DNA of 64,000 bases from assembly GCF_019931145.1 (NCBI RefSeq), contig NZ_JAIOUV010000008.1:1-64000 (forward strand). Reading direction: 5' to 3'. Below are positions 1 through 64,000 of the stretch, in pieces. Position 1 is the first letter of the stretch; each line of letters opens with the position of its first letter. The DNA comes from Marinicella meishanensis (GTDB lineage: Bacteria; Pseudomonadota; Gammaproteobacteria; Xanthomonadales; Marinicellaceae). Under the pieces are notes generated by a model, which saw only the letters and a program-made list of their open reading frames with translations, was not told the DNA's origin and made no database searches. The position numbers and the translations under genes are program-made.

Positions 1-3000
1 CCTGTACCGGTGTGGAAACCGATGCCACCGTAACCATTCCTGGTTACGTTTGTGGCGCTGAGGCCGGTAACGAAGTGACTTGTACCGCCACCGCCGGCCA
101 AAACGGCGTCGATGGTGATGAACAAGCCACCGTCACCGATGCCGCGGGCAATGCCAGCATGGCCAATGCCTTCTTTACTTTGGATGACACCCCTCCAGCC
201 GCGGCTGTGTGTGTGGTCAGCCCCAATCCAGCCAATGACGGCACCGCTTTGACCGCGACTTGTACCGGTGTAGAGACCGGCGCCACCGTGTCAATCCCCA
301 ACTACGTGTGTGGGGCCGAAGCGGGTAACCAAGTGATCTGTACCGCCACCGCAGGTGCAGGCGGCGTGACTGGCGATGAAACCGCCACCACCACCGACAC
401 CGCCGGTAACAGTGCGACATCGAACGTGCCATTCACTTTGGACAACACGCCACCGGCGGTTCCGGTCTGTACCGTGACTCCCGATCCGGCCAACAATGGC
501 ACCGCCCTGACCGCCACCTGTACCGGCGTGGAAACCGGGGCGACATTAACCATCCCAGGTTATGTCTGTGGCGCCGAAGCAGGCAACGCTGTGATTTGTA
601 CAGCCACGGCGGGCCAAAACGGTGTGGATGGTGATGAACAAGCCACCGTCACCGATCAAGCGGGTAATGCCAGCGTGGCCGATGCCTTCTTCACTTTGGA
701 CAACACACCACCGACTGCGGCTGTGTGTGTGGTCAGTCCCAACCCAGCCAATGACGGCACCGCCCTCACCGCGACTTGTACCGGTGTAGAGACCGGCGCC
801 ACCGTCTCGATCCCCAACTACGTGTGTGGGGCCGAAGCCGGCAACCAAGTGATTTGTAACGCCACCGCAGGCGCAGGCGGCGTGACTGGCGATGAAACCG
901 CCACCACCACCGACACCGCTGGCAACAGCGCCACATCGAACGTGCCGTTCACTTTGGACAACACGCCACCGACCATTGGTACTTGTACCGTGACCCCAGA
1001 CCCGGCCAACAACGGCACCGTGGTCACCGCCAATTGTACTGGCGTGGAAGCCGGTGCCACCTTGACCATCCCGGGCTATGTTTGTAGTGATGGCGGCGGT
1101 GGTAACTGGTCTTGTACCGGCACCGTGGGTGTCTCCGGCGTGGACGGCGATGAAACCGCCACCGCCACCGATGCGGCCGGCAATACCGCCACCACCCCAG
1201 CCAACTTCACCCTGGACAACACGCCACCGGCTGTCCCAGTCTGTACCGTGTCTCCTGATCCAGCCAACAACGGCACCGCCTTGACTGCGACCTGTACGGG
1301 CGTGGAAACCGGGGCAACCTTAACCATTCCAGGTTATGTCTGTGGCGCCGAAACCGGCAATGAAGTGACCTGTACCGCCACCGCAGGCCAGAATGGCGTG
1401 GATGGTGATGAGCAAGCCACCGTTACTGATGACGCTGGTAACACCAGTGTGGCTGATGCCTTCTTCACCCTGGACAACACCCCTCCGGCAGTTCCGGTCT
1501 GTACCGTGTCTCCTGATCCAGCCAACAACGGCACCGCCTTGACCGCCACCTGTACCGGCGTGGAAACCGGTGCCACCGTGACCATTCCTGGTTACGTTTG
1601 TGGCGCTGAGGCCGGTAACGAAGTGACTTGTACCGCCACTGCTGGCCAAAACGGCGTGGATGGTGATGAACAAGCCACCGTCACCGATGCCGCCGGTAAT
1701 GCCAGCGTGGCCGATGCCTCCTTCATTTTGGACAACACCCCACCGGCTGCCGCTGTGTGTGTGGTCAGCCCCAACCCAGCCAATGACGGCACCGCTTTGA
1801 CCGCGACTTGTACCGGTGTAGAGACCGGCGCCACCGTGTCAATCCCCAACTACGTCTGTGGGGCCGAAGCGGGTAACCAAGTGACCTGTACCGCCACCGC
1901 AGGTGCAGGCGGCGTGACTGGCGATGAAACCGCCACCACCACCGACACCGCCGGTAACAGTGCGACATCGAACGTGCCATTCACTTTGGACAACACGCCA
2001 CCGGCGGTTCCGGTCTGTACCGTGACCCCTGATCCGGCCAACAATGGCACCGCCCTGACCGCCACCTGTACTGGCGTGGAATCCGATGCGGTCGTCACCA
2101 TCCCCGGTTACGTGTGTGGTGCTGAGTCAGGCAATGAAGTGACTTGTACCGCCACCGCCGGCCAAAACGGCGTGGATGGCGATGAACAAGCCACCGTCAC
2201 CGATCAAGCGGGTAATGCCAGCGTGGCCGATGCCTTCTTCACCCTGGACAACACCCCGCCAACCATTGGCACCTGTACCGTGACCCCTGACCCAGCCAAC
2301 AACGGCACCGCTTTGACTGCCACCTGTACCGGCGTGGAAACCGATGCCGTGGTGACCATTCCTGGTTACGTCTGTGGCGCCGAGTCAGGCAATCAAGTGA
2401 TTTGTACGGCCACCGCTGGACAAAACGGCGTGGATGGCGATGAAACCGCCACCGCCACCGATGCCGCTGGCAACACCGCCACCACCCCAGCACCTTTCGT
2501 GTTGGACAACGTGGCCCCACCGGCCCCAGTGATCAATGCCCCAACCAATGGCGATCCGGTGACTGGTACCGGTGAACCCGGTGCCACCGTCACCGTCACC
2601 ACCCCTTCTGGGGCCACCTGTACCGCCGTGGTGCAGTTGGACGGCACCTGGTCTTGTTCCTTGTTCCCCACCCCAGTGGATGGTGAGGACATCACCGCCA
2701 CCCAAGAAGATGAAGCAGGCAACACCTCACCACCAACCACGGTGGTCGGTGGCATTGACCTGACCGCACCTTCGGCACCGGTGATCAACCCCGTGGTTGA
2801 AAACACCGACCCCATCACCGGTACCGCTGAGCCATTCACCGTCATCAACCTCACCGGTGTGAGCTGTGACAATGATCCGGTGATCACCAACGCCAGCGGC
2901 GTGTGGACTTGTGTCACCAGCACATCCTTGCCATTGACCCCAGGTGATTTGATTGTGGCCACCGCCACCGATGCGGCCGGTAATGTGTCACAACCAGCCA

Positions 3001-5450
3001 GCACCACGGTGGGCAATTCAGCCACCCAATCGGTGGCCCCCACCGTTAATCCGGTGCCCAATGGCGCCACTGAGATCACCGGTACCGCGGTACCGGGTTC
3101 GACCATTGATGTGGATGGCATCACCTGCAGCAATGCACCGGTCACAGCCAATGCCAGTGGTGATTGGATCTGTTTGTCACCCAACCCCGTGCCAGTGACC
3201 GATGACATCATCATGGTCACCGCCACCCAAAGTGGTTTGTTGGAAAGTCCACCGGTCTCAACCACCGTGTATGATCCAGGCACCACCGCCCCACCCGCGC
3301 CACAAGTGAACCCCACCGATGGTGATCCGGTCTCCGGCACCACCATCCCCAATGGGGACATCACGGTGTTGGACGATTTGGGCAATGTGTTGTGTACCAC
3401 CACCGCCGATGCCGCCGGCAATTTCTCTTGTTCACCAGTGTTTCCATTGCCTGCACACAATGATGTGTTGAGTGTGATCGTCACCGACAGCAACGGCAAC
3501 TCGTCGTTGCCCACCCAAGTGGTGGTTGATTCGCAAGCACCGACTGCTCCGGTGTGTACCGTGAGTCCGGATCCGGCCAACACCGGCACCGCCCTGACCG
3601 CCACCTGTACCGGTGTGGAAACCGATGCCACCGTAACCATTCCTGGTTACGTTTGTGGCGCTGAGGCCGGTAACGAAGTGACTTGTACCGCCACTGCTGG
3701 CCAAAACGGCGTCGATGGTGATGAACAAGCCACCATCACTGACATCGTTGGCAACAGCAACACCGCTGACGTGTTCTTCACCTTGGACGACACCCCACCG
3801 GCAGTACCGGTGTGTACCGTGGTACCTGACCCAGCCAGCACTGGCACCGCTTTGACCGCCACTTGTACCGGTGTGGAAACCGATGCGGTGGTGACCATTC
3901 CGGGTTATGTCTGCGGCGCCGAAGCCGGCAATGAAGTGGTGTGTACCGCCACCGCCGGCCAAAACGGCGTGGATGGCGATGAACAAGCCACCATCACCGA
4001 CTTGGCGGGCAATGCCAGCAACGCCAATGTGTTCTTCACTTTGGATGACACCCCACCAGTGGCTGGGGCCATCACCTCAATCAGTGATGACACCGGTGTC
4101 AGCAACACCGACTTCATCACCAATGACAACACCTTGTTGATCAATGGCACCGCGGAAGCCGGCGCCAGCGTGGAAGTGTTCGTCGATGGCCTGTCCATTG
4201 GCACCACCACCGCCGATGGCAGTGGCAATTGGACCTTTGACTACACCGGCACCACCTTGGTTGATGGCGATTATGACTTCAGTGTGGTGGTGACTGACGG
4301 CGCCGGCAATGTGTCGCCGCCTTCAGCCGATCAAACCGTTCGCATTGACACCGTGGCCCCAACAGCTGCCAGCATCACTTCGGTGTCTGACGACAATGGC
4401 GTCAGCAACAATGACTTCATCACCAATGACAACACCTTGTTGATCAATGGCACCGCGGAATCTGGCGCCACCGTTGAAGTGTTCCTCGATGGCCTGTCGA
4501 TTGGCACCACCACCGCCGATGGCACCGGTGCTTGGACTTTCGATTACACCGGGACGGTTTTGGCCAATGGCGATTATGTGTTGACCGCTGGGGTCACCGA
4601 CGCCGCAGGCAATGCCGGCCCTGCCTCTGCACCACAAGCGTTGACCATCGATGCCAGTGCCCCGGCTGCGCCGGTTTGTGTGGTCAGTCCAGACCCCGCC
4701 AGCACCGGTACCGCTTTGACGGCCACCTGTACGGGCGTGGAAACCGATGCCGTGGTGACCATCCCAGGCTACGTCTGTGGCGCCGAGTCAGGCAATGAAG
4801 TGACTTGTACCGCCACTGCCGGACAAAATGGCGTGGATGGTGATGAACAAGCCACCATCACCGATGTGGCTGGCAACAGCAACAATGCCGATGCCTTCTT
4901 CACGTTGGACGACACCCCACCGGCGGCACCGGTGTGTGTGGTCACGCCCAACCCGGCCAATGACGGCACCGCCTTGACCGCCACCTGTACCGGCGTGGAA
5001 ACCGATGCCACGGTGACCATCCCCAACTACGTGTGCGGCACCGAGTCGGGCAATCAAGTGATTTGTACCGGCACCGCAGGACCGGGCGGCGTGACTGGCG
5101 ATGAAACCGCCACCATCACCGATTTGGCGGGTAACAACAACACCACCATCGTGGCCTTCACCTTGGACAACACCCCGCCGGTAGCCCCGGTTTGTATCGT
5201 GTCGCCCAACCCAGCCAATGACGGCACCGCCCTCACCGCCACCTGTACTGGCGTGGAGAGCAATGCCACAGTGACCATTCCCAATTACGTGTGTGGCACC
5301 GAAGCAGGTAATCAGGTGATTTGTACTGGCACCGCAGGACCGGGCGGCGTGACCGGCGATGAAACCGCCACCATCACCGATCTGGCGGGTAACAGCAACA
5401 CCACCATCGCGGCCTTCACCCTGGACAATGTGGCACCGGCCACCCCGATC
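1..5450 (+). repeat. 258-bp coding tandem repeats in the giant repeat gene
   Basis: In-frame 258-bp units recur through 1-2510, 3540-4060 and 4665-5430. Copies about six units apart are nearly identical. The block near 190-530 matches the block near 1740-2080 with only scattered silent changes, an offset of 1548 bp (6 x 258). Bases 1-90 recur almost exactly at about 3603-3692. This points to recent segmental duplication or gene conversion, and to possible copy-number variation between strains. It also means a short-read assembly could collapse or expand the block. Confidence 0.9.
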
Positions 5451-6518
5451 ATCACTGCACCTGTGGATGGCACCACCATCAATGATGCCACGCCACTGGT
5501 GGTGGGTACCGGGGAACCCGATGCCATCATCACGGTGACCGGCCCCAGTGGTGAAAGTTGTACCACCACGGTGGATGTCAGTGGCAATTGGTCATGCACC
5601 TTGAGCCCGGCATTGGCCGATGGCAGCAACCTGATCACCGCCATCGCCGCCGATGAAGCCGGTAATGAGTCCGGTACCGACAGCGTCACAGTCACCATCA
5701 TTGCTGGACAAGCTTATGATTTGTTGATCAATGCTCCGGCTGAGTTGGTCACCACCGAGATGGGCGGCACCGACACCTTTGAAGTGTCCTTGCCTCTGAC
5801 CCCAACGGCCAACGTGACAGTCAATTTTTCCAGCAGCGACTTGACTGAAGGTACGGTGGCTCCAGGCTCAGTGACGTTCACCCCGAGCAATTGGGACCAA
5901 CCCGTGACCATCACCGTCACCGGGGTGGATGATGTGGACTACGATTTGGATCAGAATTACCAGATCATCACCTCGGCCTTGTCATCCGGTGACAGCAACT
6001 ATGACGGGGTGAACCCAGTTGATCTGGATGCGGTGAACATCGATGACGATGAAAGCCCGAACTTGACGGCCTTCATCACCAACTGTGTGGCTGGTGTGCA
6101 ACCTGATGAAGCCATGTTGTATGAACTGTACATCACCAACACGGGTAACAAAGACATCGTGGGCGCCACCGTGACAACGGTGATGGGCAATCAAGTCAGC
6201 ACGCCCACATGGGTCTGTCAAGGTGTGAATTGTGATGCCACCAGCGGATCCAATGACATCAACCAGACTGTGGATTTACCGGTCGGGGCAGAAATCGTGT
6301 ATTTGATTGACACCAATGTGACCGGGCCATTGATGTCATTCATTGACGTGGAAGGCGCCGTGGCCATGCCAGTCAGTGAAACCGATGTCGACCCCAGTGA
6401 CAATGTGGCATTTGACAGTGATTTGATCTACCAATTCATCTTCAAAAACAGCTTCGAATGTGTGGCACCTGGTACCGTGCAATCAACCAAGGCGTTGTTT
6501 GACTCGTTGCAGAAGTAA
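1..6518 (+). CDS. Giant secreted repeat protein with Cys-containing and Ig-like repeats (5'-truncated by window)
   Basis: The reading frame is open from base 3, so the true start lies upstream. At least 2171 residues are visible. The protein is almost all tandem domains. About 15 copies of an 86-residue unit (258 bp) start with [AIV]-x-x-C-[TV]-V-x-P-[DN]-P-A and end with F-T-L-D-[ND]-T-P-P. Each unit carries several Cys, and two subtypes (PDPANNG and NPANDG) are interspersed. Bacterial Ig-like units lie between them (around 2520-3540 and 4060-4660), including two near-identical units with N-D-N-T-L-L-I-N-G-T-A. The last ~270 residues hold a Calx-beta-like segment ending in N-I-D-D-D, a DUF11-like segment (Y-I-T-N-T-G-N-K-D) and a C-terminal F-I-F-K-N-S-F-E tail followed by 24 residues. 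No enzymatic motif was seen. The likely role is a surface or secreted adhesin, which is an inference from architecture. A strong terminator follows at once. Confidence 0.85.
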   Translation, partial: CTGVETDATVTIPGYVCGAEAGNEVTCTATAGQNGVDGDEQATVTDAAGNASMANAFFTLDDTPPAAAVCVVSPNPANDGTALTATCTGVETGATVSIPNYVCGAEAGNQVICTATAGAGGVTGDETATTTDTAGNSATSNVPFTLDNTPPAVPVCTVTPDPANNGTALTATCTGVETGATLTIPGYVCGAEAGNAVICTATAGQNGVDGDEQATVTDQAGNASVADAFFTLDNTPPTAAVCVVSPNPANDGTALTATCTGVETGATVSIPNYVCGAEAGNQVICNATAGAGGVTGDETATTTDTAGNSATSNVPFTLDNTPPTIGTCTVTPDPANNGTVVTANCTGVEAGATLTIPGYVCSDGGGGNWSCTGTVGVSGVDGDETATATDAAGNTATTPANFTLDNTPPAVPVCTVSPDPANNGTALTATCTGVETGATLTIPGYVCGAETGNEVTCTATAGQNGVDGDEQATVTDDAGNTSVADAFFTLDNTPPAVPVCTVSPDPANNGTALTATCTGVETGATVTIPGYVCGAEAGNEVTCTATAGQNGVDGDEQATVTDAAGNASVADASFILDNTPPAAAVCVVSPNPANDGTALTATCTGVETGATVSIPNYVCGAEAGNQVTCTATAGAGGVTGDETATTTDTAGNSATSNVPFTLDNTPPAVPVCTVTPDPANNGTALTATCTGVESDAVVTIPGYVCGAESGNEVTCTATAGQNGVDGDEQATVTDQAGNASVADAFFTLDNTPPTIGTCTVTPDPANNGTALTATCTGVETDAVVTIPGYVCGAESGNQVICTATAGQNGVDGDETATATDAAGNTATTPAPFVLDNVAPPAPVINAPTNGDPVTGTGEPGATVTVTTPSGATCTAVVQLDGTWSCSLFPTPVDGEDITATQEDEAGNTSPPTTVVGGIDLTAPSAPVINPVVENTDPITGTAEPFTVINLTGVSCDNDPVITNASGVWTCVTSTSLPLTPGDLIVATATDAAGNVSQPASTTVGNSATQSVAPTVNPVPNGATEITGTAVPGSTIDVDGITCSNAPVTANASGDWICLSPNPVPVTDDIIMVTATQSGLLESPPVSTTVYDPGTTAPPAPQVNPTDGDPVSGTTIPNGDITVLDDLGNVLCTTTADAAGNFSCSPVFPLPAHNDVLSVIVTDSNGNSSLPTQVVVDSQAPTAPVCTVSPDPANTGTALTATCTGVETDATVTIPGYVCGAEAGNEVTCTATAGQNGVDGDEQATITDIVGNSNTADVFFTLDDTPPAVPVCTVVPDPASTGTALTATCTGVETDAVVTIPGYVCGAEAGNEVVCTATAGQNGVDGDEQATITDLAGNASNANVFFTLDDTPPVAGAITSISDDTGVSNTDFITNDNTLLINGTAEAGASVEVFVDGLSIGTTTADGSGNWTFDYTGTTLVDGDYDFSVVVTDGAGNVSPPSADQTVRIDTVAPTAASITSVSDDNGVSNNDFITNDNTLLINGTAESGATVEVFLDGLSIGTTTADGTGAWTFDYTGTVLANGDYVLTAGVTDAAGNAGPASAPQALTIDASAPAAPVCVVSPDPASTGTALTATCTGVETDAVVTIPGYVCGAESGNEVTCTATAGQNGVDGDEQATITDVAGNSNNADAFFTLDDTPPAAPVCVVTPNPANDGTALTATCTGVETDATVTIPNYVCGTESGNQVICTGTAGPGGVTGDETATITDLAGNNNTTIVAFTLDNTPPVAPVCIVSPNPANDGTALTATCTGVESNATVTIPNYVCGTEAGNQVICTGTAGPGGVTGDETATITDLAGNSNTTIAAFTLDNVAPATPIITAPVDGTTINDATPLVVGTGEPDAIITVTGPSGESCTTTVDVSGNWSCTLSPALADGSNLITAIAADEAGNESGTDSVTVTIIAGQAYDLLINAPAELVTTEMGGTDTFEVSLPLTPTANVTVNFSSSDLTEGTVAPGSVTFTPSNWDQPVTITVTGVDDVDYDLDQNYQIITSALSSGDSNYDGVNPVDLDAVNIDDDESPNLTAFITNCVAGVQPDEAMLYELYITNTGNKDIVGATVTTVMGNQVSTPTWVCQGVNCDATSGSNDINQTVDLPVGAEIVYLIDTNVTGPLMSFIDVEGAVAMPVSETDVDPSDNVAFDSDLIYQFIFKNSFECVAPGTVQSTKALFDSLQK

Positions 6519-6536
6519 GCTGTTTTGTGTCTGAAC

Positions 6537-6566
6537 AAGGCCGGTCATCTTGACCGGCCTTTTTTT
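6537..6566 (+). terminator. Rho-independent terminator of the giant repeat gene
   Basis: A 10-bp stem AAGGCCGGTC/GACCGGCCTT with a five-base loop is followed by seven T. It starts 18 bases after the stop codon of the repeat gene. Confidence 0.9.
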
Positions 6567-6614
6567 GTCAGAAAGGCAGTCAGCCGACTGCTCGATGGAT
6601 CTCAGGCAAATTGA

Positions 6615-7250
6615 TTAAGGAGCCAGGCGATCAATGCGCCATTCATCGCCATCCTGTTGATACAAGAAGCGGTCGTGTAAGCGATTGGCTCGGCCCTGCC
6701 AAAATTCATAACTGACTGGCTTGATGCGGTAGCCACCCCAAGCATCAGGCAAAGGAATGGTGCCGGCTTTGAATTTCTCTTTCATTTGTCGCAGCATGGT
6801 TTGCAACACCGAACGGCCTGAAATGACCTGGCTTTGTTCCGAAATCCAAGCCCCCAGTTGAGAACCCCGGGGTCGTGAGGTGAAGTATTTGAAAGACTCT
6901 TGTTTGGAAATTTTTTCCACCGGACCTGAAATCCGCACCTGGCGTTCCAAGTCATACCAGGGAAACAACACCGAGGCCTGTGGGTTGTCGGCCAATTCAT
7001 TGGCTTTGGCACTGCGGTAGTTGGTGAAAAACACGAAGCCTTGTTGATCAAAAATTTTCAACAGAACGGTCCGCACTTGTGGCATGCCATCAGGTCTGAC
7101 GGTGGCCAGGCACATGGCATTGACTTCTTTGATTTCAGCGGTCCTGGCTTGTTCAAACCACAGGGAAAATTGCGCCAAGGGGTCTCTCTTTAAGTCTTTT
7201 CTGCTGAGCCCCGATTGGGTGTATTCTTTTCTGATGGCACCGATGTCCAT
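6615..7250 (-). CDS. pdxH: Pyridoxamine 5'-phosphate oxidase
   Basis: An FMN-dependent cytosolic oxidase that converts pyridoxamine or pyridoxine 5'-phosphate to pyridoxal 5'-phosphate, the last step of vitamin B6 synthesis and salvage. At 211 aa it has the usual family length. Family features visible are the N-terminal D-P-[LF]-x-x-F-x-x-W-x-x-[EQ]-A segment, the FMN-binding R-T-V-L-L-K and F-F-T-N-Y-x-S-x-K stretches, S-R-P-x-x-S-x-x-G-A-W-x-S-x-Q-S and the C-terminal G-R-x-x-R-L-H-D-R-F. It is the last gene of a minus-strand run and starts one base after the stop of the GldG-like gene, so it is probably co-transcribed with the ABC genes. That pairing is not functionally obvious. Confidence 0.97.
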   Translation of the reverse strand: MDIGAIRKEYTQSGLSRKDLKRDPLAQFSLWFEQARTAEIKEVNAMCLATVRPDGMPQVRTVLLKIFDQQGFVFFTNYRSAKANELADNPQASVLFPWYDLERQVRISGPVEKISKQESFKYFTSRPRGSQLGAWISEQSQVISGRSVLQTMLRQMKEKFKAGTIPLPDAWGGYRIKPVSYEFWQGRANRLHDRFLYQQDGDEWRIDRLAP

Positions 7251-7251
7251 G

Positions 7252-8409
7252 TTAACCTCGTTTCAGTTTTCGCCAATGATACAACGCCAACAACAAAAAC
7301 AACAACGGCAAAACCAATAACATCAATGCCGCAAAGGACAACACCTCTTGCGGCGTCAGCAACAACTGGGTTTGGCCGTGCCCAATGCTGGGCAAATCGA
7401 TGCGGTCATCGTGTAACAACAACCAGTCCAACAAACGAAATGACATTTCCAGGTTGCCACCATCATACAGGTGTTCATCGCTCAAAAAATCAATGTCACC
7501 CACCACCAGCAAGCGGCTGTTGCCCAGCTGCCCGGTGGCCGCCAGGGTTTGGCCTTGTTCATTTTGCCAGAGGCTTTGGTTGGCCGTCTCAAAGGGCATG
7601 GCACCCACCAAATTCAGCGGCCGATCAAAGGCTTCGTTCAATGGATGGGCTGGAAAATGCTTGATCACCAGCGACCCTTGGTGGTAACCGTCGGTGGGCA
7701 TGACATCGAACATCAAAGCCAAATTGGGTTGGGCTTGGATGGTGGTGGGATCGGCCAGCCACAGCAAGCTGATGCCTTGATTGAATTGTTGTTCCAACCA
7801 TGTCACGGCGGTGTCATCCAGGGTCTGAGCGGGTGCCGGCAAAACCACCAATTGGGTTTGGGCAGGCAACTGTAAACTCGGGTTCCAGGACAACACGGCG
7901 GCTGGATAATTGGCCGCAGCCATGGCATTCAGCCACGCATTCAGGCTGCCAGCCTGACCCGGATTGAAGGACCGGCCGCCCACCTGATCCAACAGCACCA
8001 CCCATCGATCTTGGGGCTGATCCAGCTGTTTCAGGCCGTTGAAAAAAGCTTCATAAGACAAAGTCGACAGTTTGAAAGATTGATCGCCGTCGCGAATCAC
8101 CATTTCCCCTTGTTGGGTGATGTTGAGCTGTTGGACCCAGTCTTGGTGTTGGCTGGGATCCAGAAAATTCACTTCAACCCGGGGCAATACCGCCAGCAAT
8201 GGCTGCAAGAAATTTCCCACCAAACTGGCTGCAGCAGAATCCGGCAAGGCAAAAACATCAATGACCAACTCATCTTGTTGCGCCAATACTTGCTGGGCTG
8301 ACGGGGGGATCAAATCGGCGTATGCATGCTGCGGATGCCAATTGGGCAACCATCGGGCCGCGCCATAAACCAGTACCAACCACACCACCAGTACCCAATA
8401 GCGAATCAC
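7252..8409 (-). CDS. GldG-like auxiliary protein of an ABC transporter
   Basis: A 385-residue membrane-anchored protein. It has an N-terminal hydrophobic segment (Y-W-V-L-V-V-W-L-V-L-V-Y), a long extracytoplasmic domain of the ABC_transp_aux/DUF4350 type and a C-terminal transmembrane helix ending in R-K-L-K-R-G. It occupies the position of GldG in GldA-GldF-GldG exporters: ATPase, then permease, then this protein. I chose the GTG at 8409, which overlaps the permease stop as GTGA. A longer frame reaches upstream to 8520, but its first 37 residues lie inside the permease gene and look like shadow coding. The substrate is unknown. In non-gliding bacteria such systems have no settled function. 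Confidence 0.8.
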   Translation of the reverse strand: MIRYWVLVVWLVLVYGAARWLPNWHPQHAYADLIPPSAQQVLAQQDELVIDVFALPDSAAASLVGNFLQPLLAVLPRVEVNFLDPSQHQDWVQQLNITQQGEMVIRDGDQSFKLSTLSYEAFFNGLKQLDQPQDRWVVLLDQVGGRSFNPGQAGSLNAWLNAMAAANYPAAVLSWNPSLQLPAQTQLVVLPAPAQTLDDTAVTWLEQQFNQGISLLWLADPTTIQAQPNLALMFDVMPTDGYHQGSLVIKHFPAHPLNEAFDRPLNLVGAMPFETANQSLWQNEQGQTLAATGQLGNSRLLVVGDIDFLSDEHLYDGGNLEMSFRLLDWLLLHDDRIDLPSIGHGQTQLLLTPQEVLSFAALMLLVLPLLFLLLALYHWRKLKRG

Positions 8410-9152
8410 AACTGCCGCCTCAAGCGAGTGACTTGGTGGCCCGCCAACCACAGCAGCACCCAGCTGCCCAAGCCAAAATACAACACCGAACTCAAGCCCA
8501 CTTCGGCGGCCATGAACCACTGCAAATGATGGGCTGGTGACATCAGAACCAACCAGTTGATGCCATATTCATCGCCCACCCCGGGGCCACCCAATATCCA
8601 CAGCATCACAAACACCACCGCATTCAATAACACGGCAGTACCGGCTTGTTGACAATGGCTGGACAGCAACAAACCCAAGGCTGTGAACCAGCACAACAGC
8701 AACACCATGCCCAACACCCCACAAGCCACTTGTAACCAATCCACCGCGCCGCCCACCTGCAGCAATGCGGTCATCACCAGCACGTGCAACAAGACAAAAG
8801 CCAACACCCCAGATTGGGCTTTGAATTTATTCCAGATCAGGGCATGATCGCTGCTGCGGTTGATCAACAAGTACCACAGGGTTTGTTGCGATCGTTCTTT
8901 GGCGATGGCCAGACCGCTGGTATAAGCCACCAACAACAGACTCAATTTGACCACCATCAACATCATGGGCACCCACAGGTTTTGGGTGATGGTTGGTGGA
9001 TTGGGCAGTTGCACCAAGGCCGACTGTAAACTGTTGTAGCGGTCAATCATCTGCCAGCCCATCCAGGCCATCAAAAAGCTCAACACCGCCAGCATCAACC
9101 AAGTGCCTGGCGCGCGAAAAATCAGCTTGCGGTCCTTGCTGCTCGGATTCAC
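8406..9152 (-). CDS. ABC-2 type transporter permease (GldF-like)
   Basis: A 248-residue integral membrane protein with about six hydrophobic helices. The first is residues 14-34 (T-W-L-M-L-A-V-L-S-F-L-M-A-W-M-G-W), followed by a periplasmic loop, as is typical of ABC-2 permeases. Its start overlaps the ATPase gene by four bases (ATGA) and its end overlaps the GldG-like gene by four (GTGA), so the three are translationally coupled. It would form the membrane channel for the ATPase encoded just upstream. Confidence 0.85.
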   Translation of the reverse strand: MNPSSKDRKLIFRAPGTWLMLAVLSFLMAWMGWQMIDRYNSLQSALVQLPNPPTITQNLWVPMMLMVVKLSLLLVAYTSGLAIAKERSQQTLWYLLINRSSDHALIWNKFKAQSGVLAFVLLHVLVMTALLQVGGAVDWLQVACGVLGMVLLLCWFTALGLLLSSHCQQAGTAVLLNAVVFVMLWILGGPGVGDEYGINWLVLMSPAHHLQWFMAAEVGLSSVLYFGLGSWVLLWLAGHQVTRLRRQL

Positions 9153-9886
9153 CAGCCACCCCCCACTTGGGTTGGGGACTGATGGTCCACAGACACGGCA
9201 TGGAATTGTTGCATGACCCCTTGGTACAGTTCATTGAACGGTTGCTCTTGGTGGTAAGCTGCGGCATGCAACACGCGGCCCCGATGCATCACCACGACCC
9301 AATCGGCCATGGCTTCGGCTTCATGCATGATGTGGGTGGCCATCACCACCGTTTGCGCTTGACGCCAATTGGCCACCTGCTGTTTGAACAACATCATGAC
9401 CTCGGGGTCCATGCCATTCATCGGTTCATCCAGCAGCAGCAACCCGGCTTGAGACAGGGTCAATTGGGCCATGGACAAGCGTTGTCGAAAACCCAACGAC
9501 AGATGGGCCGTTAATTTGTTTGCCTCAGCCTGTAACTGCCAGGCACTGAGGACCTCATCGATCGAGGTGGTTGGGGTCATGGCAGATTGATCCGCCACGA
9601 ATTGCAACTGTTCAGTCACCGTCAAGTGTGGATAAAAAACCGCCGGTTCCGGCATCAAAAACGCCCCACCGGAATCACTCATTGAACCAGACCCAGAGTC
9701 GGGTTGACTGATGCCAGCCAACACCCGCAACAAAGAGGACTTGCCGGCACCATTGGCCCCCAGCAAAACCGTGATGCCAGGAGTCGGTAATTCCACCGTC
9801 ACATCATCCAAGATTTTTTGTCCAGAACGGGTCAAATTTATTTGTTTTAATTTCAACTGCTTGGAAAATTCAGTGGCTTTATCCAT
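9149..9886 (-). CDS. ABC transporter ATP-binding protein (GldA-like)
   Basis: A 245-residue ATPase subunit, first gene of the minus-strand set ATPase-permease-GldG-like-pdxH. The Walker A motif G-A-N-G-A-G-K-S-S is at residues 43-51. A variant signature L-S-L-G-F-R-Q-R-L, Walker B L-L-L-L-D-E-P, the D-loop and the switch His (A-T-H) are all visible. The signature has S-L-G-F-R-Q rather than S-G-G-Q, which is seen in the GldA/CcmA/DrrA-like subfamily of exporters. It sits divergently from the desaturase gene with 82 bases between them, so both promoters must lie there. Confidence 0.9.
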   Translation of the reverse strand: MDKATEFSKQLKLKQINLTRSGQKILDDVTVELPTPGITVLLGANGAGKSSLLRVLAGISQPDSGSGSMSDSGGAFLMPEPAVFYPHLTVTEQLQFVADQSAMTPTTSIDEVLSAWQLQAEANKLTAHLSLGFRQRLSMAQLTLSQAGLLLLDEPMNGMDPEVMMLFKQQVANWRQAQTVVMATHIMHEAEAMADWVVVMHRGRVLHAAAYHQEQPFNELYQGVMQQFHAVSVDHQSPTQVGGGW

Positions 9887-9968
9887 ACGTCAGGGTACGT
9901 GTTTTTCTCTGGCTATTGTCAATTGATTTCATTATAGTGAGCATTCCCGATAAAACAAACCTCTAATT

Positions 9969-11174
9969 ATGAATCAATTTTTGGCATTTCTGGAAACCGG
10001 TCTGTTGGATTTTTCAGCCTGGCAAATGGTGCTCTATACCTTCATTGTGGTGCAAGTCACGCTGTCAGGCGTCAGCTTGTATCTGCACCGGGAACAAACC
10101 CACCGTGGTATCCAAATGCACCCGGTGTTGCAACACTTCTACCGCTTCTGGCTGTGGTTCACCACCGGCATGTTGACCAAAGAATGGGTGGCCATTCACC
10201 GCAAGCACCATGCCTATTGCGAAACCGAAGATGACCCGCACAGCCCCCAAATTCACGGCATCAAAAAAGTGCTGTTCCATGGGGTCACGCTGTATACCCA
10301 AGAAAGGAAAGTGTCAGAGACCATGAGTAAATACGGTCAGGGCACACCCGATGATTGGATTGAACGCAACATCTACACCCGCTTTCATTACCTCGGCATC
10401 GTCTTGTTGGCCTTCACCAACATCGCCTTATTTGGGGTGATTGGCCTGTTGATTTATGCCATCCAAATGCTGTGGATTCCATTTTTCGCCGCCGGCGTGA
10501 TCAATGGCATTGGTCATTTCGTGGGCTACCGCAATTACCGCACCGATGATTCCTCACGCAACATCTACCGCTTCGCCTTTTTCATTTTCGGCGAAGAACT
10601 GCACAACAACCACCACGCCTTTCCCTCCTCATGTAAATTCGCCCACAAGAAAGGGGAACATGATTTGGGTTGGTATGTGATCAAAGGCCTGAACAAACTG
10701 GGCCTTTGTCAAATCAAAAAAGTGGTGCCCGATTTGTTTGTGGACGAACAACAAAAAGACATGGACGGTGAAACCGTTAAAGCCATCTTGACCCATAAAT
10801 TCAATGTCTTGCAGGTTTACATCAAAGACGTCATCAAACCGACCTTGACCGAAGAGTATCAAAATGCTTCCAAAGCCTTCAACAAACGGATCAAGAAGTT
10901 CACCCACAGCCTGTCGCTGGATCCCCAGTTCCTCAAAGCCGACATCAAAACCAAATGGAGTGCTTACTTCGAAGACAGCCAATCGCTGAACACTTTGTTG
11001 CAATACAAAAAGGATTTGCAGGCCATTTGGGACAACAACACCAAATCCGTGGAAGAGATGATTGCGGACTTCAAGGCCTGGTGCAGCCAAGCCGAGCAAA
11101 GTGGCAATCGCCTGTTGCAAGAATTTGCCGATACTTTGCGTCGTTACAAGTTACAGACCTTTGCTGCCCGTTGA
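9969..11174 (+). CDS. Membrane fatty acid (acyl-lipid/acyl-CoA) desaturase
   Basis: An integral membrane di-iron desaturase that introduces a cis double bond into fatty acyl chains to adjust membrane fluidity. The three His boxes are complete: H40-R-E-Q-T-H45, H77-R-K-H-H81 and H212-N-N-H-H216, set between hydrophobic helices in the expected topology. At 401 residues it has a charged, helical C-terminal extension of about 140 residues after the third box, longer than the minimal desaturase core but seen in gammaproteobacterial DesA-type enzymes. Regiospecificity cannot be read from the sequence. It appears to be a single-gene unit, ended by a bidirectional terminator shared with the convergent repeat-protein gene. 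Confidence 0.92.
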   Translation: MNQFLAFLETGLLDFSAWQMVLYTFIVVQVTLSGVSLYLHREQTHRGIQMHPVLQHFYRFWLWFTTGMLTKEWVAIHRKHHAYCETEDDPHSPQIHGIKKVLFHGVTLYTQERKVSETMSKYGQGTPDDWIERNIYTRFHYLGIVLLAFTNIALFGVIGLLIYAIQMLWIPFFAAGVINGIGHFVGYRNYRTDDSSRNIYRFAFFIFGEELHNNHHAFPSSCKFAHKKGEHDLGWYVIKGLNKLGLCQIKKVVPDLFVDEQQKDMDGETVKAILTHKFNVLQVYIKDVIKPTLTEEYQNASKAFNKRIKKFTHSLSLDPQFLKADIKTKWSAYFEDSQSLNTLLQYKKDLQAIWDNNTKSVEEMIADFKAWCSQAEQSGNRLLQEFADTLRRYKLQTFAAR

Positions 11175-11193
11175 AGGGATTGAATCAAGCATC

Positions 11194-11223
11194 AAAAAAA
11201 CCGGGCCATGCCCGGTTTTTTTT
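11194..11223. terminator. Bidirectional terminator between the desaturase and repeat-protein genes
   Basis: ACCGGGC/GCCCGGT stem flanked by seven A on the left and eight T on the right, so it can act on both strands. It lies between two convergent stop codons. Confidence 0.9.
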
Positions 11224-11244
11224 GGGTTCATCAGAACGGGTTGA

Positions 11245-14200
11245 TCAGGGACAGTTCAAAGTTTCAAAATCATTTCTGAATACGTAATCCTGCACATTGA
11301 CCGTGAAGGTGTAGGTCACCGAAGTGTCGTCACCTCCGTTGGCCACGCCACCGTCATCTTGCAATGCCACCGTCACTTCAGCGGCCCCTGCATTACCAGA
11401 GATGACATAGACCAAATCGCCATTGTTGTCGACATCAATGCTGCTGAGTACCCCATTGGGATCACTTTGGATGTTGACAATCATGTCTCGCACCGCCTGA
11501 TCGGCGTCCTCATCATTGGGGCCAAAATCGAATTGACAGGCCAATGATTGAACCGGCGGGCTGCCCAGGTCTGCCAAGCGCAAGTAAACCACATCGTTGA
11601 TCACCATGCTGGGTTCATCGTTCACGGCATCGACTGTGATCGCGACCGCTGCTGAGTCGCTGCCGCCGTTGCCGTCACTGATGGCATAATCAAAGCCCCC
11701 GCTGCCATTGAAGTCAGCCGCTGGCGTGAATTCACAGTTGTTGCCGTTTTGCACCACCGTACCATTGCTGGCATTCGAGCACGAAGTCACACTCAAGGTG
11801 TCGCCCAGGTCTGGATCAGAATCGCCATTCAGCACCGCCACCGAGACCATGGTGTCCTCTGTGGTGTTGGCATTGTCATCAACAGCCACCGGATCGTCGT
11901 TCACCGGATCTACCGTTACGGTGACCGAGGCCGAATCGTTGCCACCGTTGCCGTCACTGATGGCGTAGTTGAAGCCACCGGTGCCATTGAAGTTCAAGGC
12001 GGGGGTGAACTCACAATTGTTACCGACCCGCACCACGGTGCCGTTACTGGCACCAGTACAAGCCGTCACACTCAAGGTGTCGCCGGCATCCGGATCGGAG
12101 TCACCAGTCAAGACGGCCACCGACACCAAGGTGTCTTCATTGGTCACAGCCGCATCATCCGCCGCCACTGGATCGTCGTTTACTGGGTCCACGGTGACCG
12201 TTACTGCAGCGCTGTCTGAGCCGCCGTTGCCGTCACTGATGGTGTAATTGAAACCGCCGGTGCCGTTGAAGTTCAAGGCCGGGGTGAACTCACAGTTGTT
12301 GCCAACCCGAACCACAGAGCCATTCGAGGCGCCAGAACAGGCCGTCACACTCAAGGTGTCACCGGGATCGATGTCACTGTCACCGGTCAACACCGCGACT
12401 GAGACCATGACGTCTTCGTCGGTGGTGGCCGCATCATCGACCGCCACCGGATCGTCGTTCACCGGATCAATGGTCACCGTGACCGAGGCCGAATCGTTGC
12501 CACCGTTGCCGTCACTGATGGCGTAGGTGAAGCCACCGGTGCCATTGAAGTTCAAGGCTGGGGTGTACTCACAATTGTTGCCGTTTTGCACCACCGAACC
12601 GTTCGAAGCGCCGGAACAAGAAGTCACACTCAGGGTGTCGCCGGCATCGACATCGCTGTCACCGGTCAACACCGCCACTGAGACCATGACGTCTTCGTCG
12701 GTGGTGGCCGCATCATCGACTGCCACCGGGTCGTCGTTCACCGGATCTACCGTTACGGTGACCGAGGCCGTGTCGCTGCCGCCATTGCCATCACTGATGG
12801 CGTAGTTGAAACCACCGGTGCCATTGAAGTTCAGAGCTGGGGTGAACTCACAGTTGTTGCCGTTTTGCACCACCGAACCGTTCGAAGCGCCGGAACAAGA
12901 AGTCACACTCAGGGTGTCGCCGGCATCGACATCGCTGTCTCCGGTCAACACCGCCACTGAGACCATCACGTCTTCATCGGTGGTGGCCGCGTCATCGACT
13001 GCCACCGGGTCGTCGTTCACCGGATCAACCGTTACGGTGACCGAGGCCGTGTCGCTGCCGCCGTTGCCGTCACTGATGGCGTAGTTGAAACCACCAGATC
13101 CATTGAAATTCAAGGCCGGGGTGAATTCACAGTTGTTGCCGTTTTGCACCACGGTGCCATTGGAGGCACCCGAACAAGAAGTCACACTCAGGGTGTCACC
13201 GGCGTCGGGATCTGAATCATTGGTCAGCACCGCCACCGACACCATCACGTCTTCGTCGGTGGTGGCGTTGTCATCCACCGCCACCGGGTCGGCATTGGCC
13301 TGACAAGTGACCGTGACTGCCACTGTGGCCGATGAACCGCCGTTGATGGTGTAGTTGAAATCATCGGTGGTCACCCCATCGTTACAATAGTCGGCATCCG
13401 GGGTGTAACTGACGTTGGCAGCGGTGAAGGTGGTGCTGCCATTGCTGGGTTGGGTCACTGCGGTGACTTCCAACAGCCCCCCATCCGGATCGGTGTCATT
13501 ATCGAGCACATCGATCACGTTGTTGCTGCTGTTCTCCAGCACGGTGTCGGCATCCGCCACCGCCGTGGGATCATCATCGATGCCATTGATGCCGATGTTG
13601 ACCGTGGCCAGGTTACATTTCACCGGGGTGCCATCATCACAAGCGTTGTAAGTGAATGAATCGGTCGGTGCTTCATCGCCATTGTGGCTGTAACTGAAGG
13701 TGCCGTTGGCATTCAAACTGAAGCTGCTGGCATCGGCTGGGCCTGAGACCAAGACCGCCACCAAGCTGTCGCTGGCGTCCGGATCGGAGTCGTTGTTCAA
13801 CACGGTGCCTGAGCCGCCATCCAATAATGTGGTGGTGGCCCCTTCATTGACCGTGATGCTGTCATTCACGGCGTTGGGATCCTGGTTACAAAACTCCCCA
13901 AATGCGGTTTCATACAGACCACTTTCGGTGGCCCCACCGGTGTTGGTCACGGCGTGTTTGTTGTAAACCCAAAAACACTCGTCATTGGGATCCACCGCCA
14001 CCGAAGTATAGTCACCCCAGCGGTTGGTACCGCCAAAAGCGCGGTGGTAAAAATCGGTGCCCACCCGAATCGCTTCAGAGGCCCGCATGGTGCCAGCGGC
14101 ATCACCCGGTGAACGCACCGAAAAATACGATCCGGGGAAGATGCTGGGTGAGGATGCCGAATAGCCCACACCGATGCCACCATCGGCGTTCACCGCAATG

Positions 14201-15621
14201 GATGGAAAAAAGGTGAAGGTACCGGCTGAAATGTCCTCGCCATCAATGATGCCGAAATCATCCAGGGCAATGGCACCGCCGTTGCCATCAAACACCCACC
14301 AGGATGCCGAGGTTTCACCCAGCTCGGTGTTGCTCTCAATGGTCGCCGTCGAGAATACTTGGCCATCACGCCACACCGCGTCCAAAGCGCGCGGATCGTT
14401 GGTTTCCAGGGTCAAGCCAGAACCTGACTGTGGCGCCGAAGGCAATGGGCCAACATTGGGCTCGATGTTCCCCACGCCTAAGAATTGTTGGGTGAAACTC
14501 ACCGCACCTAAGGGGTTGTCGACCCGCACGGTTTGCCAGAATTCATTGCCACCGGCGGCCAAGCGGGAATACGACATCAAATAAGTGCCCATGCCTGCTG
14601 GCGGGGTGCCATAGGTGTGTGCCGGTTGGGTGGTGGTGGCCACCCCGCCCCCACCATAAGGATCCAACGGGCCAATCACACTGACCGCACCGCCGCTGTA
14701 AAAACCGACTTTGTCGATCATCCACAAACGCACGCCACCATAGCCTCCGGCACCATAACCAAACATGTTACCGGTGATATAGACCACTTCTTCATCCACC
14801 GCAAAGCCAGGATAATCAAACCAACGATCGGCGCCACTGATGAACACTTCGCTGTCAAAGGCATGCATGAACCAGGCGCCATTCGGATCCGACGTGGCTG
14901 ACACCGCCACCAACACCCGTGAGGTGTCGTCTGGATCGCCATTTGCGGTGTCTTGCCGCTCCAGGGTGATCACCACAAAGCGGTCCTCATATTGGTCATA
15001 CAACACTTTCGGGTCAAAAGTGAAATTCACCGGCGAGACCGGCGCAAAAAAGGTTTCCAGTGAGCGGCTGCTGCCATTCGTGCCATCGGTGTCATAAAAC
15101 TCAATGGTGGTGTTGAACACATTGACCACCTGGTTGGGGCCAGCAGCCCCATGGGGATCGGCGGGGATGAAAATGAAACCACCGTTGTTAACAGAATTGG
15201 TCACCTGGCCACCGGCACTGATGGACGACACCAGGCTTTTGGTTTCAGGTTGTTCTTCAGGCCATGGTTGATCGACTTGAGCCAATTCTTCCGGGCTGAT
15301 TTTTTCATAGCGGAAGCCGCCTTTTCTGAACTTGGGCGTGGTGTCCATTTCCATGGTCAGTTGGCCTTGCAGCTCTGGGCTCAAAGTCTGGTAGCTGACC
15401 GGTGGTTGCACCATGCGCCCGGGCAAGGCAATGCCGTATTCGGTGCCACCTGGTAGTGGTTGGAAACTGGGTGGTATCTGGTCATCAGACAACACCCCAA
15501 CCTCCGGTTTGTTGGCGGCCTGCTGCTGTTGTTGATCGGTTTCGGCTTGTTCTTGGGTGGTCATCAAGCCCCAGGTGATGGCCAGCAGTAAACCGGCCAG
15601 TACAGTCATTTTTAATTTCAT
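11245..15621 (-). CDS. Secreted tandem-95 (cadherin-like) repeat protein with F-x-x-x-F-E tail
   Basis: 1458 residues. A signal peptide (M-K-L-K-M-T-V-L-A-G-L-L-L-A) precedes a Gln-rich linker. Residues of roughly 60-570 form a unique domain with no enzymatic motif I recognise; it may be a beta-propeller-like fold, which is a guess. Next come two or three divergent Ig/cadherin-like units and six near-identical 93-residue units beginning N-D-D-P-V-A-V-D-D, each with an S-x-C-S-x-A-S-N-G Cys and a second Cys in N-N-C-E. The final domain ends in Y-V-F-R-N-D-F-E followed by six residues. The C-terminal tail resembles those of the giant protein at the left edge and of the small protein at 36476-37114. 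A good ribosome site (GGGGAAGCA before ATG) supports the start. The likely role is a cell-surface or secreted matrix/adhesin protein. Confidence 0.85.
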   Translation of the reverse strand: MKLKMTVLAGLLLAITWGLMTTQEQAETDQQQQQAANKPEVGVLSDDQIPPSFQPLPGGTEYGIALPGRMVQPPVSYQTLSPELQGQLTMEMDTTPKFRKGGFRYEKISPEELAQVDQPWPEEQPETKSLVSSISAGGQVTNSVNNGGFIFIPADPHGAAGPNQVVNVFNTTIEFYDTDGTNGSSRSLETFFAPVSPVNFTFDPKVLYDQYEDRFVVITLERQDTANGDPDDTSRVLVAVSATSDPNGAWFMHAFDSEVFISGADRWFDYPGFAVDEEVVYITGNMFGYGAGGYGGVRLWMIDKVGFYSGGAVSVIGPLDPYGGGGVATTTQPAHTYGTPPAGMGTYLMSYSRLAAGGNEFWQTVRVDNPLGAVSFTQQFLGVGNIEPNVGPLPSAPQSGSGLTLETNDPRALDAVWRDGQVFSTATIESNTELGETSASWWVFDGNGGAIALDDFGIIDGEDISAGTFTFFPSIAVNADGGIGVGYSASSPSIFPGSYFSVRSPGDAAGTMRASEAIRVGTDFYHRAFGGTNRWGDYTSVAVDPNDECFWVYNKHAVTNTGGATESGLYETAFGEFCNQDPNAVNDSITVNEGATTTLLDGGSGTVLNNDSDPDASDSLVAVLVSGPADASSFSLNANGTFSYSHNGDEAPTDSFTYNACDDGTPVKCNLATVNIGINGIDDDPTAVADADTVLENSSNNVIDVLDNDTDPDGGLLEVTAVTQPSNGSTTFTAANVSYTPDADYCNDGVTTDDFNYTINGGSSATVAVTVTCQANADPVAVDDNATTDEDVMVSVAVLTNDSDPDAGDTLSVTSCSGASNGTVVQNGNNCEFTPALNFNGSGGFNYAISDGNGGSDTASVTVTVDPVNDDPVAVDDAATTDEDVMVSVAVLTGDSDVDAGDTLSVTSCSGASNGSVVQNGNNCEFTPALNFNGTGGFNYAISDGNGGSDTASVTVTVDPVNDDPVAVDDAATTDEDVMVSVAVLTGDSDVDAGDTLSVTSCSGASNGSVVQNGNNCEYTPALNFNGTGGFTYAISDGNGGNDSASVTVTIDPVNDDPVAVDDAATTDEDVMVSVAVLTGDSDIDPGDTLSVTACSGASNGSVVRVGNNCEFTPALNFNGTGGFNYTISDGNGGSDSAAVTVTVDPVNDDPVAADDAAVTNEDTLVSVAVLTGDSDPDAGDTLSVTACTGASNGTVVRVGNNCEFTPALNFNGTGGFNYAISDGNGGNDSASVTVTVDPVNDDPVAVDDNANTTEDTMVSVAVLNGDSDPDLGDTLSVTSCSNASNGTVVQNGNNCEFTPAADFNGSGGFDYAISDGNGGSDSAAVAITVDAVNDEPSMVINDVVYLRLADLGSPPVQSLACQFDFGPNDEDADQAVRDMIVNIQSDPNGVLSSIDVDNNGDLVYVISGNAGAAEVTVALQDDGGVANGGDDTSVTYTFTVNVQDYVFRNDFETLNCP
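11620..13294 (-). repeat. Six 279-bp in-frame coding repeats
   Basis: Six consecutive 93-codon units of the tandem-95/VCBS-like type. Equivalent positions are exactly 279 bp apart (for example 11969, 12248, 12527, 12806 and 13085). The inner units differ mostly at silent sites, which suggests expansion by unequal recombination. Confidence 0.9.
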
Positions 15622-15776
15622 TGCTTCCCCTGTTTTTATGGCGGATAATTTTTAAAGGAAGAATCATTGTAATGAAAAAGCCATGACTTGACCAATGAAA
15701 TGGACCTAACGGCCCACAATGAGTCATATTGACCGCTACCCAACACCGTTGGTCGCCAAAAACTTGGTGGGGTAAC

Positions 15777-15803
15777 AAAAAAAGGCCCTGTTTCCAGGGC
15801 CTT
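15777..15803 (-). terminator. Rho-independent terminator of the DUF885 gene
   Basis: On the minus strand AAGGCCCTG/CAGGGCCTT forms a 9-bp stem followed by seven T, 23 bases past the stop codon of the DUF885 gene. Confidence 0.88.
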
Positions 15804-15826
15804 TTCCAGCTCAATGTGACCGCTGC

Positions 15827-17584
15827 TCAGTTTTTCAATTGCGGTGCAATGAAATTTTCTTCCACCGCCTTGCCCAACAAGTCAGGTGGCAACAAGCCTT
15901 GTTGCAAAATGAAATCATGGAAGTCCTTTTGCACGAATTGATCTTTCAATTTCAATTCCGTTTTGGCCCGCAACTGTAACAGCTTTTCATAGCCATAGTA
16001 GTAAGCCGTGGCCTGGGCTGGGGAGCGGAAGGTGTAGCGATCGATTTCGGTTTGGGCATTCAAATCATCCTCACCCACATCTTCCATCAGGATGCGCTTG
16101 GCTTCCGCCGGGGTGATCAAGCCCAAATTCAACATCGGATCCAACCAAATGCGAGCGGCCCGAAGCAAGCGGGCTTGCAATGAATACAACTGACCTTCCA
16201 GTGGCATGTATTGCTTGCTGATGGCCTCGGCATACAAAGCCCAACCTTCGACATTGGCAGAGTTGAAGGCAAACAAAGCCCGCGCCGTGGAAACGCCACC
16301 ACGCAACATGGTGGTGAATTGCAATTCATGACCGGGTCTGGCCTCATGGGCTGACAAGGTCCACATCATGGCCTTAAAAGCATAATCGTTTTTGGGCCAG
16401 CTGCCGTCTTCGTTTGGCTCGATTCTGGGTACGATGAACTCAGGAAACTCGCCGGTGTTGCCCACCAAGCGAGGCACATCCAAATGCGCAGCCGGTTGTT
16501 GGGCGGTTTCTGCCGCGGTCGCCATGCGCGCCCGGGCCGGTTCATTGGGCAATGAAATCAGTTCATGCTTCTCAATGATTTGATCCAAGGCACGCATCAC
16601 CGCAGCGTATTCTTCCATCAGTGCATCGCCGTGAACTTGGTCATCCTTCAACAACTCCATCACTTCCCGGTAATCGTTGGTTTCATAACCCATTTTTTCG
16701 GCCACCAAAGGGGCCAAGGCCATCATTTCAAAGCGGATGTTCATGAATGCGTTTTGCCCGATCACCATCAGCTCTTCCGGTGACGCATCCACCCCATAGT
16801 TTTTCAACTGCAATTCGTACAGCTCACGGGGCAGGACCGCGCTTTCCCGGGTGTTTGGCAGGATGTTGGCTTTGACCCATTCGTTGTAGTCTTTGAGCTG
16901 ATCCTGCAACAATTGCAAATCGGCTTCATAGCCACTCAGGTCGGTTTGACCAAACACTTGGCTCAATCCATCAATGAAAATGGTCGACCGCTGGATGTCT
17001 TGTTCAACCTCACCGCGATAGGGTTTGATCAAATCTTTTTCACCCATGCGCTCGGTCAAGCGTTCTTTGGCCAGCTCCACCAAGGGCTCATAACCTTTGG
17101 CGGTGCCGTTGTATTTTTTCAGGCGCACCAACGCCGCTTGTTGGCGCTCAAAAGGCACTTGTTTGTCCAACAAACCATTGAACCCCGCGAAGATCAAACC
17201 CACCACGTTGCCGTACGGCAACACCTTGGCATCATTGATTTTGGTCGCTTCGATGTTGTCTTTAACCGACTGAATCATGATCTCAATGTCTTGTTTAACC
17301 CGTGGATCGGTGGCTTTGGCCAGTTCTTTGTTCAACATGGCCAGGTTGTCTTCGGCATTTTGTAATTGCCGTTTGACCAAGTCATCGCGCAAATCGAAAA
17401 TGGCCTCATCGTAGCCATCGACCCCAGTTTGACCAGCAAACTCCGGCGCAAATTTGGCCCCGGACTCGAGAATTTTATAAGCAATGGCATTGGACTTTTT
17501 GACCCACTCGGGCTCTTCTGCCCAAGCCGCAGCCTGCCACAGCAACACCATCAAAATGAAAACAGGATTGAATTTTTTGTGCAT
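15827..17584 (-). CDS. DUF885 family exported metallohydrolase
   Basis: 585 residues with an N-terminal signal peptide (M-H-K-K-F-N-P-V-F-I-L-M-V-L-L-W). The family diagnostic zinc motif is H-E-A-R-P-G-H-E-L-Q at residues 413-422, matching the H-E-x-x-P-G-H-x-x-Q pattern of DUF885 proteins. These are distant relatives of zinc carboxypeptidases. Activity on peptides is likely but unproven. I chose the ATG at 17584 because GGTGG sits six bases upstream and the signal peptide begins there; a start eight codons earlier has no advantage. It is a single gene with its own terminator. Confidence 0.85.
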   Translation of the reverse strand: MHKKFNPVFILMVLLWQAAAWAEEPEWVKKSNAIAYKILESGAKFAPEFAGQTGVDGYDEAIFDLRDDLVKRQLQNAEDNLAMLNKELAKATDPRVKQDIEIMIQSVKDNIEATKINDAKVLPYGNVVGLIFAGFNGLLDKQVPFERQQAALVRLKKYNGTAKGYEPLVELAKERLTERMGEKDLIKPYRGEVEQDIQRSTIFIDGLSQVFGQTDLSGYEADLQLLQDQLKDYNEWVKANILPNTRESAVLPRELYELQLKNYGVDASPEELMVIGQNAFMNIRFEMMALAPLVAEKMGYETNDYREVMELLKDDQVHGDALMEEYAAVMRALDQIIEKHELISLPNEPARARMATAAETAQQPAAHLDVPRLVGNTGEFPEFIVPRIEPNEDGSWPKNDYAFKAMMWTLSAHEARPGHELQFTTMLRGGVSTARALFAFNSANVEGWALYAEAISKQYMPLEGQLYSLQARLLRAARIWLDPMLNLGLITPAEAKRILMEDVGEDDLNAQTEIDRYTFRSPAQATAYYYGYEKLLQLRAKTELKLKDQFVQKDFHDFILQQGLLPPDLLGKAVEENFIAPQLKN

Positions 17585-17692
17585 AGGTATCCACCAAAAT
17601 AAAGTCAAATCATTATATGAGTATGACTGCCAGGTTACATGGGCTGTAGGTCACGAGTTGTTGGCAGCGCTGGCTTTGTGCCAGACACGGAC

Positions 17693-17719
17693 AAAAAAAG
17701 GCCAGCCTGAGCTGACCTT
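17693..17719 (-). terminator. Rho-independent terminator of the M16 peptidase gene
   Basis: Minus-strand stem AAGGTCAGC/GCTGGCCTT (one G-U pair) with a 4-base loop and seven T, 21 bases past the peptidase stop codon. Confidence 0.85.
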
Positions 17720-17740
17720 TTCACAGTGTTCAAGTGACCC

Positions 17741-20590
17741 TTAAGGGAGCGGTTGGCCGGCTTTGTCCAACATCACCGGATCACCCAAGCCCATTTGTTT
17801 CACCCGTTCCAATTGGGTCTCGGCATCACCGACCACCAAGTAAATCATGTCTGGTTCATGCAAGTGGGTGTTGATCAAGGCATGGGCCTGCTCCAGGTCC
17901 ATGGCCGCCAACTGCGCTTGTTCCTGCTCCAGATAATCTGTCGGCCACTGGTAGCGGCTGAATTGGGTGACTTCTCCCAACAATTGACCCAGCGTTTCAA
18001 AACGGCGGGTGTTGCCTTTGCGCAGCAGATTTTGCGTGGTGGCCAAATCTTCCGCAGCAAAAGTAGCGGCATATTCACCGATCAACTGCTGCACGATTTG
18101 CAGGGATTCCAAGGTCACGTTGGTGCGCACTTGGGTGGCCGCCACAAATGCGCCCGGATAATGCTTCCTGGACTGAATGTATGAATAGGCCCCATAGGTG
18201 TAGCCCTTGTTGATGCGCAAAGTTTGGGTCAGGCGCGCACTGGAGCCGGTACCCAGGCGGTTGTTGACAATTTCCAACCGGTGAAAGTCTTCATGCATGG
18301 CATCAAGGGCCGTTTTACCCACCATCAGCACCGATTGCTTGGCCCCAGGGAAGTCAATGAAGAACAGGCGTTGAGGGTGGTCTTGTTCGGCCACGGTCAA
18401 ATCGGGCATGGTCACCGCTTGGCGCGACCATTGTCGATCCAATGCGGCCAGTGCCATGGTCACCTCAGCGGCTGAAACCGCGCCGGCCACATGGAATTGT
18501 GCGCCTTGGGCACTGAAGTGCTGTTGGTACCATTGGGTTACGTCAGCCAGTGAGATGCGCTGTACATTGGTTTGATCGCCGCCCAGAATCTGGCCGGCCA
18601 CGTGATCTTCACCATACAACAACTGCATGAACACCTCGTTGGCGATGGTGTTGGGGTTGCCTTTGCTGGATTCGATGCTGGCCAAACGGCGGGTTTTGAC
18701 CCGTTCAAAATCGGCCTCATCAAACCGCGGCTGCAACAACATCTCAGTCATCAAATCGATGGTGGCCGCAAAATTCCGGGCCAAAGAAGAACCCGACACG
18801 GTGATGCCGGTGTGGCTGGCGGTGACGCTGATGGAAGAACCCAACAGGCCAATGGCATCCTCCAACTCGGCCGGTGTTTTCAGTGCCGTGCCTTCATTCA
18901 ACATGGCGGCCAATAAGGCGGCAGTGCCCTGCTTGTCGCTGGCATCCAGGGCTTGACCGCCTTCAATGCGCAAGGAAAAATTGACCAACGGCACCTCGCG
19001 GTGTTCCACCCCATAGACGGCCATGCCTTGAGGGGTCTGAGCCTGCCAAATGGCCGGAGAGCGCATCACCGGTAATTCACCCAACGGTGGCTCCGAGCGA
19101 TCGTGTTGGGTCGGGGTTTTGACGTATTCGGCATTGGGGTCTTCCACGAATTCTTTTTCTTTGCCCTGGACGATGGCTTCTTCCACCACCGGCGCCTGGC
19201 TGGAACCATCCACGATCAAATCAGGCTGAGCTTTCGGCACAAAACTGGTCATGATGTGTGGGCGGTTTTTGATGTATTGTTCATAGACCCGCAGCACATC
19301 GGCTTGGGTCACGGCTTTGATGTTTTGGATGTCGGTCAAATAGTAATCGGGATCACCGGCAAATTCTTGGTACAAGCCCAGCTGGTAGGCTTTGTTCAGA
19401 ACACTGGAGATGCCGTTGTAAAAATTGGTTTCCTGGCGGGCTTTGATTTTGGTCAGGGCCTGCGCACGAATGCCCTCTGTCTCAAACTTGTCCAAGGCGG
19501 TTTGTATGGCCAGTTTTACGGCATCCAAATCCACCCCCGCATTGGCCCTGACCCGGATGGTGAAGGTGCCGGCCAATTCTTCTGAACTGTTGTAGGCCGC
19601 CACATTGGAAGACAGTTTTTCTCCTTCCACCAAGGTGGTGAACAACGGCGACTGCTTGCCATAAGACAGGATTTCACCCAAGGCATCCAAGGCATAGGCA
19701 TCCGGGTGGTATTGTTCCACCGTGGGGAACGTCAATCTGAGTTCAGGCAATTGGGCAAAGTTGTCCAGGTGATATAAATTTTTGCTTTCACGCAGTGTCA
19801 CGGGCATGGGCGCCATGTCTGGCACAGCCGGACCGGCCTTGATTTCACCAAACCAACGCTTGACCGATGCTTTGGTGGCTTCGATGTCGATGTCACCGGC
19901 AATCACCAAAGTGGCATTGGCCGGGGTGTAATAGCGGTCATAAAACTCCCTGACATCCGCCAGGGTGGCATTCTGCAAGTCTTCCAAATCACCGATCACG
20001 GTCCAATTGTAGGGATGTTCCTCCGGGTACAAGGCTTTCTTGATCACGTGCGATGTGTGACCATAAGGGCGGTTGTCCACCCGCTGTCTTTTCTCATTTT
20101 TCACCACCTGTTTTTCCCGTTCCAGGGTGGCTTCTTTGACTGTGTTGATCATGTAGCCAAAACGGTCTGAATCGATCCACATCAGCTTTTCAAAAGCGTC
20201 TTTGGGCACCACCTCGTAATAGATCGTGCCGTCACTCCAGGTGCCACCATTGCGGGTTCCGCCCAACTCTGGGATCATTTTGCGGTTGGCCCCCATCGGC
20301 ACATTCTCAGAATCATTGAACGACATGTGCTCAAAAAAGTGGGCAAAACCGGTGCGGCCTTTTTTCTCACGGCTGGAACCCACATGCACAATGGTGGAAA
20401 AGGCCACGATTGGGTCAGAGGTGTCTTGGTGCAAAATCACCGTTAAGCCGTTATCCAGCACCATGGTTTCGTGCTTGATTTCGACCAATGGCGGCGTCGA
20501 ATCGGCCGTGACCGGTGGCTTTGGCTGACCCGTGGGGCCACAGGCCACCAACAGCAGTAAGGTCAACAGAGAAAAGGCTTGTTTGATCAT
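17741..20590 (-). CDS. M16 family (pitrilysin/insulinase-like) zinc protease lipoprotein
   Basis: 949 residues in two M16 halves. The lipobox L-V-A-C ends at Cys17, so it is predicted to be lipid-anchored in the envelope. The inverted zinc motif is H84-F-F-E87-H88, with the distal Glu region E-K-Q-V-V-K-N-E about 75 residues later. The N-terminal half is catalytic. The C-terminal half (from about residue 520) has the M16_C fold but no zinc motif. I start at ATG 20590, which has GGAG eight bases upstream and begins the lipoprotein signal; a frame extending 25 codons further upstream lacks a signal. It probably degrades peptides in the periplasm. Confidence 0.92.
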   Translation of the reverse strand: MIKQAFSLLTLLLLVACGPTGQPKPPVTADSTPPLVEIKHETMVLDNGLTVILHQDTSDPIVAFSTIVHVGSSREKKGRTGFAHFFEHMSFNDSENVPMGANRKMIPELGGTRNGGTWSDGTIYYEVVPKDAFEKLMWIDSDRFGYMINTVKEATLEREKQVVKNEKRQRVDNRPYGHTSHVIKKALYPEEHPYNWTVIGDLEDLQNATLADVREFYDRYYTPANATLVIAGDIDIEATKASVKRWFGEIKAGPAVPDMAPMPVTLRESKNLYHLDNFAQLPELRLTFPTVEQYHPDAYALDALGEILSYGKQSPLFTTLVEGEKLSSNVAAYNSSEELAGTFTIRVRANAGVDLDAVKLAIQTALDKFETEGIRAQALTKIKARQETNFYNGISSVLNKAYQLGLYQEFAGDPDYYLTDIQNIKAVTQADVLRVYEQYIKNRPHIMTSFVPKAQPDLIVDGSSQAPVVEEAIVQGKEKEFVEDPNAEYVKTPTQHDRSEPPLGELPVMRSPAIWQAQTPQGMAVYGVEHREVPLVNFSLRIEGGQALDASDKQGTAALLAAMLNEGTALKTPAELEDAIGLLGSSISVTASHTGITVSGSSLARNFAATIDLMTEMLLQPRFDEADFERVKTRRLASIESSKGNPNTIANEVFMQLLYGEDHVAGQILGGDQTNVQRISLADVTQWYQQHFSAQGAQFHVAGAVSAAEVTMALAALDRQWSRQAVTMPDLTVAEQDHPQRLFFIDFPGAKQSVLMVGKTALDAMHEDFHRLEIVNNRLGTGSSARLTQTLRINKGYTYGAYSYIQSRKHYPGAFVAATQVRTNVTLESLQIVQQLIGEYAATFAAEDLATTQNLLRKGNTRRFETLGQLLGEVTQFSRYQWPTDYLEQEQAQLAAMDLEQAHALINTHLHEPDMIYLVVGDAETQLERVKQMGLGDPVMLDKAGQPLP

Positions 20591-20705
20591 TTTGGGTGCT
20601 CCAATGAGGTTCAGGGGTTCAAAGCAACCATGATAACGGGCATGGCTGCCGGTGGCATGGCACAAAAGTCATGAACGACCGTTGTGTCGCGGGTGCTTAC
20701 CCGCC

Positions 20706-22502
20706 TCAGTCAAAGCCCACCATCACCCAATCATGGTCTGATGAGGCGTACGGGTTGGCTTGATAAAAATTTTGGGGCCTGGCTGTGTCTTCACCCAGTG
20801 GTTCCATGTTGTAATCAAACTCATGGATCGCCACTGAGTTGATGTGCCACTGGGTCAGGCCTTTGACCCGTTGTTGTGCCGCCTCATTGGCCAACACATA
20901 ATCCAGTGAACCCACGGCCCCGCGAAAACTGGCGGTCCAGTTTTTGGGGCCCATGTATTGGCCAGCCAAGTTGACAAAGCCCAGCTCATGCAAGGTGACC
21001 ATCGGATCTTCTTGTTGATAAGAATTGAAGTCCCCGACAATGAAAGTCGCCTGGGCGCCCTGCCCGGTGGGATCGGCGGCCAACCAACGGGCCAATTGTC
21101 CAGCCACTTGGACCCGGGTTGGGTTGTAACAACCCTGGCCATCGCCTTGGTCCAAATCAAGCCCTTCGGCATCCCGACAACTCTTGGATTTAAAATGCAC
21201 GGTGGCCACATTGAACATCCGGTTTTGCGGGTCACTGAAGGTTTGGGCCACCACGACGCGGTTGCGGTGCTCCAGAAAATCTGGATCGGCAGCGGCATTG
21301 AGCAAAGCATGGGCGCCGACCGGTTTGACCCGAGCCGGTTGATAGATCAACCCCACTTTGATCACGTCCTCACCCAAGGCACCGGTGTCGATGAAGTCCC
21401 ATTGGCGCTGCCCGGCTGCTCGATTCAGCCCATCCACCAAGGCTTGGATCGATGCAGTGGCGTTGTTTTCCAACTCCTGAACCCCCAACACCGCTGGATC
21501 GGCGGTGTTGATCACGGCCACCAATTTGGCCAATTGACGCCCGAACTCGGCGGCTGAGTCGGCGCCCCGACAGCCAAAATCACGCAAGGGCCCACAGGTC
21601 GCATCCTTTTCATCCAGGGTGGTGAAAAAATTTTCCACATTGAACGTGGCCAGCTGCAGCCGCCCTGCAGGTATTGGCGGCACCAATTGGGCGTTGGCCA
21701 AAGGTTCACCAAACTGCAATGGCTCAGTGGGCTGCAGTTTGTATTTGCCATAAGCAAAATGCAGCACCCCGGTGGCTGCCACCGATTGGCCCATTTGGAT
21801 GGCGTTTTTTGCCCCCACGGGGGTTCGGCCATCGGCCCCGGCCACCCAGGGTTGGGGATACTGATTCATGCGGCCGTCATCAATGATCAGGCGATCCCGA
21901 CTGAGCAAGGCTTGGTGTTGTTTTACTTTGGGTCCGGGTCGATACAACGCCGTGGGACTCAGCAGCAATTGCGATGACACCGTCATTTCACCGTATTTGA
22001 GGTAGCTATACACATCGGTGATGACATGGTCTGACAAGTGCACCCGCATGCCTTCTACCGCTTCCAGCTGGGACTGATCCATGGGCAACTGCAAGGCCAC
22101 CGGTGGCGGTAACAACTGCCCTGACTGACACACAACCAATGACTGCATGGGATTCAGTTGGGTCACCTCGTACTGCTCTGACACCCGACCTTTGATCAAC
22201 ACCTCATCACCGGCCTGCAATACCTGGGTGGCCTGATCATCTCGCACAAACAACCCTTCTGAGGTGTCGTCATGCGAGTCACGGGTGTGGCTTTGGATGA
22301 AAAAACCCGACCAGCCATCCGGGCCACGAAAATCGGCCGTCACCACCCCTTTGACCCACACCTCCTGATTGACCCAGGTACTGGCAGACCCCGCCCCCTG
22401 AATCTGTGCAATGGGTGTGGTGGTCTGATCACAGACCGCTTGGACGGCTCCGGACATGGTGGTGATTAGGCCCAAAGCGGTTAAATACAATCGTGGTGTC
22501 AT
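20706..22502 (-). CDS. ExeM/NucH family extracellular endonuclease
   Basis: 598 residues with a signal peptide (M-T-P-R-L-Y-L-T-A-L-G-L-I). An OB-fold-like region with A-S-T-W-V-N-Q-E-V-W-V-K-G-V-V covers about residues 30-130. The C-terminal half is an endonuclease/exonuclease/phosphatase domain: A-T-F-N-V-E-N-F-F, G-V-Q-E-L-E-N-N, the T-V-H-F-K-S-K-S segment, V-G-D-F-N-S-Y and the final S-D-H-D-W-V active-site His. This matches ExeM/NucH secreted nucleases that degrade extracellular DNA. The start is the ATG at 22502, where the signal peptide begins. A terminator-like hairpin lies 61 bases upstream on the same strand. Confidence 0.92.
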   Translation of the reverse strand: MTPRLYLTALGLITTMSGAVQAVCDQTTTPIAQIQGAGSASTWVNQEVWVKGVVTADFRGPDGWSGFFIQSHTRDSHDDTSEGLFVRDDQATQVLQAGDEVLIKGRVSEQYEVTQLNPMQSLVVCQSGQLLPPPVALQLPMDQSQLEAVEGMRVHLSDHVITDVYSYLKYGEMTVSSQLLLSPTALYRPGPKVKQHQALLSRDRLIIDDGRMNQYPQPWVAGADGRTPVGAKNAIQMGQSVAATGVLHFAYGKYKLQPTEPLQFGEPLANAQLVPPIPAGRLQLATFNVENFFTTLDEKDATCGPLRDFGCRGADSAAEFGRQLAKLVAVINTADPAVLGVQELENNATASIQALVDGLNRAAGQRQWDFIDTGALGEDVIKVGLIYQPARVKPVGAHALLNAAADPDFLEHRNRVVVAQTFSDPQNRMFNVATVHFKSKSCRDAEGLDLDQGDGQGCYNPTRVQVAGQLARWLAADPTGQGAQATFIVGDFNSYQQEDPMVTLHELGFVNLAGQYMGPKNWTASFRGAVGSLDYVLANEAAQQRVKGLTQWHINSVAIHEFDYNMEPLGEDTARPQNFYQANPYASSDHDWVMVGFD

Positions 22503-22562
22503 GGTGGTGGTCAAATGATTAAAGGCCACATGATACCACGCTGGTGGGCACAAACAGATGAC

Positions 22563-22591
22563 AAAAAAAACCCAGGTACAGATCCTGGGTT
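22563..22591 (-). terminator. Terminator-like hairpin in the leader of the extracellular nuclease gene
   Basis: Minus-strand stem AACCCAGG/CCTGGGTT with a 7-base loop, then eight T. It lies 5' of the nuclease start codon and points the same way as the gene. No annotated minus-strand gene precedes it before the divergent lipoprotein gene. It could be an attenuator or the end of a small RNA made from 22592-22829. Confidence 0.7.
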
Positions 22592-22750
22592 AAGGGGGGA
22601 ATGCGGATCTTTCGATCCCATGAAAAATAAACATAAACCTGCAGGCACAGCGTCGCTGTTGGGTTCATTGGCGCAGTTTAACACCACTTCTCAAAGGCAA
22701 ATGTGAACCTGTGTAAAATGTCACTGTGTCACAAAAAACAGGCATTTTTC

Positions 22751-22821
22751 TGTTATATTGGGTCACGAATGGGCCGTTTCCATCTGGATTCTGGTCGATT
22801 CTTCGTTTTTATAACAGGAGG
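22751..22821 (+). promoter_or_regulatory. Extended -10 promoter and strong ribosome site for the repeat lipoprotein
   Basis: TGTTATATT at 22751-22759 is an extended -10 element. No convincing -35 was seen. A consensus AGGAGG at 22816-22821 is eight bases before the ATG, suggesting efficient translation. Confidence 0.5.
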
Positions 22822-22829
22822 AGAACAAC

Positions 22830-23363
22830 ATGCAATTGCTCAAAGTATCAGGCTTGACCCTGGTGTTTATGTTCGGTTTGGTGGGCTGTGGTGATGAGGC
22901 TGATAAAGCCGACAGCGCCATGGACAAAGCCAAATCGGAAGTCCAAAAAACCGCTGATCAGGCCAAAGACAAAGCCACCGAGATGGTTGATGCGGCCAAA
23001 GACAGCGCCAGCGATGCGGCCGATGCAGTCCAAGACATGGCTGAAGATGCCGCCGATCAAGCGGCCGACATGTACGAAGACGCCAAAGATGCGGCCAGTG
23101 ATATGTCTGAAGACGCGGCTGATCAAGCCGCCGACCTGTATGAGGACGCCAAAGACGCGGCCACAGACATGGCCGAGGACGCCAAAGACCAAGCCACCGA
23201 AATGACTGAAGCGGCCGCCGAGAAGGTCAATGAAATGACCGATGAGGCGATGGAAAAAACCAAAGAAATGACCGAAGCGGCCAAAGCAGAAGCCGCCGAG
23301 GTGGTTGAAGAGGCCAAGGACAAAGCGAAAGAAATGGCCGATGACGACGACACCGACACCTGA
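22830..23363 (+). CDS. Small lipoprotein with 22-residue amphipathic (apolipoprotein/LEA-like) repeats
   Basis: 177 residues. The lipobox G-L-V-G-C ends at Cys20. The rest is Ala, Asp, Glu, Lys and Met-rich and has no Pro and almost no aromatic residues. Four 22-residue units (2 x 11) start at M70, M92, M114 and M136, the first two nearly identical (M-[AS]-E-D-A-A-D-Q-A-A-D). This periodicity predicts a long amphipathic or coiled-coil helix, as in LEA proteins and apolipoprotein-like bacterial lipoproteins. A role in envelope stress or desiccation protection is a guess. It is monocistronic with a strong ribosome site, its own promoter and a bidirectional terminator, so it may be abundant. Confidence 0.85.
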   Translation: MQLLKVSGLTLVFMFGLVGCGDEADKADSAMDKAKSEVQKTADQAKDKATEMVDAAKDSASDAADAVQDMAEDAADQAADMYEDAKDAASDMSEDAADQAADLYEDAKDAATDMAEDAKDQATEMTEAAAEKVNEMTDEAMEKTKEMTEAAKAEAAEVVEEAKDKAKEMADDDDTDT

Positions 23364-23386
23364 TGTCTCACTGATCCATTCAGCTC

Positions 23387-23418
23387 AAAAAAAACCGCCC
23401 TCATCGGCGGTTTTTTTT
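23387..23418. terminator. Bidirectional terminator between the repeat lipoprotein and pbpC
   Basis: ACCGCC/GGCGGT stem with eight A before and eight T after, between convergent genes. Confidence 0.9.
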
Positions 23419-23462
23419 GGGTCTTGAAATCAGTCAATGACGCAACACACAAAACCCATGCA

Positions 23463-25805
23463 TCAGCCCTGCACACTGAATGAAATGGAGGCTTGCTGGG
23501 CACTGGAATCAATCACTTGAAGCCGGTAAAACCCGGGTTTCAGGCCTTGTAAAATCACTTCGGTGCTTTGTTGTGGCAACAATTGACCATTGAGGAACCA
23601 ATGATTGAGCCCTTGTGAACCGGCCACTTGCAAATGAACCGCCGAAATCGCCATGGACGACACCTCCGGATACAACACCGCTTGATCATGAATACCCAAT
23701 ATTTCTAATTTGTTGGCCGATGCCAATAAGCGACACTCAGGACTGAATGGCGGCAGCAGCTGCTCACGCTTCAGGTGCTTGGGCAACCAAGGCTCCAACA
23801 CCAATGGCCACAGGGTCACCGACTGGGTGGTGGTTTGTGCGGGGGCGCATTGCGGGGTCACCTGCCGGCCGGTCAAGGCATCGATCATCACTGGATGGGT
23901 CTCGGTGGCAAACACCTGACTCATGGGATCAGATAAAGTGGGCGGGGCCACCCCATCCAGCAGATAGGCGGTTTTTTTCATGTGGCAAGCGGCGCTGTCT
24001 TGCTGACTGGCTCGATAACCCAGCGGCCAACAGATGGTGGCTTGCTCCACCGTGAATGGTTGCTCGATGGGGACATGCCAGGCATCAGGCACCATGGCCA
24101 ACACTTGGTTCAACAAGGGCACCGCGGCATTCCGCCCGGTGTTGTTTTCCAAATAAGAACCATCCGGCTGGCCCACCCACACCCCAACAGTGATCCGTTG
24201 GTTGCTGGCCAACACCCAAGCATCCCGGTTGCCAAAACTGGTCCCTGTTTTGAAGGCAATGCCCGGTTTCTGCAGCAAGTGACGTTGTTGTAAGTGGTGG
24301 TTCAAGGGGGCTTGCGACAAGACCTGTTGGATGATCCAGGCCGCTCCCTCGCTGAGCAAGGGGAATTGGCTGGTTGGGTCATGGGCACTGAACCGCAATG
24401 GCCCGGCCTGACCTTGACGACCCAAGGCGGCAAACACCCCAGTCAATTGTTCCATGGACACGCTGCCACCGCCCAAAGCCAAGGACAAATTGGGTTGGGC
24501 CTGGCTCGGCATGTGGATGTCCAAGCCGGCGTTTTTCATGCCCACATAGAACGCTTCGGGGCTGAGTTGATCCAGCACTTGCACCGCCGGCATGTTCAAC
24601 GATCGCGTCAAGGCCTGGGTCACGCTGACTGGGCCTGAAAATTCATCGGTGAAATTTCTGGGTCGGTAGCCAGCGAATGAGTGCGGCACGTCAAACAACA
24701 GCGATTGTGAGTGAATCAAACCTTGATCCAAGGCCATGCCATAGATAAACGGTTTCAAGGTTGAGCCGGGTGACCGGCGGGCCTGGACCATGTCCACAAA
24801 GCCTTGGCGCTCATTATTGAGGTATTCGGCACTGCCCAAATAGGCCAGCACCGACAGGTCTTGGTTGTCCACCACCAAAATGGCCGCTGAAACCTGATCG
24901 GCATGCAGTTTGATGTGGTCTTTGAGCATCCACTCCAAGGCGGTTTGCAAGCGCAGGTCGACGGTGGCTTGGATCAAGGCCTGGTCTGGATGCTGTTGGC
25001 GCAAACGTTGGGCCAATAAGGGGGCTTTCATCGGGCGCGTGTTGTAAGTGGCCCAAACCGCTTCTTGTTGGGCCTCGGCCACTTGCTGTGGTGACCACAC
25101 GCCCTGCTCAAGCAACCGGTTCAGCACCTTGTCGCGCGCTTGTTGCGCCCGTTGTGGATAGCGATCAGGGCGGTAACGACTGGGGGCTTGGGGCAACACC
25201 GCCAACAACGCGGCTTCAGAATGGCTTAACTCGCTGGCGGGTTTGCCCAAATAGGCGTAACTGGCTGCTTGCACCCCTTCGATGGTGCCACCGAATGGCG
25301 CGTAGTTGAGGTAAAAAGTCAGGATTTCTTCCTTGCTGTAATGCCACTCCAGCTGCATGGCCCGAAACATTTGGGTCAATTTGCCAGCCACCGTCTTTTC
25401 ATGCGGTTTGAGGATGCGGGCCACTTGCATGGTCAAGGTGGAAGCCCCAGAAACAAAGCGGTCGGATTGGATGCGTTGCCACAAGGCCCGAATCACCGCC
25501 AGTGGGTTGACCCCAAAATGCCGGTAAAAATGCCGGTCCTCATAATTCACCAACGCTTCAATATACCGGGGAGAGACCTCGGCCACGCTGACGGGGTAAC
25601 GCCAAATGCCGTCGGCATCGGCAAAGGCCCGCAGGGGCTGGCCGGAGCGGTCCACCACCACTTGCGCAAAATGCCGCCGCTCAAATTCAGCCATGGGCAA
25701 CGGCCAGATTCGATCCATAAGCCAAAACACAAACACCAGCAACAGCGCCGCTGCCAAGCAACGCTTGCTGATTTTGCCCAAAGTGTGACCGAGGTGGCGA
25801 CTCAT
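23463..25805 (-). CDS. pbpC: Penicillin-binding protein 1C (bifunctional glycosyltransferase/transpeptidase)
   Basis: 780 residues. One N-terminal membrane helix (about residues 17-34) precedes the GT51 glycosyltransferase domain (E-D-R-H-F-Y-R-H-F-G and G-A-S-T-L-T-M-Q). The transpeptidase domain has the S-T-L-K catalytic motif, T-R-S-L-N and F-K-T-G-T. The C-terminal ~90 residues form a BiPBP_C-type domain. It polymerises and can crosslink peptidoglycan in the periplasm. The start at ATG 25805 lies 10 bases after the stop of the alpha-2-macroglobulin gene; an upstream extension of 30 codons would overlap that gene. The pairing with alpha-2-macroglobulin matches the conserved yfhM-pbpC module. 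Confidence 0.95.
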   Translation of the reverse strand: MSRHLGHTLGKISKRCLAAALLLVFVFWLMDRIWPLPMAEFERRHFAQVVVDRSGQPLRAFADADGIWRYPVSVAEVSPRYIEALVNYEDRHFYRHFGVNPLAVIRALWQRIQSDRFVSGASTLTMQVARILKPHEKTVAGKLTQMFRAMQLEWHYSKEEILTFYLNYAPFGGTIEGVQAASYAYLGKPASELSHSEAALLAVLPQAPSRYRPDRYPQRAQQARDKVLNRLLEQGVWSPQQVAEAQQEAVWATYNTRPMKAPLLAQRLRQQHPDQALIQATVDLRLQTALEWMLKDHIKLHADQVSAAILVVDNQDLSVLAYLGSAEYLNNERQGFVDMVQARRSPGSTLKPFIYGMALDQGLIHSQSLLFDVPHSFAGYRPRNFTDEFSGPVSVTQALTRSLNMPAVQVLDQLSPEAFYVGMKNAGLDIHMPSQAQPNLSLALGGGSVSMEQLTGVFAALGRQGQAGPLRFSAHDPTSQFPLLSEGAAWIIQQVLSQAPLNHHLQQRHLLQKPGIAFKTGTSFGNRDAWVLASNQRITVGVWVGQPDGSYLENNTGRNAAVPLLNQVLAMVPDAWHVPIEQPFTVEQATICWPLGYRASQQDSAACHMKKTAYLLDGVAPPTLSDPMSQVFATETHPVMIDALTGRQVTPQCAPAQTTTQSVTLWPLVLEPWLPKHLKREQLLPPFSPECRLLASANKLEILGIHDQAVLYPEVSSMAISAVHLQVAGSQGLNHWFLNGQLLPQQSTEVILQGLKPGFYRLQVIDSSAQQASISFSVQG

Positions 25806-25815
25806 GCTCGTGGTG

Positions 25816-28800
25816 TCAGGGTTTGACTGGATCAACCACCAGCTGACCCAAATCATCCGAGGTGGCCCTGATTTCCGGCCGGTACATGTCTTCAATCAAA
25901 GCCGGTGGAATCACATAGGTTCCTGGGGTCACGGCCCTGGCCAAATAAAACACATGGGCATTTTGGTAACTGGACAAGGTCAAGGCTGCCACAAAACGGT
26001 CGTCCCTGAACTCACTGTGTTTGATGCGGGTGTATTGCCCCCAATCACGCACATATTTGCCATCAACTTTGATGTCATCCAATTTCAACGCATGCTCCAG
26101 ATTTTGATTTTCCAGTTCCAAACCGGCCGGCAACAAATCAACCAGCAAGGCATCTGGCAGGTAGTTGTAGGCCTCTTCCAAAGACATTTCCACATGCACC
26201 AACAACACGTCCCCGGATTTGATTTGGCGCAGGTCCACATGGTTGCCATTGAGGTCGAAATATTTTTTGCGCACCACCATGCCGTTGTTTTCTGTGCGGT
26301 GTTGCTGCAGATAGCCGTGATACTTCACATCCAGAAACACGGGTTTGTCGCCGGTGTTTTCAATGGTCACATCGGTTTTGGTGTCCAGACCGCGCCAAAC
26401 CCGGGTGAAATCCTGCGCTTGTTTGACTGCACCGGTTTGCTCACCCCGGATGAGGGCAATTTGCCATTCGCTGCCGATCGCATTGGCTTGTTTCAGTTGT
26501 TTGGAAGTTTTGAACAAGGCACTGCGTTCTTGGGTCGACAACCAGCTGCGGTTGGCCACATCTTCCTGTAGGGGTGTGATCAGGTCCAAGGTTGATTGGC
26601 TCATCTGGTTCATCAAGGGGCTTTGGGCCCCCAGGGCGATCACTTCGGCATAGTCCCGAATCTTGGAACCGTAATCACCGTAATAATCGTAGCGGTTCCT
26701 TTGCCATTTGAAATCCACCACTTGCAACCAGGCAGTCTCGGCCCGGCGGTTGTCGCCCATCAGTTCCAAACCACGGGCCAAGTGGGCCAAAGGCAATGGA
26801 CTTTGGGCTTGGTCCGCAAAGTCATCATACAAGCGCCTGAGGTCTTGCAAGCCAACCTGTTTCATTTCTGCCAGGACATACGCGGCATAGGCTTTGTATG
26901 AAATCTCAAAATGATTGCGGTGGGACAGGTACTGGGCCAAGTTGGAATCGATGCTGGCCGGTTGGCGGAGGTAATTCTGCAACCGCGTGATCGCCTGATT
27001 CAGCGGCTGCTCGGGCACCTCATACCCCAGTTTTTTCGCCCTGACCAAAAAATCAGTGACAAACACAGTCAACCAATACTCCTCAGGGTTGTTTTCCGAC
27101 CACAGGCCAAAACCACCGCTGTACAGTTGCATGCCCAACAAGCGGCTGATGGCCTGGTTGATGATGGTGTGGCGCTGATCGTACAGCTCAGTTTTGCTGA
27201 CCCCTGTCTGGGGGCCAAAATCTGACTCATCGGCCAACAACAAGGGCCAGGCGCGACTGGAGGTCTGCTCCAAACAACCATAGGGGTACTGCAACAACTG
27301 CTGCAGGTGTTCAGCCCGATTCAGCACCGGCGTGTCAGAAACTTGCAGCACGGCTTTCAGGTTGGCGGCATCAAACTTGCCATAATGGGAGTCATCCAAC
27401 TCCAAGCTTTCGCCCAACTTCAAGGTGGTTTTGTATTGGTCAGTCACCGCTGGCATGGCCGGACGCAAACCCAATTGCCAGCTGCGCTCCAAGGCAAACC
27501 CAGCAGCGGACTGGGCGCTGACCTGGATGCGGCCCAAGCCTCGGTGGGCTTGACCCATTAAGGGGATTGGCACCACTTTTTTCTCATCACCAGCCAACGA
27601 CCACTGGAACTGCGCGGTTTCACCACCCAATTCTGCATCCACCTTGACTGCCAGCGTCAACTCGGTGGGACCGTCTTCGGTGTTGTGCACCTCTAAGGTG
27701 GCATGGGTGGCATCGCCTTTGGCCAAAAACCGGGGCATGGATGTTTCCACCACGATCGGCGCTTTGATCTTGATGCGGCTGTCTGCACCCGAATACTGGT
27801 GGGCATTGAAGGCCATGGCCATCAACCTGAGTTCACCATTGAAATAAGGAATGGGCAAGGTGATTTCGGCCTCACCATTGGCATCAAATGCCACTTTTTC
27901 GGTCAACAGGGAAACGATTTGTACGTCGGCTTGGGCCTCATCCCCGCCCCGGGCGATGTCGGCATCGCCGCCAAACTTTTGCCGGGCCGTGTTGGCATCA
28001 ATCATCTCGATCAAAGCGCCATAGACATCCCTGAGCGCGGGAAAATACCGGCGCTCGGCAAAGAACCATTCAAAGGGTTTGGGGGTGACAAAGTTGCTCA
28101 CATTCAGCACCCCGGTATCCACCGCAGCCAAGGTCACATAAGTGGTTTGGTTGGGGTCGGCGTGTTGGGTTTTTACCGTCACCGTCAACGGCTCATCTGG
28201 CAGCGATGTGGCCGGATGAATCAGTTCCACTTGCAGGTTGCGGTCAGCCCGATGCAATGGCAGGTGGATCACGCCCAAAGCCCGCTTGGGCAAATGATCA
28301 CGCGCACCCAAGCTTTCGCCGGCTTTGATCACCATCACACTGGCATGCAAATCATGCCGCTGCCAGCTGGCATCAATCGGTATTTGAATCTCTTGTTGGG
28401 CTTGGTCCATGGTGATCGTCTGGTGCCACAGAATCTCGTCACTTTCCACCGTGACCAAAGCAGTTCCGACATAAGGAGCGGTGATGGTCAAAGTCGCTGG
28501 CGTACCGGCGCTCAGGTCATCGGCTTGCCAAGCCAGTTTGACTTGATCAGGCTTCTCACCACTGGCGGCATAAGGGTCATACCAACGCCAACCGGAAAAG
28601 AAGCGATAACTGGAGATCAATGTTTGGTCCTGGGTTCTGACCTCAACCCGATAACTGCCGTAATCCAACGGCAAAGTCAGTACATTGGAGCCGCTTGCTT
28701 CAATGTGGGTCACCGCGTGAAACACGGGCACCTCTTGGCTGCTGTTGCGGTAATTCCAGCCATCATCGCCCCAATGCCAGTAACGTTCGCGGTTTTCTTG

Positions 28801-30750
28801 GATCAACAACACTTCGGCATGCGGCACTTCAATGGCTGCACCGGTCCGATCCACCGCCAACAGTTCGATTGAATTGACTTGGTTGGGACTGGCGAAACGC
28901 CCGTCCCACATCGGCTTGATGCCAATGACCAATTCCTGTGGCCAGATGTATTGGTTGATGCTGCGGGCAATCGGCCGGCCGCCTGACTCATAGACATTGA
29001 CGTGGCTGCTGACTTGCAGGGGGAACTGGGTTGAATGCCAACGTTTGGGCAACGCCAAGGCCGCAGACCCCGAATCACTCAAAGTGGCGGCATCGGTGGT
29101 GAAATTGGTTTCATATTGGGTGTCGTGATTGGAACCGAAATGAAAATCTTCATGGTCGTCAAACAAGCGGGTGGTCGCCTTCACACTCACCGTGGCATCA
29201 TAGCGGTTGCCGGCAGCCGGCGCCCCATACAAGTAGTCACTTTGGATGTGGATGACGGGTTGTTCTGCCAACGGCACATGGGCCGAATCATTGCCCACGG
29301 ACAAATCCAGCTTCAAGCGTTCCGGCAAGAAGTCCTCCACCGCGAAGGGGTAATTGAAGGTCTGGTCATTGGCCAACTTGGCCTGGAATGACCACTGTCC
29401 GGTCATGGCATCGTTGGGCAAGTCAAATTCGGTCTGGTAAAAGGACAGGTCGTCACCCAGCCAACTGAATTCTTTGAACACCCGGCTGTCGGGGCGACTG
29501 ATCTTCACCCGGACCGGACTGGCTGTGACCAACTGACCATCGGCGTCCCGCAACAAGCCATTGATGTTGACCGTTTCACCGGGCCGGAACAAATCCCTGG
29601 GCGCATACAGAAACAATTCCTGCGGTTGGTAATGGCGGTGTGATAGCTTGAATTCTGACAAGTCCAATTTGGGTTGATGTAGGCGAATTAAGTTGCTGTT
29701 GTCACCATGACTGGCCAACAAATAATGCATCTTGTGAGGCTTGGACACATCCAGTTTCACGAATCCTTGGGCATCGGTGACGCCAGCATTCAGGGCTTTG
29801 CCCTGATTGTCATACACCGTGATCTGCACATCGGCATAGCTGTCGGCCGCTGGCAAGCGATGGGCAAACACCGCCACCGATTGGCGATAGACCCGGGTGT
29901 GTAATCCGATGTCAGTTTGCATGAACCAGGTTGAAGCAAACTCATAGTCATACAAATCATCGGGCATCAGGGTCACGAAGTAAGTGCCCGCTGGCTTGAT
30001 GGCCTCGATGTCACCAATGGGCAGGTTGTGGTTTTCCAGCTTGTTTTTGGTTTGATCCAAATCGTAATGGCTGGTGTAAACCAAATCAGCCATGCGATTC
30101 AATTGTTTCAGGCTGTAGATGTCGCGTTTGTTGGGGTGCTGTAAAAACACATGCAATTGTTCCGGCTTGATGCGCCAGAATTTCACTTCCACGGCATCCA
30201 CATTGACCGCTTCTATCGGCAAATGACGGTCGGTTTTTAGCAAAGTGTTGCCTTGGGACAAAAACCGCGCCGACTTTTTTTGCGATTGGGTTTGGATGGT
30301 TTTCTTGGTGGCTTGCGAGAGGATTTTGCCATTGGCACTGACCAGAGATTGTCCCACCTCAACCACATATTCGGTGTCCGCTTCAATGAATGGATCGTAC
30401 AGGGCCATGCGGTTGTTGCTGAAAATCCAATGACTGTCGACGGGCGCACCTTGGGACCGCACCCGAATCAAGTGCGACCAATCCTGATCGGGTTTCAGCG
30501 GCAGGTTGAAGTTGATCTGCAAGGCACTGGTGTTGTCATAAATCCCTTCAGTGATGCTGAGCACTTTGAATGGTGTTTGCTCATTGACCACCAGCTCGGC
30601 CGGTGCCGCTGCTGCAATGGCCGCTGGGTCACTGGCGGCGGGTTGTGCGGTGATGGCTTCTTCGCTGGCGGCGTCAGTTTGTTCGGTGCGGCTGTCTTGG
30701 CCACAGGCCACCAAGCACAAACATAAAATCAAGGCGTGAATGTGTTTCAT
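25816..30750 (-). CDS. Bacterial alpha-2-macroglobulin lipoprotein (YfhM-like)
   Basis: 1644 residues. The lipobox L-V-A-C ends at Cys16. Multiple macroglobulin (MG) beta domains are followed by the thioester motif C1159-L-E-Q in Y-P-Y-G-C-L-E-Q-T and an alpha/alpha-toroid thioester domain. The intact thioester sets it apart from thioester-lacking homologues. Such proteins are proposed to trap attacking proteases in the periplasm, with the partner PBP1C repairing the wall. It lies 10 bases upstream of pbpC on the same strand, and the two are almost certainly one operon. The 204 bases before its start separate it from the divergent lol genes. Confidence 0.95.
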   Translation of the reverse strand: MKHIHALILCLCLVACGQDSRTEQTDAASEEAITAQPAASDPAAIAAAAPAELVVNEQTPFKVLSITEGIYDNTSALQINFNLPLKPDQDWSHLIRVRSQGAPVDSHWIFSNNRMALYDPFIEADTEYVVEVGQSLVSANGKILSQATKKTIQTQSQKKSARFLSQGNTLLKTDRHLPIEAVNVDAVEVKFWRIKPEQLHVFLQHPNKRDIYSLKQLNRMADLVYTSHYDLDQTKNKLENHNLPIGDIEAIKPAGTYFVTLMPDDLYDYEFASTWFMQTDIGLHTRVYRQSVAVFAHRLPAADSYADVQITVYDNQGKALNAGVTDAQGFVKLDVSKPHKMHYLLASHGDNSNLIRLHQPKLDLSEFKLSHRHYQPQELFLYAPRDLFRPGETVNINGLLRDADGQLVTASPVRVKISRPDSRVFKEFSWLGDDLSFYQTEFDLPNDAMTGQWSFQAKLANDQTFNYPFAVEDFLPERLKLDLSVGNDSAHVPLAEQPVIHIQSDYLYGAPAAGNRYDATVSVKATTRLFDDHEDFHFGSNHDTQYETNFTTDAATLSDSGSAALALPKRWHSTQFPLQVSSHVNVYESGGRPIARSINQYIWPQELVIGIKPMWDGRFASPNQVNSIELLAVDRTGAAIEVPHAEVLLIQENRERYWHWGDDGWNYRNSSQEVPVFHAVTHIEASGSNVLTLPLDYGSYRVEVRTQDQTLISSYRFFSGWRWYDPYAASGEKPDQVKLAWQADDLSAGTPATLTITAPYVGTALVTVESDEILWHQTITMDQAQQEIQIPIDASWQRHDLHASVMVIKAGESLGARDHLPKRALGVIHLPLHRADRNLQVELIHPATSLPDEPLTVTVKTQHADPNQTTYVTLAAVDTGVLNVSNFVTPKPFEWFFAERRYFPALRDVYGALIEMIDANTARQKFGGDADIARGGDEAQADVQIVSLLTEKVAFDANGEAEITLPIPYFNGELRLMAMAFNAHQYSGADSRIKIKAPIVVETSMPRFLAKGDATHATLEVHNTEDGPTELTLAVKVDAELGGETAQFQWSLAGDEKKVVPIPLMGQAHRGLGRIQVSAQSAAGFALERSWQLGLRPAMPAVTDQYKTTLKLGESLELDDSHYGKFDAANLKAVLQVSDTPVLNRAEHLQQLLQYPYGCLEQTSSRAWPLLLADESDFGPQTGVSKTELYDQRHTIINQAISRLLGMQLYSGGFGLWSENNPEEYWLTVFVTDFLVRAKKLGYEVPEQPLNQAITRLQNYLRQPASIDSNLAQYLSHRNHFEISYKAYAAYVLAEMKQVGLQDLRRLYDDFADQAQSPLPLAHLARGLELMGDNRRAETAWLQVVDFKWQRNRYDYYGDYGSKIRDYAEVIALGAQSPLMNQMSQSTLDLITPLQEDVANRSWLSTQERSALFKTSKQLKQANAIGSEWQIALIRGEQTGAVKQAQDFTRVWRGLDTKTDVTIENTGDKPVFLDVKYHGYLQQHRTENNGMVVRKKYFDLNGNHVDLRQIKSGDVLLVHVEMSLEEAYNYLPDALLVDLLPAGLELENQNLEHALKLDDIKVDGKYVRDWGQYTRIKHSEFRDDRFVAALTLSSYQNAHVFYLARAVTPGTYVIPPALIEDMYRPEIRATSDDLGQLVVDPVKP

Positions 30751-30954
30751 GAACTTTTTAATCTCTGGTTTGATGTGAATGGCTTGAGTATATAAAAGAT
30801 GTCTGTTGTTTTTATGTTTTATTGTGGCAATTGTGTGGCAAACCCGGCTGTTGCCGAATGCATCACATTTTTTCGGCCCAACAAAACTTTATAAGAATAG
30901 ATTGAGTCTGATGGGTCTTTGAGCCACAATACGGCTGACTCAGTGGAACTGTTT

Positions 30955-32199
30955 ATGAACTTACCCCTATTTATTGGACTCAGGTACACCAAAGCCAAAC
31001 GCAAGAATCATTTCATTTCGTTCATCTCTTTGATTTCGATGGCCGGCATTGCGCTGGGGGTGATGACCGTCATCGTGGTGATTTCGGTGATGAATGGTTT
31101 CAACAAGGAATTCCAACAACGCATGCTCAGCACGGTGTCGCATGCCACCATCTCAGCCTTCAAAGGCGAGCACCTGAACGAATGGCAGAATGCCGTTGAC
31201 CGGGTGACCGATCAACCCCAGGTCTTGGGGGCCGCACCCTACATCCAAACCGAAGGCATGTTGCAAGGGTTTCGCACCGAAGGTGCGCTGATTCAGGGGG
31301 TCTTGCCGGCCTTGGAACGGCAGGTCACTGAATTTCAAGAGGCCATGCAATACGGCACTTTGGAAGACCTGCAAGACGGCGAATTTAACATCATATTGGG
31401 GGTCGATTTGGCGGCCCACCTGGGGGTCATTCCGGGTGACACCGTGATGCTCTACGTGCCTGAGTTCAGGACCACCGCAGTCGGGGTCACCCCACGGCTC
31501 AAACGCTTCACCGTATCGGGGATTTTTGAAGTGGGCATGTATGAATATGATTTCAAACTGGCCCTGGTGCACCTGGAAGACGCCAGAAAACTGTTGCGCA
31601 TGCCGACTGGGTCGGCCGAAGGGGTGCGCATCAAAGTCGATGATTTGATGCAAGCACCGCGCATTGCCCGCGACCTGGCCCCTGAGTTGGATGGCTTTTA
31701 CCGCATTCGTGACTGGACCCAGGAGCACGTCAACTTTTTCAAAGCCACCCGCACCGAACGCATGGTGATGTTCATCATTTTGTCGATGATTGTGGCGGTG
31801 GCGGCCTTCAACATCCTCTCCACCTTGGTGATGCTGGTTACCGAGAAACAAGCGGATGTGGCCATCTTGCGGACTTTGGGCATGTCCGGGGCCCAAATCA
31901 TGGGCATTTTCATGGTCACGGGTACCTTGATCGGTTTGATTGGGACCACCATCGGCACCATCGCGGGCATCTTGTTTGCCATCAACATCAACAGCATCAT
32001 CCAAACCTTGGAGGGCTGGTTCAACACCGAATTCTTGTCCAAAGACGTGTATTACATCACCGAAATATCAGCCGACTTACAAACCACAGACGTGGTGACC
32101 ATCGTCTCCATTGCCTTTGGCTTGTCGATCTTGGCCACTTTGTACCCGGCATGGCGGGCATCACGGGTGGCACCAGCGGAGGCTTTGCGTTATGAATGA
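30955..32199 (+). CDS. Lipoprotein-releasing ABC transporter permease (LolC/LolE family)
   Basis: 414 residues. It has an N-terminal helix at residues ~27-48 (F-I-S-L-I-S-M-A-G-I-A-L-G-V-M), a large periplasmic MacB-like domain and three C-terminal FtsX helices. This is the standard LolC/E topology. With LolD it extracts outer-membrane lipoproteins from the inner membrane and passes them to LolA. I start at ATG 30955 (M-N-L-P-L-F-I-G-L-R-Y), which is the family-typical N-terminus; a TTG 36 bases upstream is in frame but less likely. Only one permease gene is present here. It either acts as a homodimer (LolF-like) or has a partner elsewhere. Confidence 0.93.
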   Translation: MNLPLFIGLRYTKAKRKNHFISFISLISMAGIALGVMTVIVVISVMNGFNKEFQQRMLSTVSHATISAFKGEHLNEWQNAVDRVTDQPQVLGAAPYIQTEGMLQGFRTEGALIQGVLPALERQVTEFQEAMQYGTLEDLQDGEFNIILGVDLAAHLGVIPGDTVMLYVPEFRTTAVGVTPRLKRFTVSGIFEVGMYEYDFKLALVHLEDARKLLRMPTGSAEGVRIKVDDLMQAPRIARDLAPELDGFYRIRDWTQEHVNFFKATRTERMVMFIILSMIVAVAAFNILSTLVMLVTEKQADVAILRTLGMSGAQIMGIFMVTGTLIGLIGTTIGTIAGILFAININSIIQTLEGWFNTEFLSKDVYYITEISADLQTTDVVTIVSIAFGLSILATLYPAWRASRVAPAEALRYE

Positions 32200-32881
32200 T
32201 CAAGCCGTGTTGCAATGTCAGAACCTGGCCAAACATTTCACCGATGGCCAGCGCAAAATTCAGATCTTTGAACAATTGAATTTCCAGGTCAAAGCCGGGG
32301 AAACCGTGGCCATCATGGGCGCCTCCGGCACCGGTAAAAGCACCCTGTTGCATTTGCTGGGGGGACTGGACACACCCACCGCCGGTGACATCTTCATTCA
32401 AGGCCAAGCGATGTCGTCACTGAACAGCAAACAACGCGGCCGCTTGCGCAATCAATACCTGGGGTTTGTCTATCAATTCCATCATTTGTTGCCCGAGTTT
32501 TCGGCCCTGGAAAATGTCATGATGCCGTTGTTGATTGCCAAAACCCCCAGCGCCAAAGCCCGCCAAACCGCGCAGGACATTTTGGCTCAAGTCGGCTTAT
32601 CCGAACGCCTGAGTCACCGCCCGGCACAACTTTCCGGTGGTGAAAGGCAGCGTGCGGCCATTGCGCGGGCCATGGTCACCCAACCGGCTTGCATCTTGGC
32701 CGATGAGCCGACCGGCAACCTCGATGAAGACACCGCCAGTGCAGTGATGCGCCTGTTTCTGGACCTCAAACAACAGTTTCAAACGGCTTTGGTGGTGGTC
32801 ACCCACGATCAGAAAGTCGCCAACTTGATGGACCACAATTACTTGCTCAGACATGGAGAGCTGGCACTTGCGCCGCCATGA
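32192..32881 (+). CDS. lolD: Lipoprotein-releasing system ATP-binding protein
   Basis: 229-residue ATPase with Walker [10 protein letters not shown], signature L-S-G-G-E-R-Q-R and Walker [12 protein letters not shown], typical of the LolD/MacB subfamily. The ATG at 32192 overlaps the end of the permease gene by eight bases, so translation is coupled. It supplies ATP hydrolysis for lipoprotein release from the inner membrane. Its 3' end overlaps the following comEC frame by about 29 bases. Confidence 0.95.
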
Positions 32882-35147
32882 AGCCAGTCATGGATCACTG
32901 AAACCAGTCCACGCCCTGGCCTGTTTGCTGGGCGCGAGTCAAATCCTGTGGTTGCCCAGCATCACCGAAACGGCTTTGTTCGGCTTGGCTGCCTGTTGCC
33001 TCGTTTTGGCCTGGGCGGCGGTGTTTCACCACCGCCATTGGGCGCTGGCCTGGTGGTTGGTGACGGGTTTGCTTTGGGCCCTGTTACACGCCCACCAACA
33101 AAACCAGCAACAACACCCCAATCCCAGCCAAGCGAGCCTCACGGTGCGGGTGGACAGTTTGCCCAAAACCACCCCCAACAAAGTCAGTTTCATCGGCACC
33201 GATCCAACCAGTGGCCGACAATACCAATTCAGCCACTATGCCAACCAAGCCCTGCCCCATTACCAAAGCGGCCATTGGTATCAACTCGAAGTCAACATCA
33301 AACCCCCACATGGCACCGCCAACGGGGTCGGCTTTGACCGTGAGAAATGGCTGTTCAGACATGGCATTGATGGTTTGGCCAGCATCAAACACAGCGCCCC
33401 CTTGCCGGCCTTGAATCCCACCGGCCAGACCATCAATGGCTGGCGCCAGGCTTGGTCTGAACGCCTTGATCAGGCCTTCATCCAGCCCCGGGTCAATGCC
33501 TTGGTGCAAGCGCTGACCATCGGTGACAAAACCCATTTCTCGGCCAGCGACCGAAATTTGTTTCAACAAACCGGCACCGCCCACCTGATTGCCATTTCCG
33601 GCCTGCACATCGGCATGGTGGCTTGGGTCGGTTGGCTGCTTGGGGCTTGGCTGTATCGGCTGTGGCCGCAACCACGCATCACCCGACCTTTGTTACAAGT
33701 GGTGCTGGGCTTGTTGTTGGCCGCGGCCTATGCCGCCTTGGCCGGCTTCACAGTGGCCACCCAACGGGCCTTGGTGATGTTGTTGGTTTATGGCCTGATG
33801 CGGCTGTCCAGGCGCCCGACTTGGGGCTGGGATGTGTGGTCGGTCAGCTTGTTGGTGGTGCTGTTGTTGGACCCCATGCAGGTGCTGGACGCGGGTTTTT
33901 GGTTGTCATTCACGGCGGTGGCCATTTTGATTTTGGCGTTTGCTGGACAGGCGGCCAACAGCAACCGCTGGTGGGTCTTCACCCGCATGCAATTCATCCT
34001 GTTGCTGGGCATGTTGCCATTGAGCCTGTTGCTGTTCACCCGAATTAATCTGCTTGGGCCCTGGGTCAACCTGTTGATGATCCCTTTGATGACCTTCGTG
34101 CTGGTGCCGCTGTTGCTGCTGTTGTTGCTGTTGGGCAGTGTGTGGGCAACCTTCCCAGGCTGGCTGGTCACCGCCATTGACTGGGTCAGTCTGCAGCTGC
34201 TGCATTGCTTGGATTGGTTCCATCAATTCGATGGCTGGTCGGTGGTTTGGGGCGTACCCCACGGCTGGCAGTTCCTGCTCATCGTGGCTGGGGTGCTGTG
34301 GTTGTTGTTGCCGCGGGCGGTGCCACAACGCGCCTGGGGGCTGTTGTTGCTGGTTCTGGGCTTGATCCGGCCACCCAATGCCATCCCCCACGGCCACCTG
34401 CAGGCCCATTTTTTGGATGTGGGCCAGGCTTTGTCGGTGCTGATCAGGACCCAAAACCACAATTTGCTGTACGATGTGGGTGCGGCACACGACAGCGGCT
34501 TCAACCTGGCCGATGCGGTGGTCATTCCATACTTACAACAACAGCACATTGGACAACTCGATGCGCTGGTGCTGTCCCACCGGGACAATGACCATTCAGG
34601 GGCTGCCAATGCTTTGTTGAGACAAGTACCAACCGACATGGTTTGGGGCACCGAAGACCATCACCAAGCCTGTGTGGCTGGTCAGCGGTGGCAGTGGGAC
34701 GGGGTGACTTTTGAATTTCTCAGCCCCTTGAATCTCACACCTTATTTGCGCAACAACAGTTCCTGTGTGTTGAAAATCAGCAATGCTTCACACAGCCTGT
34801 TGCTGCCCGGTGACATTGAAGCCCCGGTCGAATACCGCTTGACCCAACAAGCGCCTGAGACCATCAATGCCGACGTGATGTTGATGCCCCATCACGGCAG
34901 CAAAACCTCCTCCACCGATGCCTTCCTTGATGCCGTCAATCCCAGTTGGGTGATCAATTCATCCGGGGCCCACAACCCATTCAATCACCCTGCGCCCACC
35001 GTCGTTCAACGCTATACCGACCGGGCCATGCCCATCCTCGACACCCAACAGCATGGCTTGCTCCAATGGCACAGCCACCCGACACCACACACGCGGTCTT
35101 ACCGCGCGCGGCACCAACGAATTTGGCGCGCAAAAAAGCCCGAATGA
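32853..35147 (+). CDS. comEC: DNA internalisation/competence membrane protein ComEC (Rec2)
   Basis: 764 residues, the usual ComEC length. It has the N-terminal DUF4131-type segment, a central Competence domain with multiple helices (H-L-I-A-I-S-G-L-H-I-G-M is diagnostic) and a C-terminal metallo-beta-lactamase fold (F-L-D-V-G-Q-A, S-H-R-D-N-D-H-S-G, M-P-H-H-G-S-K). It forms the inner-membrane channel for transforming single-stranded DNA. It follows lolD with an overlap, an arrangement common in Gammaproteobacteria. Its stop codon lies inside the loop of the terminator hairpin at 35132-35159. Confidence 0.95.
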   Translation: MESWHLRRHEASHGSLKPVHALACLLGASQILWLPSITETALFGLAACCLVLAWAAVFHHRHWALAWWLVTGLLWALLHAHQQNQQQHPNPSQASLTVRVDSLPKTTPNKVSFIGTDPTSGRQYQFSHYANQALPHYQSGHWYQLEVNIKPPHGTANGVGFDREKWLFRHGIDGLASIKHSAPLPALNPTGQTINGWRQAWSERLDQAFIQPRVNALVQALTIGDKTHFSASDRNLFQQTGTAHLIAISGLHIGMVAWVGWLLGAWLYRLWPQPRITRPLLQVVLGLLLAAAYAALAGFTVATQRALVMLLVYGLMRLSRRPTWGWDVWSVSLLVVLLLDPMQVLDAGFWLSFTAVAILILAFAGQAANSNRWWVFTRMQFILLLGMLPLSLLLFTRINLLGPWVNLLMIPLMTFVLVPLLLLLLLLGSVWATFPGWLVTAIDWVSLQLLHCLDWFHQFDGWSVVWGVPHGWQFLLIVAGVLWLLLPRAVPQRAWGLLLLVLGLIRPPNAIPHGHLQAHFLDVGQALSVLIRTQNHNLLYDVGAAHDSGFNLADAVVIPYLQQQHIGQLDALVLSHRDNDHSGAANALLRQVPTDMVWGTEDHHQACVAGQRWQWDGVTFEFLSPLNLTPYLRNNSSCVLKISNASHSLLLPGDIEAPVEYRLTQQAPETINADVMLMPHHGSKTSSTDAFLDAVNPSWVINSSGAHNPFNHPAPTVVQRYTDRAMPILDTQQHGLLQWHSHPTPHTRSYRARHQRIWRAKKPE

Positions 35148-35159
35148 ATCGGGCTTTTT
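35132..35159. terminator. Terminator of the lol-comEC operon
   Basis: AGCCCGA/TCGGGCT stem with a five-base loop, flanked by six A and five T. The comEC stop codon is in the loop. The OmpA-family gene converges on it from the right. Confidence 0.85.
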
Positions 35160-35181
35160 CAGGTTCATGGTCAACCGTGAA

Positions 35182-36297
35182 TCAGTCTTGGATGACCAAC
35201 TCAGTGCGGCGGTTCTTGGCCCGGCCTTCTTCGGTGTCATTGGTCGCAATCGGACTCAATTCACCATAGCCTTTCCAAGTCATGCGCTCTGCCGCCACGC
35301 CTTTGTCGACCAAGTAGTTATACACCACTTTGGCCCGGCGCTCGGACAGTTTCTGATTGTATGCTTCCGAAGCGGTTGAGTCGGTGTGACCAGCCACTTC
35401 AACCACGATGGTGCCGTGTTCACCCATGGTTTTGACCGCGGCATCCAAAATCGCGATCGACTCAGGACGCAAAGTCGCTTTGTCGACATCGAAATGCACC
35501 CCTTGCAGCTCAATCACCACCTGCACTTCACAACCATTTTCGTCCACGGTGGCACCGGCACGGGTGTTGGGGCATTGGTCTTTGGAGTTCATCACGCCAT
35601 CGTTGTCGTCATCACCGTCATGGCAGCCATACGCATCCACAGCCATCCCTGCTGGGGTGTCGGGACACCGGTCATTTTGGTCACTGACACCATCACCATC
35701 CGAGTCCAACTGCGGCGCTGGCTCAACCAGCGGCTCGGCTGCAGGGGCTTCGGAGGCGGCACCCAAGGCGATGTTCAGGCCCATGCTGAACAGGTAGTCA
35801 TCATAGCTGCTGTTGGTTCCAACATAATCATCGGTATCCAGACGGTATTTGACTTCGGTGATGAAACCCACGCGATCGGTGATGCTTTTGCGCAAACCAG
35901 CACTCAGGTTCAACATCAAGTCAGAAGAGTCCACGCCACGGGCGGCACCACTGCCGTTGTGGTCCAGGTAGCCGGCACCCATGCCCAGAAAGGGGCGCAT
36001 GCTGCCAGGCTCACTGAAGTGGTAGCGGGCCATCAGACCCAGGCCGGTTTGGTCCACCGAACCACCGGTGTCTTCAGCGTCGAAACTGCTGCTGTCCAAT
36101 TCAAAATCAAGTGACCAATTCTCATTCAAGAACTTGCCCAGACCCAAACCCAAACCGAAGTTGGACTCCAGGTTTTTGGCGCTGTCAGTGGCGGTGAAAA
36201 TCAAACTGGGTGACAACATCCAGCGGTCATCATAATCATTGGCCAAGGCCGCCCCTGCCACAAAAGACATGGACACAGCCAAAAGTTTCTTTTTCAT
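35182..36297 (-). CDS. OmpA-family outer-membrane protein with thrombospondin type-3 repeats
   Basis: 371 residues. A signal peptide ends at A-L-A-N. An eight-strand beta-barrel-like region covers about residues 20-185. An Ala/Pro/Glu-rich linker and two Ca-binding type-3 repeats (D-S-D-G-D-G-V-S-D-Q-N-D-R-C-P-D-T and D-G-D-D-D-N-D-G-V) follow. The C-terminal OmpA peptidoglycan-binding domain has H-F-D-V-D-K-A-T-L-R-P and A-G-H-T-D-S-T-A-S-E-A-Y-N-Q-K-L-S-E-R-R-A. It anchors the outer membrane to the wall. AGGAG precedes the ATG, and an extended -10 promoter lies 34-42 bases upstream. Confidence 0.95.
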   Translation of the reverse strand: MKKKLLAVSMSFVAGAALANDYDDRWMLSPSLIFTATDSAKNLESNFGLGLGLGKFLNENWSLDFELDSSSFDAEDTGGSVDQTGLGLMARYHFSEPGSMRPFLGMGAGYLDHNGSGAARGVDSSDLMLNLSAGLRKSITDRVGFITEVKYRLDTDDYVGTNSSYDDYLFSMGLNIALGAASEAPAAEPLVEPAPQLDSDGDGVSDQNDRCPDTPAGMAVDAYGCHDGDDDNDGVMNSKDQCPNTRAGATVDENGCEVQVVIELQGVHFDVDKATLRPESIAILDAAVKTMGEHGTIVVEVAGHTDSTASEAYNQKLSERRAKVVYNYLVDKGVAAERMTWKGYGELSPIATNDTEEGRAKNRRTELVIQD

Positions 36298-36331
36298 TGT
36301 TTCTCTCCTAACGAAATGAATTCAAAGCGAA

Positions 36332-36340
36332 ATTATAGCA
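36332..36340 (-). promoter_or_regulatory. Extended -10 promoter of the OmpA-family gene
   Basis: Minus-strand TGCTATAAT, a perfect -10 hexamer with the TGn extension. The -35 is weak. Confidence 0.65.
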
Positions 36341-36475
36341 CACCGCTGATCCCTGAAAAGCGTCTGCAACGGTGTTTTACATTTCATTTAATTCCGCATC
36401 TTGCCAAGCAAAAATGACTGAATCATGACATTCTGATGACCAATTATGATGCCTTGTCTGCTGGCCGCTTTAGGC

Positions 36476-37114
36476 TCAGTCCAATGGCTCAAAATCACTG
36501 GCAAAAATCACATCATCATCGAAGAAATAGATGGCATTGAAATTGGCCAATATGTCTTCAGTGATGCCAGAACCGCGGGTGATTCGCATACCCATTAGAT
36601 TCAAATTGCTGCGATCAATCTGAAATGCCGCCAGATCAAACACATGGATACCAAAGGTGTCGATGACTGTGTTTTGAGTTTCTTGGGTCCCGCTGGTTTT
36701 GTCTCTTAAAGTGAGTGTCACCGATATCGGATTGGTGACCAAACCCATGTCCAATACCAGTGCTTCGTAGGCTGAAGCATCAAAAGAACCCAACCAAAAA
36801 GTGAAATCATCGTGATCACTCCAGTGGACTGAAACACTTTGGTTGGTGACCATGCCATCGATTTCAAAGGCCACCGACAAGGTACCACCAGCAACAGCTG
36901 CACTGGTGTCAACCGCAGGTCCACTGCTCACACCACCATCCACATTCAAGCGGCGAAAATCAGCCACCCCACCAGGGACATTCAGTGCGGTCCAAGATTC
37001 AACCGAACCTGATACACCTGATTGTTCGATCAACAAGGCTTGATCATCACCAAAATCATCCATCTCCTGAGCGGTTGACGCGCCCATCCACAGTATCCAC
37101 ACATATTTCCACAT
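36476..37114 (-). CDS. Small secreted protein with C-terminal F-x-x-x-F-E tail, function unknown
   Basis: 212 residues from the ATG at 37114, which has GGAG seven bases upstream; an ATG two codons earlier is too close to that site. A signal peptide (M-W-K-Y-V-W-I-L-W-M-G-A-S-T-A) is followed by a beta-rich domain with no recognised motif: a jelly-roll-like stretch A-F-E-I-D-G-M-V-T-N-Q-S-V-S-V-H-W. The C-terminus is V-I-F-A-S-D-F-E-P-L-D, the same tail type as in the two long repeat proteins. No operon partner is evident; the next upstream gene on this strand is far away. Confidence 0.7.
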   Translation of the reverse strand: MWKYVWILWMGASTAQEMDDFGDDQALLIEQSGVSGSVESWTALNVPGGVADFRRLNVDGGVSSGPAVDTSAAVAGGTLSVAFEIDGMVTNQSVSVHWSDHDDFTFWLGSFDASAYEALVLDMGLVTNPISVTLTLRDKTSGTQETQNTVIDTFGIHVFDLAAFQIDRSNLNLMGMRITRGSGITEDILANFNAIYFFDDDVIFASDFEPLD

Positions 37115-37209
37115 GTTCATTCTCCCAGTAAATAACCCCTTAACAAACCAAGCCGGTGGTCACTGCCACATTTTTCATGGCTTGGCAGTTCACCACACCC
37201 ACAGATTGG

Positions 37210-37242
37210 CCTGAGATCGACATGAGATCGACATGAGATCGG
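37210..37242 (+). repeat. Three 11-bp direct repeats upstream of the hybrid kinase gene
   Basis: TGAGATCGACA occurs twice and TGAGATCGGCA once, end to end, 26 bases before the kinase start codon. One helical turn per unit is the spacing expected of tandem regulator sites, but it may be a simple micro-repeat. Confidence 0.6.
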
Positions 37243-37267
37243 CATGGGAAGGTGTTAACATAGGCGC

Positions 37268-38815
37268 ATGATGGAAAAGCCCATGATGATCGTTGCCCTG
37301 ACGCTGTTGCTGAGTGCCATTTTGGCGCTGTTGGTCTGGCTGTGGACCCAACTCAAAAAAACCCGTCAGGTCAGCCACATGCGGCAAGCATTGTTGGACC
37401 AATTGCAAGCCGAACAACGCCAACTGGACAGTGCCAAAGCCGATGCCGAAGCGGCCAACCAAGCGAAAAACCGCTACCTGTCTGGCATCTCCCATGAATT
37501 GCGCACCCCTTTGAATGTGATCATGGGCTATGCGCAGCTGTTGGAAAACCAGGCCACCGAGGCCGATCCCAACCATCAAAAATACCGCCTGATGCGACAA
37601 AATTGCGAGCATTTGGCGCATTTGATTGAAGGCATTTTGGAATTTTCGGCCATCGAGTCAGGCAAACTCAAAGTCCAGCAAGACCGGTTCAATCTGCACG
37701 AGCTGTTGGCCAACTTGCGACTGATGTTCACCGCTCAGGCCGAACAAAAAGGGCTGGACTTTACATACCAACAAACCAGCAACCTGCCCCAATGGGTCAA
37801 GACCGACCACAAACGCCTGCAACAAATCCTCATCAACTTGTTGTCCAATGCGATCAAGTTCACCGACCAAGGACAGGTTGACTTCATCGTCAAATACCGC
37901 AACCAAGTGGTGACATTTGTCATCAAAGACAGCGGTTGTGGCATCCAGGAAGGTGACCTGGCCCGCATTTTCAAACCCTTTGAGCGCATCGAACACCCCC
38001 AGCGCCGCGTCAGTGGCACCGGCCTTGGCCTGACCATCACCCAGTTGTTGGTGGACTTGCTGGGTGGTGACATCCAAGTCAGCAGCACCCCAGGCGCAGG
38101 CAGTTTGTTCAGCTGCCAATTCATGTTGTCCGACCAAAGCCAACCGGCCACACCTGCCGACCATGCCAGCCAGACCACCGAGCCAGCACCATTGACCAAG
38201 GGTCAAGCCAAAACGCTGTTGCTGGTGGACGATGAACCGGCCCACCGCCAGCTGGTGGCCGACATGCTGCAACCATTGGGTTTCACCTTGCTGCATGCCA
38301 CAGATGCCGCGGCCGCTCAACAGCTGGTCAACCACCCCACCCAGCCACCAGACATCGATTTGGCCCTGTTGGATGTGGCCATGCCTGGCATGGATGGCTG
38401 GCAACTGGCCGCCTGGCTGCGGTCCCAACGGCCAACCACCAAGATCCTCATGGTGTCGGCCAATCCACGGGACTTGCAATCCAATCAGCACCAGTCACAC
38501 GATGCCTATCTGACCAAACCGATCAAATACGAGGCCTTGCTCAACCAATTGAACAGCCTGTTGGACTTGTCATGGCACGATCAATCACCGCAATTGGCCA
38601 CGCCCTCACAACAACCCGTGTCCCTGCCGCAGGAACACTGGGTGGCCTTGCATGACATGGCTGACATCGGCCACATCAAAGGCATTGAAAACCACTTACA
38701 ACGCTTGTATGCTGACGAGCTGATTTCGGCCGCCGAACACCGGCGTTTGTTGCAACCGATTCAGCACGCCAACTTGAACCAATTTCGCCAACTGATTCAG
38801 CATGAAACCACTTAA
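37268..38815 (+). CDS. Hybrid sensor histidine kinase with C-terminal receiver domain
   Basis: 515 residues. One N-terminal membrane helix (about 7-27) is followed directly by a coiled-coil linker. The kinase core has H76 in S-H-E-L-R-T-P-L-N, N-box L-I-N-L-L-S-N-A-I-K-F-T, G1 D-S-G-C-G-I and G2 G-T-G-L-G-L. A receiver domain (L-L-L-V-D-D-E, phospho-acceptor D369, C-terminal T-K-P) and about 65 further residues follow. There is no periplasmic or PAS sensor domain, so the signal must come through the membrane helix or a partner. The gene overlaps the response regulator by 14 bases. ATGATG at 37268 gives two possible starts; the second is better spaced from AGG. Confidence 0.92.
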   Translation: MMEKPMMIVALTLLLSAILALLVWLWTQLKKTRQVSHMRQALLDQLQAEQRQLDSAKADAEAANQAKNRYLSGISHELRTPLNVIMGYAQLLENQATEADPNHQKYRLMRQNCEHLAHLIEGILEFSAIESGKLKVQQDRFNLHELLANLRLMFTAQAEQKGLDFTYQQTSNLPQWVKTDHKRLQQILINLLSNAIKFTDQGQVDFIVKYRNQVVTFVIKDSGCGIQEGDLARIFKPFERIEHPQRRVSGTGLGLTITQLLVDLLGGDIQVSSTPGAGSLFSCQFMLSDQSQPATPADHASQTTEPAPLTKGQAKTLLLVDDEPAHRQLVADMLQPLGFTLLHATDAAAAQQLVNHPTQPPDIDLALLDVAMPGMDGWQLAAWLRSQRPTTKILMVSANPRDLQSNQHQSHDAYLTKPIKYEALLNQLNSLLDLSWHDQSPQLATPSQQPVSLPQEHWVALHDMADIGHIKGIENHLQRLYADELISAAEHRRLLQPIQHANLNQFRQLIQHETT

Positions 38816-39668
38816 TCACATCATCCTGGCGGTGGATGACAACACCGACAACCTGAGTTTGTTGTATCAGACACTCAGTGAACATGATTACACCGTGTTG
38901 ATTGCCGACAGCGGCGCCAGGGCCTTGAACATCCTGCAAAAAACCGCCCCACACCTGGTGCTGTTGGACGCGCTGATGCCGGAACTGGATGGTTTCGCCA
39001 CCTGTGAGTTGATGAAACAGTCCCACCCCGACATGCCGATCATTTTCATGACCGGCTTGAGTGAAACCGAACACATCGTCAAAGGCTTGTCGGCCGGCGC
39101 GGTGGATTATCTGGTCAAACCCCTGAACCACGAAGAACTGTTGGCCCGGGTCGCGGTGCACATCAACAACGCCCGCCTGACCAACAGCACCAAACTGGCG
39201 CTGGATTCCACCGGCCAGCACATGGCCGCGGTGAACCCGGCCGGGCAAGTGATCTGGACCACCGATCAGGCCCAAACCATCATCGACACCTTCAGCAGCA
39301 AGGAACGGGGGCTGCTGCAAAGCTGGCTGAAACAAGCCGGTAACGACGACACGCTGGAAATTCAGCACGAGAAGACCACTTTGATCATCACCTACGTGTC
39401 CCAACAATCGGATGCGTCGCACCTGTTGAAGTTCAAAGCCCACAACCTCAAGCTGGAAACCCAAACCCTGAAAAACAAACTGAAAATCACCCGCCGCGAA
39501 GCCGAGGTGTTGTTCTGGGTGGCCAAAGGCAAAACCGATTGGGAAATCGCCCAAATCCTGCACATCAGCGAACGCACCGTGAACAAACACCTGGAACAAA
39601 TCTACCGCAAACTCGAAGTCAACAACCGCACCGCCGCCACCGCCAAAGCCATGGTGGCCCTGAATTGA
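38802..39668 (+). CDS. LuxR/NarL-type response regulator with extra central domain
   Basis: 288 residues. The receiver domain (V-D-D-N, phospho-acceptor D56 in L-L-D-A-L-M-P, lysine in V-K-P) covers 1-125. A degenerate PAS-like linker follows, with G-Q-H-M-A-A-V-N-P-A-G-Q-V-I-W at about 138-152. The C-terminal LuxR helix-turn-helix is I-T-R-R-E-A-E-V-L-F-W-V and I-S-E-R-T-V-N-K-H-L. The linker of about 90 residues is longer than the usual NarL linker. It is translationally coupled to the hybrid kinase and is its likely phosphotransfer partner and transcriptional output. Target genes are unknown. Confidence 0.9.
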   Translation: MKPLNHIILAVDDNTDNLSLLYQTLSEHDYTVLIADSGARALNILQKTAPHLVLLDALMPELDGFATCELMKQSHPDMPIIFMTGLSETEHIVKGLSAGAVDYLVKPLNHEELLARVAVHINNARLTNSTKLALDSTGQHMAAVNPAGQVIWTTDQAQTIIDTFSSKERGLLQSWLKQAGNDDTLEIQHEKTTLIITYVSQQSDASHLLKFKAHNLKLETQTLKNKLKITRREAEVLFWVAKGKTDWEIAQILHISERTVNKHLEQIYRKLEVNNRTAATAKAMVALN

Positions 39669-39683
39669 CCCCAACACCTTTAA

Positions 39684-39886
39684 CCTGGATCCCGGATCAA
39701 GTCCGGGATGACGTCCAGATCAAGTCCGGGATGACGTCCAGATCAAGTCCGGGATGACGTCCGGATCAAGTCCGGGATGACGATTGGTTGAAACAGGGCA
39801 TTGGAATTCACTCACCGCCCCCTGGAGCACCGACTTCAGTCGGTGACATGGCCAGGCGCCAAGCCGCAGCCATCATTCATGCAGCC
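39684..39886 (+). repeat. Direct repeat copy 1 with four 23-bp tandem units
   Basis: The unit GATCAAGTCCGGGATGACGT (then CC and A or G) starts at 39695, 39718, 39741 and 39764, each forming a hairpin. A non-tandem flank follows to 39886. The whole segment, minus three tandem units, recurs at 40110-40244. Confidence 0.85.
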
Positions 39887-40109
39887 CAGGTTGTTGTTTA
39901 AACAGCAGCATGTCATCCCAAGCGCAGTCGGCCGTTTTCGCGTCCTGCTTGCACGGCACACCTCCGTCCATGGAGGCGAGGGACCTCGCCACACCGACGC
40001 GATTTAATTCAGTGATGCCATGACCTCTTTTATTGAGCTGGAACACCGACTTTTATCGGCGCCAGGGTGGTGTTTTTGAAGACTTACATGGCAAACTCAA
40101 CACCACCAA

Positions 40110-40244
40110 CCTGGATCCCGGATCAAGTCCGGGATGACGATTGGTTGAAACAGGGCATTGGAATTCACTGACCGCCCCCCTGGAGCACCGACTTCAGTCG
40201 GTGACATGGCCAGGCGCCAAGCCGCAGCCATCGTTCATGCAGCC
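40110..40244 (+). repeat. Direct repeat copy 2 with one 23-bp unit
   Basis: Shares the core hairpin unit and roughly 110 bp of flank with 39684-39886, at near identity, in the same orientation. Confidence 0.85.
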
Positions 40245-40298
40245 GGTCAAGGTGAACACTTTCAGCCTGAATGGCAAACCAGCCTGACGGCCCAACGC

Positions 40299-40504
40299 CG
40301 ACTGAAGTCGGCGCTCCTGGGGCAATGGTGTGTCTGTCAACTTGACCGCAGCCCAGTGCGACTTCGACAGGTGGTATGCTGAGCCAGTCGAAGTACTCAG
40401 CCACCTTGTACTTTTGTTTTTTAAGATCGCTGAGCTTGTCGAAGCGCCCATCAGACCAGGACGTGCCACATTCGGGCTGCACTTCGACGAGCTCAGCGAA
40501 CTTG
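40299..40504. repeat. Further inverted-repeat (REP-like) elements
   Basis: CGCCGACTGAAGTCGGCG near 40299-40317, and CTTCGAC-type elements at about 40370-40400, 40424-40444 and 40480-40500 in opposite orientations. These resemble widespread bacterial intergenic palindromes of the CTTCGACA-GCTCAGC kind. Confidence 0.65.
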
Positions 40505-40664
40505 TGGCTGTTGTGACCTGCACCCACTGATTGAGACATTCCTCGGTGAAAATTTCACAAATTCTCGATTTTTGCGAACACAAAATATAAGATGGATGAT
40601 CCGGGTCCCAAACGTGTGTGGGTCCCGTGCCAGGGCATCTTCACAACACAACAACCATAAAAAC

Positions 40665-41321
40665 ATGTGTGGCGCATTTGACATCATCAACAACCCGTTC
40701 ACGGACTCCATCACCGAAGCCTTGGGCGTGCCCAGCGTCGAAACCCGTGGCATCCGCACCCCGGCCTCGATGATCCAGATCGTCACCGAAGGGGCCGATG
40801 ACCGCTACTTGGAAGAGGCCAAATGGTGGCTGCTGCTGGGTCGCGACGGCAAACCCAACTACCAATACGCCACCTTCAACAGCCGCTACGACAAGCTCTA
40901 TTCTTCGCCGCTGACCAAAGGCGCCTTTCGCACTTCGCGCTGTATCATCCCGGCCAGCGGCATCATCGAAGGTCAGGACAAACAATACCACCACATCACC
41001 TCTGAGCGCGGCGCACTGGCCTTGGGTGGCATCTACAAACAATACCCGGTCGGCGACGAGGTGCTGACCACCGCCTCGGTGATCACCTGCCCGGGCAACC
41101 CCAAGCTGGAACACATCCACAAAAAGTCGATCCCCTTGATGCTGGATGTGGATGACGAAGGCCTGATCGACATGTGGCTGGACCCAACCATGACCGAGTC
41201 CGAGGCCTTCCGCCCGCTGCTGACCAACCAAATTCAGTTCGACCTGATCGCCACCCCCACCATCGGCGCCCGCGACCTGAGCCCGCGTGGCGAGGCCATC
41301 CACATCGGAGCGGATCGGTGA
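40665..41321 (+). CDS. SOS response-associated peptidase (SRAP/YedK/HMCES-like)
   Basis: 218 residues starting M-C-G, so the catalytic Cys2 is exposed after Met removal, as in all SRAP proteins. N72 in F-N-S-R-Y-D, E102 in P-A-S-G-I-I-E and H152 in H-K-K-S-I-P-L-M-L match the known active-site residues. These proteins form a stable crosslink to abasic sites in single-stranded DNA and shield them from error-prone processing. I start at ATG 40665; an upstream in-frame extension of 31 codons would destroy the N-terminal Cys. No clear LexA box (CTGT-N8-ACAG) was seen upstream. It overlaps the next gene by four bases. Confidence 0.95.
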   Translation: MCGAFDIINNPFTDSITEALGVPSVETRGIRTPASMIQIVTEGADDRYLEEAKWWLLLGRDGKPNYQYATFNSRYDKLYSSPLTKGAFRTSRCIIPASGIIEGQDKQYHHITSERGALALGGIYKQYPVGDEVLTTASVITCPGNPKLEHIHKKSIPLMLDVDDEGLIDMWLDPTMTESEAFRPLLTNQIQFDLIATPTIGARDLSPRGEAIHIGADR

Positions 41322-42007
41322 GGCACTTTACTCTGGCATTGATTTTAACCCTGTCTGCTTGTGCTCATCGACCCATTGGCCCCATTTTGATGAACGGCAA
41401 TGACATCATCCACACCAAGGTGCAACAAAACGGTCCCTATCACACCATAGAAAAAAGGGTTTTTACCACCATTGAATTGGCTGAAATTGATTTCACAGCG
41501 TTCCTGACAAAAGCAACCAAAGATCACGCCATTGAGTTGTGCCAAGGTGATCAAAACATCTTGGATTGGGTGGTAGAAACCCGTGACTTCATCAATCTTA
41601 AACACGGAGCCAGCCACTGGGAACTGGTTCACCAGAAAAAAAACCTCCAATCGTATCCCAGCGGTACAGTGGCCACCGCTTCATTCAGATGCCGTTATCT
41701 GGATCAGGAAGCCATTAACAAAGTCCTGAGTGATGATAAAACCGAAATCACATTGCGTACCGAAGAATCGCCAAACCAACATCACATGGTCACCCACAGC
41801 ATCCGTTATACAGCTGTTCAAGAAGTTAATGATGTGAAGGTTTGGCTCGAACAAGGTATTCAGGACCAGGCAAACAGCCTCTGTGGTAAAAACACACCAG
41901 TCAAATTCTTTGTCAAACAGGACCGCAAAACCCACACCACCCGCCAAAAACCTGATTACCAGGAAACATACTGGGTGACCCTCACAGCCGAGGTGTTCTG
42001 CCCATGA
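41318..42007 (+). CDS. Lipoprotein of two duplicated ~100-residue domains, unknown function
   Basis: 229 residues from the GTG at 41318, which overlaps the SRAP stop as GTGA. The lipobox T-L-S-A-C ends at Cys15. The protein consists of two similar halves. Each has a beta strand, then a helix leading to a Cys (A-I-E-L-C75 and A-N-S-L-C189), then a strand ending in a second Cys (A-S-F-R-C125 and A-E-V-F-C228). A disulfide per half is plausible. Its base usage looks more AT-rich than the genes on both sides, as if it was inserted. The protein would be exported, unlike its DNA-repair neighbours, so a shared function is unclear. The 3' end overlaps umuC by four bases. I do not recognise the family. 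Confidence 0.75.
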   Translation: MRHFTLALILTLSACAHRPIGPILMNGNDIIHTKVQQNGPYHTIEKRVFTTIELAEIDFTAFLTKATKDHAIELCQGDQNILDWVVETRDFINLKHGASHWELVHQKKNLQSYPSGTVATASFRCRYLDQEAINKVLSDDKTEITLRTEESPNQHHMVTHSIRYTAVQEVNDVKVWLEQGIQDQANSLCGKNTPVKFFVKQDRKTHTTRQKPDYQETYWVTLTAEVFCP

Positions 42008-43266
42008 TCTTCGGCCTGTGTGATGTCAATAATTTCTATGTGTCTTGCGAGCGGTCGTTTGATCCCAGGCTCAATGGGCGGCCGGTGATTGTGTTGTCCA
42101 ACAACGACGGCTGCGCGGTGGCCCGTTCCAATGAAGTCAAGGCCTTGGGGGTGAAGATGGGTGCGCCCTTGCACCAGATCCAGCACCTGGTCAAACAGCA
42201 CAACTTCGCGGTGTTCAGTTCCAACTACAGCCTGTACGCCGACATGTCGCACCGCTTTGAGGCGATGATCGAGAAATACACACCGAACATCGAGAAGTAC
42301 TCCTGTGACGAGATGTTTTTTCAGCTCGATGGCCAAGAGCACCGCGGCAACCTCGGCGCCTACATGCGGCAGATGGTGCAGGACATCAAACGCGGTTTGG
42401 GTCTGCCGGTGTGCGTCGGCCTGGCACCGACCAAAACCCTGTGCAAAATCGCCAACCACTACGCCAAGTCCCTGTCGGTGGCCGGTGGCGTGTTGACACT
42501 GTTCAGCGAGTACAATTTGAAAAACGCGCTGGAGATCCTGCCGGTCAATGAAATCTGGGGCATCGGCCGCAAACACACCGAACATTTGGCCAAGCTGGGC
42601 ATCACCACCGCCTTGCAATTGCGCGACGCCGAGCGCAAGTGGATCCGCAAACGTTTCAGCGTGGTGGTCGAGCGCACCCTGATGGAATTGCGCGGGGTCA
42701 GCTGTCTGGAATTGAACGAGGTGGCCGAGAAGAAAAAACAAATCGTTTGCACCCGCTCCTTTGGCGAAAAAACCGAATCCCAAACGGTGTTGCGCGAGGC
42801 CATCGGTTACCACGTGTCCCGCGCCTGTGTCGATTTGCGCTCACAACAATCGGTGGCCAAATCCATCACCGTGGGCATCCGCACCAACCCCTTTTCCAAA
42901 CAAGACCGGCAATGCGTGCGTTCGGTGACCATCGAACTGCCCTACCCGACCGACAACACCTGCGATTTTCAGGCCGCCGCCACCCAGGCCCTGAACCGCA
43001 TCTACCAGACCGGCTACAAGTACAAAAAAGCCGGCATCATGCTCAATGGTTTGAGTGACAAGGGTGTGGTGCAATACGACCTGTTCCACCGCCACCAACC
43101 GAAGGACGACGCCATCATGCAGGTCATGGACCAGATCAACGCCCGTTACGGCAAAGACGTGCTGCGCTGTGGTTCACAAGGTTTCGAGGCGACCTGGGTG
43201 ATGAACTCCAACCGCAAATCGCCGCGTTACACCACCGATTGGAACGACATCATTGGCGCGTCATGA
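42004..43266 (+). CDS. umuC: Y-family DNA polymerase V catalytic subunit (UmuC)
   Basis: 420 residues, the length of E. coli UmuC. Catalytic acidic residues are D7 in C-D-V-N-N-F-Y and D102-E103 in Y-S-C-D-E-M-F, where the family usually has Y-S-I-D-E. The beta-clamp motif Q357-Y-D-L-F361 and a DUF4113-like C-terminus (S-P-R-Y-T-T-D-W) are present. It performs error-prone translesion synthesis. No umuD precedes it; instead it overlaps the two-domain lipoprotein gene by four bases (ATGA) and shares a transcript with the SRAP gene. The pairing of SRAP genes with translesion polymerases fits known bacterial DNA-damage neighbourhoods. Confidence 0.95.
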   Translation: MIFGLCDVNNFYVSCERSFDPRLNGRPVIVLSNNDGCAVARSNEVKALGVKMGAPLHQIQHLVKQHNFAVFSSNYSLYADMSHRFEAMIEKYTPNIEKYSCDEMFFQLDGQEHRGNLGAYMRQMVQDIKRGLGLPVCVGLAPTKTLCKIANHYAKSLSVAGGVLTLFSEYNLKNALEILPVNEIWGIGRKHTEHLAKLGITTALQLRDAERKWIRKRFSVVVERTLMELRGVSCLELNEVAEKKKQIVCTRSFGEKTESQTVLREAIGYHVSRACVDLRSQQSVAKSITVGIRTNPFSKQDRQCVRSVTIELPYPTDNTCDFQAAATQALNRIYQTGYKYKKAGIMLNGLSDKGVVQYDLFHRHQPKDDAIMQVMDQINARYGKDVLRCGSQGFEATWVMNSNRKSPRYTTDWNDIIGAS

Positions 43267-43296
43267 GGCTGCATTGTTGGCGGGCCGATCAAGGCA

Positions 43297-45006
43297 TCAA
43301 TCGCTCTGACACAGCTGCAATTGATTGCGGCCTGCGGCTTTGGCCCGGTACAAGGCCGCATCGGCCCGTTCAAACAAATCACTCAACGGTTGCCCGGGAT
43401 ATTGGCACAAACCAATGCTGATGGTCACCGCTTGCTTGGGGGTTAACTTCGACCAATCATGGGCCGCCACCTGGCTGACCAATTGTTGGTGGTGTTCAAC
43501 GATCTGTTCCGAATCGCCATTGACCGTCACCACCACAAACTCTTCACCGCCATAGCGGGTCAGGGTTTGGTTGTTTTTTGACCAAGCTTCCATCAACTGA
43601 GCAATGGTTTTGAGCACCTGGTCACCGACCTCGTGACCGCAGCTGTCGTTGATGCGTTTGAAGTGGTCGATGTCGATCACCGCCAGCCCCAAGGATTTGG
43701 GTGGTTTCTTTTGCACGTGCTGCATCATGGCATCGAAATAGCGGCGGTTGTACAGACCTGTCAAAGCATCCGAGTTGGAGATTTTCTTCAACTCGGAAAC
43801 CAGTGCACTGCGCTCCTTGTCCACCGCTTCCAGTTGGCGGGTGCGCTCCGAAACCTTGGCCTCCAAATTGTCTTTGTATTCGCGCAAGCGTTCATAGGTC
43901 ACGGCATAGGACAGGCCCGGCCGATAGCGTTGCACGAACAAACGCAACAAATTCAAGTCGGCGTGCAGGTAAGGAATTTGGTTGATCCTGACCAGCATCA
44001 TTTGCGCAAACACCCCCTGGTGATCAATGAAGCGAGCAGCCATGAAATGCACGGTGTGCCCTTGCACTTCGTGGGTGCCGTGTTCAACCATTTGGGTGGT
44101 GGCAAAACCGGCGGCAAAATCCGCCAGCTCGGGAAAACGGGTGTCGTTGTGCTGCAGCAGGAACCGTGGTTTGTTGGACTGGTGCTCGAGCTCAGTCAAA
44201 AACAAAGCCTGACAGTCAAACAACTGATCACAGCGCGATTGAATCGCGGCGGTGACATGACCGATGTCGAGATAACTGGCCGGGTATTCGGTGCCTTGTT
44301 TCAAGGCCCGGGAATCATCGGCGGCGTCGCGCTGGTTGAAGCCGTAGAAGCTGATCAACAAAATCGCCATGAAAAAGGCAAACAGGTAAAACACCATCGG
44401 GTCGGGGTGAATGAACAACAAGGCCGACAACACCCCTGCTGGGGCAAACACCAAATCGGCAAACAAATAAGCGGGGGTCATCAGTTTCCTGATCTTCTTC
44501 TTGTCCAAAGAGAAATAGATGAAAATCATGCCGATGTTGATCACCTGCATGACCACCGCCACCAAAGCGATCACTTCGACTGCCACCCAATCCAAGCGGG
44601 TCAGCGGCAGGTCCACACCCCAGTCCAAAATCAACGCCGCGGTGACCAACATGATGGTGTTCATCGCCAGGTTGTTGCCGGCCCGCAGCAAGGCAATGCG
44701 GTATGAATTCATGCGGTAGGATTTGTTGATGAACGGCATGATGATGCTGGCCACCGTGCTGATCAGGATGACTTCGGATATGGGCAAGGTGAGCAACAAA
44801 TGAAACTGCACCAAACGTTCCATCGAGATCATGCCCAGGTACGGCATGCGCAGACCACACTGCCACACCAACAACAAGCTGGCGGCACCCAAAACCCAGG
44901 TCAGCAGCGGCGGCAGGCTGAAGGCATCCCCCACCACCCACACGAAGTAAATGGCGGCCAACAACATCATGCCGATCACATAAAGCCTGATGGGTTTAAA
45001 CCACAT
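43297..45006 (-). CDS. Membrane-bound diguanylate cyclase (GGDEF)
   Basis: 569 residues. Seven or so N-terminal helices (about 10-215) form an unclassified MASE-like membrane sensor. A GAF-like or uncharacterised cytoplasmic region (about 240-395) and a coiled coil (Y-K-D-N-L-E-A-K-V-S-E-R-T-R-Q-L) follow. The C-terminal GGDEF domain carries G486-G-E-E-F490, an active signature that should make cyclic di-GMP. The inhibitory I-site RxxD is absent (K-N-N-Q at that position), so product inhibition may be lost. It is a single gene converging on umuC. Confidence 0.9.
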   Translation of the reverse strand: MWFKPIRLYVIGMMLLAAIYFVWVVGDAFSLPPLLTWVLGAASLLLVWQCGLRMPYLGMISMERLVQFHLLLTLPISEVILISTVASIIMPFINKSYRMNSYRIALLRAGNNLAMNTIMLVTAALILDWGVDLPLTRLDWVAVEVIALVAVVMQVINIGMIFIYFSLDKKKIRKLMTPAYLFADLVFAPAGVLSALLFIHPDPMVFYLFAFFMAILLISFYGFNQRDAADDSRALKQGTEYPASYLDIGHVTAAIQSRCDQLFDCQALFLTELEHQSNKPRFLLQHNDTRFPELADFAAGFATTQMVEHGTHEVQGHTVHFMAARFIDHQGVFAQMMLVRINQIPYLHADLNLLRLFVQRYRPGLSYAVTYERLREYKDNLEAKVSERTRQLEAVDKERSALVSELKKISNSDALTGLYNRRYFDAMMQHVQKKPPKSLGLAVIDIDHFKRINDSCGHEVGDQVLKTIAQLMEAWSKNNQTLTRYGGEEFVVVTVNGDSEQIVEHHQQLVSQVAAHDWSKLTPKQAVTISIGLCQYPGQPLSDLFERADAALYRAKAAGRNQLQLCQSD

Positions 45007-45160
45007 TGTCCACTCTCCTGAACCACACCATCCTTAAAATTATACATGGCTTTTTCGGTCAACTCACCCGCGATCGGACAAACCGAGTCATGGTTCACGA
45101 AAAAGTGGCGGTTTTTTGGCCTTTATCCGGCATTGACCTTTTACCCCACAGTGGTTCAGG

Positions 45161-45166
45161 TATAAT
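45161..45166 (+). promoter_or_regulatory. Perfect -10 hexamer (TATAAT) of the sucA operon
   Basis: TATAAT with no good -35 at 17 bases; TTGACC at 45133-45138 is 22 bases away. A start of transcription near 45173 would leave about 27 bases of leader before the TTG at 45200. Confidence 0.6.
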
Positions 45167-45199
45167 ACGCGTTTTCAAAGTTTGACACCGAGACATCCC

Positions 45200-48031
45200 T
45201 TGGGAAGCTGGATAAAAGAAAAACAACAATCGGCTGCTTTTTTTGGCACCAATTCAAGCTGGTTGGAGCAATATTACGACCTTTACTTAGAGGATCCTGA
45301 AGCGGTCACCCCGGAACTGCAAGCCTTGTTCAAACAGTTTGACGGCGAGCAGCCCGATGTGCGTCATTTACCCATCATTGAGCAGTTTGCTCAGGCCGCA
45401 CAACTGCCGCCTGGCAGTGGCGCCGAATCGGCCGATGCCGCCCACGCACAAAAACAAGCAGCGGTGCTGCGCTTGATCAACTCCTATCGCTTGCGGGGCC
45501 ACCAAAAAGCCGATCTGGATCCAATCAAATACGCCCAAAGACCCGACACCCCCGATTTGACCCTGGCTTTTCATGGCCTGAACGACAGTGACCTGAACAC
45601 CGAATTCAACACCGGTTCATTGGTGGCGCCTGACCGCATGAAATTGCAAGACATCATCCAAACCCTGGAAAGTGTCTATTGCCAACACATCGGTGCCGAA
45701 TACATGCACATCACCGACATCAACAAGCGCGAGTGGTTGCAACAGCGCTTGGAGAAACCGGCCGGTGCCTTCCCATTTGATGACGAAGACAAACTGCACA
45801 TGCTGTCCTGCCTGACCAAGGCCGAAGGCATGGAGCGTTACCTGCACACCAAATACGTCGGTCAAAAGCGCTTTTCATTGGAAGGCGGCGATGCCTTGAT
45901 CCCACAGATGGCGTTCTTGATTCAGCACGTGGGGGCACAAAAAACCAAAGAACTGGTGATTGGCATGGCCCACCGCGGCCGCCTCAACATGTTGGTCAAT
46001 ATTTTGGGCAAATCACCGGCCGAACTGTTTGACGAGTTCGATGGCGTCAAAGCCGACGAATTGGACAACATCAATTCCGGCGATGTGAAATACCACAAAG
46101 GCTATTCATCGGACGTGCCCACCCCCGGTGGCGACGTGCATTTGGCCATGGCCTTCAACCCGTCACACCTGGAAATCATCAACCCGGTGGTGCTGGGCTC
46201 GGTGCGGGCCCGCCAAGTCCGTCGCGATGACACCGAAAAAAATGTGGTGGTGCCGGTGTTGATTCACGGCGATGCCGCTTTTGAAGGGCAAGGCGTCAAC
46301 ATGGAACTGTTCAACATGGCCATGGTAGAAGGTTATGACGTCGGTGGCACCATCCACGTGGTGGTCAACAACCAAATCGGTTTCACCACCACCCATGCCT
46401 TGGACAAGAAAGCCGGCCTGTACTGCACCGAAGTGGCGAAAATGGTGCAAGCCCCGATTTTCCACGTCAATGGCGACGATCCCGAAGCGGTGGTGTTTGC
46501 CACTCAAGTGGCGGCCGATTACCGCCGCACCTTTGGGGTTGATGTGGTGATTGACCTGGTGTGTTACCGCAAACATGGGCACAACGAAGCCGATGAACCG
46601 GCCGCCACCCAACCGCACATGTACAAATTGATCAAGGCGCATCCCTCACCACGAGAAATTTACGCCGATCGACTTGAAGCCGCTGGGGTGATCAATGCGC
46701 AACAGGCGCGTGACATGATCGATGACTACCGCCAGCGTTTGGACAACAAAGAAGACATCGTTGAATTTGGCCCGACCCACAACAACGACAAATTCGCGGT
46801 GGACTGGACCCCTTATATCGAAGGTGAATTGACCGAACAGGTCAACACCACCATCACCCAGGAACAGTTCGACCAATACGGTGAAATCATCACCAGCTTG
46901 CCAGCCGATTTGAAACCCCATCCGCGGGTCAACAAAATCAACCAAGACCGCATCAAAATGCTCAAAGGCGAAGCCCGCATGGATTGGGGTATGGCTGAGA
47001 CCATGGCCTATGCCAGCATTTTGGACGAAGGTTTTCAAATTCGACTGGATGGCCAAGACTCGCAGCGCGGCACTTTTTTCCACCGCCACGCCGTGATCCA
47101 CAACGTCGATCACAACGAGAACTTCACGCCACTGAGCCAACTGGAAACCGACAAGAATAAAATCGACATCATCAATTCGGTGCTGTCTGAAGAGGCGGTG
47201 TTGGCCTTTGAATACGGTTATGCCACCACCGAGCCCCGTTCGCTGGTGATCTGGGAAGCCCAATTCGGTGATTTCGTCAACGGCGCGCAAGTGGTGATTG
47301 ACCAATTCATTTCATCCGGTGAGGCCAAATGGGGCCGCTTGAGCGGCTTGGTGATGTTCTTGCCCCATGGTTTTGAAGGTCAGGGCCCGGAACATTCCTC
47401 GGCCCGCTTGGAACGCTTTTTGCAACTGTGTGCGGTGAACAACATGCAGGTCTGCATGCCCTCCACCCCAGCCCAGACGTTCCACATGATTCGCCGGCAG
47501 ATGCTGCGCAAAGCCAGAAAACCACTGATTGTGATGACGCCCAAGAGTTTGTTGCGGCACAAACTGGCCACCTCCACCAAAGAACAACTGACCGAAGGCC
47601 AGTTCCAGACCGTGATCCCAGATCGTCGGGTCAAACCCAAAGACGTCAAGCGCATCATCTTCTGTTCCGGCAAGGTTTACTACGATTTGTTGGAGCAGTT
47701 GACCGAACAGAACAATGAGCACATTGCGCTGGCCCGGGTGGAACAATTGTATCCGTTTCCACGGCGGGCGCTGACCGCACAAATCGACCGCTACCCGAAC
47801 GCCAAAGATGTCATTTGGTGCCAAGAAGAACCGATCAACCAAGGTGCCTGGTTCCAAATCAGACACCATTTACAACATTGCATCGCTGACCGCTTCCCGC
47901 TGTATTATGCCGGACGCAAAGGGTCCCCTTCCCCAGCTGTTGGCGCCTTGCAAGTCCACCTCAAAGAACAACAACAATTAGTCAAAGATGCCATCCATGG
48001 GGAACATGGATCGGCCATAGACGCGGAGTAA
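45200..48031 (+). CDS. sucA: 2-oxoglutarate dehydrogenase E1 component
   Basis: About 943 residues. Thiamine-diphosphate-dependent decarboxylase of the citric acid cycle 2-oxoglutarate dehydrogenase complex. Family segments seen are [27 protein letters not shown] and [13 protein letters not shown]. There is no ATG in the right place. TTG 45200 is chosen because CGAGA lies six bases upstream and the N-terminus then matches the usual length before the S-W-L-E-Q segment; TTG 45182, six codons upstream, has no ribosome site and sits very close to the promoter. Followed by sucB after seven bases. Confidence 0.95.
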
Positions 48032-48038
48032 AAGAAGT

Positions 48039-49235
48039 ATGAGCATTGATGTCAAAGTGCCCGTTTTACCTGAATCTGTCACCGACGCCACGGTGGCCAC
48101 TTGGTACAAGCAACCCGGTGATTTCGTCAAACGCGATGAAAACCTGGTTGATTTAGAGACCGATAAAGTGGTGCTGGAAGTGCCTGCCCCAGCCGATGGT
48201 GTGTTGGAATCCATTGCCGTGGAAACCGGAGATGTGGTGGAAGCCAACCAAGTGTTGGGCGTGGTCAAAGAAGGCGAAATTCCGGCCGACAAAGCCGAAG
48301 AATCGGTGGCACCCAAAGCCACAGGCGGCGCCAAGCCAGCGACCAATGCCGATGCTGGCAGCTCGTCTGACGAAAGCACCATGAAAGACGCCCCCCAAGG
48401 TGACGTCAACACCGGTTCAGCCGGTCCGGCGGCACGCAAAATGATGCACGAGAACAACATCGATGCCGCCCAAGTCTCAGGCACGGGTCGCGGTGGTCGC
48501 ATCACCAAACCCGACGTCCAGGCGGTGGCCAACACCCCAATGGAAGAACGCGTGCCCATGAGTCGCTTGCGCCAAAAAATCGCCGATCGCATGGTCGAAG
48601 CCCAATCCACTGCGGCCATGTTGACCTCATTCAATGAAGTCGACCTGAAAGCCGTGATGGACATCCGCCGCAAATACAAAGAGGAATTCATTCAGAAACA
48701 TGGCATCAAGCTGGGGTTGATGAGTTTCTTCGTCAAGGCCGCCACCGAAGCCTTGAAACAATTCCCCATCATAAACGCCTCAGTGGAAGGCAGCGATGTG
48801 GTCTACCACAAACAACAAAACATCGGCATCGCCGTGGCCACCGACCGTGGTCTGGTGGTGCCGGTGTTGAAAAACACCAATGCCATGGGTTTGGCCGACA
48901 TCGATGCGAGCATCCGTGATTTCGCGGTGGCCGGTAATGCCGGCAAACTGACCATGGATGACTTGACCGGTGGTACCTTTACCATCACCAACGGCGGTAC
49001 CTTTGGTTCGTTGATGTCAACGCCCATTTTGAACATGCCACAAAGTGCCATCTTGGGCATGCACACCATCAAAGAACGGCCGGTGGTGGTCAACGGCGAA
49101 ATCGTGGTGCGCCCGATGATGTACCTGGCCTTGACCTATGACCACCGCATCATTGACGGCAAAGACGCCGTGTTGTTCCTGGTGGCGGTCAAAGAAATGC
49201 TGGAAGATCCGGCCCGCATGCTGTTGAACTTATAA
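48039..49235 (+). CDS. sucB: Dihydrolipoyllysine-residue succinyltransferase (E2 of 2-oxoglutarate dehydrogenase)
   Basis: 398 residues. The lipoyl domain has the lipoylated K43 in E-T-D-K-V-V-L-E. A flexible Ala-rich linker, a peripheral subunit-binding domain ([18 protein letters not shown]) and the C-terminal catalytic domain with H-R-I-I-D-G follow. It moves the succinyl group from lipoyl-lysine to CoA. It lies seven bases after sucA and 13 before lpdA, in the same operon. Confidence 0.97.
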
Positions 49236-49248
49236 GGAGCCTTGAGAA

Positions 49249-50670
49249 ATGACTGAAAAATATGACGTGATTGTGATCGGCGGTGGACCTGCTGGCTACG
49301 TGGGCGCCATCCGCGCGGCACAAATGGGTTTCAACACCTTGTGCATTGATCGTTTCAAAGGCAAAGACGGCAAGTATTCTCTGGGCGGCACCTGCTTGAA
49401 TGTGGGCTGCATCCCGTCCAAAGCCTTGCTCGACTCCTCCAAGCATTATGAGCAAATGACCAAGCACTATGACGTGCACGGCATTTCCTTTGACAACGCC
49501 GCGATTGACGTGCCCACCATGATTGGCCGCAAAGACAAAATCGTCAAACAATTGACCGGCGGCATTGGCCAACTGTTCAAAGCCAACAAAGTCAAATACA
49601 AAGCCGGCAGCGGCAAGCTGTTGAAAGACCGTCAGGTGGAAATCACCAACGAAGACGGCAGCGAAATCGTCCAAGGTGAACACATCATCCTGGCCAGTGG
49701 CTCGGTGCCCATCAGCATCCCCAATGTCGAGATCGACAATGAGCACATCTTGGACAACGCCGGTGGTTTGGATGTGAACCAAGTGCCGAAGAAACTGGGT
49801 GTGATTGGTGCCGGGGTGATTGGCTTGGAACTGGGCAGTGTGTGGAACCGCTTGGGTGCTGAAGTCACCGTGTTTGAAGCCATGGACACTTTCCTGGCCG
49901 CCTGTGACCAAACCATCGCCAAAATGGCCGCCCGTGAATTCAAGAAACAAGGCCTGGACATCCACCTGTCGACCTTCGTCAAATCAGCCACGGTCAAAAA
50001 CGGCCAAGTTGAGGTGGTGTATGAGAAGAATGGCGAACAAACCACCGCCACCTATGACAAGTTGCTGGTTGCCGTCGGCCGCAAAGCCGAAACTTCGGGC
50101 TTGCTCAGCGATGATTGTGGGGTGCAGTTGACCGATCGCGGACAAATTGATGTCGATGATGAATGCCGCACCTCGGTGCCCAATGTGTGGGCCGTGGGTG
50201 ATGTGGTGCGTGGGCCGATGTTGGCCCACAAAGGGTCTGAAGAAGCCTCAGCCGTGGTTGAGCGCATCGCTGGCCAGCATGGTCACATTGATTTCAACAC
50301 CATTCCTTGGGTGATTTACACCGAACCCGAAATTGCTTGGGTCGGCAAAACCGAAGAACAGCTGAAAGAAGCCGGCGTCGAATACAAAATCGGCACCTTT
50401 CCTTTCGCCGCCAACGGCCGGGCCTTGGCCATGAATGAACCAACTGGCATGGTTAAATTGATCGCCGATGCCGAAACCGATGAACTGTTGGGCGCGCACA
50501 TCTATGCCGCCAACGCCGCGGACTTGTTGTCTGAGTGTGTGGTGGCCATGGAATTCAAAGGCTGTGCCGAAGACCTGGCGCGCATCGTGCATGCGCATCC
50601 AACTTTGTCTGAAGCGGTGTTTGAAGCGGCCATGAATGTTGACAAACGCGCCATTCACAAAGCCAACTGA
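49249..50670 (+). CDS. lpdA: Dihydrolipoyl dehydrogenase (E3)
   Basis: 473 residues. The FAD-binding G-G-G-P-A-G-Y is at 11-17 and the redox-active disulfide is C49-x-x-x-x-C54 in G-T-C-L-N-V-G-C-I-P-S-K. The NAD-binding G-A-G-V-I-G-L-E-L-G and the C-terminal H-A-H-P-T-L-S-E active-site segment are present. It reoxidises the dihydrolipoyl arms of E2. AAGGAG precedes the ATG. It is the last gene of the operon; a terminator follows. Confidence 0.97.
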   Translation: MTEKYDVIVIGGGPAGYVGAIRAAQMGFNTLCIDRFKGKDGKYSLGGTCLNVGCIPSKALLDSSKHYEQMTKHYDVHGISFDNAAIDVPTMIGRKDKIVKQLTGGIGQLFKANKVKYKAGSGKLLKDRQVEITNEDGSEIVQGEHIILASGSVPISIPNVEIDNEHILDNAGGLDVNQVPKKLGVIGAGVIGLELGSVWNRLGAEVTVFEAMDTFLAACDQTIAKMAAREFKKQGLDIHLSTFVKSATVKNGQVEVVYEKNGEQTTATYDKLLVAVGRKAETSGLLSDDCGVQLTDRGQIDVDDECRTSVPNVWAVGDVVRGPMLAHKGSEEASAVVERIAGQHGHIDFNTIPWVIYTEPEIAWVGKTEEQLKEAGVEYKIGTFPFAANGRALAMNEPTGMVKLIADAETDELLGAHIYAANAADLLSECVVAMEFKGCAEDLARIVHAHPTLSEAVFEAAMNVDKRAIHKAN

Positions 50671-50692
50671 TTTCAGCATTGTCTGCATAAAG

Positions 50693-50718
50693 AAAAGGCC
50701 GGCAACGCGGCCTTTTTT
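50693..50718. terminator. Terminator of the sucA-sucB-lpdA operon
   Basis: AAAAGGCC/GGCCTTTT stem, then T-run. The stop codon of lpdA is 23 bases upstream, and the convergent M15-like gene ends at 50725. Confidence 0.85.
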
Positions 50719-50724
50719 GTGGCC

Positions 50725-51381
50725 TCATTCCGGCTTTTTGGGTGGTTGGCAACGCCGCAAACCTGGGATTTGATCCCAACCAACAAAGTTCACATGAAAA
50801 TGGGAGCAGCTGTTGCCCTCCTGATAGACCACATTGGCCACCGCTGCACTGGCTTGCAACACCTGCGACAAGATCAAATCATCACCGCTGAGATCAGCCA
50901 TGCAGTGTGCAGCCCGGCCATTGTCCCACCGCTCCAGATCCAGACCATAAGCGGTTAAATGCTTGGAAATGTAGCAAGGTTCAGGGCGGGCCATCTGGGC
51001 TTCGATGGTGCGCGTCACGGCCGCCAGCTTGTCGCCTTTGGCCGCATCATAAGTCGCTTGCAATTCTGCTGCTGCCTGCTGATTGGCATAATAGCCACAG
51101 GCTTGTTTGGCCAAACACCCGCGCATCAGTTGGGCTTGTTTGGCCGCACTTCTCACACCGCTGGTCACCTGGATGGGGCGTTCACCGCCGTCCGCACAAT
51201 AGGCCTGATTGAGGTGCTGCATCGCTGGCAACAAGCGTTCCGGAACCAATGAGGTCCCCACCCATTGAACGGCATCACAGGATTCACGGGTTTGACCCTG
51301 GCCGGTGTCGGCATGGGTATGGACGCTCAAAACCAGCGCCAAGACACCGATCAAACGACACGTATTCAAATAAGGTTGCAT
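50725..51381 (-). CDS. Secreted M15-like zinc peptidase candidate
   Basis: 218 residues with a signal peptide (L-I-G-V-L-A-L-V-L-S-V-H-T-H-A). The pattern S-K-H141-L-T-A-Y-G-L-D148-L plus C-S-H-F-H196 resembles the S-x-H-x-x-G-x-x-x-D and H-x-H zinc ligands of M15 D-Ala-D-Ala peptidases. The segment V-T-S-G-V-R-S matches the usual preceding SGxRS motif. Eight or more Cys suggest disulfides. It would act on peptidoglycan peptides in the periplasm, an inference from the family resemblance. No operon partner is evident. Confidence 0.6.
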   Translation of the reverse strand: MQPYLNTCRLIGVLALVLSVHTHADTGQGQTRESCDAVQWVGTSLVPERLLPAMQHLNQAYCADGGERPIQVTSGVRSAAKQAQLMRGCLAKQACGYYANQQAAAELQATYDAAKGDKLAAVTRTIEAQMARPEPCYISKHLTAYGLDLERWDNGRAAHCMADLSGDDLILSQVLQASAAVANVVYQEGNSCSHFHVNFVGWDQIPGLRRCQPPKKPE

Positions 51382-51438
51382 GGGCGGTAGTTTAGCAGGT
51401 CACAAGGCCGCCACCCACTCAGCTGCGACAGGACGCTG

Positions 51439-51984
51439 TCATTCCACGGTCAGTTGTTTCAACTCGATGCTGAACGCGCCAACCTGTTGATCGGCCACCA
51501 GCACCCCCATTTGCTGCACATCTACCAACCGCAATGGCGGCATGTCGCGCAACACCCGCCCGCGAAAGGTGGGTATGAATTGGTCCACTGGCAGATATAT
51601 GCTCTGTGTCTGTCCAGCCAAGGTGTTGAATGACTGGGTGTAGGCGGCCCCATCGAACCCCCGGTTGGTGCGCAGCCTGAATTGGTAACGCCTCCCATCA
51701 CCTTTGACTGTCAGCACCAGCACTGATGGATCTTGTTGCCATGACTGCTCGATAAACGGCCAAACCATGCGCACCGAAGCAAAGCCACCATTGTTGTCCA
51801 ATGACACGGAGCCACTGAATTGCAGCGCCTGCGCAGTGCGGTCCAGGCGGCTGCTGGAAACGCCGCCCATGACGCCATCATTGATGATCAGGTATTGCTG
51901 ATCTTGTAACTGATCAAATGAAAAGCTGGCCGGGGTATGATCGGCGCCACCCAGCACCATCATCAACATCACATGTAAGTTCAT
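51439..51984 (-). CDS. CIA30 family protein
   Basis: 181 residues. The central pattern I-N-D-G-V-M-G-G-V-S-S-S, F-S-G-S-V-S-L-D-N-N-G-G-F-A-S-V-R and D-F-I/Q-F-I-P-T-F-R-G resembles the complex I intermediate-associated protein 30 family, a galactose-binding-like beta-sandwich. In bacteria the role is unknown; it need not involve complex I. The start is ATG 51984 (AGAG upstream), with a possible signal peptide (M-N-L-H-V-M-L-M-M-V-L-G-G-A). An upstream ATG 14 codons earlier is possible. Confidence 0.75.
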   Translation of the reverse strand: MNLHVMLMMVLGGADHTPASFSFDQLQDQQYLIINDGVMGGVSSSRLDRTAQALQFSGSVSLDNNGGFASVRMVWPFIEQSWQQDPSVLVLTVKGDGRRYQFRLRTNRGFDGAAYTQSFNTLAGQTQSIYLPVDQFIPTFRGRVLRDMPPLRLVDVQQMGVLVADQQVGAFSIELKQLTVE

Positions 51985-52159
51985 GTTTTGCTCTGCCTCA
52001 ATAAAAGACCCCAAGATGACTTCCAAACCGTGAATTCAGCGTGAACCAACTTTCGCTGCCCACTCACACCCCATTGACAGGGTCCGGCCTAACATGAATC
52101 CCACATTTGAAATTGTTCGGATGTAACGACTTTTTACCCAAACTTTAAGAGACATAAAA

Positions 52160-52693
52160 ATGAATATCATGAACAGAACCACAAAATTTTTGACCGTTGC
52201 CATGATGGCCGTATTCGCCATGACTGCCATGGCTGGTGGCAGCTACAAGAAGAAAAGCAAAGACATCGCCAAAAATGACATCGTAGAAACTGCCGTGTCA
52301 GCCGGCTCTTTCACTACCCTGGTGGCCGCCGTTAAAGCCGCAGGCTTGGTAGACACCTTGAAAGGTGACGGCCCATTCACTGTGTTTGCCCCAACCGATG
52401 AGGCATTTGCCAAATTGCCAGCCGGCACTTTGGAAAACCTGTTGAAACCAGAAAACAAAGACCAATTGGCGGCCATTTTGACCTACCACGTGGTGTCAGG
52501 CAAAGTGAAAGCCAAAGACGTGGTGAACTTGAACTCAGCCACCACCGTACAAGGCAGCGACGTGACCATCGCCGTTGAGAATGGTGGCGTGGTATTGAAT
52601 GGCAACAGCAACGTGGTGACCACCGACATCGGCACCAGCAATGGCGTTATTCACGTGATTGACACCGTGATTTTGCCCCCTTCAAACTCGTAA
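52160..52693 (+). CDS. Secreted fasciclin (FAS1) domain protein
   Basis: 177 residues. A signal peptide ([18 protein letters not shown]) ends at A-M-A-G. One FAS1 domain covers about 36-175, with the family blocks [22 protein letters not shown] and [16 protein letters not shown]1 domains mediate adhesion or stress-related surface functions. It is a single gene with its own terminator. AAGAGA precedes the ATG; no firm promoter was seen in the 133-base gap from the CIA30 gene. Confidence 0.93.
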
Positions 52694-52715
52694 TCCATCG
52701 AGTAAAAATTTGACC

Positions 52716-52748
52716 AAAAAAAGGCCGGAATCACATCCGGCCTTTTTT
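52716..52748. terminator. Terminator between fasciclin and CsgG-like genes
   Basis: AAGGCCGGA/TCCGGCCTT stem with A-run and T-run on both sides, between convergent genes. Confidence 0.9.
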
Positions 52749-52768
52749 GTTTGTGTATTGATTTCTGA

Positions 52769-53470
52769 TCAATCCAGTTTCAGCGATGATTTGGACTTAT
52801 CACGACGACTTCTTTCTTTGTCGCGGTACTCTTTGACACAGCTGTCTTGGTCATACATCACACATGCCAGGTAATCGGTGGCTTCGATCAACGCCGCACG
52901 GATGGCTTTACCGGCTGGGGTCTTTTTGTGACCACCCAAAGATCCGCCGAAACCATTGCGGGAAAAGCCCACGCTCATGCCGCCCCCTTTGGAGTGACCT
53001 TCGACGGTGCGAACAAATTCAACTTCGCCAGTGGTGGCATTGACCACACGCAGGTCAATGGCCAGATACGCTTTGTTGCTTTTGCCACCCAAAGAAATGC
53101 CCTTGATGCTGATGCCGCCACCACCACCGGAGGTGTTTTCTTCATAGGCCGCCACGTTTCCTGTGATCAGGTATTGTGCACCGGTGACTTGGCCCATTTT
53201 AGCGGCGGTGGATTTGGACACCCGTCCTGAAGCGCCCAAGTCTTGTTCGCCCAACACGCTGTCTAATTTTTGTCTTTCGACCACTTTAAAAGCACCGGTG
53301 GAAACCAGCTCGTTGGCCAGCATGCCGCCCAATTCGCGACCGACGTCAGTCTGCCACCAATGGGCTCGGGTTTCGTTGGTGAAATCCAACACCGCGACCA
53401 CGGCCCGGTCTTTTGCCATACCGGCGCCTGACACCATCAAGGCTGCCAAGACCATAAGTAATTTTTTCAT
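52769..53470 (-). CDS. CsgG/HfaB-like outer-membrane assembly protein
   Basis: 233 residues from ATG 53470 (GGGAGAAGAG upstream). Signal peptide M-K-K-L-L-M-V-L-A-A-L-M. The CsgG family features are V-A-V-L-D-F-T-N-E-T, V-V-E-R-Q-K-L-D-S-V-L-x-E-Q, G-A-Q-Y-L-I-T-G-N-V and I-D-L-R-V-V-N-A-T-T-G-E-V. CsgG proteins form curli-type secretion pores, but many family members act in other envelope roles. There is no lipobox, unlike true CsgG, and no other curli genes are nearby. A Gly-rich insertion (G-G-G-G-G) lies in the middle, and the charged C-terminal tail (R-S-R-R-D-K-S-K-S-S) is unusual. Confidence 0.8.
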   Translation of the reverse strand: MKKLLMVLAALMVSGAGMAKDRAVVAVLDFTNETRAHWWQTDVGRELGGMLANELVSTGAFKVVERQKLDSVLGEQDLGASGRVSKSTAAKMGQVTGAQYLITGNVAAYEENTSGGGGGISIKGISLGGKSNKAYLAIDLRVVNATTGEVEFVRTVEGHSKGGGMSVGFSRNGFGGSLGGHKKTPAGKAIRAALIEATDYLACVMYDQDSCVKEYRDKERSRRDKSKSSLKLD

Positions 53471-53550
53471 TGCTCTTCTCCCAGATAAAATAATTGATAA
53501 AAAACTCATATACTGTAACAATCTACTCCTATTTTTACTGACAATCAATC

Positions 53551-54648
53551 ATGGATCTTAAAAATCTTGATCAATTGCGCCGCAAACTGGATGAAATCGA
53601 TGGTCAAATTATAGCGCTGATTGCTGAACGTCAGTTTAATGTCGAACAAATCGGAAACGTGAAATTGGACACAAATTCACCGACCCGAGATTACCAAAGG
53701 GAAAAACAGGTCATCGACAAAGTCAGGCACCACGCCACTGAGCATGGCCTGGATCCGGAGATCGCGCAACAAATTTTCGAGCTGGTGATTGAAACCTCTT
53801 TGAGCAAACAAGAGATTCAGAAAGTCAAAAAATCCACCTACGGCAGCAACAAATCGGCCCTGATCATTGGCGGTAACGGCAAAATGGGCCAATGGTTTGC
53901 CCACTTCTTGCGCTCACAGGACTTTGATGTATTCATCAATGATCTGGCGCCCTTGAGTGATCAACAAAATTTCGTGGCCGACATCGGTGCCATTGAGTTG
54001 AACCACGATTACATCATCATTGCCACCCCGATTCAGAAGAGTGCCGAGATCATCCAACAATTGTGCCAGCTCAAACCCCAAGGCATTGTGCTCGACATCA
54101 GCTCCATCAAGAGTCCTTTGCGCCTGCCTTTGCGGCAGCTGGCCGACACCGGTTGTCAGGTGGTGTCGATTCATCCCATGTTTGGTCCCGACATCCAACT
54201 GCTGTCTGGCAAGCACGTGATATTCATCGACTTGGGCAATGAAGAAGCGGTCAATCAGGTCAAACAGCTGTTTCAACCGACCATGGCAGAACGGATCGAC
54301 ATGAAGTTTGAAGATCATGACCGCCTCATTGCTTATGTGCTTGGTTTGTCGCATGTGCTCAACATTGCCTTCATGACGGTCCTGAGTGAATCAGGGGAAG
54401 CCGCGGAACTGCTGGCGCGGCTGTCCAGTACCACCTTCGATGCGCAGTTGGGGATCGCCAGTAACGTGGTCAATGAAAATCCCAAGCTGTATTATGAAAT
54501 TCAAAAATTGAATCATTACAGCCCAACCACCCTCAATGCCTTGTCCGATGCGGTGCAAAGAATCATGCAACTGATCCATCAAGACAACCAAGGTGCTTTC
54601 ATCAACATCATGACCCAAGCCAAGAACTACATGAATCAAAGGTCGTGA
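53551..54648 (+). CDS. tyrA: Bifunctional chorismate mutase/prephenate dehydrogenase (T-protein)
   Basis: 365 residues. An AroQ-type chorismate mutase helical domain (about 1-90: L-R-R-K-L-D-E-I-D, R-E-K-Q-V-I) is fused to an NAD-dependent prephenate dehydrogenase (I-I-G-G-N-G-K-M-G-Q-W-F, S-I-H-P-M-F-G-P). It makes 4-hydroxyphenylpyruvate from chorismate for tyrosine synthesis. The fusion is the gammaproteobacterial TyrA form. No ribosome site lies before ATG 53551, so expression may rely on a leaderless or weak-site mode. Its start is 80 bases from the divergent CsgG-like start. Confidence 0.96.
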   Translation: MDLKNLDQLRRKLDEIDGQIIALIAERQFNVEQIGNVKLDTNSPTRDYQREKQVIDKVRHHATEHGLDPEIAQQIFELVIETSLSKQEIQKVKKSTYGSNKSALIIGGNGKMGQWFAHFLRSQDFDVFINDLAPLSDQQNFVADIGAIELNHDYIIIATPIQKSAEIIQQLCQLKPQGIVLDISSIKSPLRLPLRQLADTGCQVVSIHPMFGPDIQLLSGKHVIFIDLGNEEAVNQVKQLFQPTMAERIDMKFEDHDRLIAYVLGLSHVLNIAFMTVLSESGEAAELLARLSSTTFDAQLGIASNVVNENPKLYYEIQKLNHYSPTTLNALSDAVQRIMQLIHQDNQGAFINIMTQAKNYMNQRS

Positions 54649-54803
54649 TGTTGCCAAGCTCATACCCCATTAACGCAGATCTTCGCCCAGGGTTACACCC
54701 AGAACAAAAAACATGACCTTTGTCCATTGATTGACCAGGGCTGTGATACCATATTAATGGGGTGATCCCTGAAGAGACTGTTCACGGGTGCGGGGTGAAT
54801 CAC

Positions 54804-54833
54804 TTGAGGATTTTGCCCATAAATTGTTATAAT
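54804..54833 (+). promoter_or_regulatory. Sigma-70-like promoter of the Bax-inhibitor operon
   Basis: TTGAGG (54804-54809), an 18-base spacer and a perfect TATAAT (54828-54833), giving a leader of about 32 bases with TGAGGA before the ATG. Confidence 0.7.
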
Positions 54834-54871
54834 CATAGACCCACAACATTCATTTAACTGAGGAACAAAAT

Positions 54872-55648
54872 ATGAATTTTAAAGACATGAAATCATCCAA
54901 TCCGGCGATGGCACAAATGGAACAACAGGCCATGAGCTTGGGACCCGTGGATGAGTTTATCGTTGACGACTCACAACGCATGACCGTTAACGGCACCATT
55001 AATAAAACCGGCATTTTACTGGCCATTGTGGTGGCGGTGAGCGCCTTTTCCTGGAACACCATCCTGACCAACCCATCATTGGGTTATGGCTTGGCCATCA
55101 CCGGCGTCATTGGCGCCTTGATCGCCAGCTTGGTGGTCTCTTTCAAACCCCACACAGCCCCCATCGGTGCGCCGATTGTGGCCGCTTTGGAGGGCTTGTT
55201 TGTCGGCGCCATTTCAGCGGTGTTTGAAATGCGTTTTCCTGGCTTGGTGGTGCAAGCCCTGGGCTTGACCTTGGCGGTGATGTTCGCCATGCTGTTTTGT
55301 TACCGCACCGGCATCATCAAAGTCACCGGCACCTTCAAAAAAATCATGACATTCGCCATTCTGGGCATCATGGTGTTTTATGTGGTCAGCTTCATAGCCA
55401 GTTTCTTCGGCGCCGCACCCAGCTACTTCGAGATCGGCAACAACAGCCTGTTCAACATTGGTTTGAACCTGGTGATTGTGGGCATCGCGGCTTTGAGCCT
55501 GGTGCTTGATTTCGATTTCATTGAGCGCGCCTCGGAGCAAAACACGCCCAAATACATGGAGTGGTACGGCGCCTTCGGTTTGATGGTCACCTTGGTGTGG
55601 CTGTACATCGAACTGTTGCGTTTGTTGGCCCGCTTCCAAAACGACTGA
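54872..55648 (+). CDS. Bax inhibitor-1/YccA family membrane protein
   Basis: 258 residues. After a short charged N-terminus there are seven predicted membrane helices (the first, about residues 49-68, is K-T-G-I-L-L-A-I-V-V-A-V-S-A-F). This is the topology of the BaxI_1 group, a subclass of the Bax-inhibitor superfamily with a longer N-terminus than YbhL/YccA. In bacteria these proteins are thought to influence calcium leak or membrane protease activity, but their role is unsettled. A clear promoter lies upstream. The GNAT gene starts seven bases after its stop, and that gene overlaps the Cys-rich lipoprotein, so the three are one operon. Confidence 0.9.
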   Translation: MNFKDMKSSNPAMAQMEQQAMSLGPVDEFIVDDSQRMTVNGTINKTGILLAIVVAVSAFSWNTILTNPSLGYGLAITGVIGALIASLVVSFKPHTAPIGAPIVAALEGLFVGAISAVFEMRFPGLVVQALGLTLAVMFAMLFCYRTGIIKVTGTFKKIMTFAILGIMVFYVVSFIASFFGAAPSYFEIGNNSLFNIGLNLVIVGIAALSLVLDFDFIERASEQNTPKYMEWYGAFGLMVTLVWLYIELLRLLARFQND

Positions 55649-55655
55649 TCTGGCG

Positions 55656-56138
55656 ATGACCGTCGAAATCGTTCAAGTTGATTACAGCAACCCCCAACAT
55701 GCCCATCACATGATTGAGCTGTTGGACTGTTACGCCACCGACCCCATGGGCGGTGGCGTCGCCTTGAGCGATTTCACCGCACAAAACCTGGTGCCAGAAC
55801 TGGCCAAGCGCAACGACGCCTTCAGCCTGATCGCTTATGTGGATGGCCAACCAGCCGGTTTGACCAATTGTTTTGAAGGCTTTTCCACCTTTGCCTGTCG
55901 GCCGTTGATCAACATCCATGACGTGGTGGTGGCCAGTGAGTACCGGCGCATGGGCATCAGCCGCAAAATGTTTGACCGGGTGGAACAAATCGCCAACCAC
56001 AAGGGCTGCTGTAAACTCACTTTGGAAGTGTTGGAAGGCAATTCCATCGCCCAATCGGCCTATGAGAAATATGGTTTTGAGCAATATAAACTGGACGACC
56101 AGAATGGTGCGGCCATGTTTTGGGAAAAGAAATTATGA
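55656..56138 (+). CDS. GNAT family N-acetyltransferase
   Basis: 160 residues. Acetyl-CoA binding segment V-V-V-A-S-E-Y-R-R-M-G-I-S-R-K-M (a variant R/Q-x-x-G-x-G/A motif), the helix K-M-F-D-R-V-E-Q-I-A and the C-terminal N-S-I-A-Q-S-A-Y-E-K-Y-G-F-E are typical of GNAT acetyltransferases. The acceptor substrate cannot be inferred. The stop overlaps the start of the Cys-rich lipoprotein gene by four bases (ATGA). Confidence 0.88.
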   Translation: MTVEIVQVDYSNPQHAHHMIELLDCYATDPMGGGVALSDFTAQNLVPELAKRNDAFSLIAYVDGQPAGLTNCFEGFSTFACRPLINIHDVVVASEYRRMGISRKMFDRVEQIANHKGCCKLTLEVLEGNSIAQSAYEKYGFEQYKLDDQNGAAMFWEKKL

Positions 56139-56599
56139 AACAATGGACCCTTTGGGCCAGCTTGTTGCTGTTGACCGCTTGTCAACAACCGGCGGCCGAT
56201 AAAACCACCACCAATAACGACTCCGTCACCGCTACCCCAAACACCAAACCCTGCACCAAAGACTTGAAAGTCTGTCCAGACGGGCAATCCGTGGGCCGTG
56301 ATGGGGCCAATAATTGTGAGTTTTTTGCCTGCCCAGAACCCTTGAAGGTCACGGCCTGTCCAGAAGACATGAAACAATGTCCAGATGGCAGCTTCGTCTA
56401 TCGGGACCAAAGCGCCCAATGCGAATTCGCTCCTTGCCCGGCCACCCAACCAGCCGGCAACAAACCTGAAGGCATCAAAAACGATCCGCCAATGATGTGC
56501 ACCCAGGATGTCAAACAATGCCCTGACGGGACTTACGTCGGTCGTGACCCTTACAAAAACTGCGTGTTCAAACCCTGTCCCACCAAAGGCACCGAATAA
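56135..56599 (+). CDS. Lipoprotein with three Cys-rich repeats
   Basis: 154 residues. The lipobox L-L-T-A-C ends at Cys16. Three repeats of about 29 residues follow with the pattern C-x3-D-[LMV]-K-x-C-P-D-G-x-x-V-x-R-D-x4-[CN]-x..C-x-F-x-x-C-P; every unit has four Cys. The regular Cys spacing suggests small disulfide-stabilised modules, but I do not recognise the family. The start is the ATG at 56135, which overlaps the GNAT stop; a longer frame begins five codons earlier without benefit. It is the last gene of the Bax-inhibitor/GNAT operon. No terminator was seen before the convergent rnd gene. Confidence 0.8.
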   Translation: MKQWTLWASLLLLTACQQPAADKTTTNNDSVTATPNTKPCTKDLKVCPDGQSVGRDGANNCEFFACPEPLKVTACPEDMKQCPDGSFVYRDQSAQCEFAPCPATQPAGNKPEGIKNDPPMMCTQDVKQCPDGTYVGRDPYKNCVFKPCPTKGTE

Positions 56600-56650
56600 A
56601 TCCGCTGTCACAGTTGGCCATCAAGGCTCGTTTTCAGGATTTTTTTAGGC

Positions 56651-57706
56651 TTATTGAATGGCTTGCCAGGTTGGTAAATCGGCCAGCTCCTTGCCTTCGA
56701 AGGCCAATTTTTTCAAGTCTTTGATGTTGACGATCAGTGAGGGTTCAATGCCCAAACGGTCAGTCACTTGTCCCAGCCTTTGTTTCATGGCATTGAAATG
56801 GACCCCCTGGGATTTGTTTAACTTAACCGGGGTGGGCAGCGGCGGTAAATTCAGGCCATCCTGATTGGACATCGCTTGTATGAGGCTGCGGCCATTGAGT
56901 TTGATGAATTTGGGGTGTAAGCCCAAGCGAAACAGGTCTTCAAATTGCTGCGCCTGTTTGATCACCGCGATCATTTGTTGGGGGTTCAAGATCCAATTGC
57001 GCGGTTTGTTGCGCCGTTGGGCCAATTGGTCACGCCAATGCAAGATGCCCCACAACTGTTGTTGTTGGCGGTGATTCAAGCGTTCCGACTTGACCAGTTT
57101 TTGGTGCTGTTTTTCCAGGTAACTGTCTTGACCCAGTTGGTCCAACAATTGTTGCATCAGCACCGCAAACAAACCTTCCATCCCCCGTTCTTGCATGGTT
57201 TCGCTCAAGCGGGTTTTGAATTCATCCAAATAAATGATGTCTTCCACCGCATATTGCAACTGTTGATCACTCAAGGGCCGGGCCAACCAATCAGATCGGC
57301 TCATGGCTTTGTCCAACTCCACCCCCATCATGTCCTGTACCAGATTCAAGTATGAGGTGTGCAAAGCATGGCCACACAAGGCCGCTGCCACCTGGGTATC
57401 ATACACCCGTTGGGGTTTGACGCGGGTCACTTGATGCCACAACTCCAAATCTTCAGAACCGGCATGCAGCACCAGCCCTTGGATGGCCGACAACACCGTT
57501 TCGGCCACTTTGGGTATGGCAATGTCCACCAAATAAATCACCCCTTGACAGCTGATTTGCAACAACGCCGGGTTCAAATAAAAGGTGCGGCTGCGTTCAA
57601 ACTCCGTGTCCACGGCATAATCACTGTCAGGGCTTAATTTTGCCACCAAATTTAGTGCCGCATCGGGCTCATCTATCCAAACAAAATTTGCTAAAATCTT
57701 GGACAT
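56651..57706 (-). CDS. rnd: Ribonuclease D
   Basis: 351 residues from ATG 57706. A 3'-5' exoribonuclease that trims tRNA precursors. The DEDDy active site is visible: D33-T-E35 in A-V-D-T-E-F, the S-E-D-L-E-L-W segment (ExoII) and Y-A-V-E-D (ExoIII). A helical HRDC region (about residues 205-285) follows. An alternative ATG six codons upstream (57724) has AGG too close to be a good ribosome site. The gene diverges from the 5'-nucleotidase gene with the two start codons overlapping on a shared CATG. Confidence 0.92.
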   Translation of the reverse strand: MSKILANFVWIDEPDAALNLVAKLSPDSDYAVDTEFERSRTFYLNPALLQISCQGVIYLVDIAIPKVAETVLSAIQGLVLHAGSEDLELWHQVTRVKPQRVYDTQVAAALCGHALHTSYLNLVQDMMGVELDKAMSRSDWLARPLSDQQLQYAVEDIIYLDEFKTRLSETMQERGMEGLFAVLMQQLLDQLGQDSYLEKQHQKLVKSERLNHRQQQQLWGILHWRDQLAQRRNKPRNWILNPQQMIAVIKQAQQFEDLFRLGLHPKFIKLNGRSLIQAMSNQDGLNLPPLPTPVKLNKSQGVHFNAMKQRLGQVTDRLGIEPSLIVNIKDLKKLAFEGKELADLPTWQAIQ

Positions 57707-59318
57707 GTACTCACGTTCCTTCATCTACCTATTGGTTCTCATTGTATGTTCTGCTTGCCAACATGCAACAAAAAAACCCTCCGCAGCCACCCCCAAAACA
57801 ACCACTTTGGTGGTCATGTCCATCAATGACGTGTACCGCATTGCTGGCATCGACAACGGTGACACCGGTGGATTGGCCCGGGTTCGCGCCCTGCGCCAAC
57901 AACTGGAGCAGCGCTATGACCACGTGTTGTTTTTGCATGCCGGTGATTTTTTACACCCCTCATTCATCAGCAAACAGGATGATGGTGTGGCCATGATCCA
58001 AACCTTGAACCGCATGGATGGCGCCGCTGGTGAATTTGATCCGCACATGGTGGTGACCTGGGGTAACCATGAATTCGACAAGGGCCGCATGCGGCATGTG
58101 GACCTGATGAATGGCCTGTTGGACCAATCTGAATTCATCTGGCTGGGCAGCAACATCCAATGGCAAGCCAACAGCCTCCGATCCGAGCGCATGAGCCGCA
58201 GCCTGTTGCTGCCTTTTGGCGACCTGACGGTGGGCTTGTTCTCCCACACCACCGACATCGCCCACCCAGAATACATCGAGTCCTTCGGTGATTTCCAAAG
58301 CACCGCTGAGCTTTATGTGCCGCAATTGCGGGCCCAAGGTGCCGACCTGGTGATTGGCCTGACCCATCAATGGTTGCCCGATGATCTGGCGATGATGCGA
58401 TTGCCAGAAGTCGTCAGGCCCGATGTGATTTTTGGTGGCCATGAACATTATGTCCAAACCGAACAAATGGGCGGCCGTTGGATCCTCAAAGCCGACGCCG
58501 ATGCCGCCTCGGCCATTGTGGCAGAAATCACCATCGGCGACGACTTCCAAGTGACGCCTCAAGTGGTGGCATTGGATAAAAGCTTCACCCCAGACCCAAC
58601 CGTCTTGACCTTTACCCAAGCACTGAGTGATGCCAACGATTTGCGCTATTGTCAGGAACGCCAAATGGCCCCCGATTGTCTGGCCGAGGTGTTGAGTTTC
58701 ACCCACCGCAAACTGATGGCCGAAGAAACCGAAATCAGGCGTTTTGAAACCAATTTGGGCAACTTATTGGCTGACATGGTGAACGGTCATTTTCAAGCCT
58801 GTCAGGCCGATGTGGTGTTGTTGAATTCGGGCTCAATCCGTTTGAATCAAAACATCCCGGCTGGTTCCAACCTCACGGTCAAGCATTTGGAGGAAATGTT
58901 TCCTTACCCCAGTGATTTGCGATTGATTGAATTTGACCGCAGCCTGCTGCCCCAGATCTTGGCTCACAGCATATCCAGCTGGACCGCCAATGGTCACTGG
59001 CTGCAAGTGTCGGGCTTGGCCTTCATACACGATCCCGAGCAAGGCACAGTGGGGCACATTCACCTCACTGGCGAACATGATGCAGAACACGAGCACAGTC
59101 AAGGCAGCATCCGTGCTGTGGTGCCCCATTACCTGATTTCTGCACACACCGACCACGATGGTTACACCATGATCGATGAAAGCATGCAAGTGGCTTGCGA
59201 AGCCAACGGGGCAGAAATCAAAGACCTGTTCAAAACGTTGCTGCAAGCTTCCCCGGAAGGCATCGATGAGCAACGCGACTTCAGAATTTGCAACACCATG
59301 CGGGACCCATGCCGCTGA
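57705..59318 (+). CDS. 5'-nucleotidase/UDP-sugar hydrolase family lipoprotein
   Basis: 537 residues. The lipobox V-C-S-A-C ends at Cys18. N-terminal metallophosphatase motifs are S-I-N-D-V-Y, H-A-G-D-F, T-W-G-N-H-E-F-D and G-G-H-E-H. The C-terminal 5'-nucleotidase domain has the family N-S-G-S-I-R substrate-binding motif (the UshA subfamily often has N-G-G-x-R). It would cleave nucleotides or related phosphate esters in the periplasm. The ATG at 57705 is the first base pair after TTGG and lies inside the start region of rnd. The end overlaps the SUMF1-domain gene by ten bases, so the two are coupled. Confidence 0.88.
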   Translation: MYSRSFIYLLVLIVCSACQHATKKPSAATPKTTTLVVMSINDVYRIAGIDNGDTGGLARVRALRQQLEQRYDHVLFLHAGDFLHPSFISKQDDGVAMIQTLNRMDGAAGEFDPHMVVTWGNHEFDKGRMRHVDLMNGLLDQSEFIWLGSNIQWQANSLRSERMSRSLLLPFGDLTVGLFSHTTDIAHPEYIESFGDFQSTAELYVPQLRAQGADLVIGLTHQWLPDDLAMMRLPEVVRPDVIFGGHEHYVQTEQMGGRWILKADADAASAIVAEITIGDDFQVTPQVVALDKSFTPDPTVLTFTQALSDANDLRYCQERQMAPDCLAEVLSFTHRKLMAEETEIRRFETNLGNLLADMVNGHFQACQADVVLLNSGSIRLNQNIPAGSNLTVKHLEEMFPYPSDLRLIEFDRSLLPQILAHSISSWTANGHWLQVSGLAFIHDPEQGTVGHIHLTGEHDAEHEHSQGSIRAVVPHYLISAHTDHDGYTMIDESMQVACEANGAEIKDLFKTLLQASPEGIDEQRDFRICNTMRDPCR

Positions 59319-61198
59319 TCAGCTTCAAAGAAACCACCATGTTGCTGCTGGGCTGTGTGCTGGTCTACAGCCTGTATTACTTGCGGACCCATGACCAAAT
59401 ATTTGGCCCACCCACCCTGGGCGCTACCAGCAACCCCATCCCCGCCACCCAACAGCCCAGTCAATTGCCACAGGATGACCCCAAAGTGCTGCCCACCGCG
59501 GTGCTGGAACAGGTCGAAATTCCTGATTGGCTGAGCAACAAAGCCGACTTTGACCTGGGCAATTTAACCATCGATGATTTGTTGGAACTGGCCCGCTTAT
59601 CCCATGAGCAAGACCACGATTTTTTTCCTGACAATCAGAACACCTTGTTTTATTTGCTCAAGGCCAAAGAATTGGGCGTGGAAGACACCGCCATTGAGGA
59701 ATTGATGACCACCGTCCATGCCGCCTTGTATGATCAGGCCGAACAGGCCAGCAGGGATTATGATGCCAACTCCTTGACGGCCTTGACCGCCCGCCTGAAA
59801 ACCATTGATGAGGCTGACAGCAAAATTCCGGCCTTCACCGAACGCATCAGTGTGATCGTCACCATAAAAAGATTGGTGACTGAAATTGAAGGCCATCTGG
59901 CCGATGGCCGTTTGTATGAAGACGACCAAAAGGATGCCTTGCACACCTTGATCGTGGCGGCCAACATGGACCCCGATTATCCACCCCTGAATGACTTGAA
60001 ACAACAGGTGTTGACCGCCATCAGTGCACAAGCCTTGCGCGCCGCGCAAGAGCTGGATTTCAGTTTTGCCAACCAACAAATCGAGTGGATGCAAGAACTG
60101 GATCCCGAGCATGGCATCACCCGCCAGGCCATCACCGACATCCAAACCCAAAGACAAAACCGCTTTGCCTACCTGGACCAACAGTTTTACAGTGCCATCA
60201 ATGATTTGAATTTGGACCGCGCAGCCAATATGGTGGCGGCCTTGGCGGCGCTGGAAGTGCCGGACAACCAACTCAATGGTTATCAATCGCTGCTGGAAAA
60301 AACCCAAAACTATGGGCCACACGACATCGGCGACGAGTTCAATGACTTGTTGAACCGGGGCAACCAAACCGGTCCCACCATGGTGGTGATGCCCATGGGT
60401 GAATACTTCATGGGCAGTCAGACCGGGCCCAAGCACCAACGCCCCAGCCACCTGGTCCAAATCAACTACGGTTTCGCCGTCAGCAAGTTCGAAATCACGG
60501 TGGCCGATTTTGCCCGCTTCATTGAAGCCAGTGGTTACCAAACCACCGCCGAAAAGAACAACCGGGCGGTGATCTATGATGAACGCACCGGTCGCTTCAA
60601 AGACAAGTTCAACATCAACTGGCGCCATGACTACTTGGGCAAACTGGCCGACGGCGATTTACCGGTGATCCATGTCTCTTGGGAGGATGCCAATGCCTAT
60701 GCCAATTGGCTGAACGCCACCACCGGCAGCGCTTATCGGCTGTTGTCCGAAAGCGAGTTTGAATACCTGCTCAGCGCCAACAGCAACACCCTATACCCTT
60801 GGGGCAATGAAGAACCCACTGAAATTTGGGGCAACTTTTCCGGCGCCAAAGACAAGTTCAAGCGCAGCCGCATCCGCTGGCGTGAAGGCTTTACAGAATA
60901 TGAAGACGGTCATTGGGGGCCGGCTCCAGTTGGGTCTTTCATACAGACCTTGTTGGGCCTGTATGACCTCAGTGGCAATGTCATGGAATGGGTCGATGAT
61001 TGCTGGCATGATTCCTACACCCGTGCACCCAATGACGGCTCATCGTGGGTCAACCGGGGCTGCGAAAACCGGGTCATCCGTGGCGGCAACTGGGGCAGTG
61101 CCAATGAAGAGTACCGCATCCACCATCGGCTCAAAGCAGCGACCGACTTCACCGACCCAAGGTTGGGATTTCGGGTGGCCAAAACCCTGCGTTACTGA
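59309..61198 (+). CDS. Membrane-anchored SUMF1/formylglycine-generating-enzyme-domain protein
   Basis: 629 residues. An N-terminal membrane helix (about residues 10-26: T-M-L-L-L-G-C-V-L-V-Y-S-L) is followed by a long helical region of about 330 residues without known motifs. A C-terminal SUMF1/FGE domain starts near residue 358 (M-P-M-G-E-Y-F-M-G-S). It carries V-S-W-E-D-A-N-A-Y-A-N-W, P-W-G-N-E and G-N-V-M-E-W-V-D-D, with R-G-G-N-W and G-F-R-V-A-K near the end. The active-site Cys pair of true FGE was not found, so the domain may bind or modify something else. The start overlaps the 5'-nucleotidase stop by ten bases. Confidence 0.85.
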   Translation: MPLISFKETTMLLLGCVLVYSLYYLRTHDQIFGPPTLGATSNPIPATQQPSQLPQDDPKVLPTAVLEQVEIPDWLSNKADFDLGNLTIDDLLELARLSHEQDHDFFPDNQNTLFYLLKAKELGVEDTAIEELMTTVHAALYDQAEQASRDYDANSLTALTARLKTIDEADSKIPAFTERISVIVTIKRLVTEIEGHLADGRLYEDDQKDALHTLIVAANMDPDYPPLNDLKQQVLTAISAQALRAAQELDFSFANQQIEWMQELDPEHGITRQAITDIQTQRQNRFAYLDQQFYSAINDLNLDRAANMVAALAALEVPDNQLNGYQSLLEKTQNYGPHDIGDEFNDLLNRGNQTGPTMVVMPMGEYFMGSQTGPKHQRPSHLVQINYGFAVSKFEITVADFARFIEASGYQTTAEKNNRAVIYDERTGRFKDKFNINWRHDYLGKLADGDLPVIHVSWEDANAYANWLNATTGSAYRLLSESEFEYLLSANSNTLYPWGNEEPTEIWGNFSGAKDKFKRSRIRWREGFTEYEDGHWGPAPVGSFIQTLLGLYDLSGNVMEWVDDCWHDSYTRAPNDGSSWVNRGCENRVIRGGNWGSANEEYRIHHRLKAATDFTDPRLGFRVAKTLRY

Positions 61199-61284
61199 AC
61201 ATCCTAATCATTTATGTTCTGTTTAACAGGACGTTTGGCCCCTATCGTTCTGTTTATGCGATCACCGTGATACAGAAACTCAAA

Positions 61285-61312
61285 TTTACATTCAGCCACC
61301 TGCCCATACAAT
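61285..61312 (+). promoter_or_regulatory. Promoter of dps with a nearby palindrome
   Basis: TTTACA (61285-61290), a 16-base spacer and TACAAT (61307-61312) lie 31 bases before the dps ATG. A perfect palindrome ATCACCGTGAT sits upstream at 61261-61271 and could be an operator. Confidence 0.6.
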
Positions 61313-61343
61313 GTAAGTACTTCAAACACAAAGGAACCATTCA

Positions 61344-61811
61344 ATGAGCATTAACATTGGCATCAACCCAGAAAATCGTGGCATCATCGTCGATGGCCTG
61401 AGCCGTTTACTGGCTGATTCCTACACCCTGTACCTCAAAACGCACAACTACCATTGGAATGTGACCGGACCGATGTTCACCTCTTTGCATGCCTTGTTCG
61501 AACAACAATACACCGAGCTGGCTGCGGCCGTGGACATCATCGCCGAGCGCATCAGGGCTTTGGGCGAATTTGCCCCGGGTTCTTACCAAGCCTTCGGCCA
61601 ATTGACAGCCATCAAAGAAGAAACCGAAGTGCCAGCGGCGGAAGACATGATCAAGAATCTGTTGACCTCCCATGAGATCATCATCAAACACGCCAGACAG
61701 TTGCTGCAAACCGAGGCCATCGAGACCGATGAAGTCAGCGGTGATTTGTTGACGCAGCGCATGGAATTTCATGAAAAAAATGCCTGGATGTTGCGCGCCT
61801 TGCTGGGCTGA
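61344..61811 (+). CDS. dps: Dps-family DNA-binding/ferritin-like protein
   Basis: 155 residues. The intersubunit ferroxidase-site pattern H37-W-N-V-T-G-P and L-H49-A-L-F-E53 is present, with D64 and E68 in A-V-D-I-I-A-E-R-I; this matches the Dps family. Dps dodecamers store iron and protect DNA in starvation and oxidative stress. The N-terminal tail is short and not strongly basic, so DNA binding may be weak. AAGGA precedes the ATG. A terminator follows at once. Confidence 0.95.
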   Translation: MSINIGINPENRGIIVDGLSRLLADSYTLYLKTHNYHWNVTGPMFTSLHALFEQQYTELAAAVDIIAERIRALGEFAPGSYQAFGQLTAIKEETEVPAAEDMIKNLLTSHEIIIKHARQLLQTEAIETDEVSGDLLTQRMEFHEKNAWMLRALLG

Positions 61812-61831
61812 TCAACCTTTCTTGACGGCAC

Positions 61832-61862
61832 AAAAAACCAGCCTGGGTGGCTGGTTTTTTTT
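61832..61862. terminator. Terminator between dps and the HPF/RaiA-like gene
   Basis: AACCAGCC/GGCTGGTT stem with A-run and T-run on both sides, between convergent genes. Confidence 0.9.
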
Positions 61863-61880
61863 GTGGCTGTTGATGGGTTC

Positions 61881-62195
61881 TTAAGCTTCCCTTCTTTTCT
61901 CCACCGTTTTTCTGACCGCCCGGGTGATGCGATCAGCCGCGCCATCTATGGCGCTGTTGATGTTGTCGGCATGATGCGTCACCGCAATCGGCTTCAAGCC
62001 CCTGATGCGGGCCTCCATGGTACACCGCAAGTCATCTTCGCCCCCTTTGTGGCTGTTTTCATCGGCCAGGTAAACGGCCACTCGGGTGACCTGGTCTTTG
62101 AAGCTGTGCAACGAACTGTTGATGAGGTTTTCGACGTGTTTGGTTAACAGATCGCCGCCTTTGACGTGGTGGTCGGTGTTGACTTGAATTTGCAT
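61881..62195 (-). CDS. HPF/RaiA family ribosome-associated protein
   Basis: 104 residues. The sequence follows the short HPF/RaiA (S30EA N-terminal) fold: beta strand M-Q-I-Q-V-N-T-D, helix L-L-T-K-H-V-E-N-L-I, V-A-V-Y-L-A-D-E and a final basic helix (R-A-V-R-K-T-V-E-K-R-R). These proteins bind the 30S subunit and hibernate ribosomes in stationary phase. The sequence is divergent and the C-terminal helix is short, so ribosome binding is likely but not certain. It converges on dps, a gene with a related starvation role. Confidence 0.75.
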   Translation of the reverse strand: MQIQVNTDHHVKGGDLLTKHVENLINSSLHSFKDQVTRVAVYLADENSHKGGEDDLRCTMEARIRGLKPIAVTHHADNINSAIDGAADRITRAVRKTVEKRREA

Positions 62196-62375
62196 AAGTA
62201 CTCCTCTGTCTGGTTTGATGTTGGTATGCTGTTCTTACTGTAATACTGCGGACTGTTGGCCTGAATTCAAATGGTTTTCATGATTAATTTCAGTCCAATC
62301 GAGCAGGCGGTCAACGCATTGAACAAAAATTTAACGGATCAATCGAAATGATTGGTGGATTTGTCAAAAAATCAC

Positions 62376-62403
62376 TTGCCAAGCCGAAAAAATCTTATAT
62401 ACT
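62376..62403 (+). promoter_or_regulatory. Promoter of tRNA-Leu
   Basis: TTGCCA (62376-62381), a 16-base spacer and TATACT (62398-62403), placing transcription start near 62410, six bases before the tRNA. Confidence 0.7.
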
Positions 62404-62415
62404 TGTCATCCTCGT

Positions 62416-62500
62416 GCCGGGGTGGCGGAATTGGTAGACGCGCCGGATTCAAAATCCGGTTTCTTCGGAAGTGCGAGTTCGATTCTCGCCCTCGGCACCA
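62416..62500 (+). tRNA. tRNA-Leu, anticodon CAA
   Basis: 85 bases. Acceptor stem GCCGGGG/CCTCGGC (one G-U pair), D arm G-G-A-A-T-T-G-G-T-A-G, anticodon stem CCGGA/TCCGG around TTCAAAA with anticodon CAA (reads UUG), a class II variable arm and T arm GCGAG-TTCGATTC-CTCGC, with CCA encoded at 62498-62500. Confidence 0.97.
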
Positions 62501-62561
62501 TCTTTTTTGCGGGTTCATCCGCAGCTTGATGACACCTCATAAAACTTTCCAGCAAGCCAAA

Positions 62562-62591
62562 AAAAAACCCAACATCAATGTCAGGTTTTTT
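62562..62591. terminator. Bidirectional terminator between tRNA-Leu and the Imm7-like gene
   Basis: A long imperfect stem (AACC-TGACAT against ATGTTGGGTT with G-U pairs) flanked by A- and T-runs. It lies 35 bases beyond the Imm7-like stop. Confidence 0.7.
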
Positions 62592-62625
62592 AAGGCCCAA
62601 TTTTGTTTGTCACCCATAAATGGGT

Positions 62626-63021
62626 TCAGGCAATTTGCAAATTGTTGTGGTGAGAATTGTATTTGTCTGGGAAGAAGGTCATGTCACCAGACAACACCTC
62701 ACCGTTCATCATTTGCCACACACGAAATTGACTGTTCAAACAAGGGTTGTCCTCATCCTTAATGAATAAAATCCCTTCGCTGCCATCGGTCATTTTGTTG
62801 ATGGCAAAAAACAGTTTCAATACCCAACCTTCATAATGATTCAAGCGACCATCAAAGCGAATGAAAGGTTTGCCTTGTTGATAAAAGATATCAACCTTGG
62901 ATTGAATCGCAGAAAATTCGTCAATCACGTTTTTGATGGCATTGATGCGCGTGGTCAATTGATCTTCTTGCTTGCCTTGCGGAGCCAAATTAACGAGGAT
63001 CCAACCGTGAAATTCAAACAT
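62626..63021 (-). CDS. Imm7-like immunity protein candidate
   Basis: 131 residues starting M-F-E-F-H-G-W-I-L-V-N-L. This N-terminus and overall size resemble immunity protein 7 of polymorphic toxin systems. The middle has a beta-alpha pattern and no signal peptide, as expected for a cytosolic inhibitor. No toxin gene, Rhs element or secretion gene is visible in the window, so it would be an orphan. It lies just past tRNA-Leu, a common integration target. Family assignment is by eye and could be wrong. Confidence 0.5.
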   Translation of the reverse strand: MFEFHGWILVNLAPQGKQEDQLTTRINAIKNVIDEFSAIQSKVDIFYQQGKPFIRFDGRLNHYEGWVLKLFFAINKMTDGSEGILFIKDEDNPCLNSQFRVWQMMNGEVLSGDMTFFPDKYNSHHNNLQIA

Positions 63022-63308
63022 GTTATGTCCTGGTGGTTATTGAAAACATGGTTTTATTGTAGGCAAGATGCGAACAGATGCAGCCAGAAGACCAAGAAAA
63101 GGTCGGAATTGGCCGCAGAATCCACCCCTTTAGCCACCAGAACGGATTGAATCAGACCACAGTGCCAAATTTTGTAACAAAAATTGCATTTTTTTGCCAA
63201 ATGGGTCACAAAATAACCAACAATCCAGCATCCATGCGGCCTGAATTGGGTGGTTTACTCTATTCAGATCCTTACAATGGGTCCCATAAGGAACCTCAAA
63301 GGTGATTT
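63022..63308. other. Intergenic stretch with no supported gene
   Basis: 287 bases between the Imm7-like start and the 48-codon ORF. A possible -10 (TACAAT at 63273-63278) precedes the small ORF. I see nothing else convincing here. Confidence 0.5.
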
Positions 63309-63455
63309 ATGAATGACAAAAACGTCAAACCCCACAACAGTGTTGCGGACAGTTTGGAAGCCTTCCGACCATTTCCGGTTCATGCAAAGCGCAAACCGGT
63401 CGTAAAAAACAAATGGTTGGAACGGCTGAAGCAACTGCTCCATACCAAGCACTGA
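63309..63455 (+). CDS. Small ORF, 48 codons, with ribosome site and terminator
   Basis: M-N-D-K-N-V-K-P-H-N at the start, basic overall (about 10 Lys/Arg), Pro- and Phe-containing middle and a helical end (W-L-E-R-L-K-Q-L-L). AAAGGTG precedes the ATG with four to five bases between, and a 9-bp-stem terminator follows seven bases after the stop. Together these support translation. I know no family. It could be a small regulatory or membrane-associated protein. Confidence 0.55.
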   Translation: MNDKNVKPHNSVADSLEAFRPFPVHAKRKPVVKNKWLERLKQLLHTKH

Positions 63456-63461
63456 ACTGTC

Positions 63462-63495
63462 AGGCCGCCTCATCAAAAAGGCGGCCTTTTTTTTT
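63462..63495 (+). terminator. Terminator of the 48-codon ORF
   Basis: AGGCCGCCT/AGGCGGCCT, a perfect 9-bp stem, followed by nine or more T. Confidence 0.85.
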
Positions 63496-63573
63496 CAAGC
63501 AATGACTGATGGCAGTATCGAAATCCTGGGCACATGGGGTATCCTGATGATTTAACGACATGGAGATGTGACA

Positions 63574-63897
63574 ATGATCATCAGCACCACCCATACCTTA
63601 CAAGGACGGACCATTGAAAGCTACTGCGGCCTGGTGGCCGGCGAATCCATTCTCGGTGCCAACATCTTTCGGGATTTGTTTGGCAAAGTCAGGGACATCG
63701 TTGGCGGCCGCTCATCGGCCTATGAAAAAGTCATGGCCGAAGCCCGCCAGCAAGCCATCGAAGAATTGCGTGTTCAGGCTCAGAAACTGGGTGCCAACGC
63801 CGTTATTGGCATTGATGTGGACTATGAAGTCATTGGTGAAACCGGTTCCATGATGATGGTCAGTGCCATTGGCACCGCTGTAAAAGTCAGCGCCTGA
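63574..63897 (+). CDS. YbjQ family (UPF0145) protein
   Basis: 107 residues, the family's normal size. Segments [23 protein letters not shown] and [14 protein letters not shown] are typical of YbjQ. The proteins form pentamers of unknown function, linked by annotation to heavy metals but not firmly. The ATG at 63574 has GGAG eight bases upstream; an in-frame GTG two codons earlier is too close to it. Single gene, followed by a terminator. Confidence 0.92.
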
Positions 63898-63910
63898 ATG
63901 ATCTGAGCAC

Positions 63911-63943
63911 AAAAAAGCCGCTGTGCAGTTCAGCGGCTTTTTT
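63911..63943. terminator. Terminator after the YbjQ-family gene
   Basis: AAAAAAGCCGCTG/CAGCGGCTTTTTT, a 13-bp stem usable on both strands. It probably also serves the gene entering from the right edge on the minus strand. Confidence 0.9.
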
Positions 63944-63957
63944 CTGTTTAAACAGTT

Positions 63958-64000
63958 TTATTTTGAGCGCAGGATCAAATCGCCCGAATGGGATTTGAGC
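63958..64000 (-). CDS. Possible 3' end of a minus-strand gene running off the window
   Basis: The minus frame ends in L-K-S-H-S-G-D-L-I-L-R-S-K then TAA at 63958-63960, just before the bidirectional terminator. The position fits a convergent gene, but only 13 residues are visible and no family can be named. Confidence 0.35.
   Translation of the reverse strand, partial: LKSHSGDLILRSK

Follow-up and report, generated by a model that had tools for sequence, protein, structure and literature searches.

How a type II secretion system (T2SS) chooses its cargo is a standing question in the field. No conserved or linear T2SS signal is known according to three recent papers (PMC9251779, PMC12369372, PMC11981180), and the review among them states that linear signals have been excluded (PMC9251779). 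In PelI, an exposed nine-residue loop is a secretion signal that interacts with GspC and GspD (PMC7949064), and the PDZ domain of EpsC is required for one substrate (PMC12369372). The loops of PelI and Pel3 (with OutC/OutD) and the Ig fold of VesB (with the EpsC PDZ domain) act as second-step signals on folded periplasmic proteins, and these determinants are structural and substrate-specific. Short C-terminal suffixes on unrelated Sec-exported proteins are known from the PEP-CTERM/exosortase, GlyGly-CTERM/rhombosortase and MYXO-CTERM/myxosortase systems, where they are found on choice-of-anchor families and are co-distributed with one machine. The C-terminal signals of the T9SS, which serve as a second signal for outer membrane export of Sec-exported proteins and have no membrane helix, are folded domains of ~80 residues in Bacteroidota. 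Type I secretion signals are short C-terminal peptides on substrates without signal peptides. Classical PDZ ligands, likewise short C-terminal peptides, need a free hydrophobic C-terminus.

Here we describe a nine-residue tag that shares features with each of these. The window, a stretch of 64,000 nucleotides from Marinicella meishanensis, encodes three proteins for which a first-pass annotation had reported a common tail, and all three tails were found in place. The first is a giant Ig-like repeat protein (12..6518, + strand) with Big_13/Big_6 repeats, whose 5' end lies beyond the window. It ends in YQFIFKNSFE plus 19 residues, and its tag copy (IFKNSFE; 6438..6458, + strand) has no D at the usual place. 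The second is a tandem-95/cadherin-like repeat protein (11245..15621, − strand) that matches tand_rpt_95 and Big_9. Its start resembles a signal peptide, and it ends in VQDYVFRNDFE plus 5 residues, with the tag copy DYVFRNDFE at 11263..11289 (− strand). The third is a 214-aa protein with a short signal-peptide-like start and no Pfam or NCBIfam match (36476..37120, − strand), ending in DDDVIFASDFE plus 3 residues (tag copy DVIFASDFE; 36488..36514, − strand); it had no relatives among the loci examined, and a plasmid search with it gave no match. Matches to the M36 family model were set aside, the one for the window protein lying far under the cut-off.

In the genome of the window (G000) and its relatives, the tag has the consensus D-[LVI]-[IL]-F-x-[DN]-[GDS]-F-E. 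The tail first proposed is real and more widespread than first noted, and its motif is nine residues long, usually beginning with D, rather than the F-x-x-x-F-E core ([IV]-F-x-[NS]-x-F-E) initially read from it. Searching the 3.99 Mb genome as DNA for [ILVFM]-F-x-[NDSG]-x-F-E, we obtained 77 matches against 8 in a reversed-pattern control. With a stop fixed after FE and the three middle residues left free, there were 50 matches against 8, and adding the D gave 37 against 0. The tag is thus more than chance in this genome. We read the surroundings of all 77 matches. Of 58 C-terminal matches listed, we removed four whose genes were implausible, being antisense or very short, and three with more than 21 residues past FE, which left 51. 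The listing covered part of the stop-anchored matches, so the genome holds at least 51 tag proteins. Forty-eight of these 51 fall among the 77 matches, and the other 29 matches are mostly antisense or off-frame, two being N-terminal copies. Two features that the pattern did not ask for, D two positions upstream of it and I at its first position, were each present in 45/51. Upstream of the motif, conservation was low over 22 residues in a comparison of 245 tails, several motif positions of which were preset by the search patterns. Twenty tails of 30 aa, searched against NCBIfam and Pfam at E values up to 10, matched no tail model and hence no known CTERM model, which supports the reading that the tail lies outside any known domain. 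A tail profile searched against the PDB returned three chains (E 0.39–0.66), which is chance level. No account of the tag was found in Pfam, NCBIfam or the open-licence PMC literature searched, where motif strings were swamped by unrelated words.

The domains that precede the tag in the at least 51 carriers are unrelated, and most of the 51 have Sec-type N-termini as judged by eye, a few starts being missing or unclear (e.g. L049 and L010). The tail is thus carried by otherwise unrelated signal-peptide proteins, as the first-pass annotation had it. A crude signal-peptide detector was positive for 27/33 tag ORFs (≥250 aa) against 65/156 other ORFs (P = 3e-5). As expected of T2SS substrates, most of the 51 carry a Sec/Tat signal peptide, and the genome has a T2SS. 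Placement is not strictly C-terminal as originally described, since tandem copies and copies just behind the signal peptide also occur. A search for N-terminal tags gave nine rows, and seven were left after L003 (antisense) and L372 (a cytoplasmic-type enzyme) had been rejected on reading.

Like the PEP-CTERM, GlyGly-CTERM and MYXO-CTERM motifs, the tag recurs on many secreted proteins of one genome. Unlike them, it is followed by neither a membrane helix nor a basic cluster, an absence already noted in the first pass: FE is the very end of the protein in 30/51 and is followed by further residues in 21/51 (range 0–21). It is also found near the mature N-terminus, and the partner that we found is a T2SS. 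Lacking helix and basic tail, it is not a PEP-CTERM-type signal. It differs from the T9SS domain in comprising nine conserved residues behind a little-conserved stretch, and from type I signals in that most carriers have signal peptides. The residues past FE and the N-terminal copies are at odds with a carboxylate-dependent PDZ ligand. In contrast to the PelI, Pel3 and VesB determinants, the tag is one sequence motif common to tens of unrelated cargoes. The motif might mark a cutting site, in or next to it, for a protease or transpeptidase, in the manner of sortases, exosortases and rhombosortase, and the suffix-like, genome-wide use on unrelated proteins does resemble that of LPXTG, PEP-CTERM and GlyGly-CTERM (PMC3237569). 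Such processing is improbable, however: proteins with E as their last residue leave no room for a helix or basic cluster, and a C-terminal cleavage tag would hardly be expected right behind a signal peptide.

The choice-of-anchor Q family was matched by 5/48 tag proteins (E ≤ 0.001); matches to choice-of-anchor I and J were present too. Relatives of choice-of-anchor families elsewhere bear surface-anchoring tags, as the naming of the NCBI families indicates. These carriers would fit a retention tag that, after secretion, holds its protein on a receptor or polymer at the cell surface and that follows a particular T2SS because its cargo needs that system first; tandem copies would fit avidity. 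Small enzymes, namely endonuclease I and a plastocyanin-like protein, are tagged as well, which speaks against retention, and we consider it rather unlikely. The predicted structure of a tagged choice-of-anchor Q protein was a poor model, with a mean pLDDT of 51 and the last 56 residues below 50.

The T2SS in question is class B, a lineage-specific second T2SS within the order Lysobacterales. Class B is known here by gspC with a PDZ domain, an Out/Eps-like gspD and gspE, and its gspG-M were not located. The PDZ domain of the class B gspC in G000 scored 31.0 bits against a cut-off of 23.2; XpsC has no PDZ domain (PMC11981180). As a T2SS marker, PF03934 (T2SSK) was unspecific, matching Bacillus and Lactococcus controls as well, and its two matches in G000, in frames of 89 and 779 aa, we take by impression to be ComEA and DNA ligase. 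The strict pattern misses D-less tags and had scored G030, G033, G038 and G052 as tag-free. A looser, stop-anchored pattern gave 27, 15, 25 and 19 matches in these genomes, with 0, 0, 1 and 1 in controls, and 21 of the 22 matches read look genuine. Run on 13 genomes, the looser pattern gave 0, 0, 0, 0, 2 and 2 matches in the six that have no class B, with no convincing tag gene among them. In the corrected table of 151 genomes of the order, which is lopsided in that the looser re-scan reached only these six class-B-negative genomes, tag and class B occur together in 75, neither occurs in 63, the tag alone in 4 and class B alone in 9. In family f12, the four class B genomes are the sole ones of 24 with at least two strict matches; in f2, the single class B genome of 25 is the sole one with matches; and in f1, G019, which alone gave no strict match, has no match to GspD at all. 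GspD was above the cut-off in 21/21 tag-rich genomes tested. The class A (Xps-type) system does not track the tag: in a GspD tree whose reading frames were chosen by similarity, its secretin occurs in 18 rows from tag-rich genomes and in 18 from zero-tag genomes.

Four class-B-negative genomes have at least two strict matches. G093 (98% complete) has four copies, all C-terminal, and G062 (97% complete) has three at the C-terminus and one at the N-terminus. G048 (90% complete, 180 contigs) has six, and G118 (88% complete, 400 contigs) has one that is C-terminal and another whose position is undecided. A single match was found in G088 (96% complete). A secretin search of the class-B-negative tag genomes returned only class A and weaker PilQ-like matches. 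Mapped onto the GspD tree of class A, class B is gained or lost in only five places, the tag changing in the same direction in three to four cases and in the opposite one in about none, which is not significant alone. With so few changes, shared ancestry could explain much of the co-distribution. The tag may be linked to class B, in a correlation that has few independent evolutionary events behind it and has exceptions. The same scarcity of events would suit a motif at which a periplasmic chaperone, a quality-control factor or some other partner docks, one inherited together with class B and lying outside it. Across genomes, the profiling covered the tag and the GspD, GspK and endonuclease I families, so that other genes lost in the same lineages could track the tag as well as class B does. 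We nevertheless hold such a partner to be quite improbable, as no candidate is in hand and a T2SS is the usual exit for folded, Sec-exported proteins.

On balance, we lean slightly towards the tag being a portable linear sorting tag that is read by class B. The first-pass suggestion of a sorting-type signal is partly supported, and the sorting role itself we infer. The tag would sit where a Sec-exported protein has an exposed end, which is the C-terminus in nearly all cases and now and then the mature N-terminus. Once the signal peptide is removed, the protein would fold in the periplasm, where class B would recognise the tag of the folded cargo, with its PDZ-bearing GspC and Out/Eps-like GspD as the putative docking site, and would take the cargo across the outer membrane. 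The fuller proposition, that this is the first short linear portable T2SS signal, usable at either mature end, with a dedicated class B in Lysobacterales and with Xps ignoring the tag, falls somewhat short of an even chance in our estimate. A short peptide on dozens of cargoes in one genome that tracks one of two T2SSs is a transplantable candidate signal, and a single motif search would flag many secreted proteins without assigned function in an environmental order.

Endonuclease I, of which 70 copies were looked at, served as a test case. It is tagged in many tag-using genomes and untagged in Xanthomonas-like relatives, showing that the tag is an appendage on complete enzymes. Counting only copies with a visible end, 31/41 were tagged in class B genomes against 0/15 in others, and 14 of these 15 belong to one family, f2, whose class B genome also holds an untagged copy. 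Five genomes of f11 each have two copies, one tagged and one untagged. It is highly improbable that the tag has no function and is a spreading DNA element or relic jelly-roll strand hitch-hiked onto gene ends. An extended copy in L046, DGFESGDTTAW, does seem to resemble the start of choice-of-anchor J-like domains. Against this, DNA encodings of the tag vary while the protein motif is kept, copies are placed either where a gene ends or directly after a signal peptide, and endonuclease orthologues in class-B-negative genomes are untagged where the end is visible.

The first-pass annotation had also pointed to similar endings in secreted proteins of other Gammaproteobacteria. Such endings are widespread in relatives, but among 385 Pseudomonadota genomes sampled from outside the order, none had the strict form at a C-terminus, so the tag is not general in Gammaproteobacteria. 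The matches outside the order lie within proteins, followed by 360 residues in G472 and by 94 in G509. The tag is also present in a few MAGs whose titles place them in other groups, the titles being taken as given. PDZ-bearing Out/Eps-type systems exist in Vibrio and Dickeya (PMC11981180), and in view of the phylum sample such a system alone does not, therefore, imply the tag.

The three tails from which the tag was recognised, on the giant repeat protein (12..6518, + strand), the tandem-95 protein (11245..15621, − strand) and a small protein (36476..37120, − strand), proved real when their open reading frames (ORFs) were inspected. The tag is a nine-residue motif, D-[LVI]-[IL]-F-x-[DN]-[GDS]-F-E, at or near the C-terminus of otherwise unrelated secreted proteins; the strict pattern includes the D, and the looser one is anchored at the stop and lacks it. 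Searched at the DNA level in G000, the genome of the window (15 contigs, 3.99 Mb), [ILVFM]-F-x-[NDSG]-x-F-E gave 77 matches and its reversed form, the control, 8; fixing the stop after FE with the middle residues free gave 50 against 8 in the control. The tail is thus commoner than expected, in line with the first-pass annotation. The surroundings of all 77 matches were inspected, and the 58 C-terminal matches listed were reduced by 4 in genes judged implausible and by 3 in which FE is followed by over 21 residues. This leaves at least 51 tagged proteins, 48 of which belong to the 77 matches, the figure being a lower bound because part of the stop-anchored matches was left outside the count. 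FE forms the very last residues in 30 of the 51; 45 have D two places ahead of the motif and 45 have I at its first position, neither of which the pattern demanded. The other 29 matches are mostly antisense or off-frame, and two are N-terminal copies. Across 245 tails from all loci, conservation falls below 0.5 bit per position beyond three residues upstream of the motif core; the search patterns used to collect the tails constrain part of the motif itself.

Judged by eye, most tagged G000 proteins start with a Sec-type signal peptide. It is undecided or absent in L049 (beside a contig end), L010, L019, L004:7-333, L070 and the window's first protein, the starts of the last three lying outside the stretch. 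A crude and permissive detector found signal peptides in 27 of 33 tagged ORFs of at least 250 aa, compared with 65 of 156 other ORFs, not curated genes, from the same stretches (p = 3e-5); in several of the six tagged ORFs it missed, a signal peptide is evident at a more internal position. The carriers are otherwise dissimilar, as had been noted for the first three: a family scan of 48 tagged proteins at E up to 0.001 assigned them to differing families, the first 25 of which include choice-of-anchor Q in five, choice-of-anchor I in two, J in one, tandem-95 in two and an ExeM-like nuclease in one. Further carriers include endonuclease I, zinc carboxypeptidase, M64 peptidase, glucose/sorbosone dehydrogenase, plastocyanin and LRR proteins. 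No Pfam or NCBIfam model covered the tail when the tails were scanned against both, which places it outside known domains. The end of the giant repeat protein (window 6438-6518) is related to that of a second giant protein (L070:535-6567), and each runs on past the tag with FEC-x-APG, for about 20 residues altogether. The window also encodes, on the strand that carries the tandem-95 gene, a 974-aa protein (17741-20665, − strand) in which the M16 peptidase and the M16 C-terminal domain each match two stretches; a 401-aa ORF (9969-11174, + strand) oddly pairs a fatty acid desaturase domain (17-220) with an ISL3 transposase domain (285-396).

The strict pattern is present in 86 of 151 genomes of the window's order, and each of 17 genomes of the window's genus has 15-79 strict matches, with controls near zero. 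In a phylum sample, 5 of 397 genomes match a still stricter pattern; three of these belong to the order (12 sampled), and the matches in the other two (G472 and G509) are internal. The first-pass annotation mentioned similar endings in other secreted proteins of Gammaproteobacteria; the tag is widespread in the order, but by the still stricter pattern a C-terminal copy occurs in 0 of the 385 Pseudomonadota genomes sampled outside it. A scan of named genomes returned at least 118 stretches, largely from Marinicella, Lysobacterales MAGs, Dokdonella, Rudaea and Pseudofulvimonas. Several MAGs among the matches listed are titled Alcanivoracaceae, Planctomycetales or Bacillota, a placement by title alone, so restriction of the tag to the order is not proved.

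The tag tracks one of two types of type II secretion system (T2SS), class B but not class A. A GspD search covered 42 genomes, of which 21 are tag-rich and 21 lack a strict match, and a tree of 60 GspD proteins has two well-separated clades. Of the 36 class A entries, 18 come from tag-rich and 18 from zero-tag genomes; of the 24 class B entries, 19 come from tag-rich and 5 from zero-tag genomes. Class A is Xps-like, the best matches of the G000 operon being XpsF and XpsH (under the cut-off) and XpsM (over it); we read class B as Out/Eps-like. The class B locus of G000 (L266:8618-15697) comprises gspC, gspD, gspE and gspF and adjoins ftsE and ftsX. Its gspC, in which the PDZ domain of class B was established, scores 62.8 bits for T2SSC and 31.0 bits for PDZ, both above the Pfam cut-off, and under the cut-off of the NCBIfam GspC model; gspE and gspF are above theirs. 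In 14 of 14 additional loci (L397-L410), gspC, gspD and gspE are adjacent, and in 8 of them gspF and ftsE lie alongside. No pseudopilin genes of class B were found beside the gspC-D-E(-F) cluster in L266 or L397-L410. Seven genomes of family f2 (G023, G040, G047, G060, G077, G082 and G127) have a GspD type scoring between the classes (E 1e-141 to 1e-171), which we read as Xcs-like and left out of the class B count; none has a strict tag match.

The class B profile is positive in 83 of the 151 genomes, three fragments included. Taking at least two strict matches as presence of the tag, 70 genomes have both, 5 the tag only, 13 class B only and 63 neither (p = 4e-23, kinship ignored). Two corrections apply: in G114, gspC and gspD of class B lie at the edge of a contig (L411), and the looser pattern matches 15-27 times in each of four genomes first counted as class B only, in a search that covered seven class-B-positive and only six class-B-negative genomes; of 22 looser matches inspected, 21 look genuine. 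The corrected table reads 75, 4, 9 and 63 (p = 2e-27, again ignoring kinship). Within family f12, at least two strict matches occur in 4/4 genomes with class B and 0/20 without; in f2, tag matches occur in 1 of 25 genomes, the same one that has class B; and in f1, G019, which lacks strict matches, has no GspD match at all. The link is weak in f8, with the tag in 2/4 genomes with class B and 3/21 without. Class B changes only five times along the tree of class A; when genomes are paired at random, the tag follows in 3-4 of the changes and runs counter to about none, an outcome that cannot attain significance. The association is consistent, although it rests on few independent events.

Exceptions run both ways. 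Tags in the absence of class B are seen in G093 (four C-terminal copies), G062 (three, plus one N-terminal), G048 (six; 90% complete, 180 contigs), G118 (one, plus one undecided; 88% complete, 400 contigs) and G088 (one); a secretin search in these five genomes found only class A and weaker PilQ-like proteins. With class B, G085, G123 and G125 have no strict matches and 0, 1 and 1 loose matches, respectively, and G011, G055, G063, G067, G078 and G140 have one strict match each, that of G067 being internal. G011 and G063 also have tagged endonucleases.

The compact enzyme endonuclease I, the end of which can be recognised by NPFIDHPEW, shows that the tag is an appendage separable from the folded domain and not part of the fold. 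Among 70 copies examined, the end lies outside the fetched stretch in 14 (9 without and 5 with class B). In class-B genomes, 31 of the 41 copies with a visible end are tagged, counting variants such as IFANGFQ, FDGPD and FGD, and 10 are not; without class B, the tag is on 0 of 15, 14 of which come from one family, f2. The sole class-B genome of f2, G087, also has an untagged endonuclease I. Five f11 genomes (G011, G021, G030, G045 and G052) each have two paralogues, one tagged and one untagged.

Recognition of the tag may take place in the periplasm, with class B GspC/GspD as the likeliest reader. There is precedent in PelI, where a nine-residue exposed loop is described as a secretion signal that recruits the protein via GspC and GspD (PMC7949064). 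The PDZ domain of EpsC is reported to be required by one substrate, the information of which lies in an Ig fold (PMC12369372), and XpsC is described as having no PDZ (PMC11981180). The latter source also states that no conserved T2SS signal is known, and according to one review linear signals are ruled out (PMC9251779). If the T2SS reading is true, the tag would be, to our knowledge, the first linear T2SS signal. GlyGly-CTERM is also described on T2SS cargo and has a helix (PMC13393428, PMC12369372, PMC3237569); the tag has none, as the first-pass annotation had remarked. Out/Eps-type systems elsewhere apparently do without the tag, so its recognition, if real, would be an invention of this lineage. 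Short terminal targeting peptides are an already known kind, of which the tag would be a variant; no description of it was found in the open-licence PMC literature searched.

The motif also occurs shortly after the signal peptide in eight proteins (L053, L073, L096, L100, L106, L182, L327 and L331), seven from the nine rows of an N-terminal search plus L327. L053 and L073 belong to the window's own genome, and L331 comes from a genome without class B. At such positions neither a C-terminal cleavage signal nor a ligand requiring a free carboxylate would be expected. Tandem copies stand at one protein end in L126 (DLIFKNGFESDIIFKDGFE), with a second tandem pair in L175, and G089 has four match pairs 27-33 bp apart, judged from coordinates only, including C33, C44 and C55.
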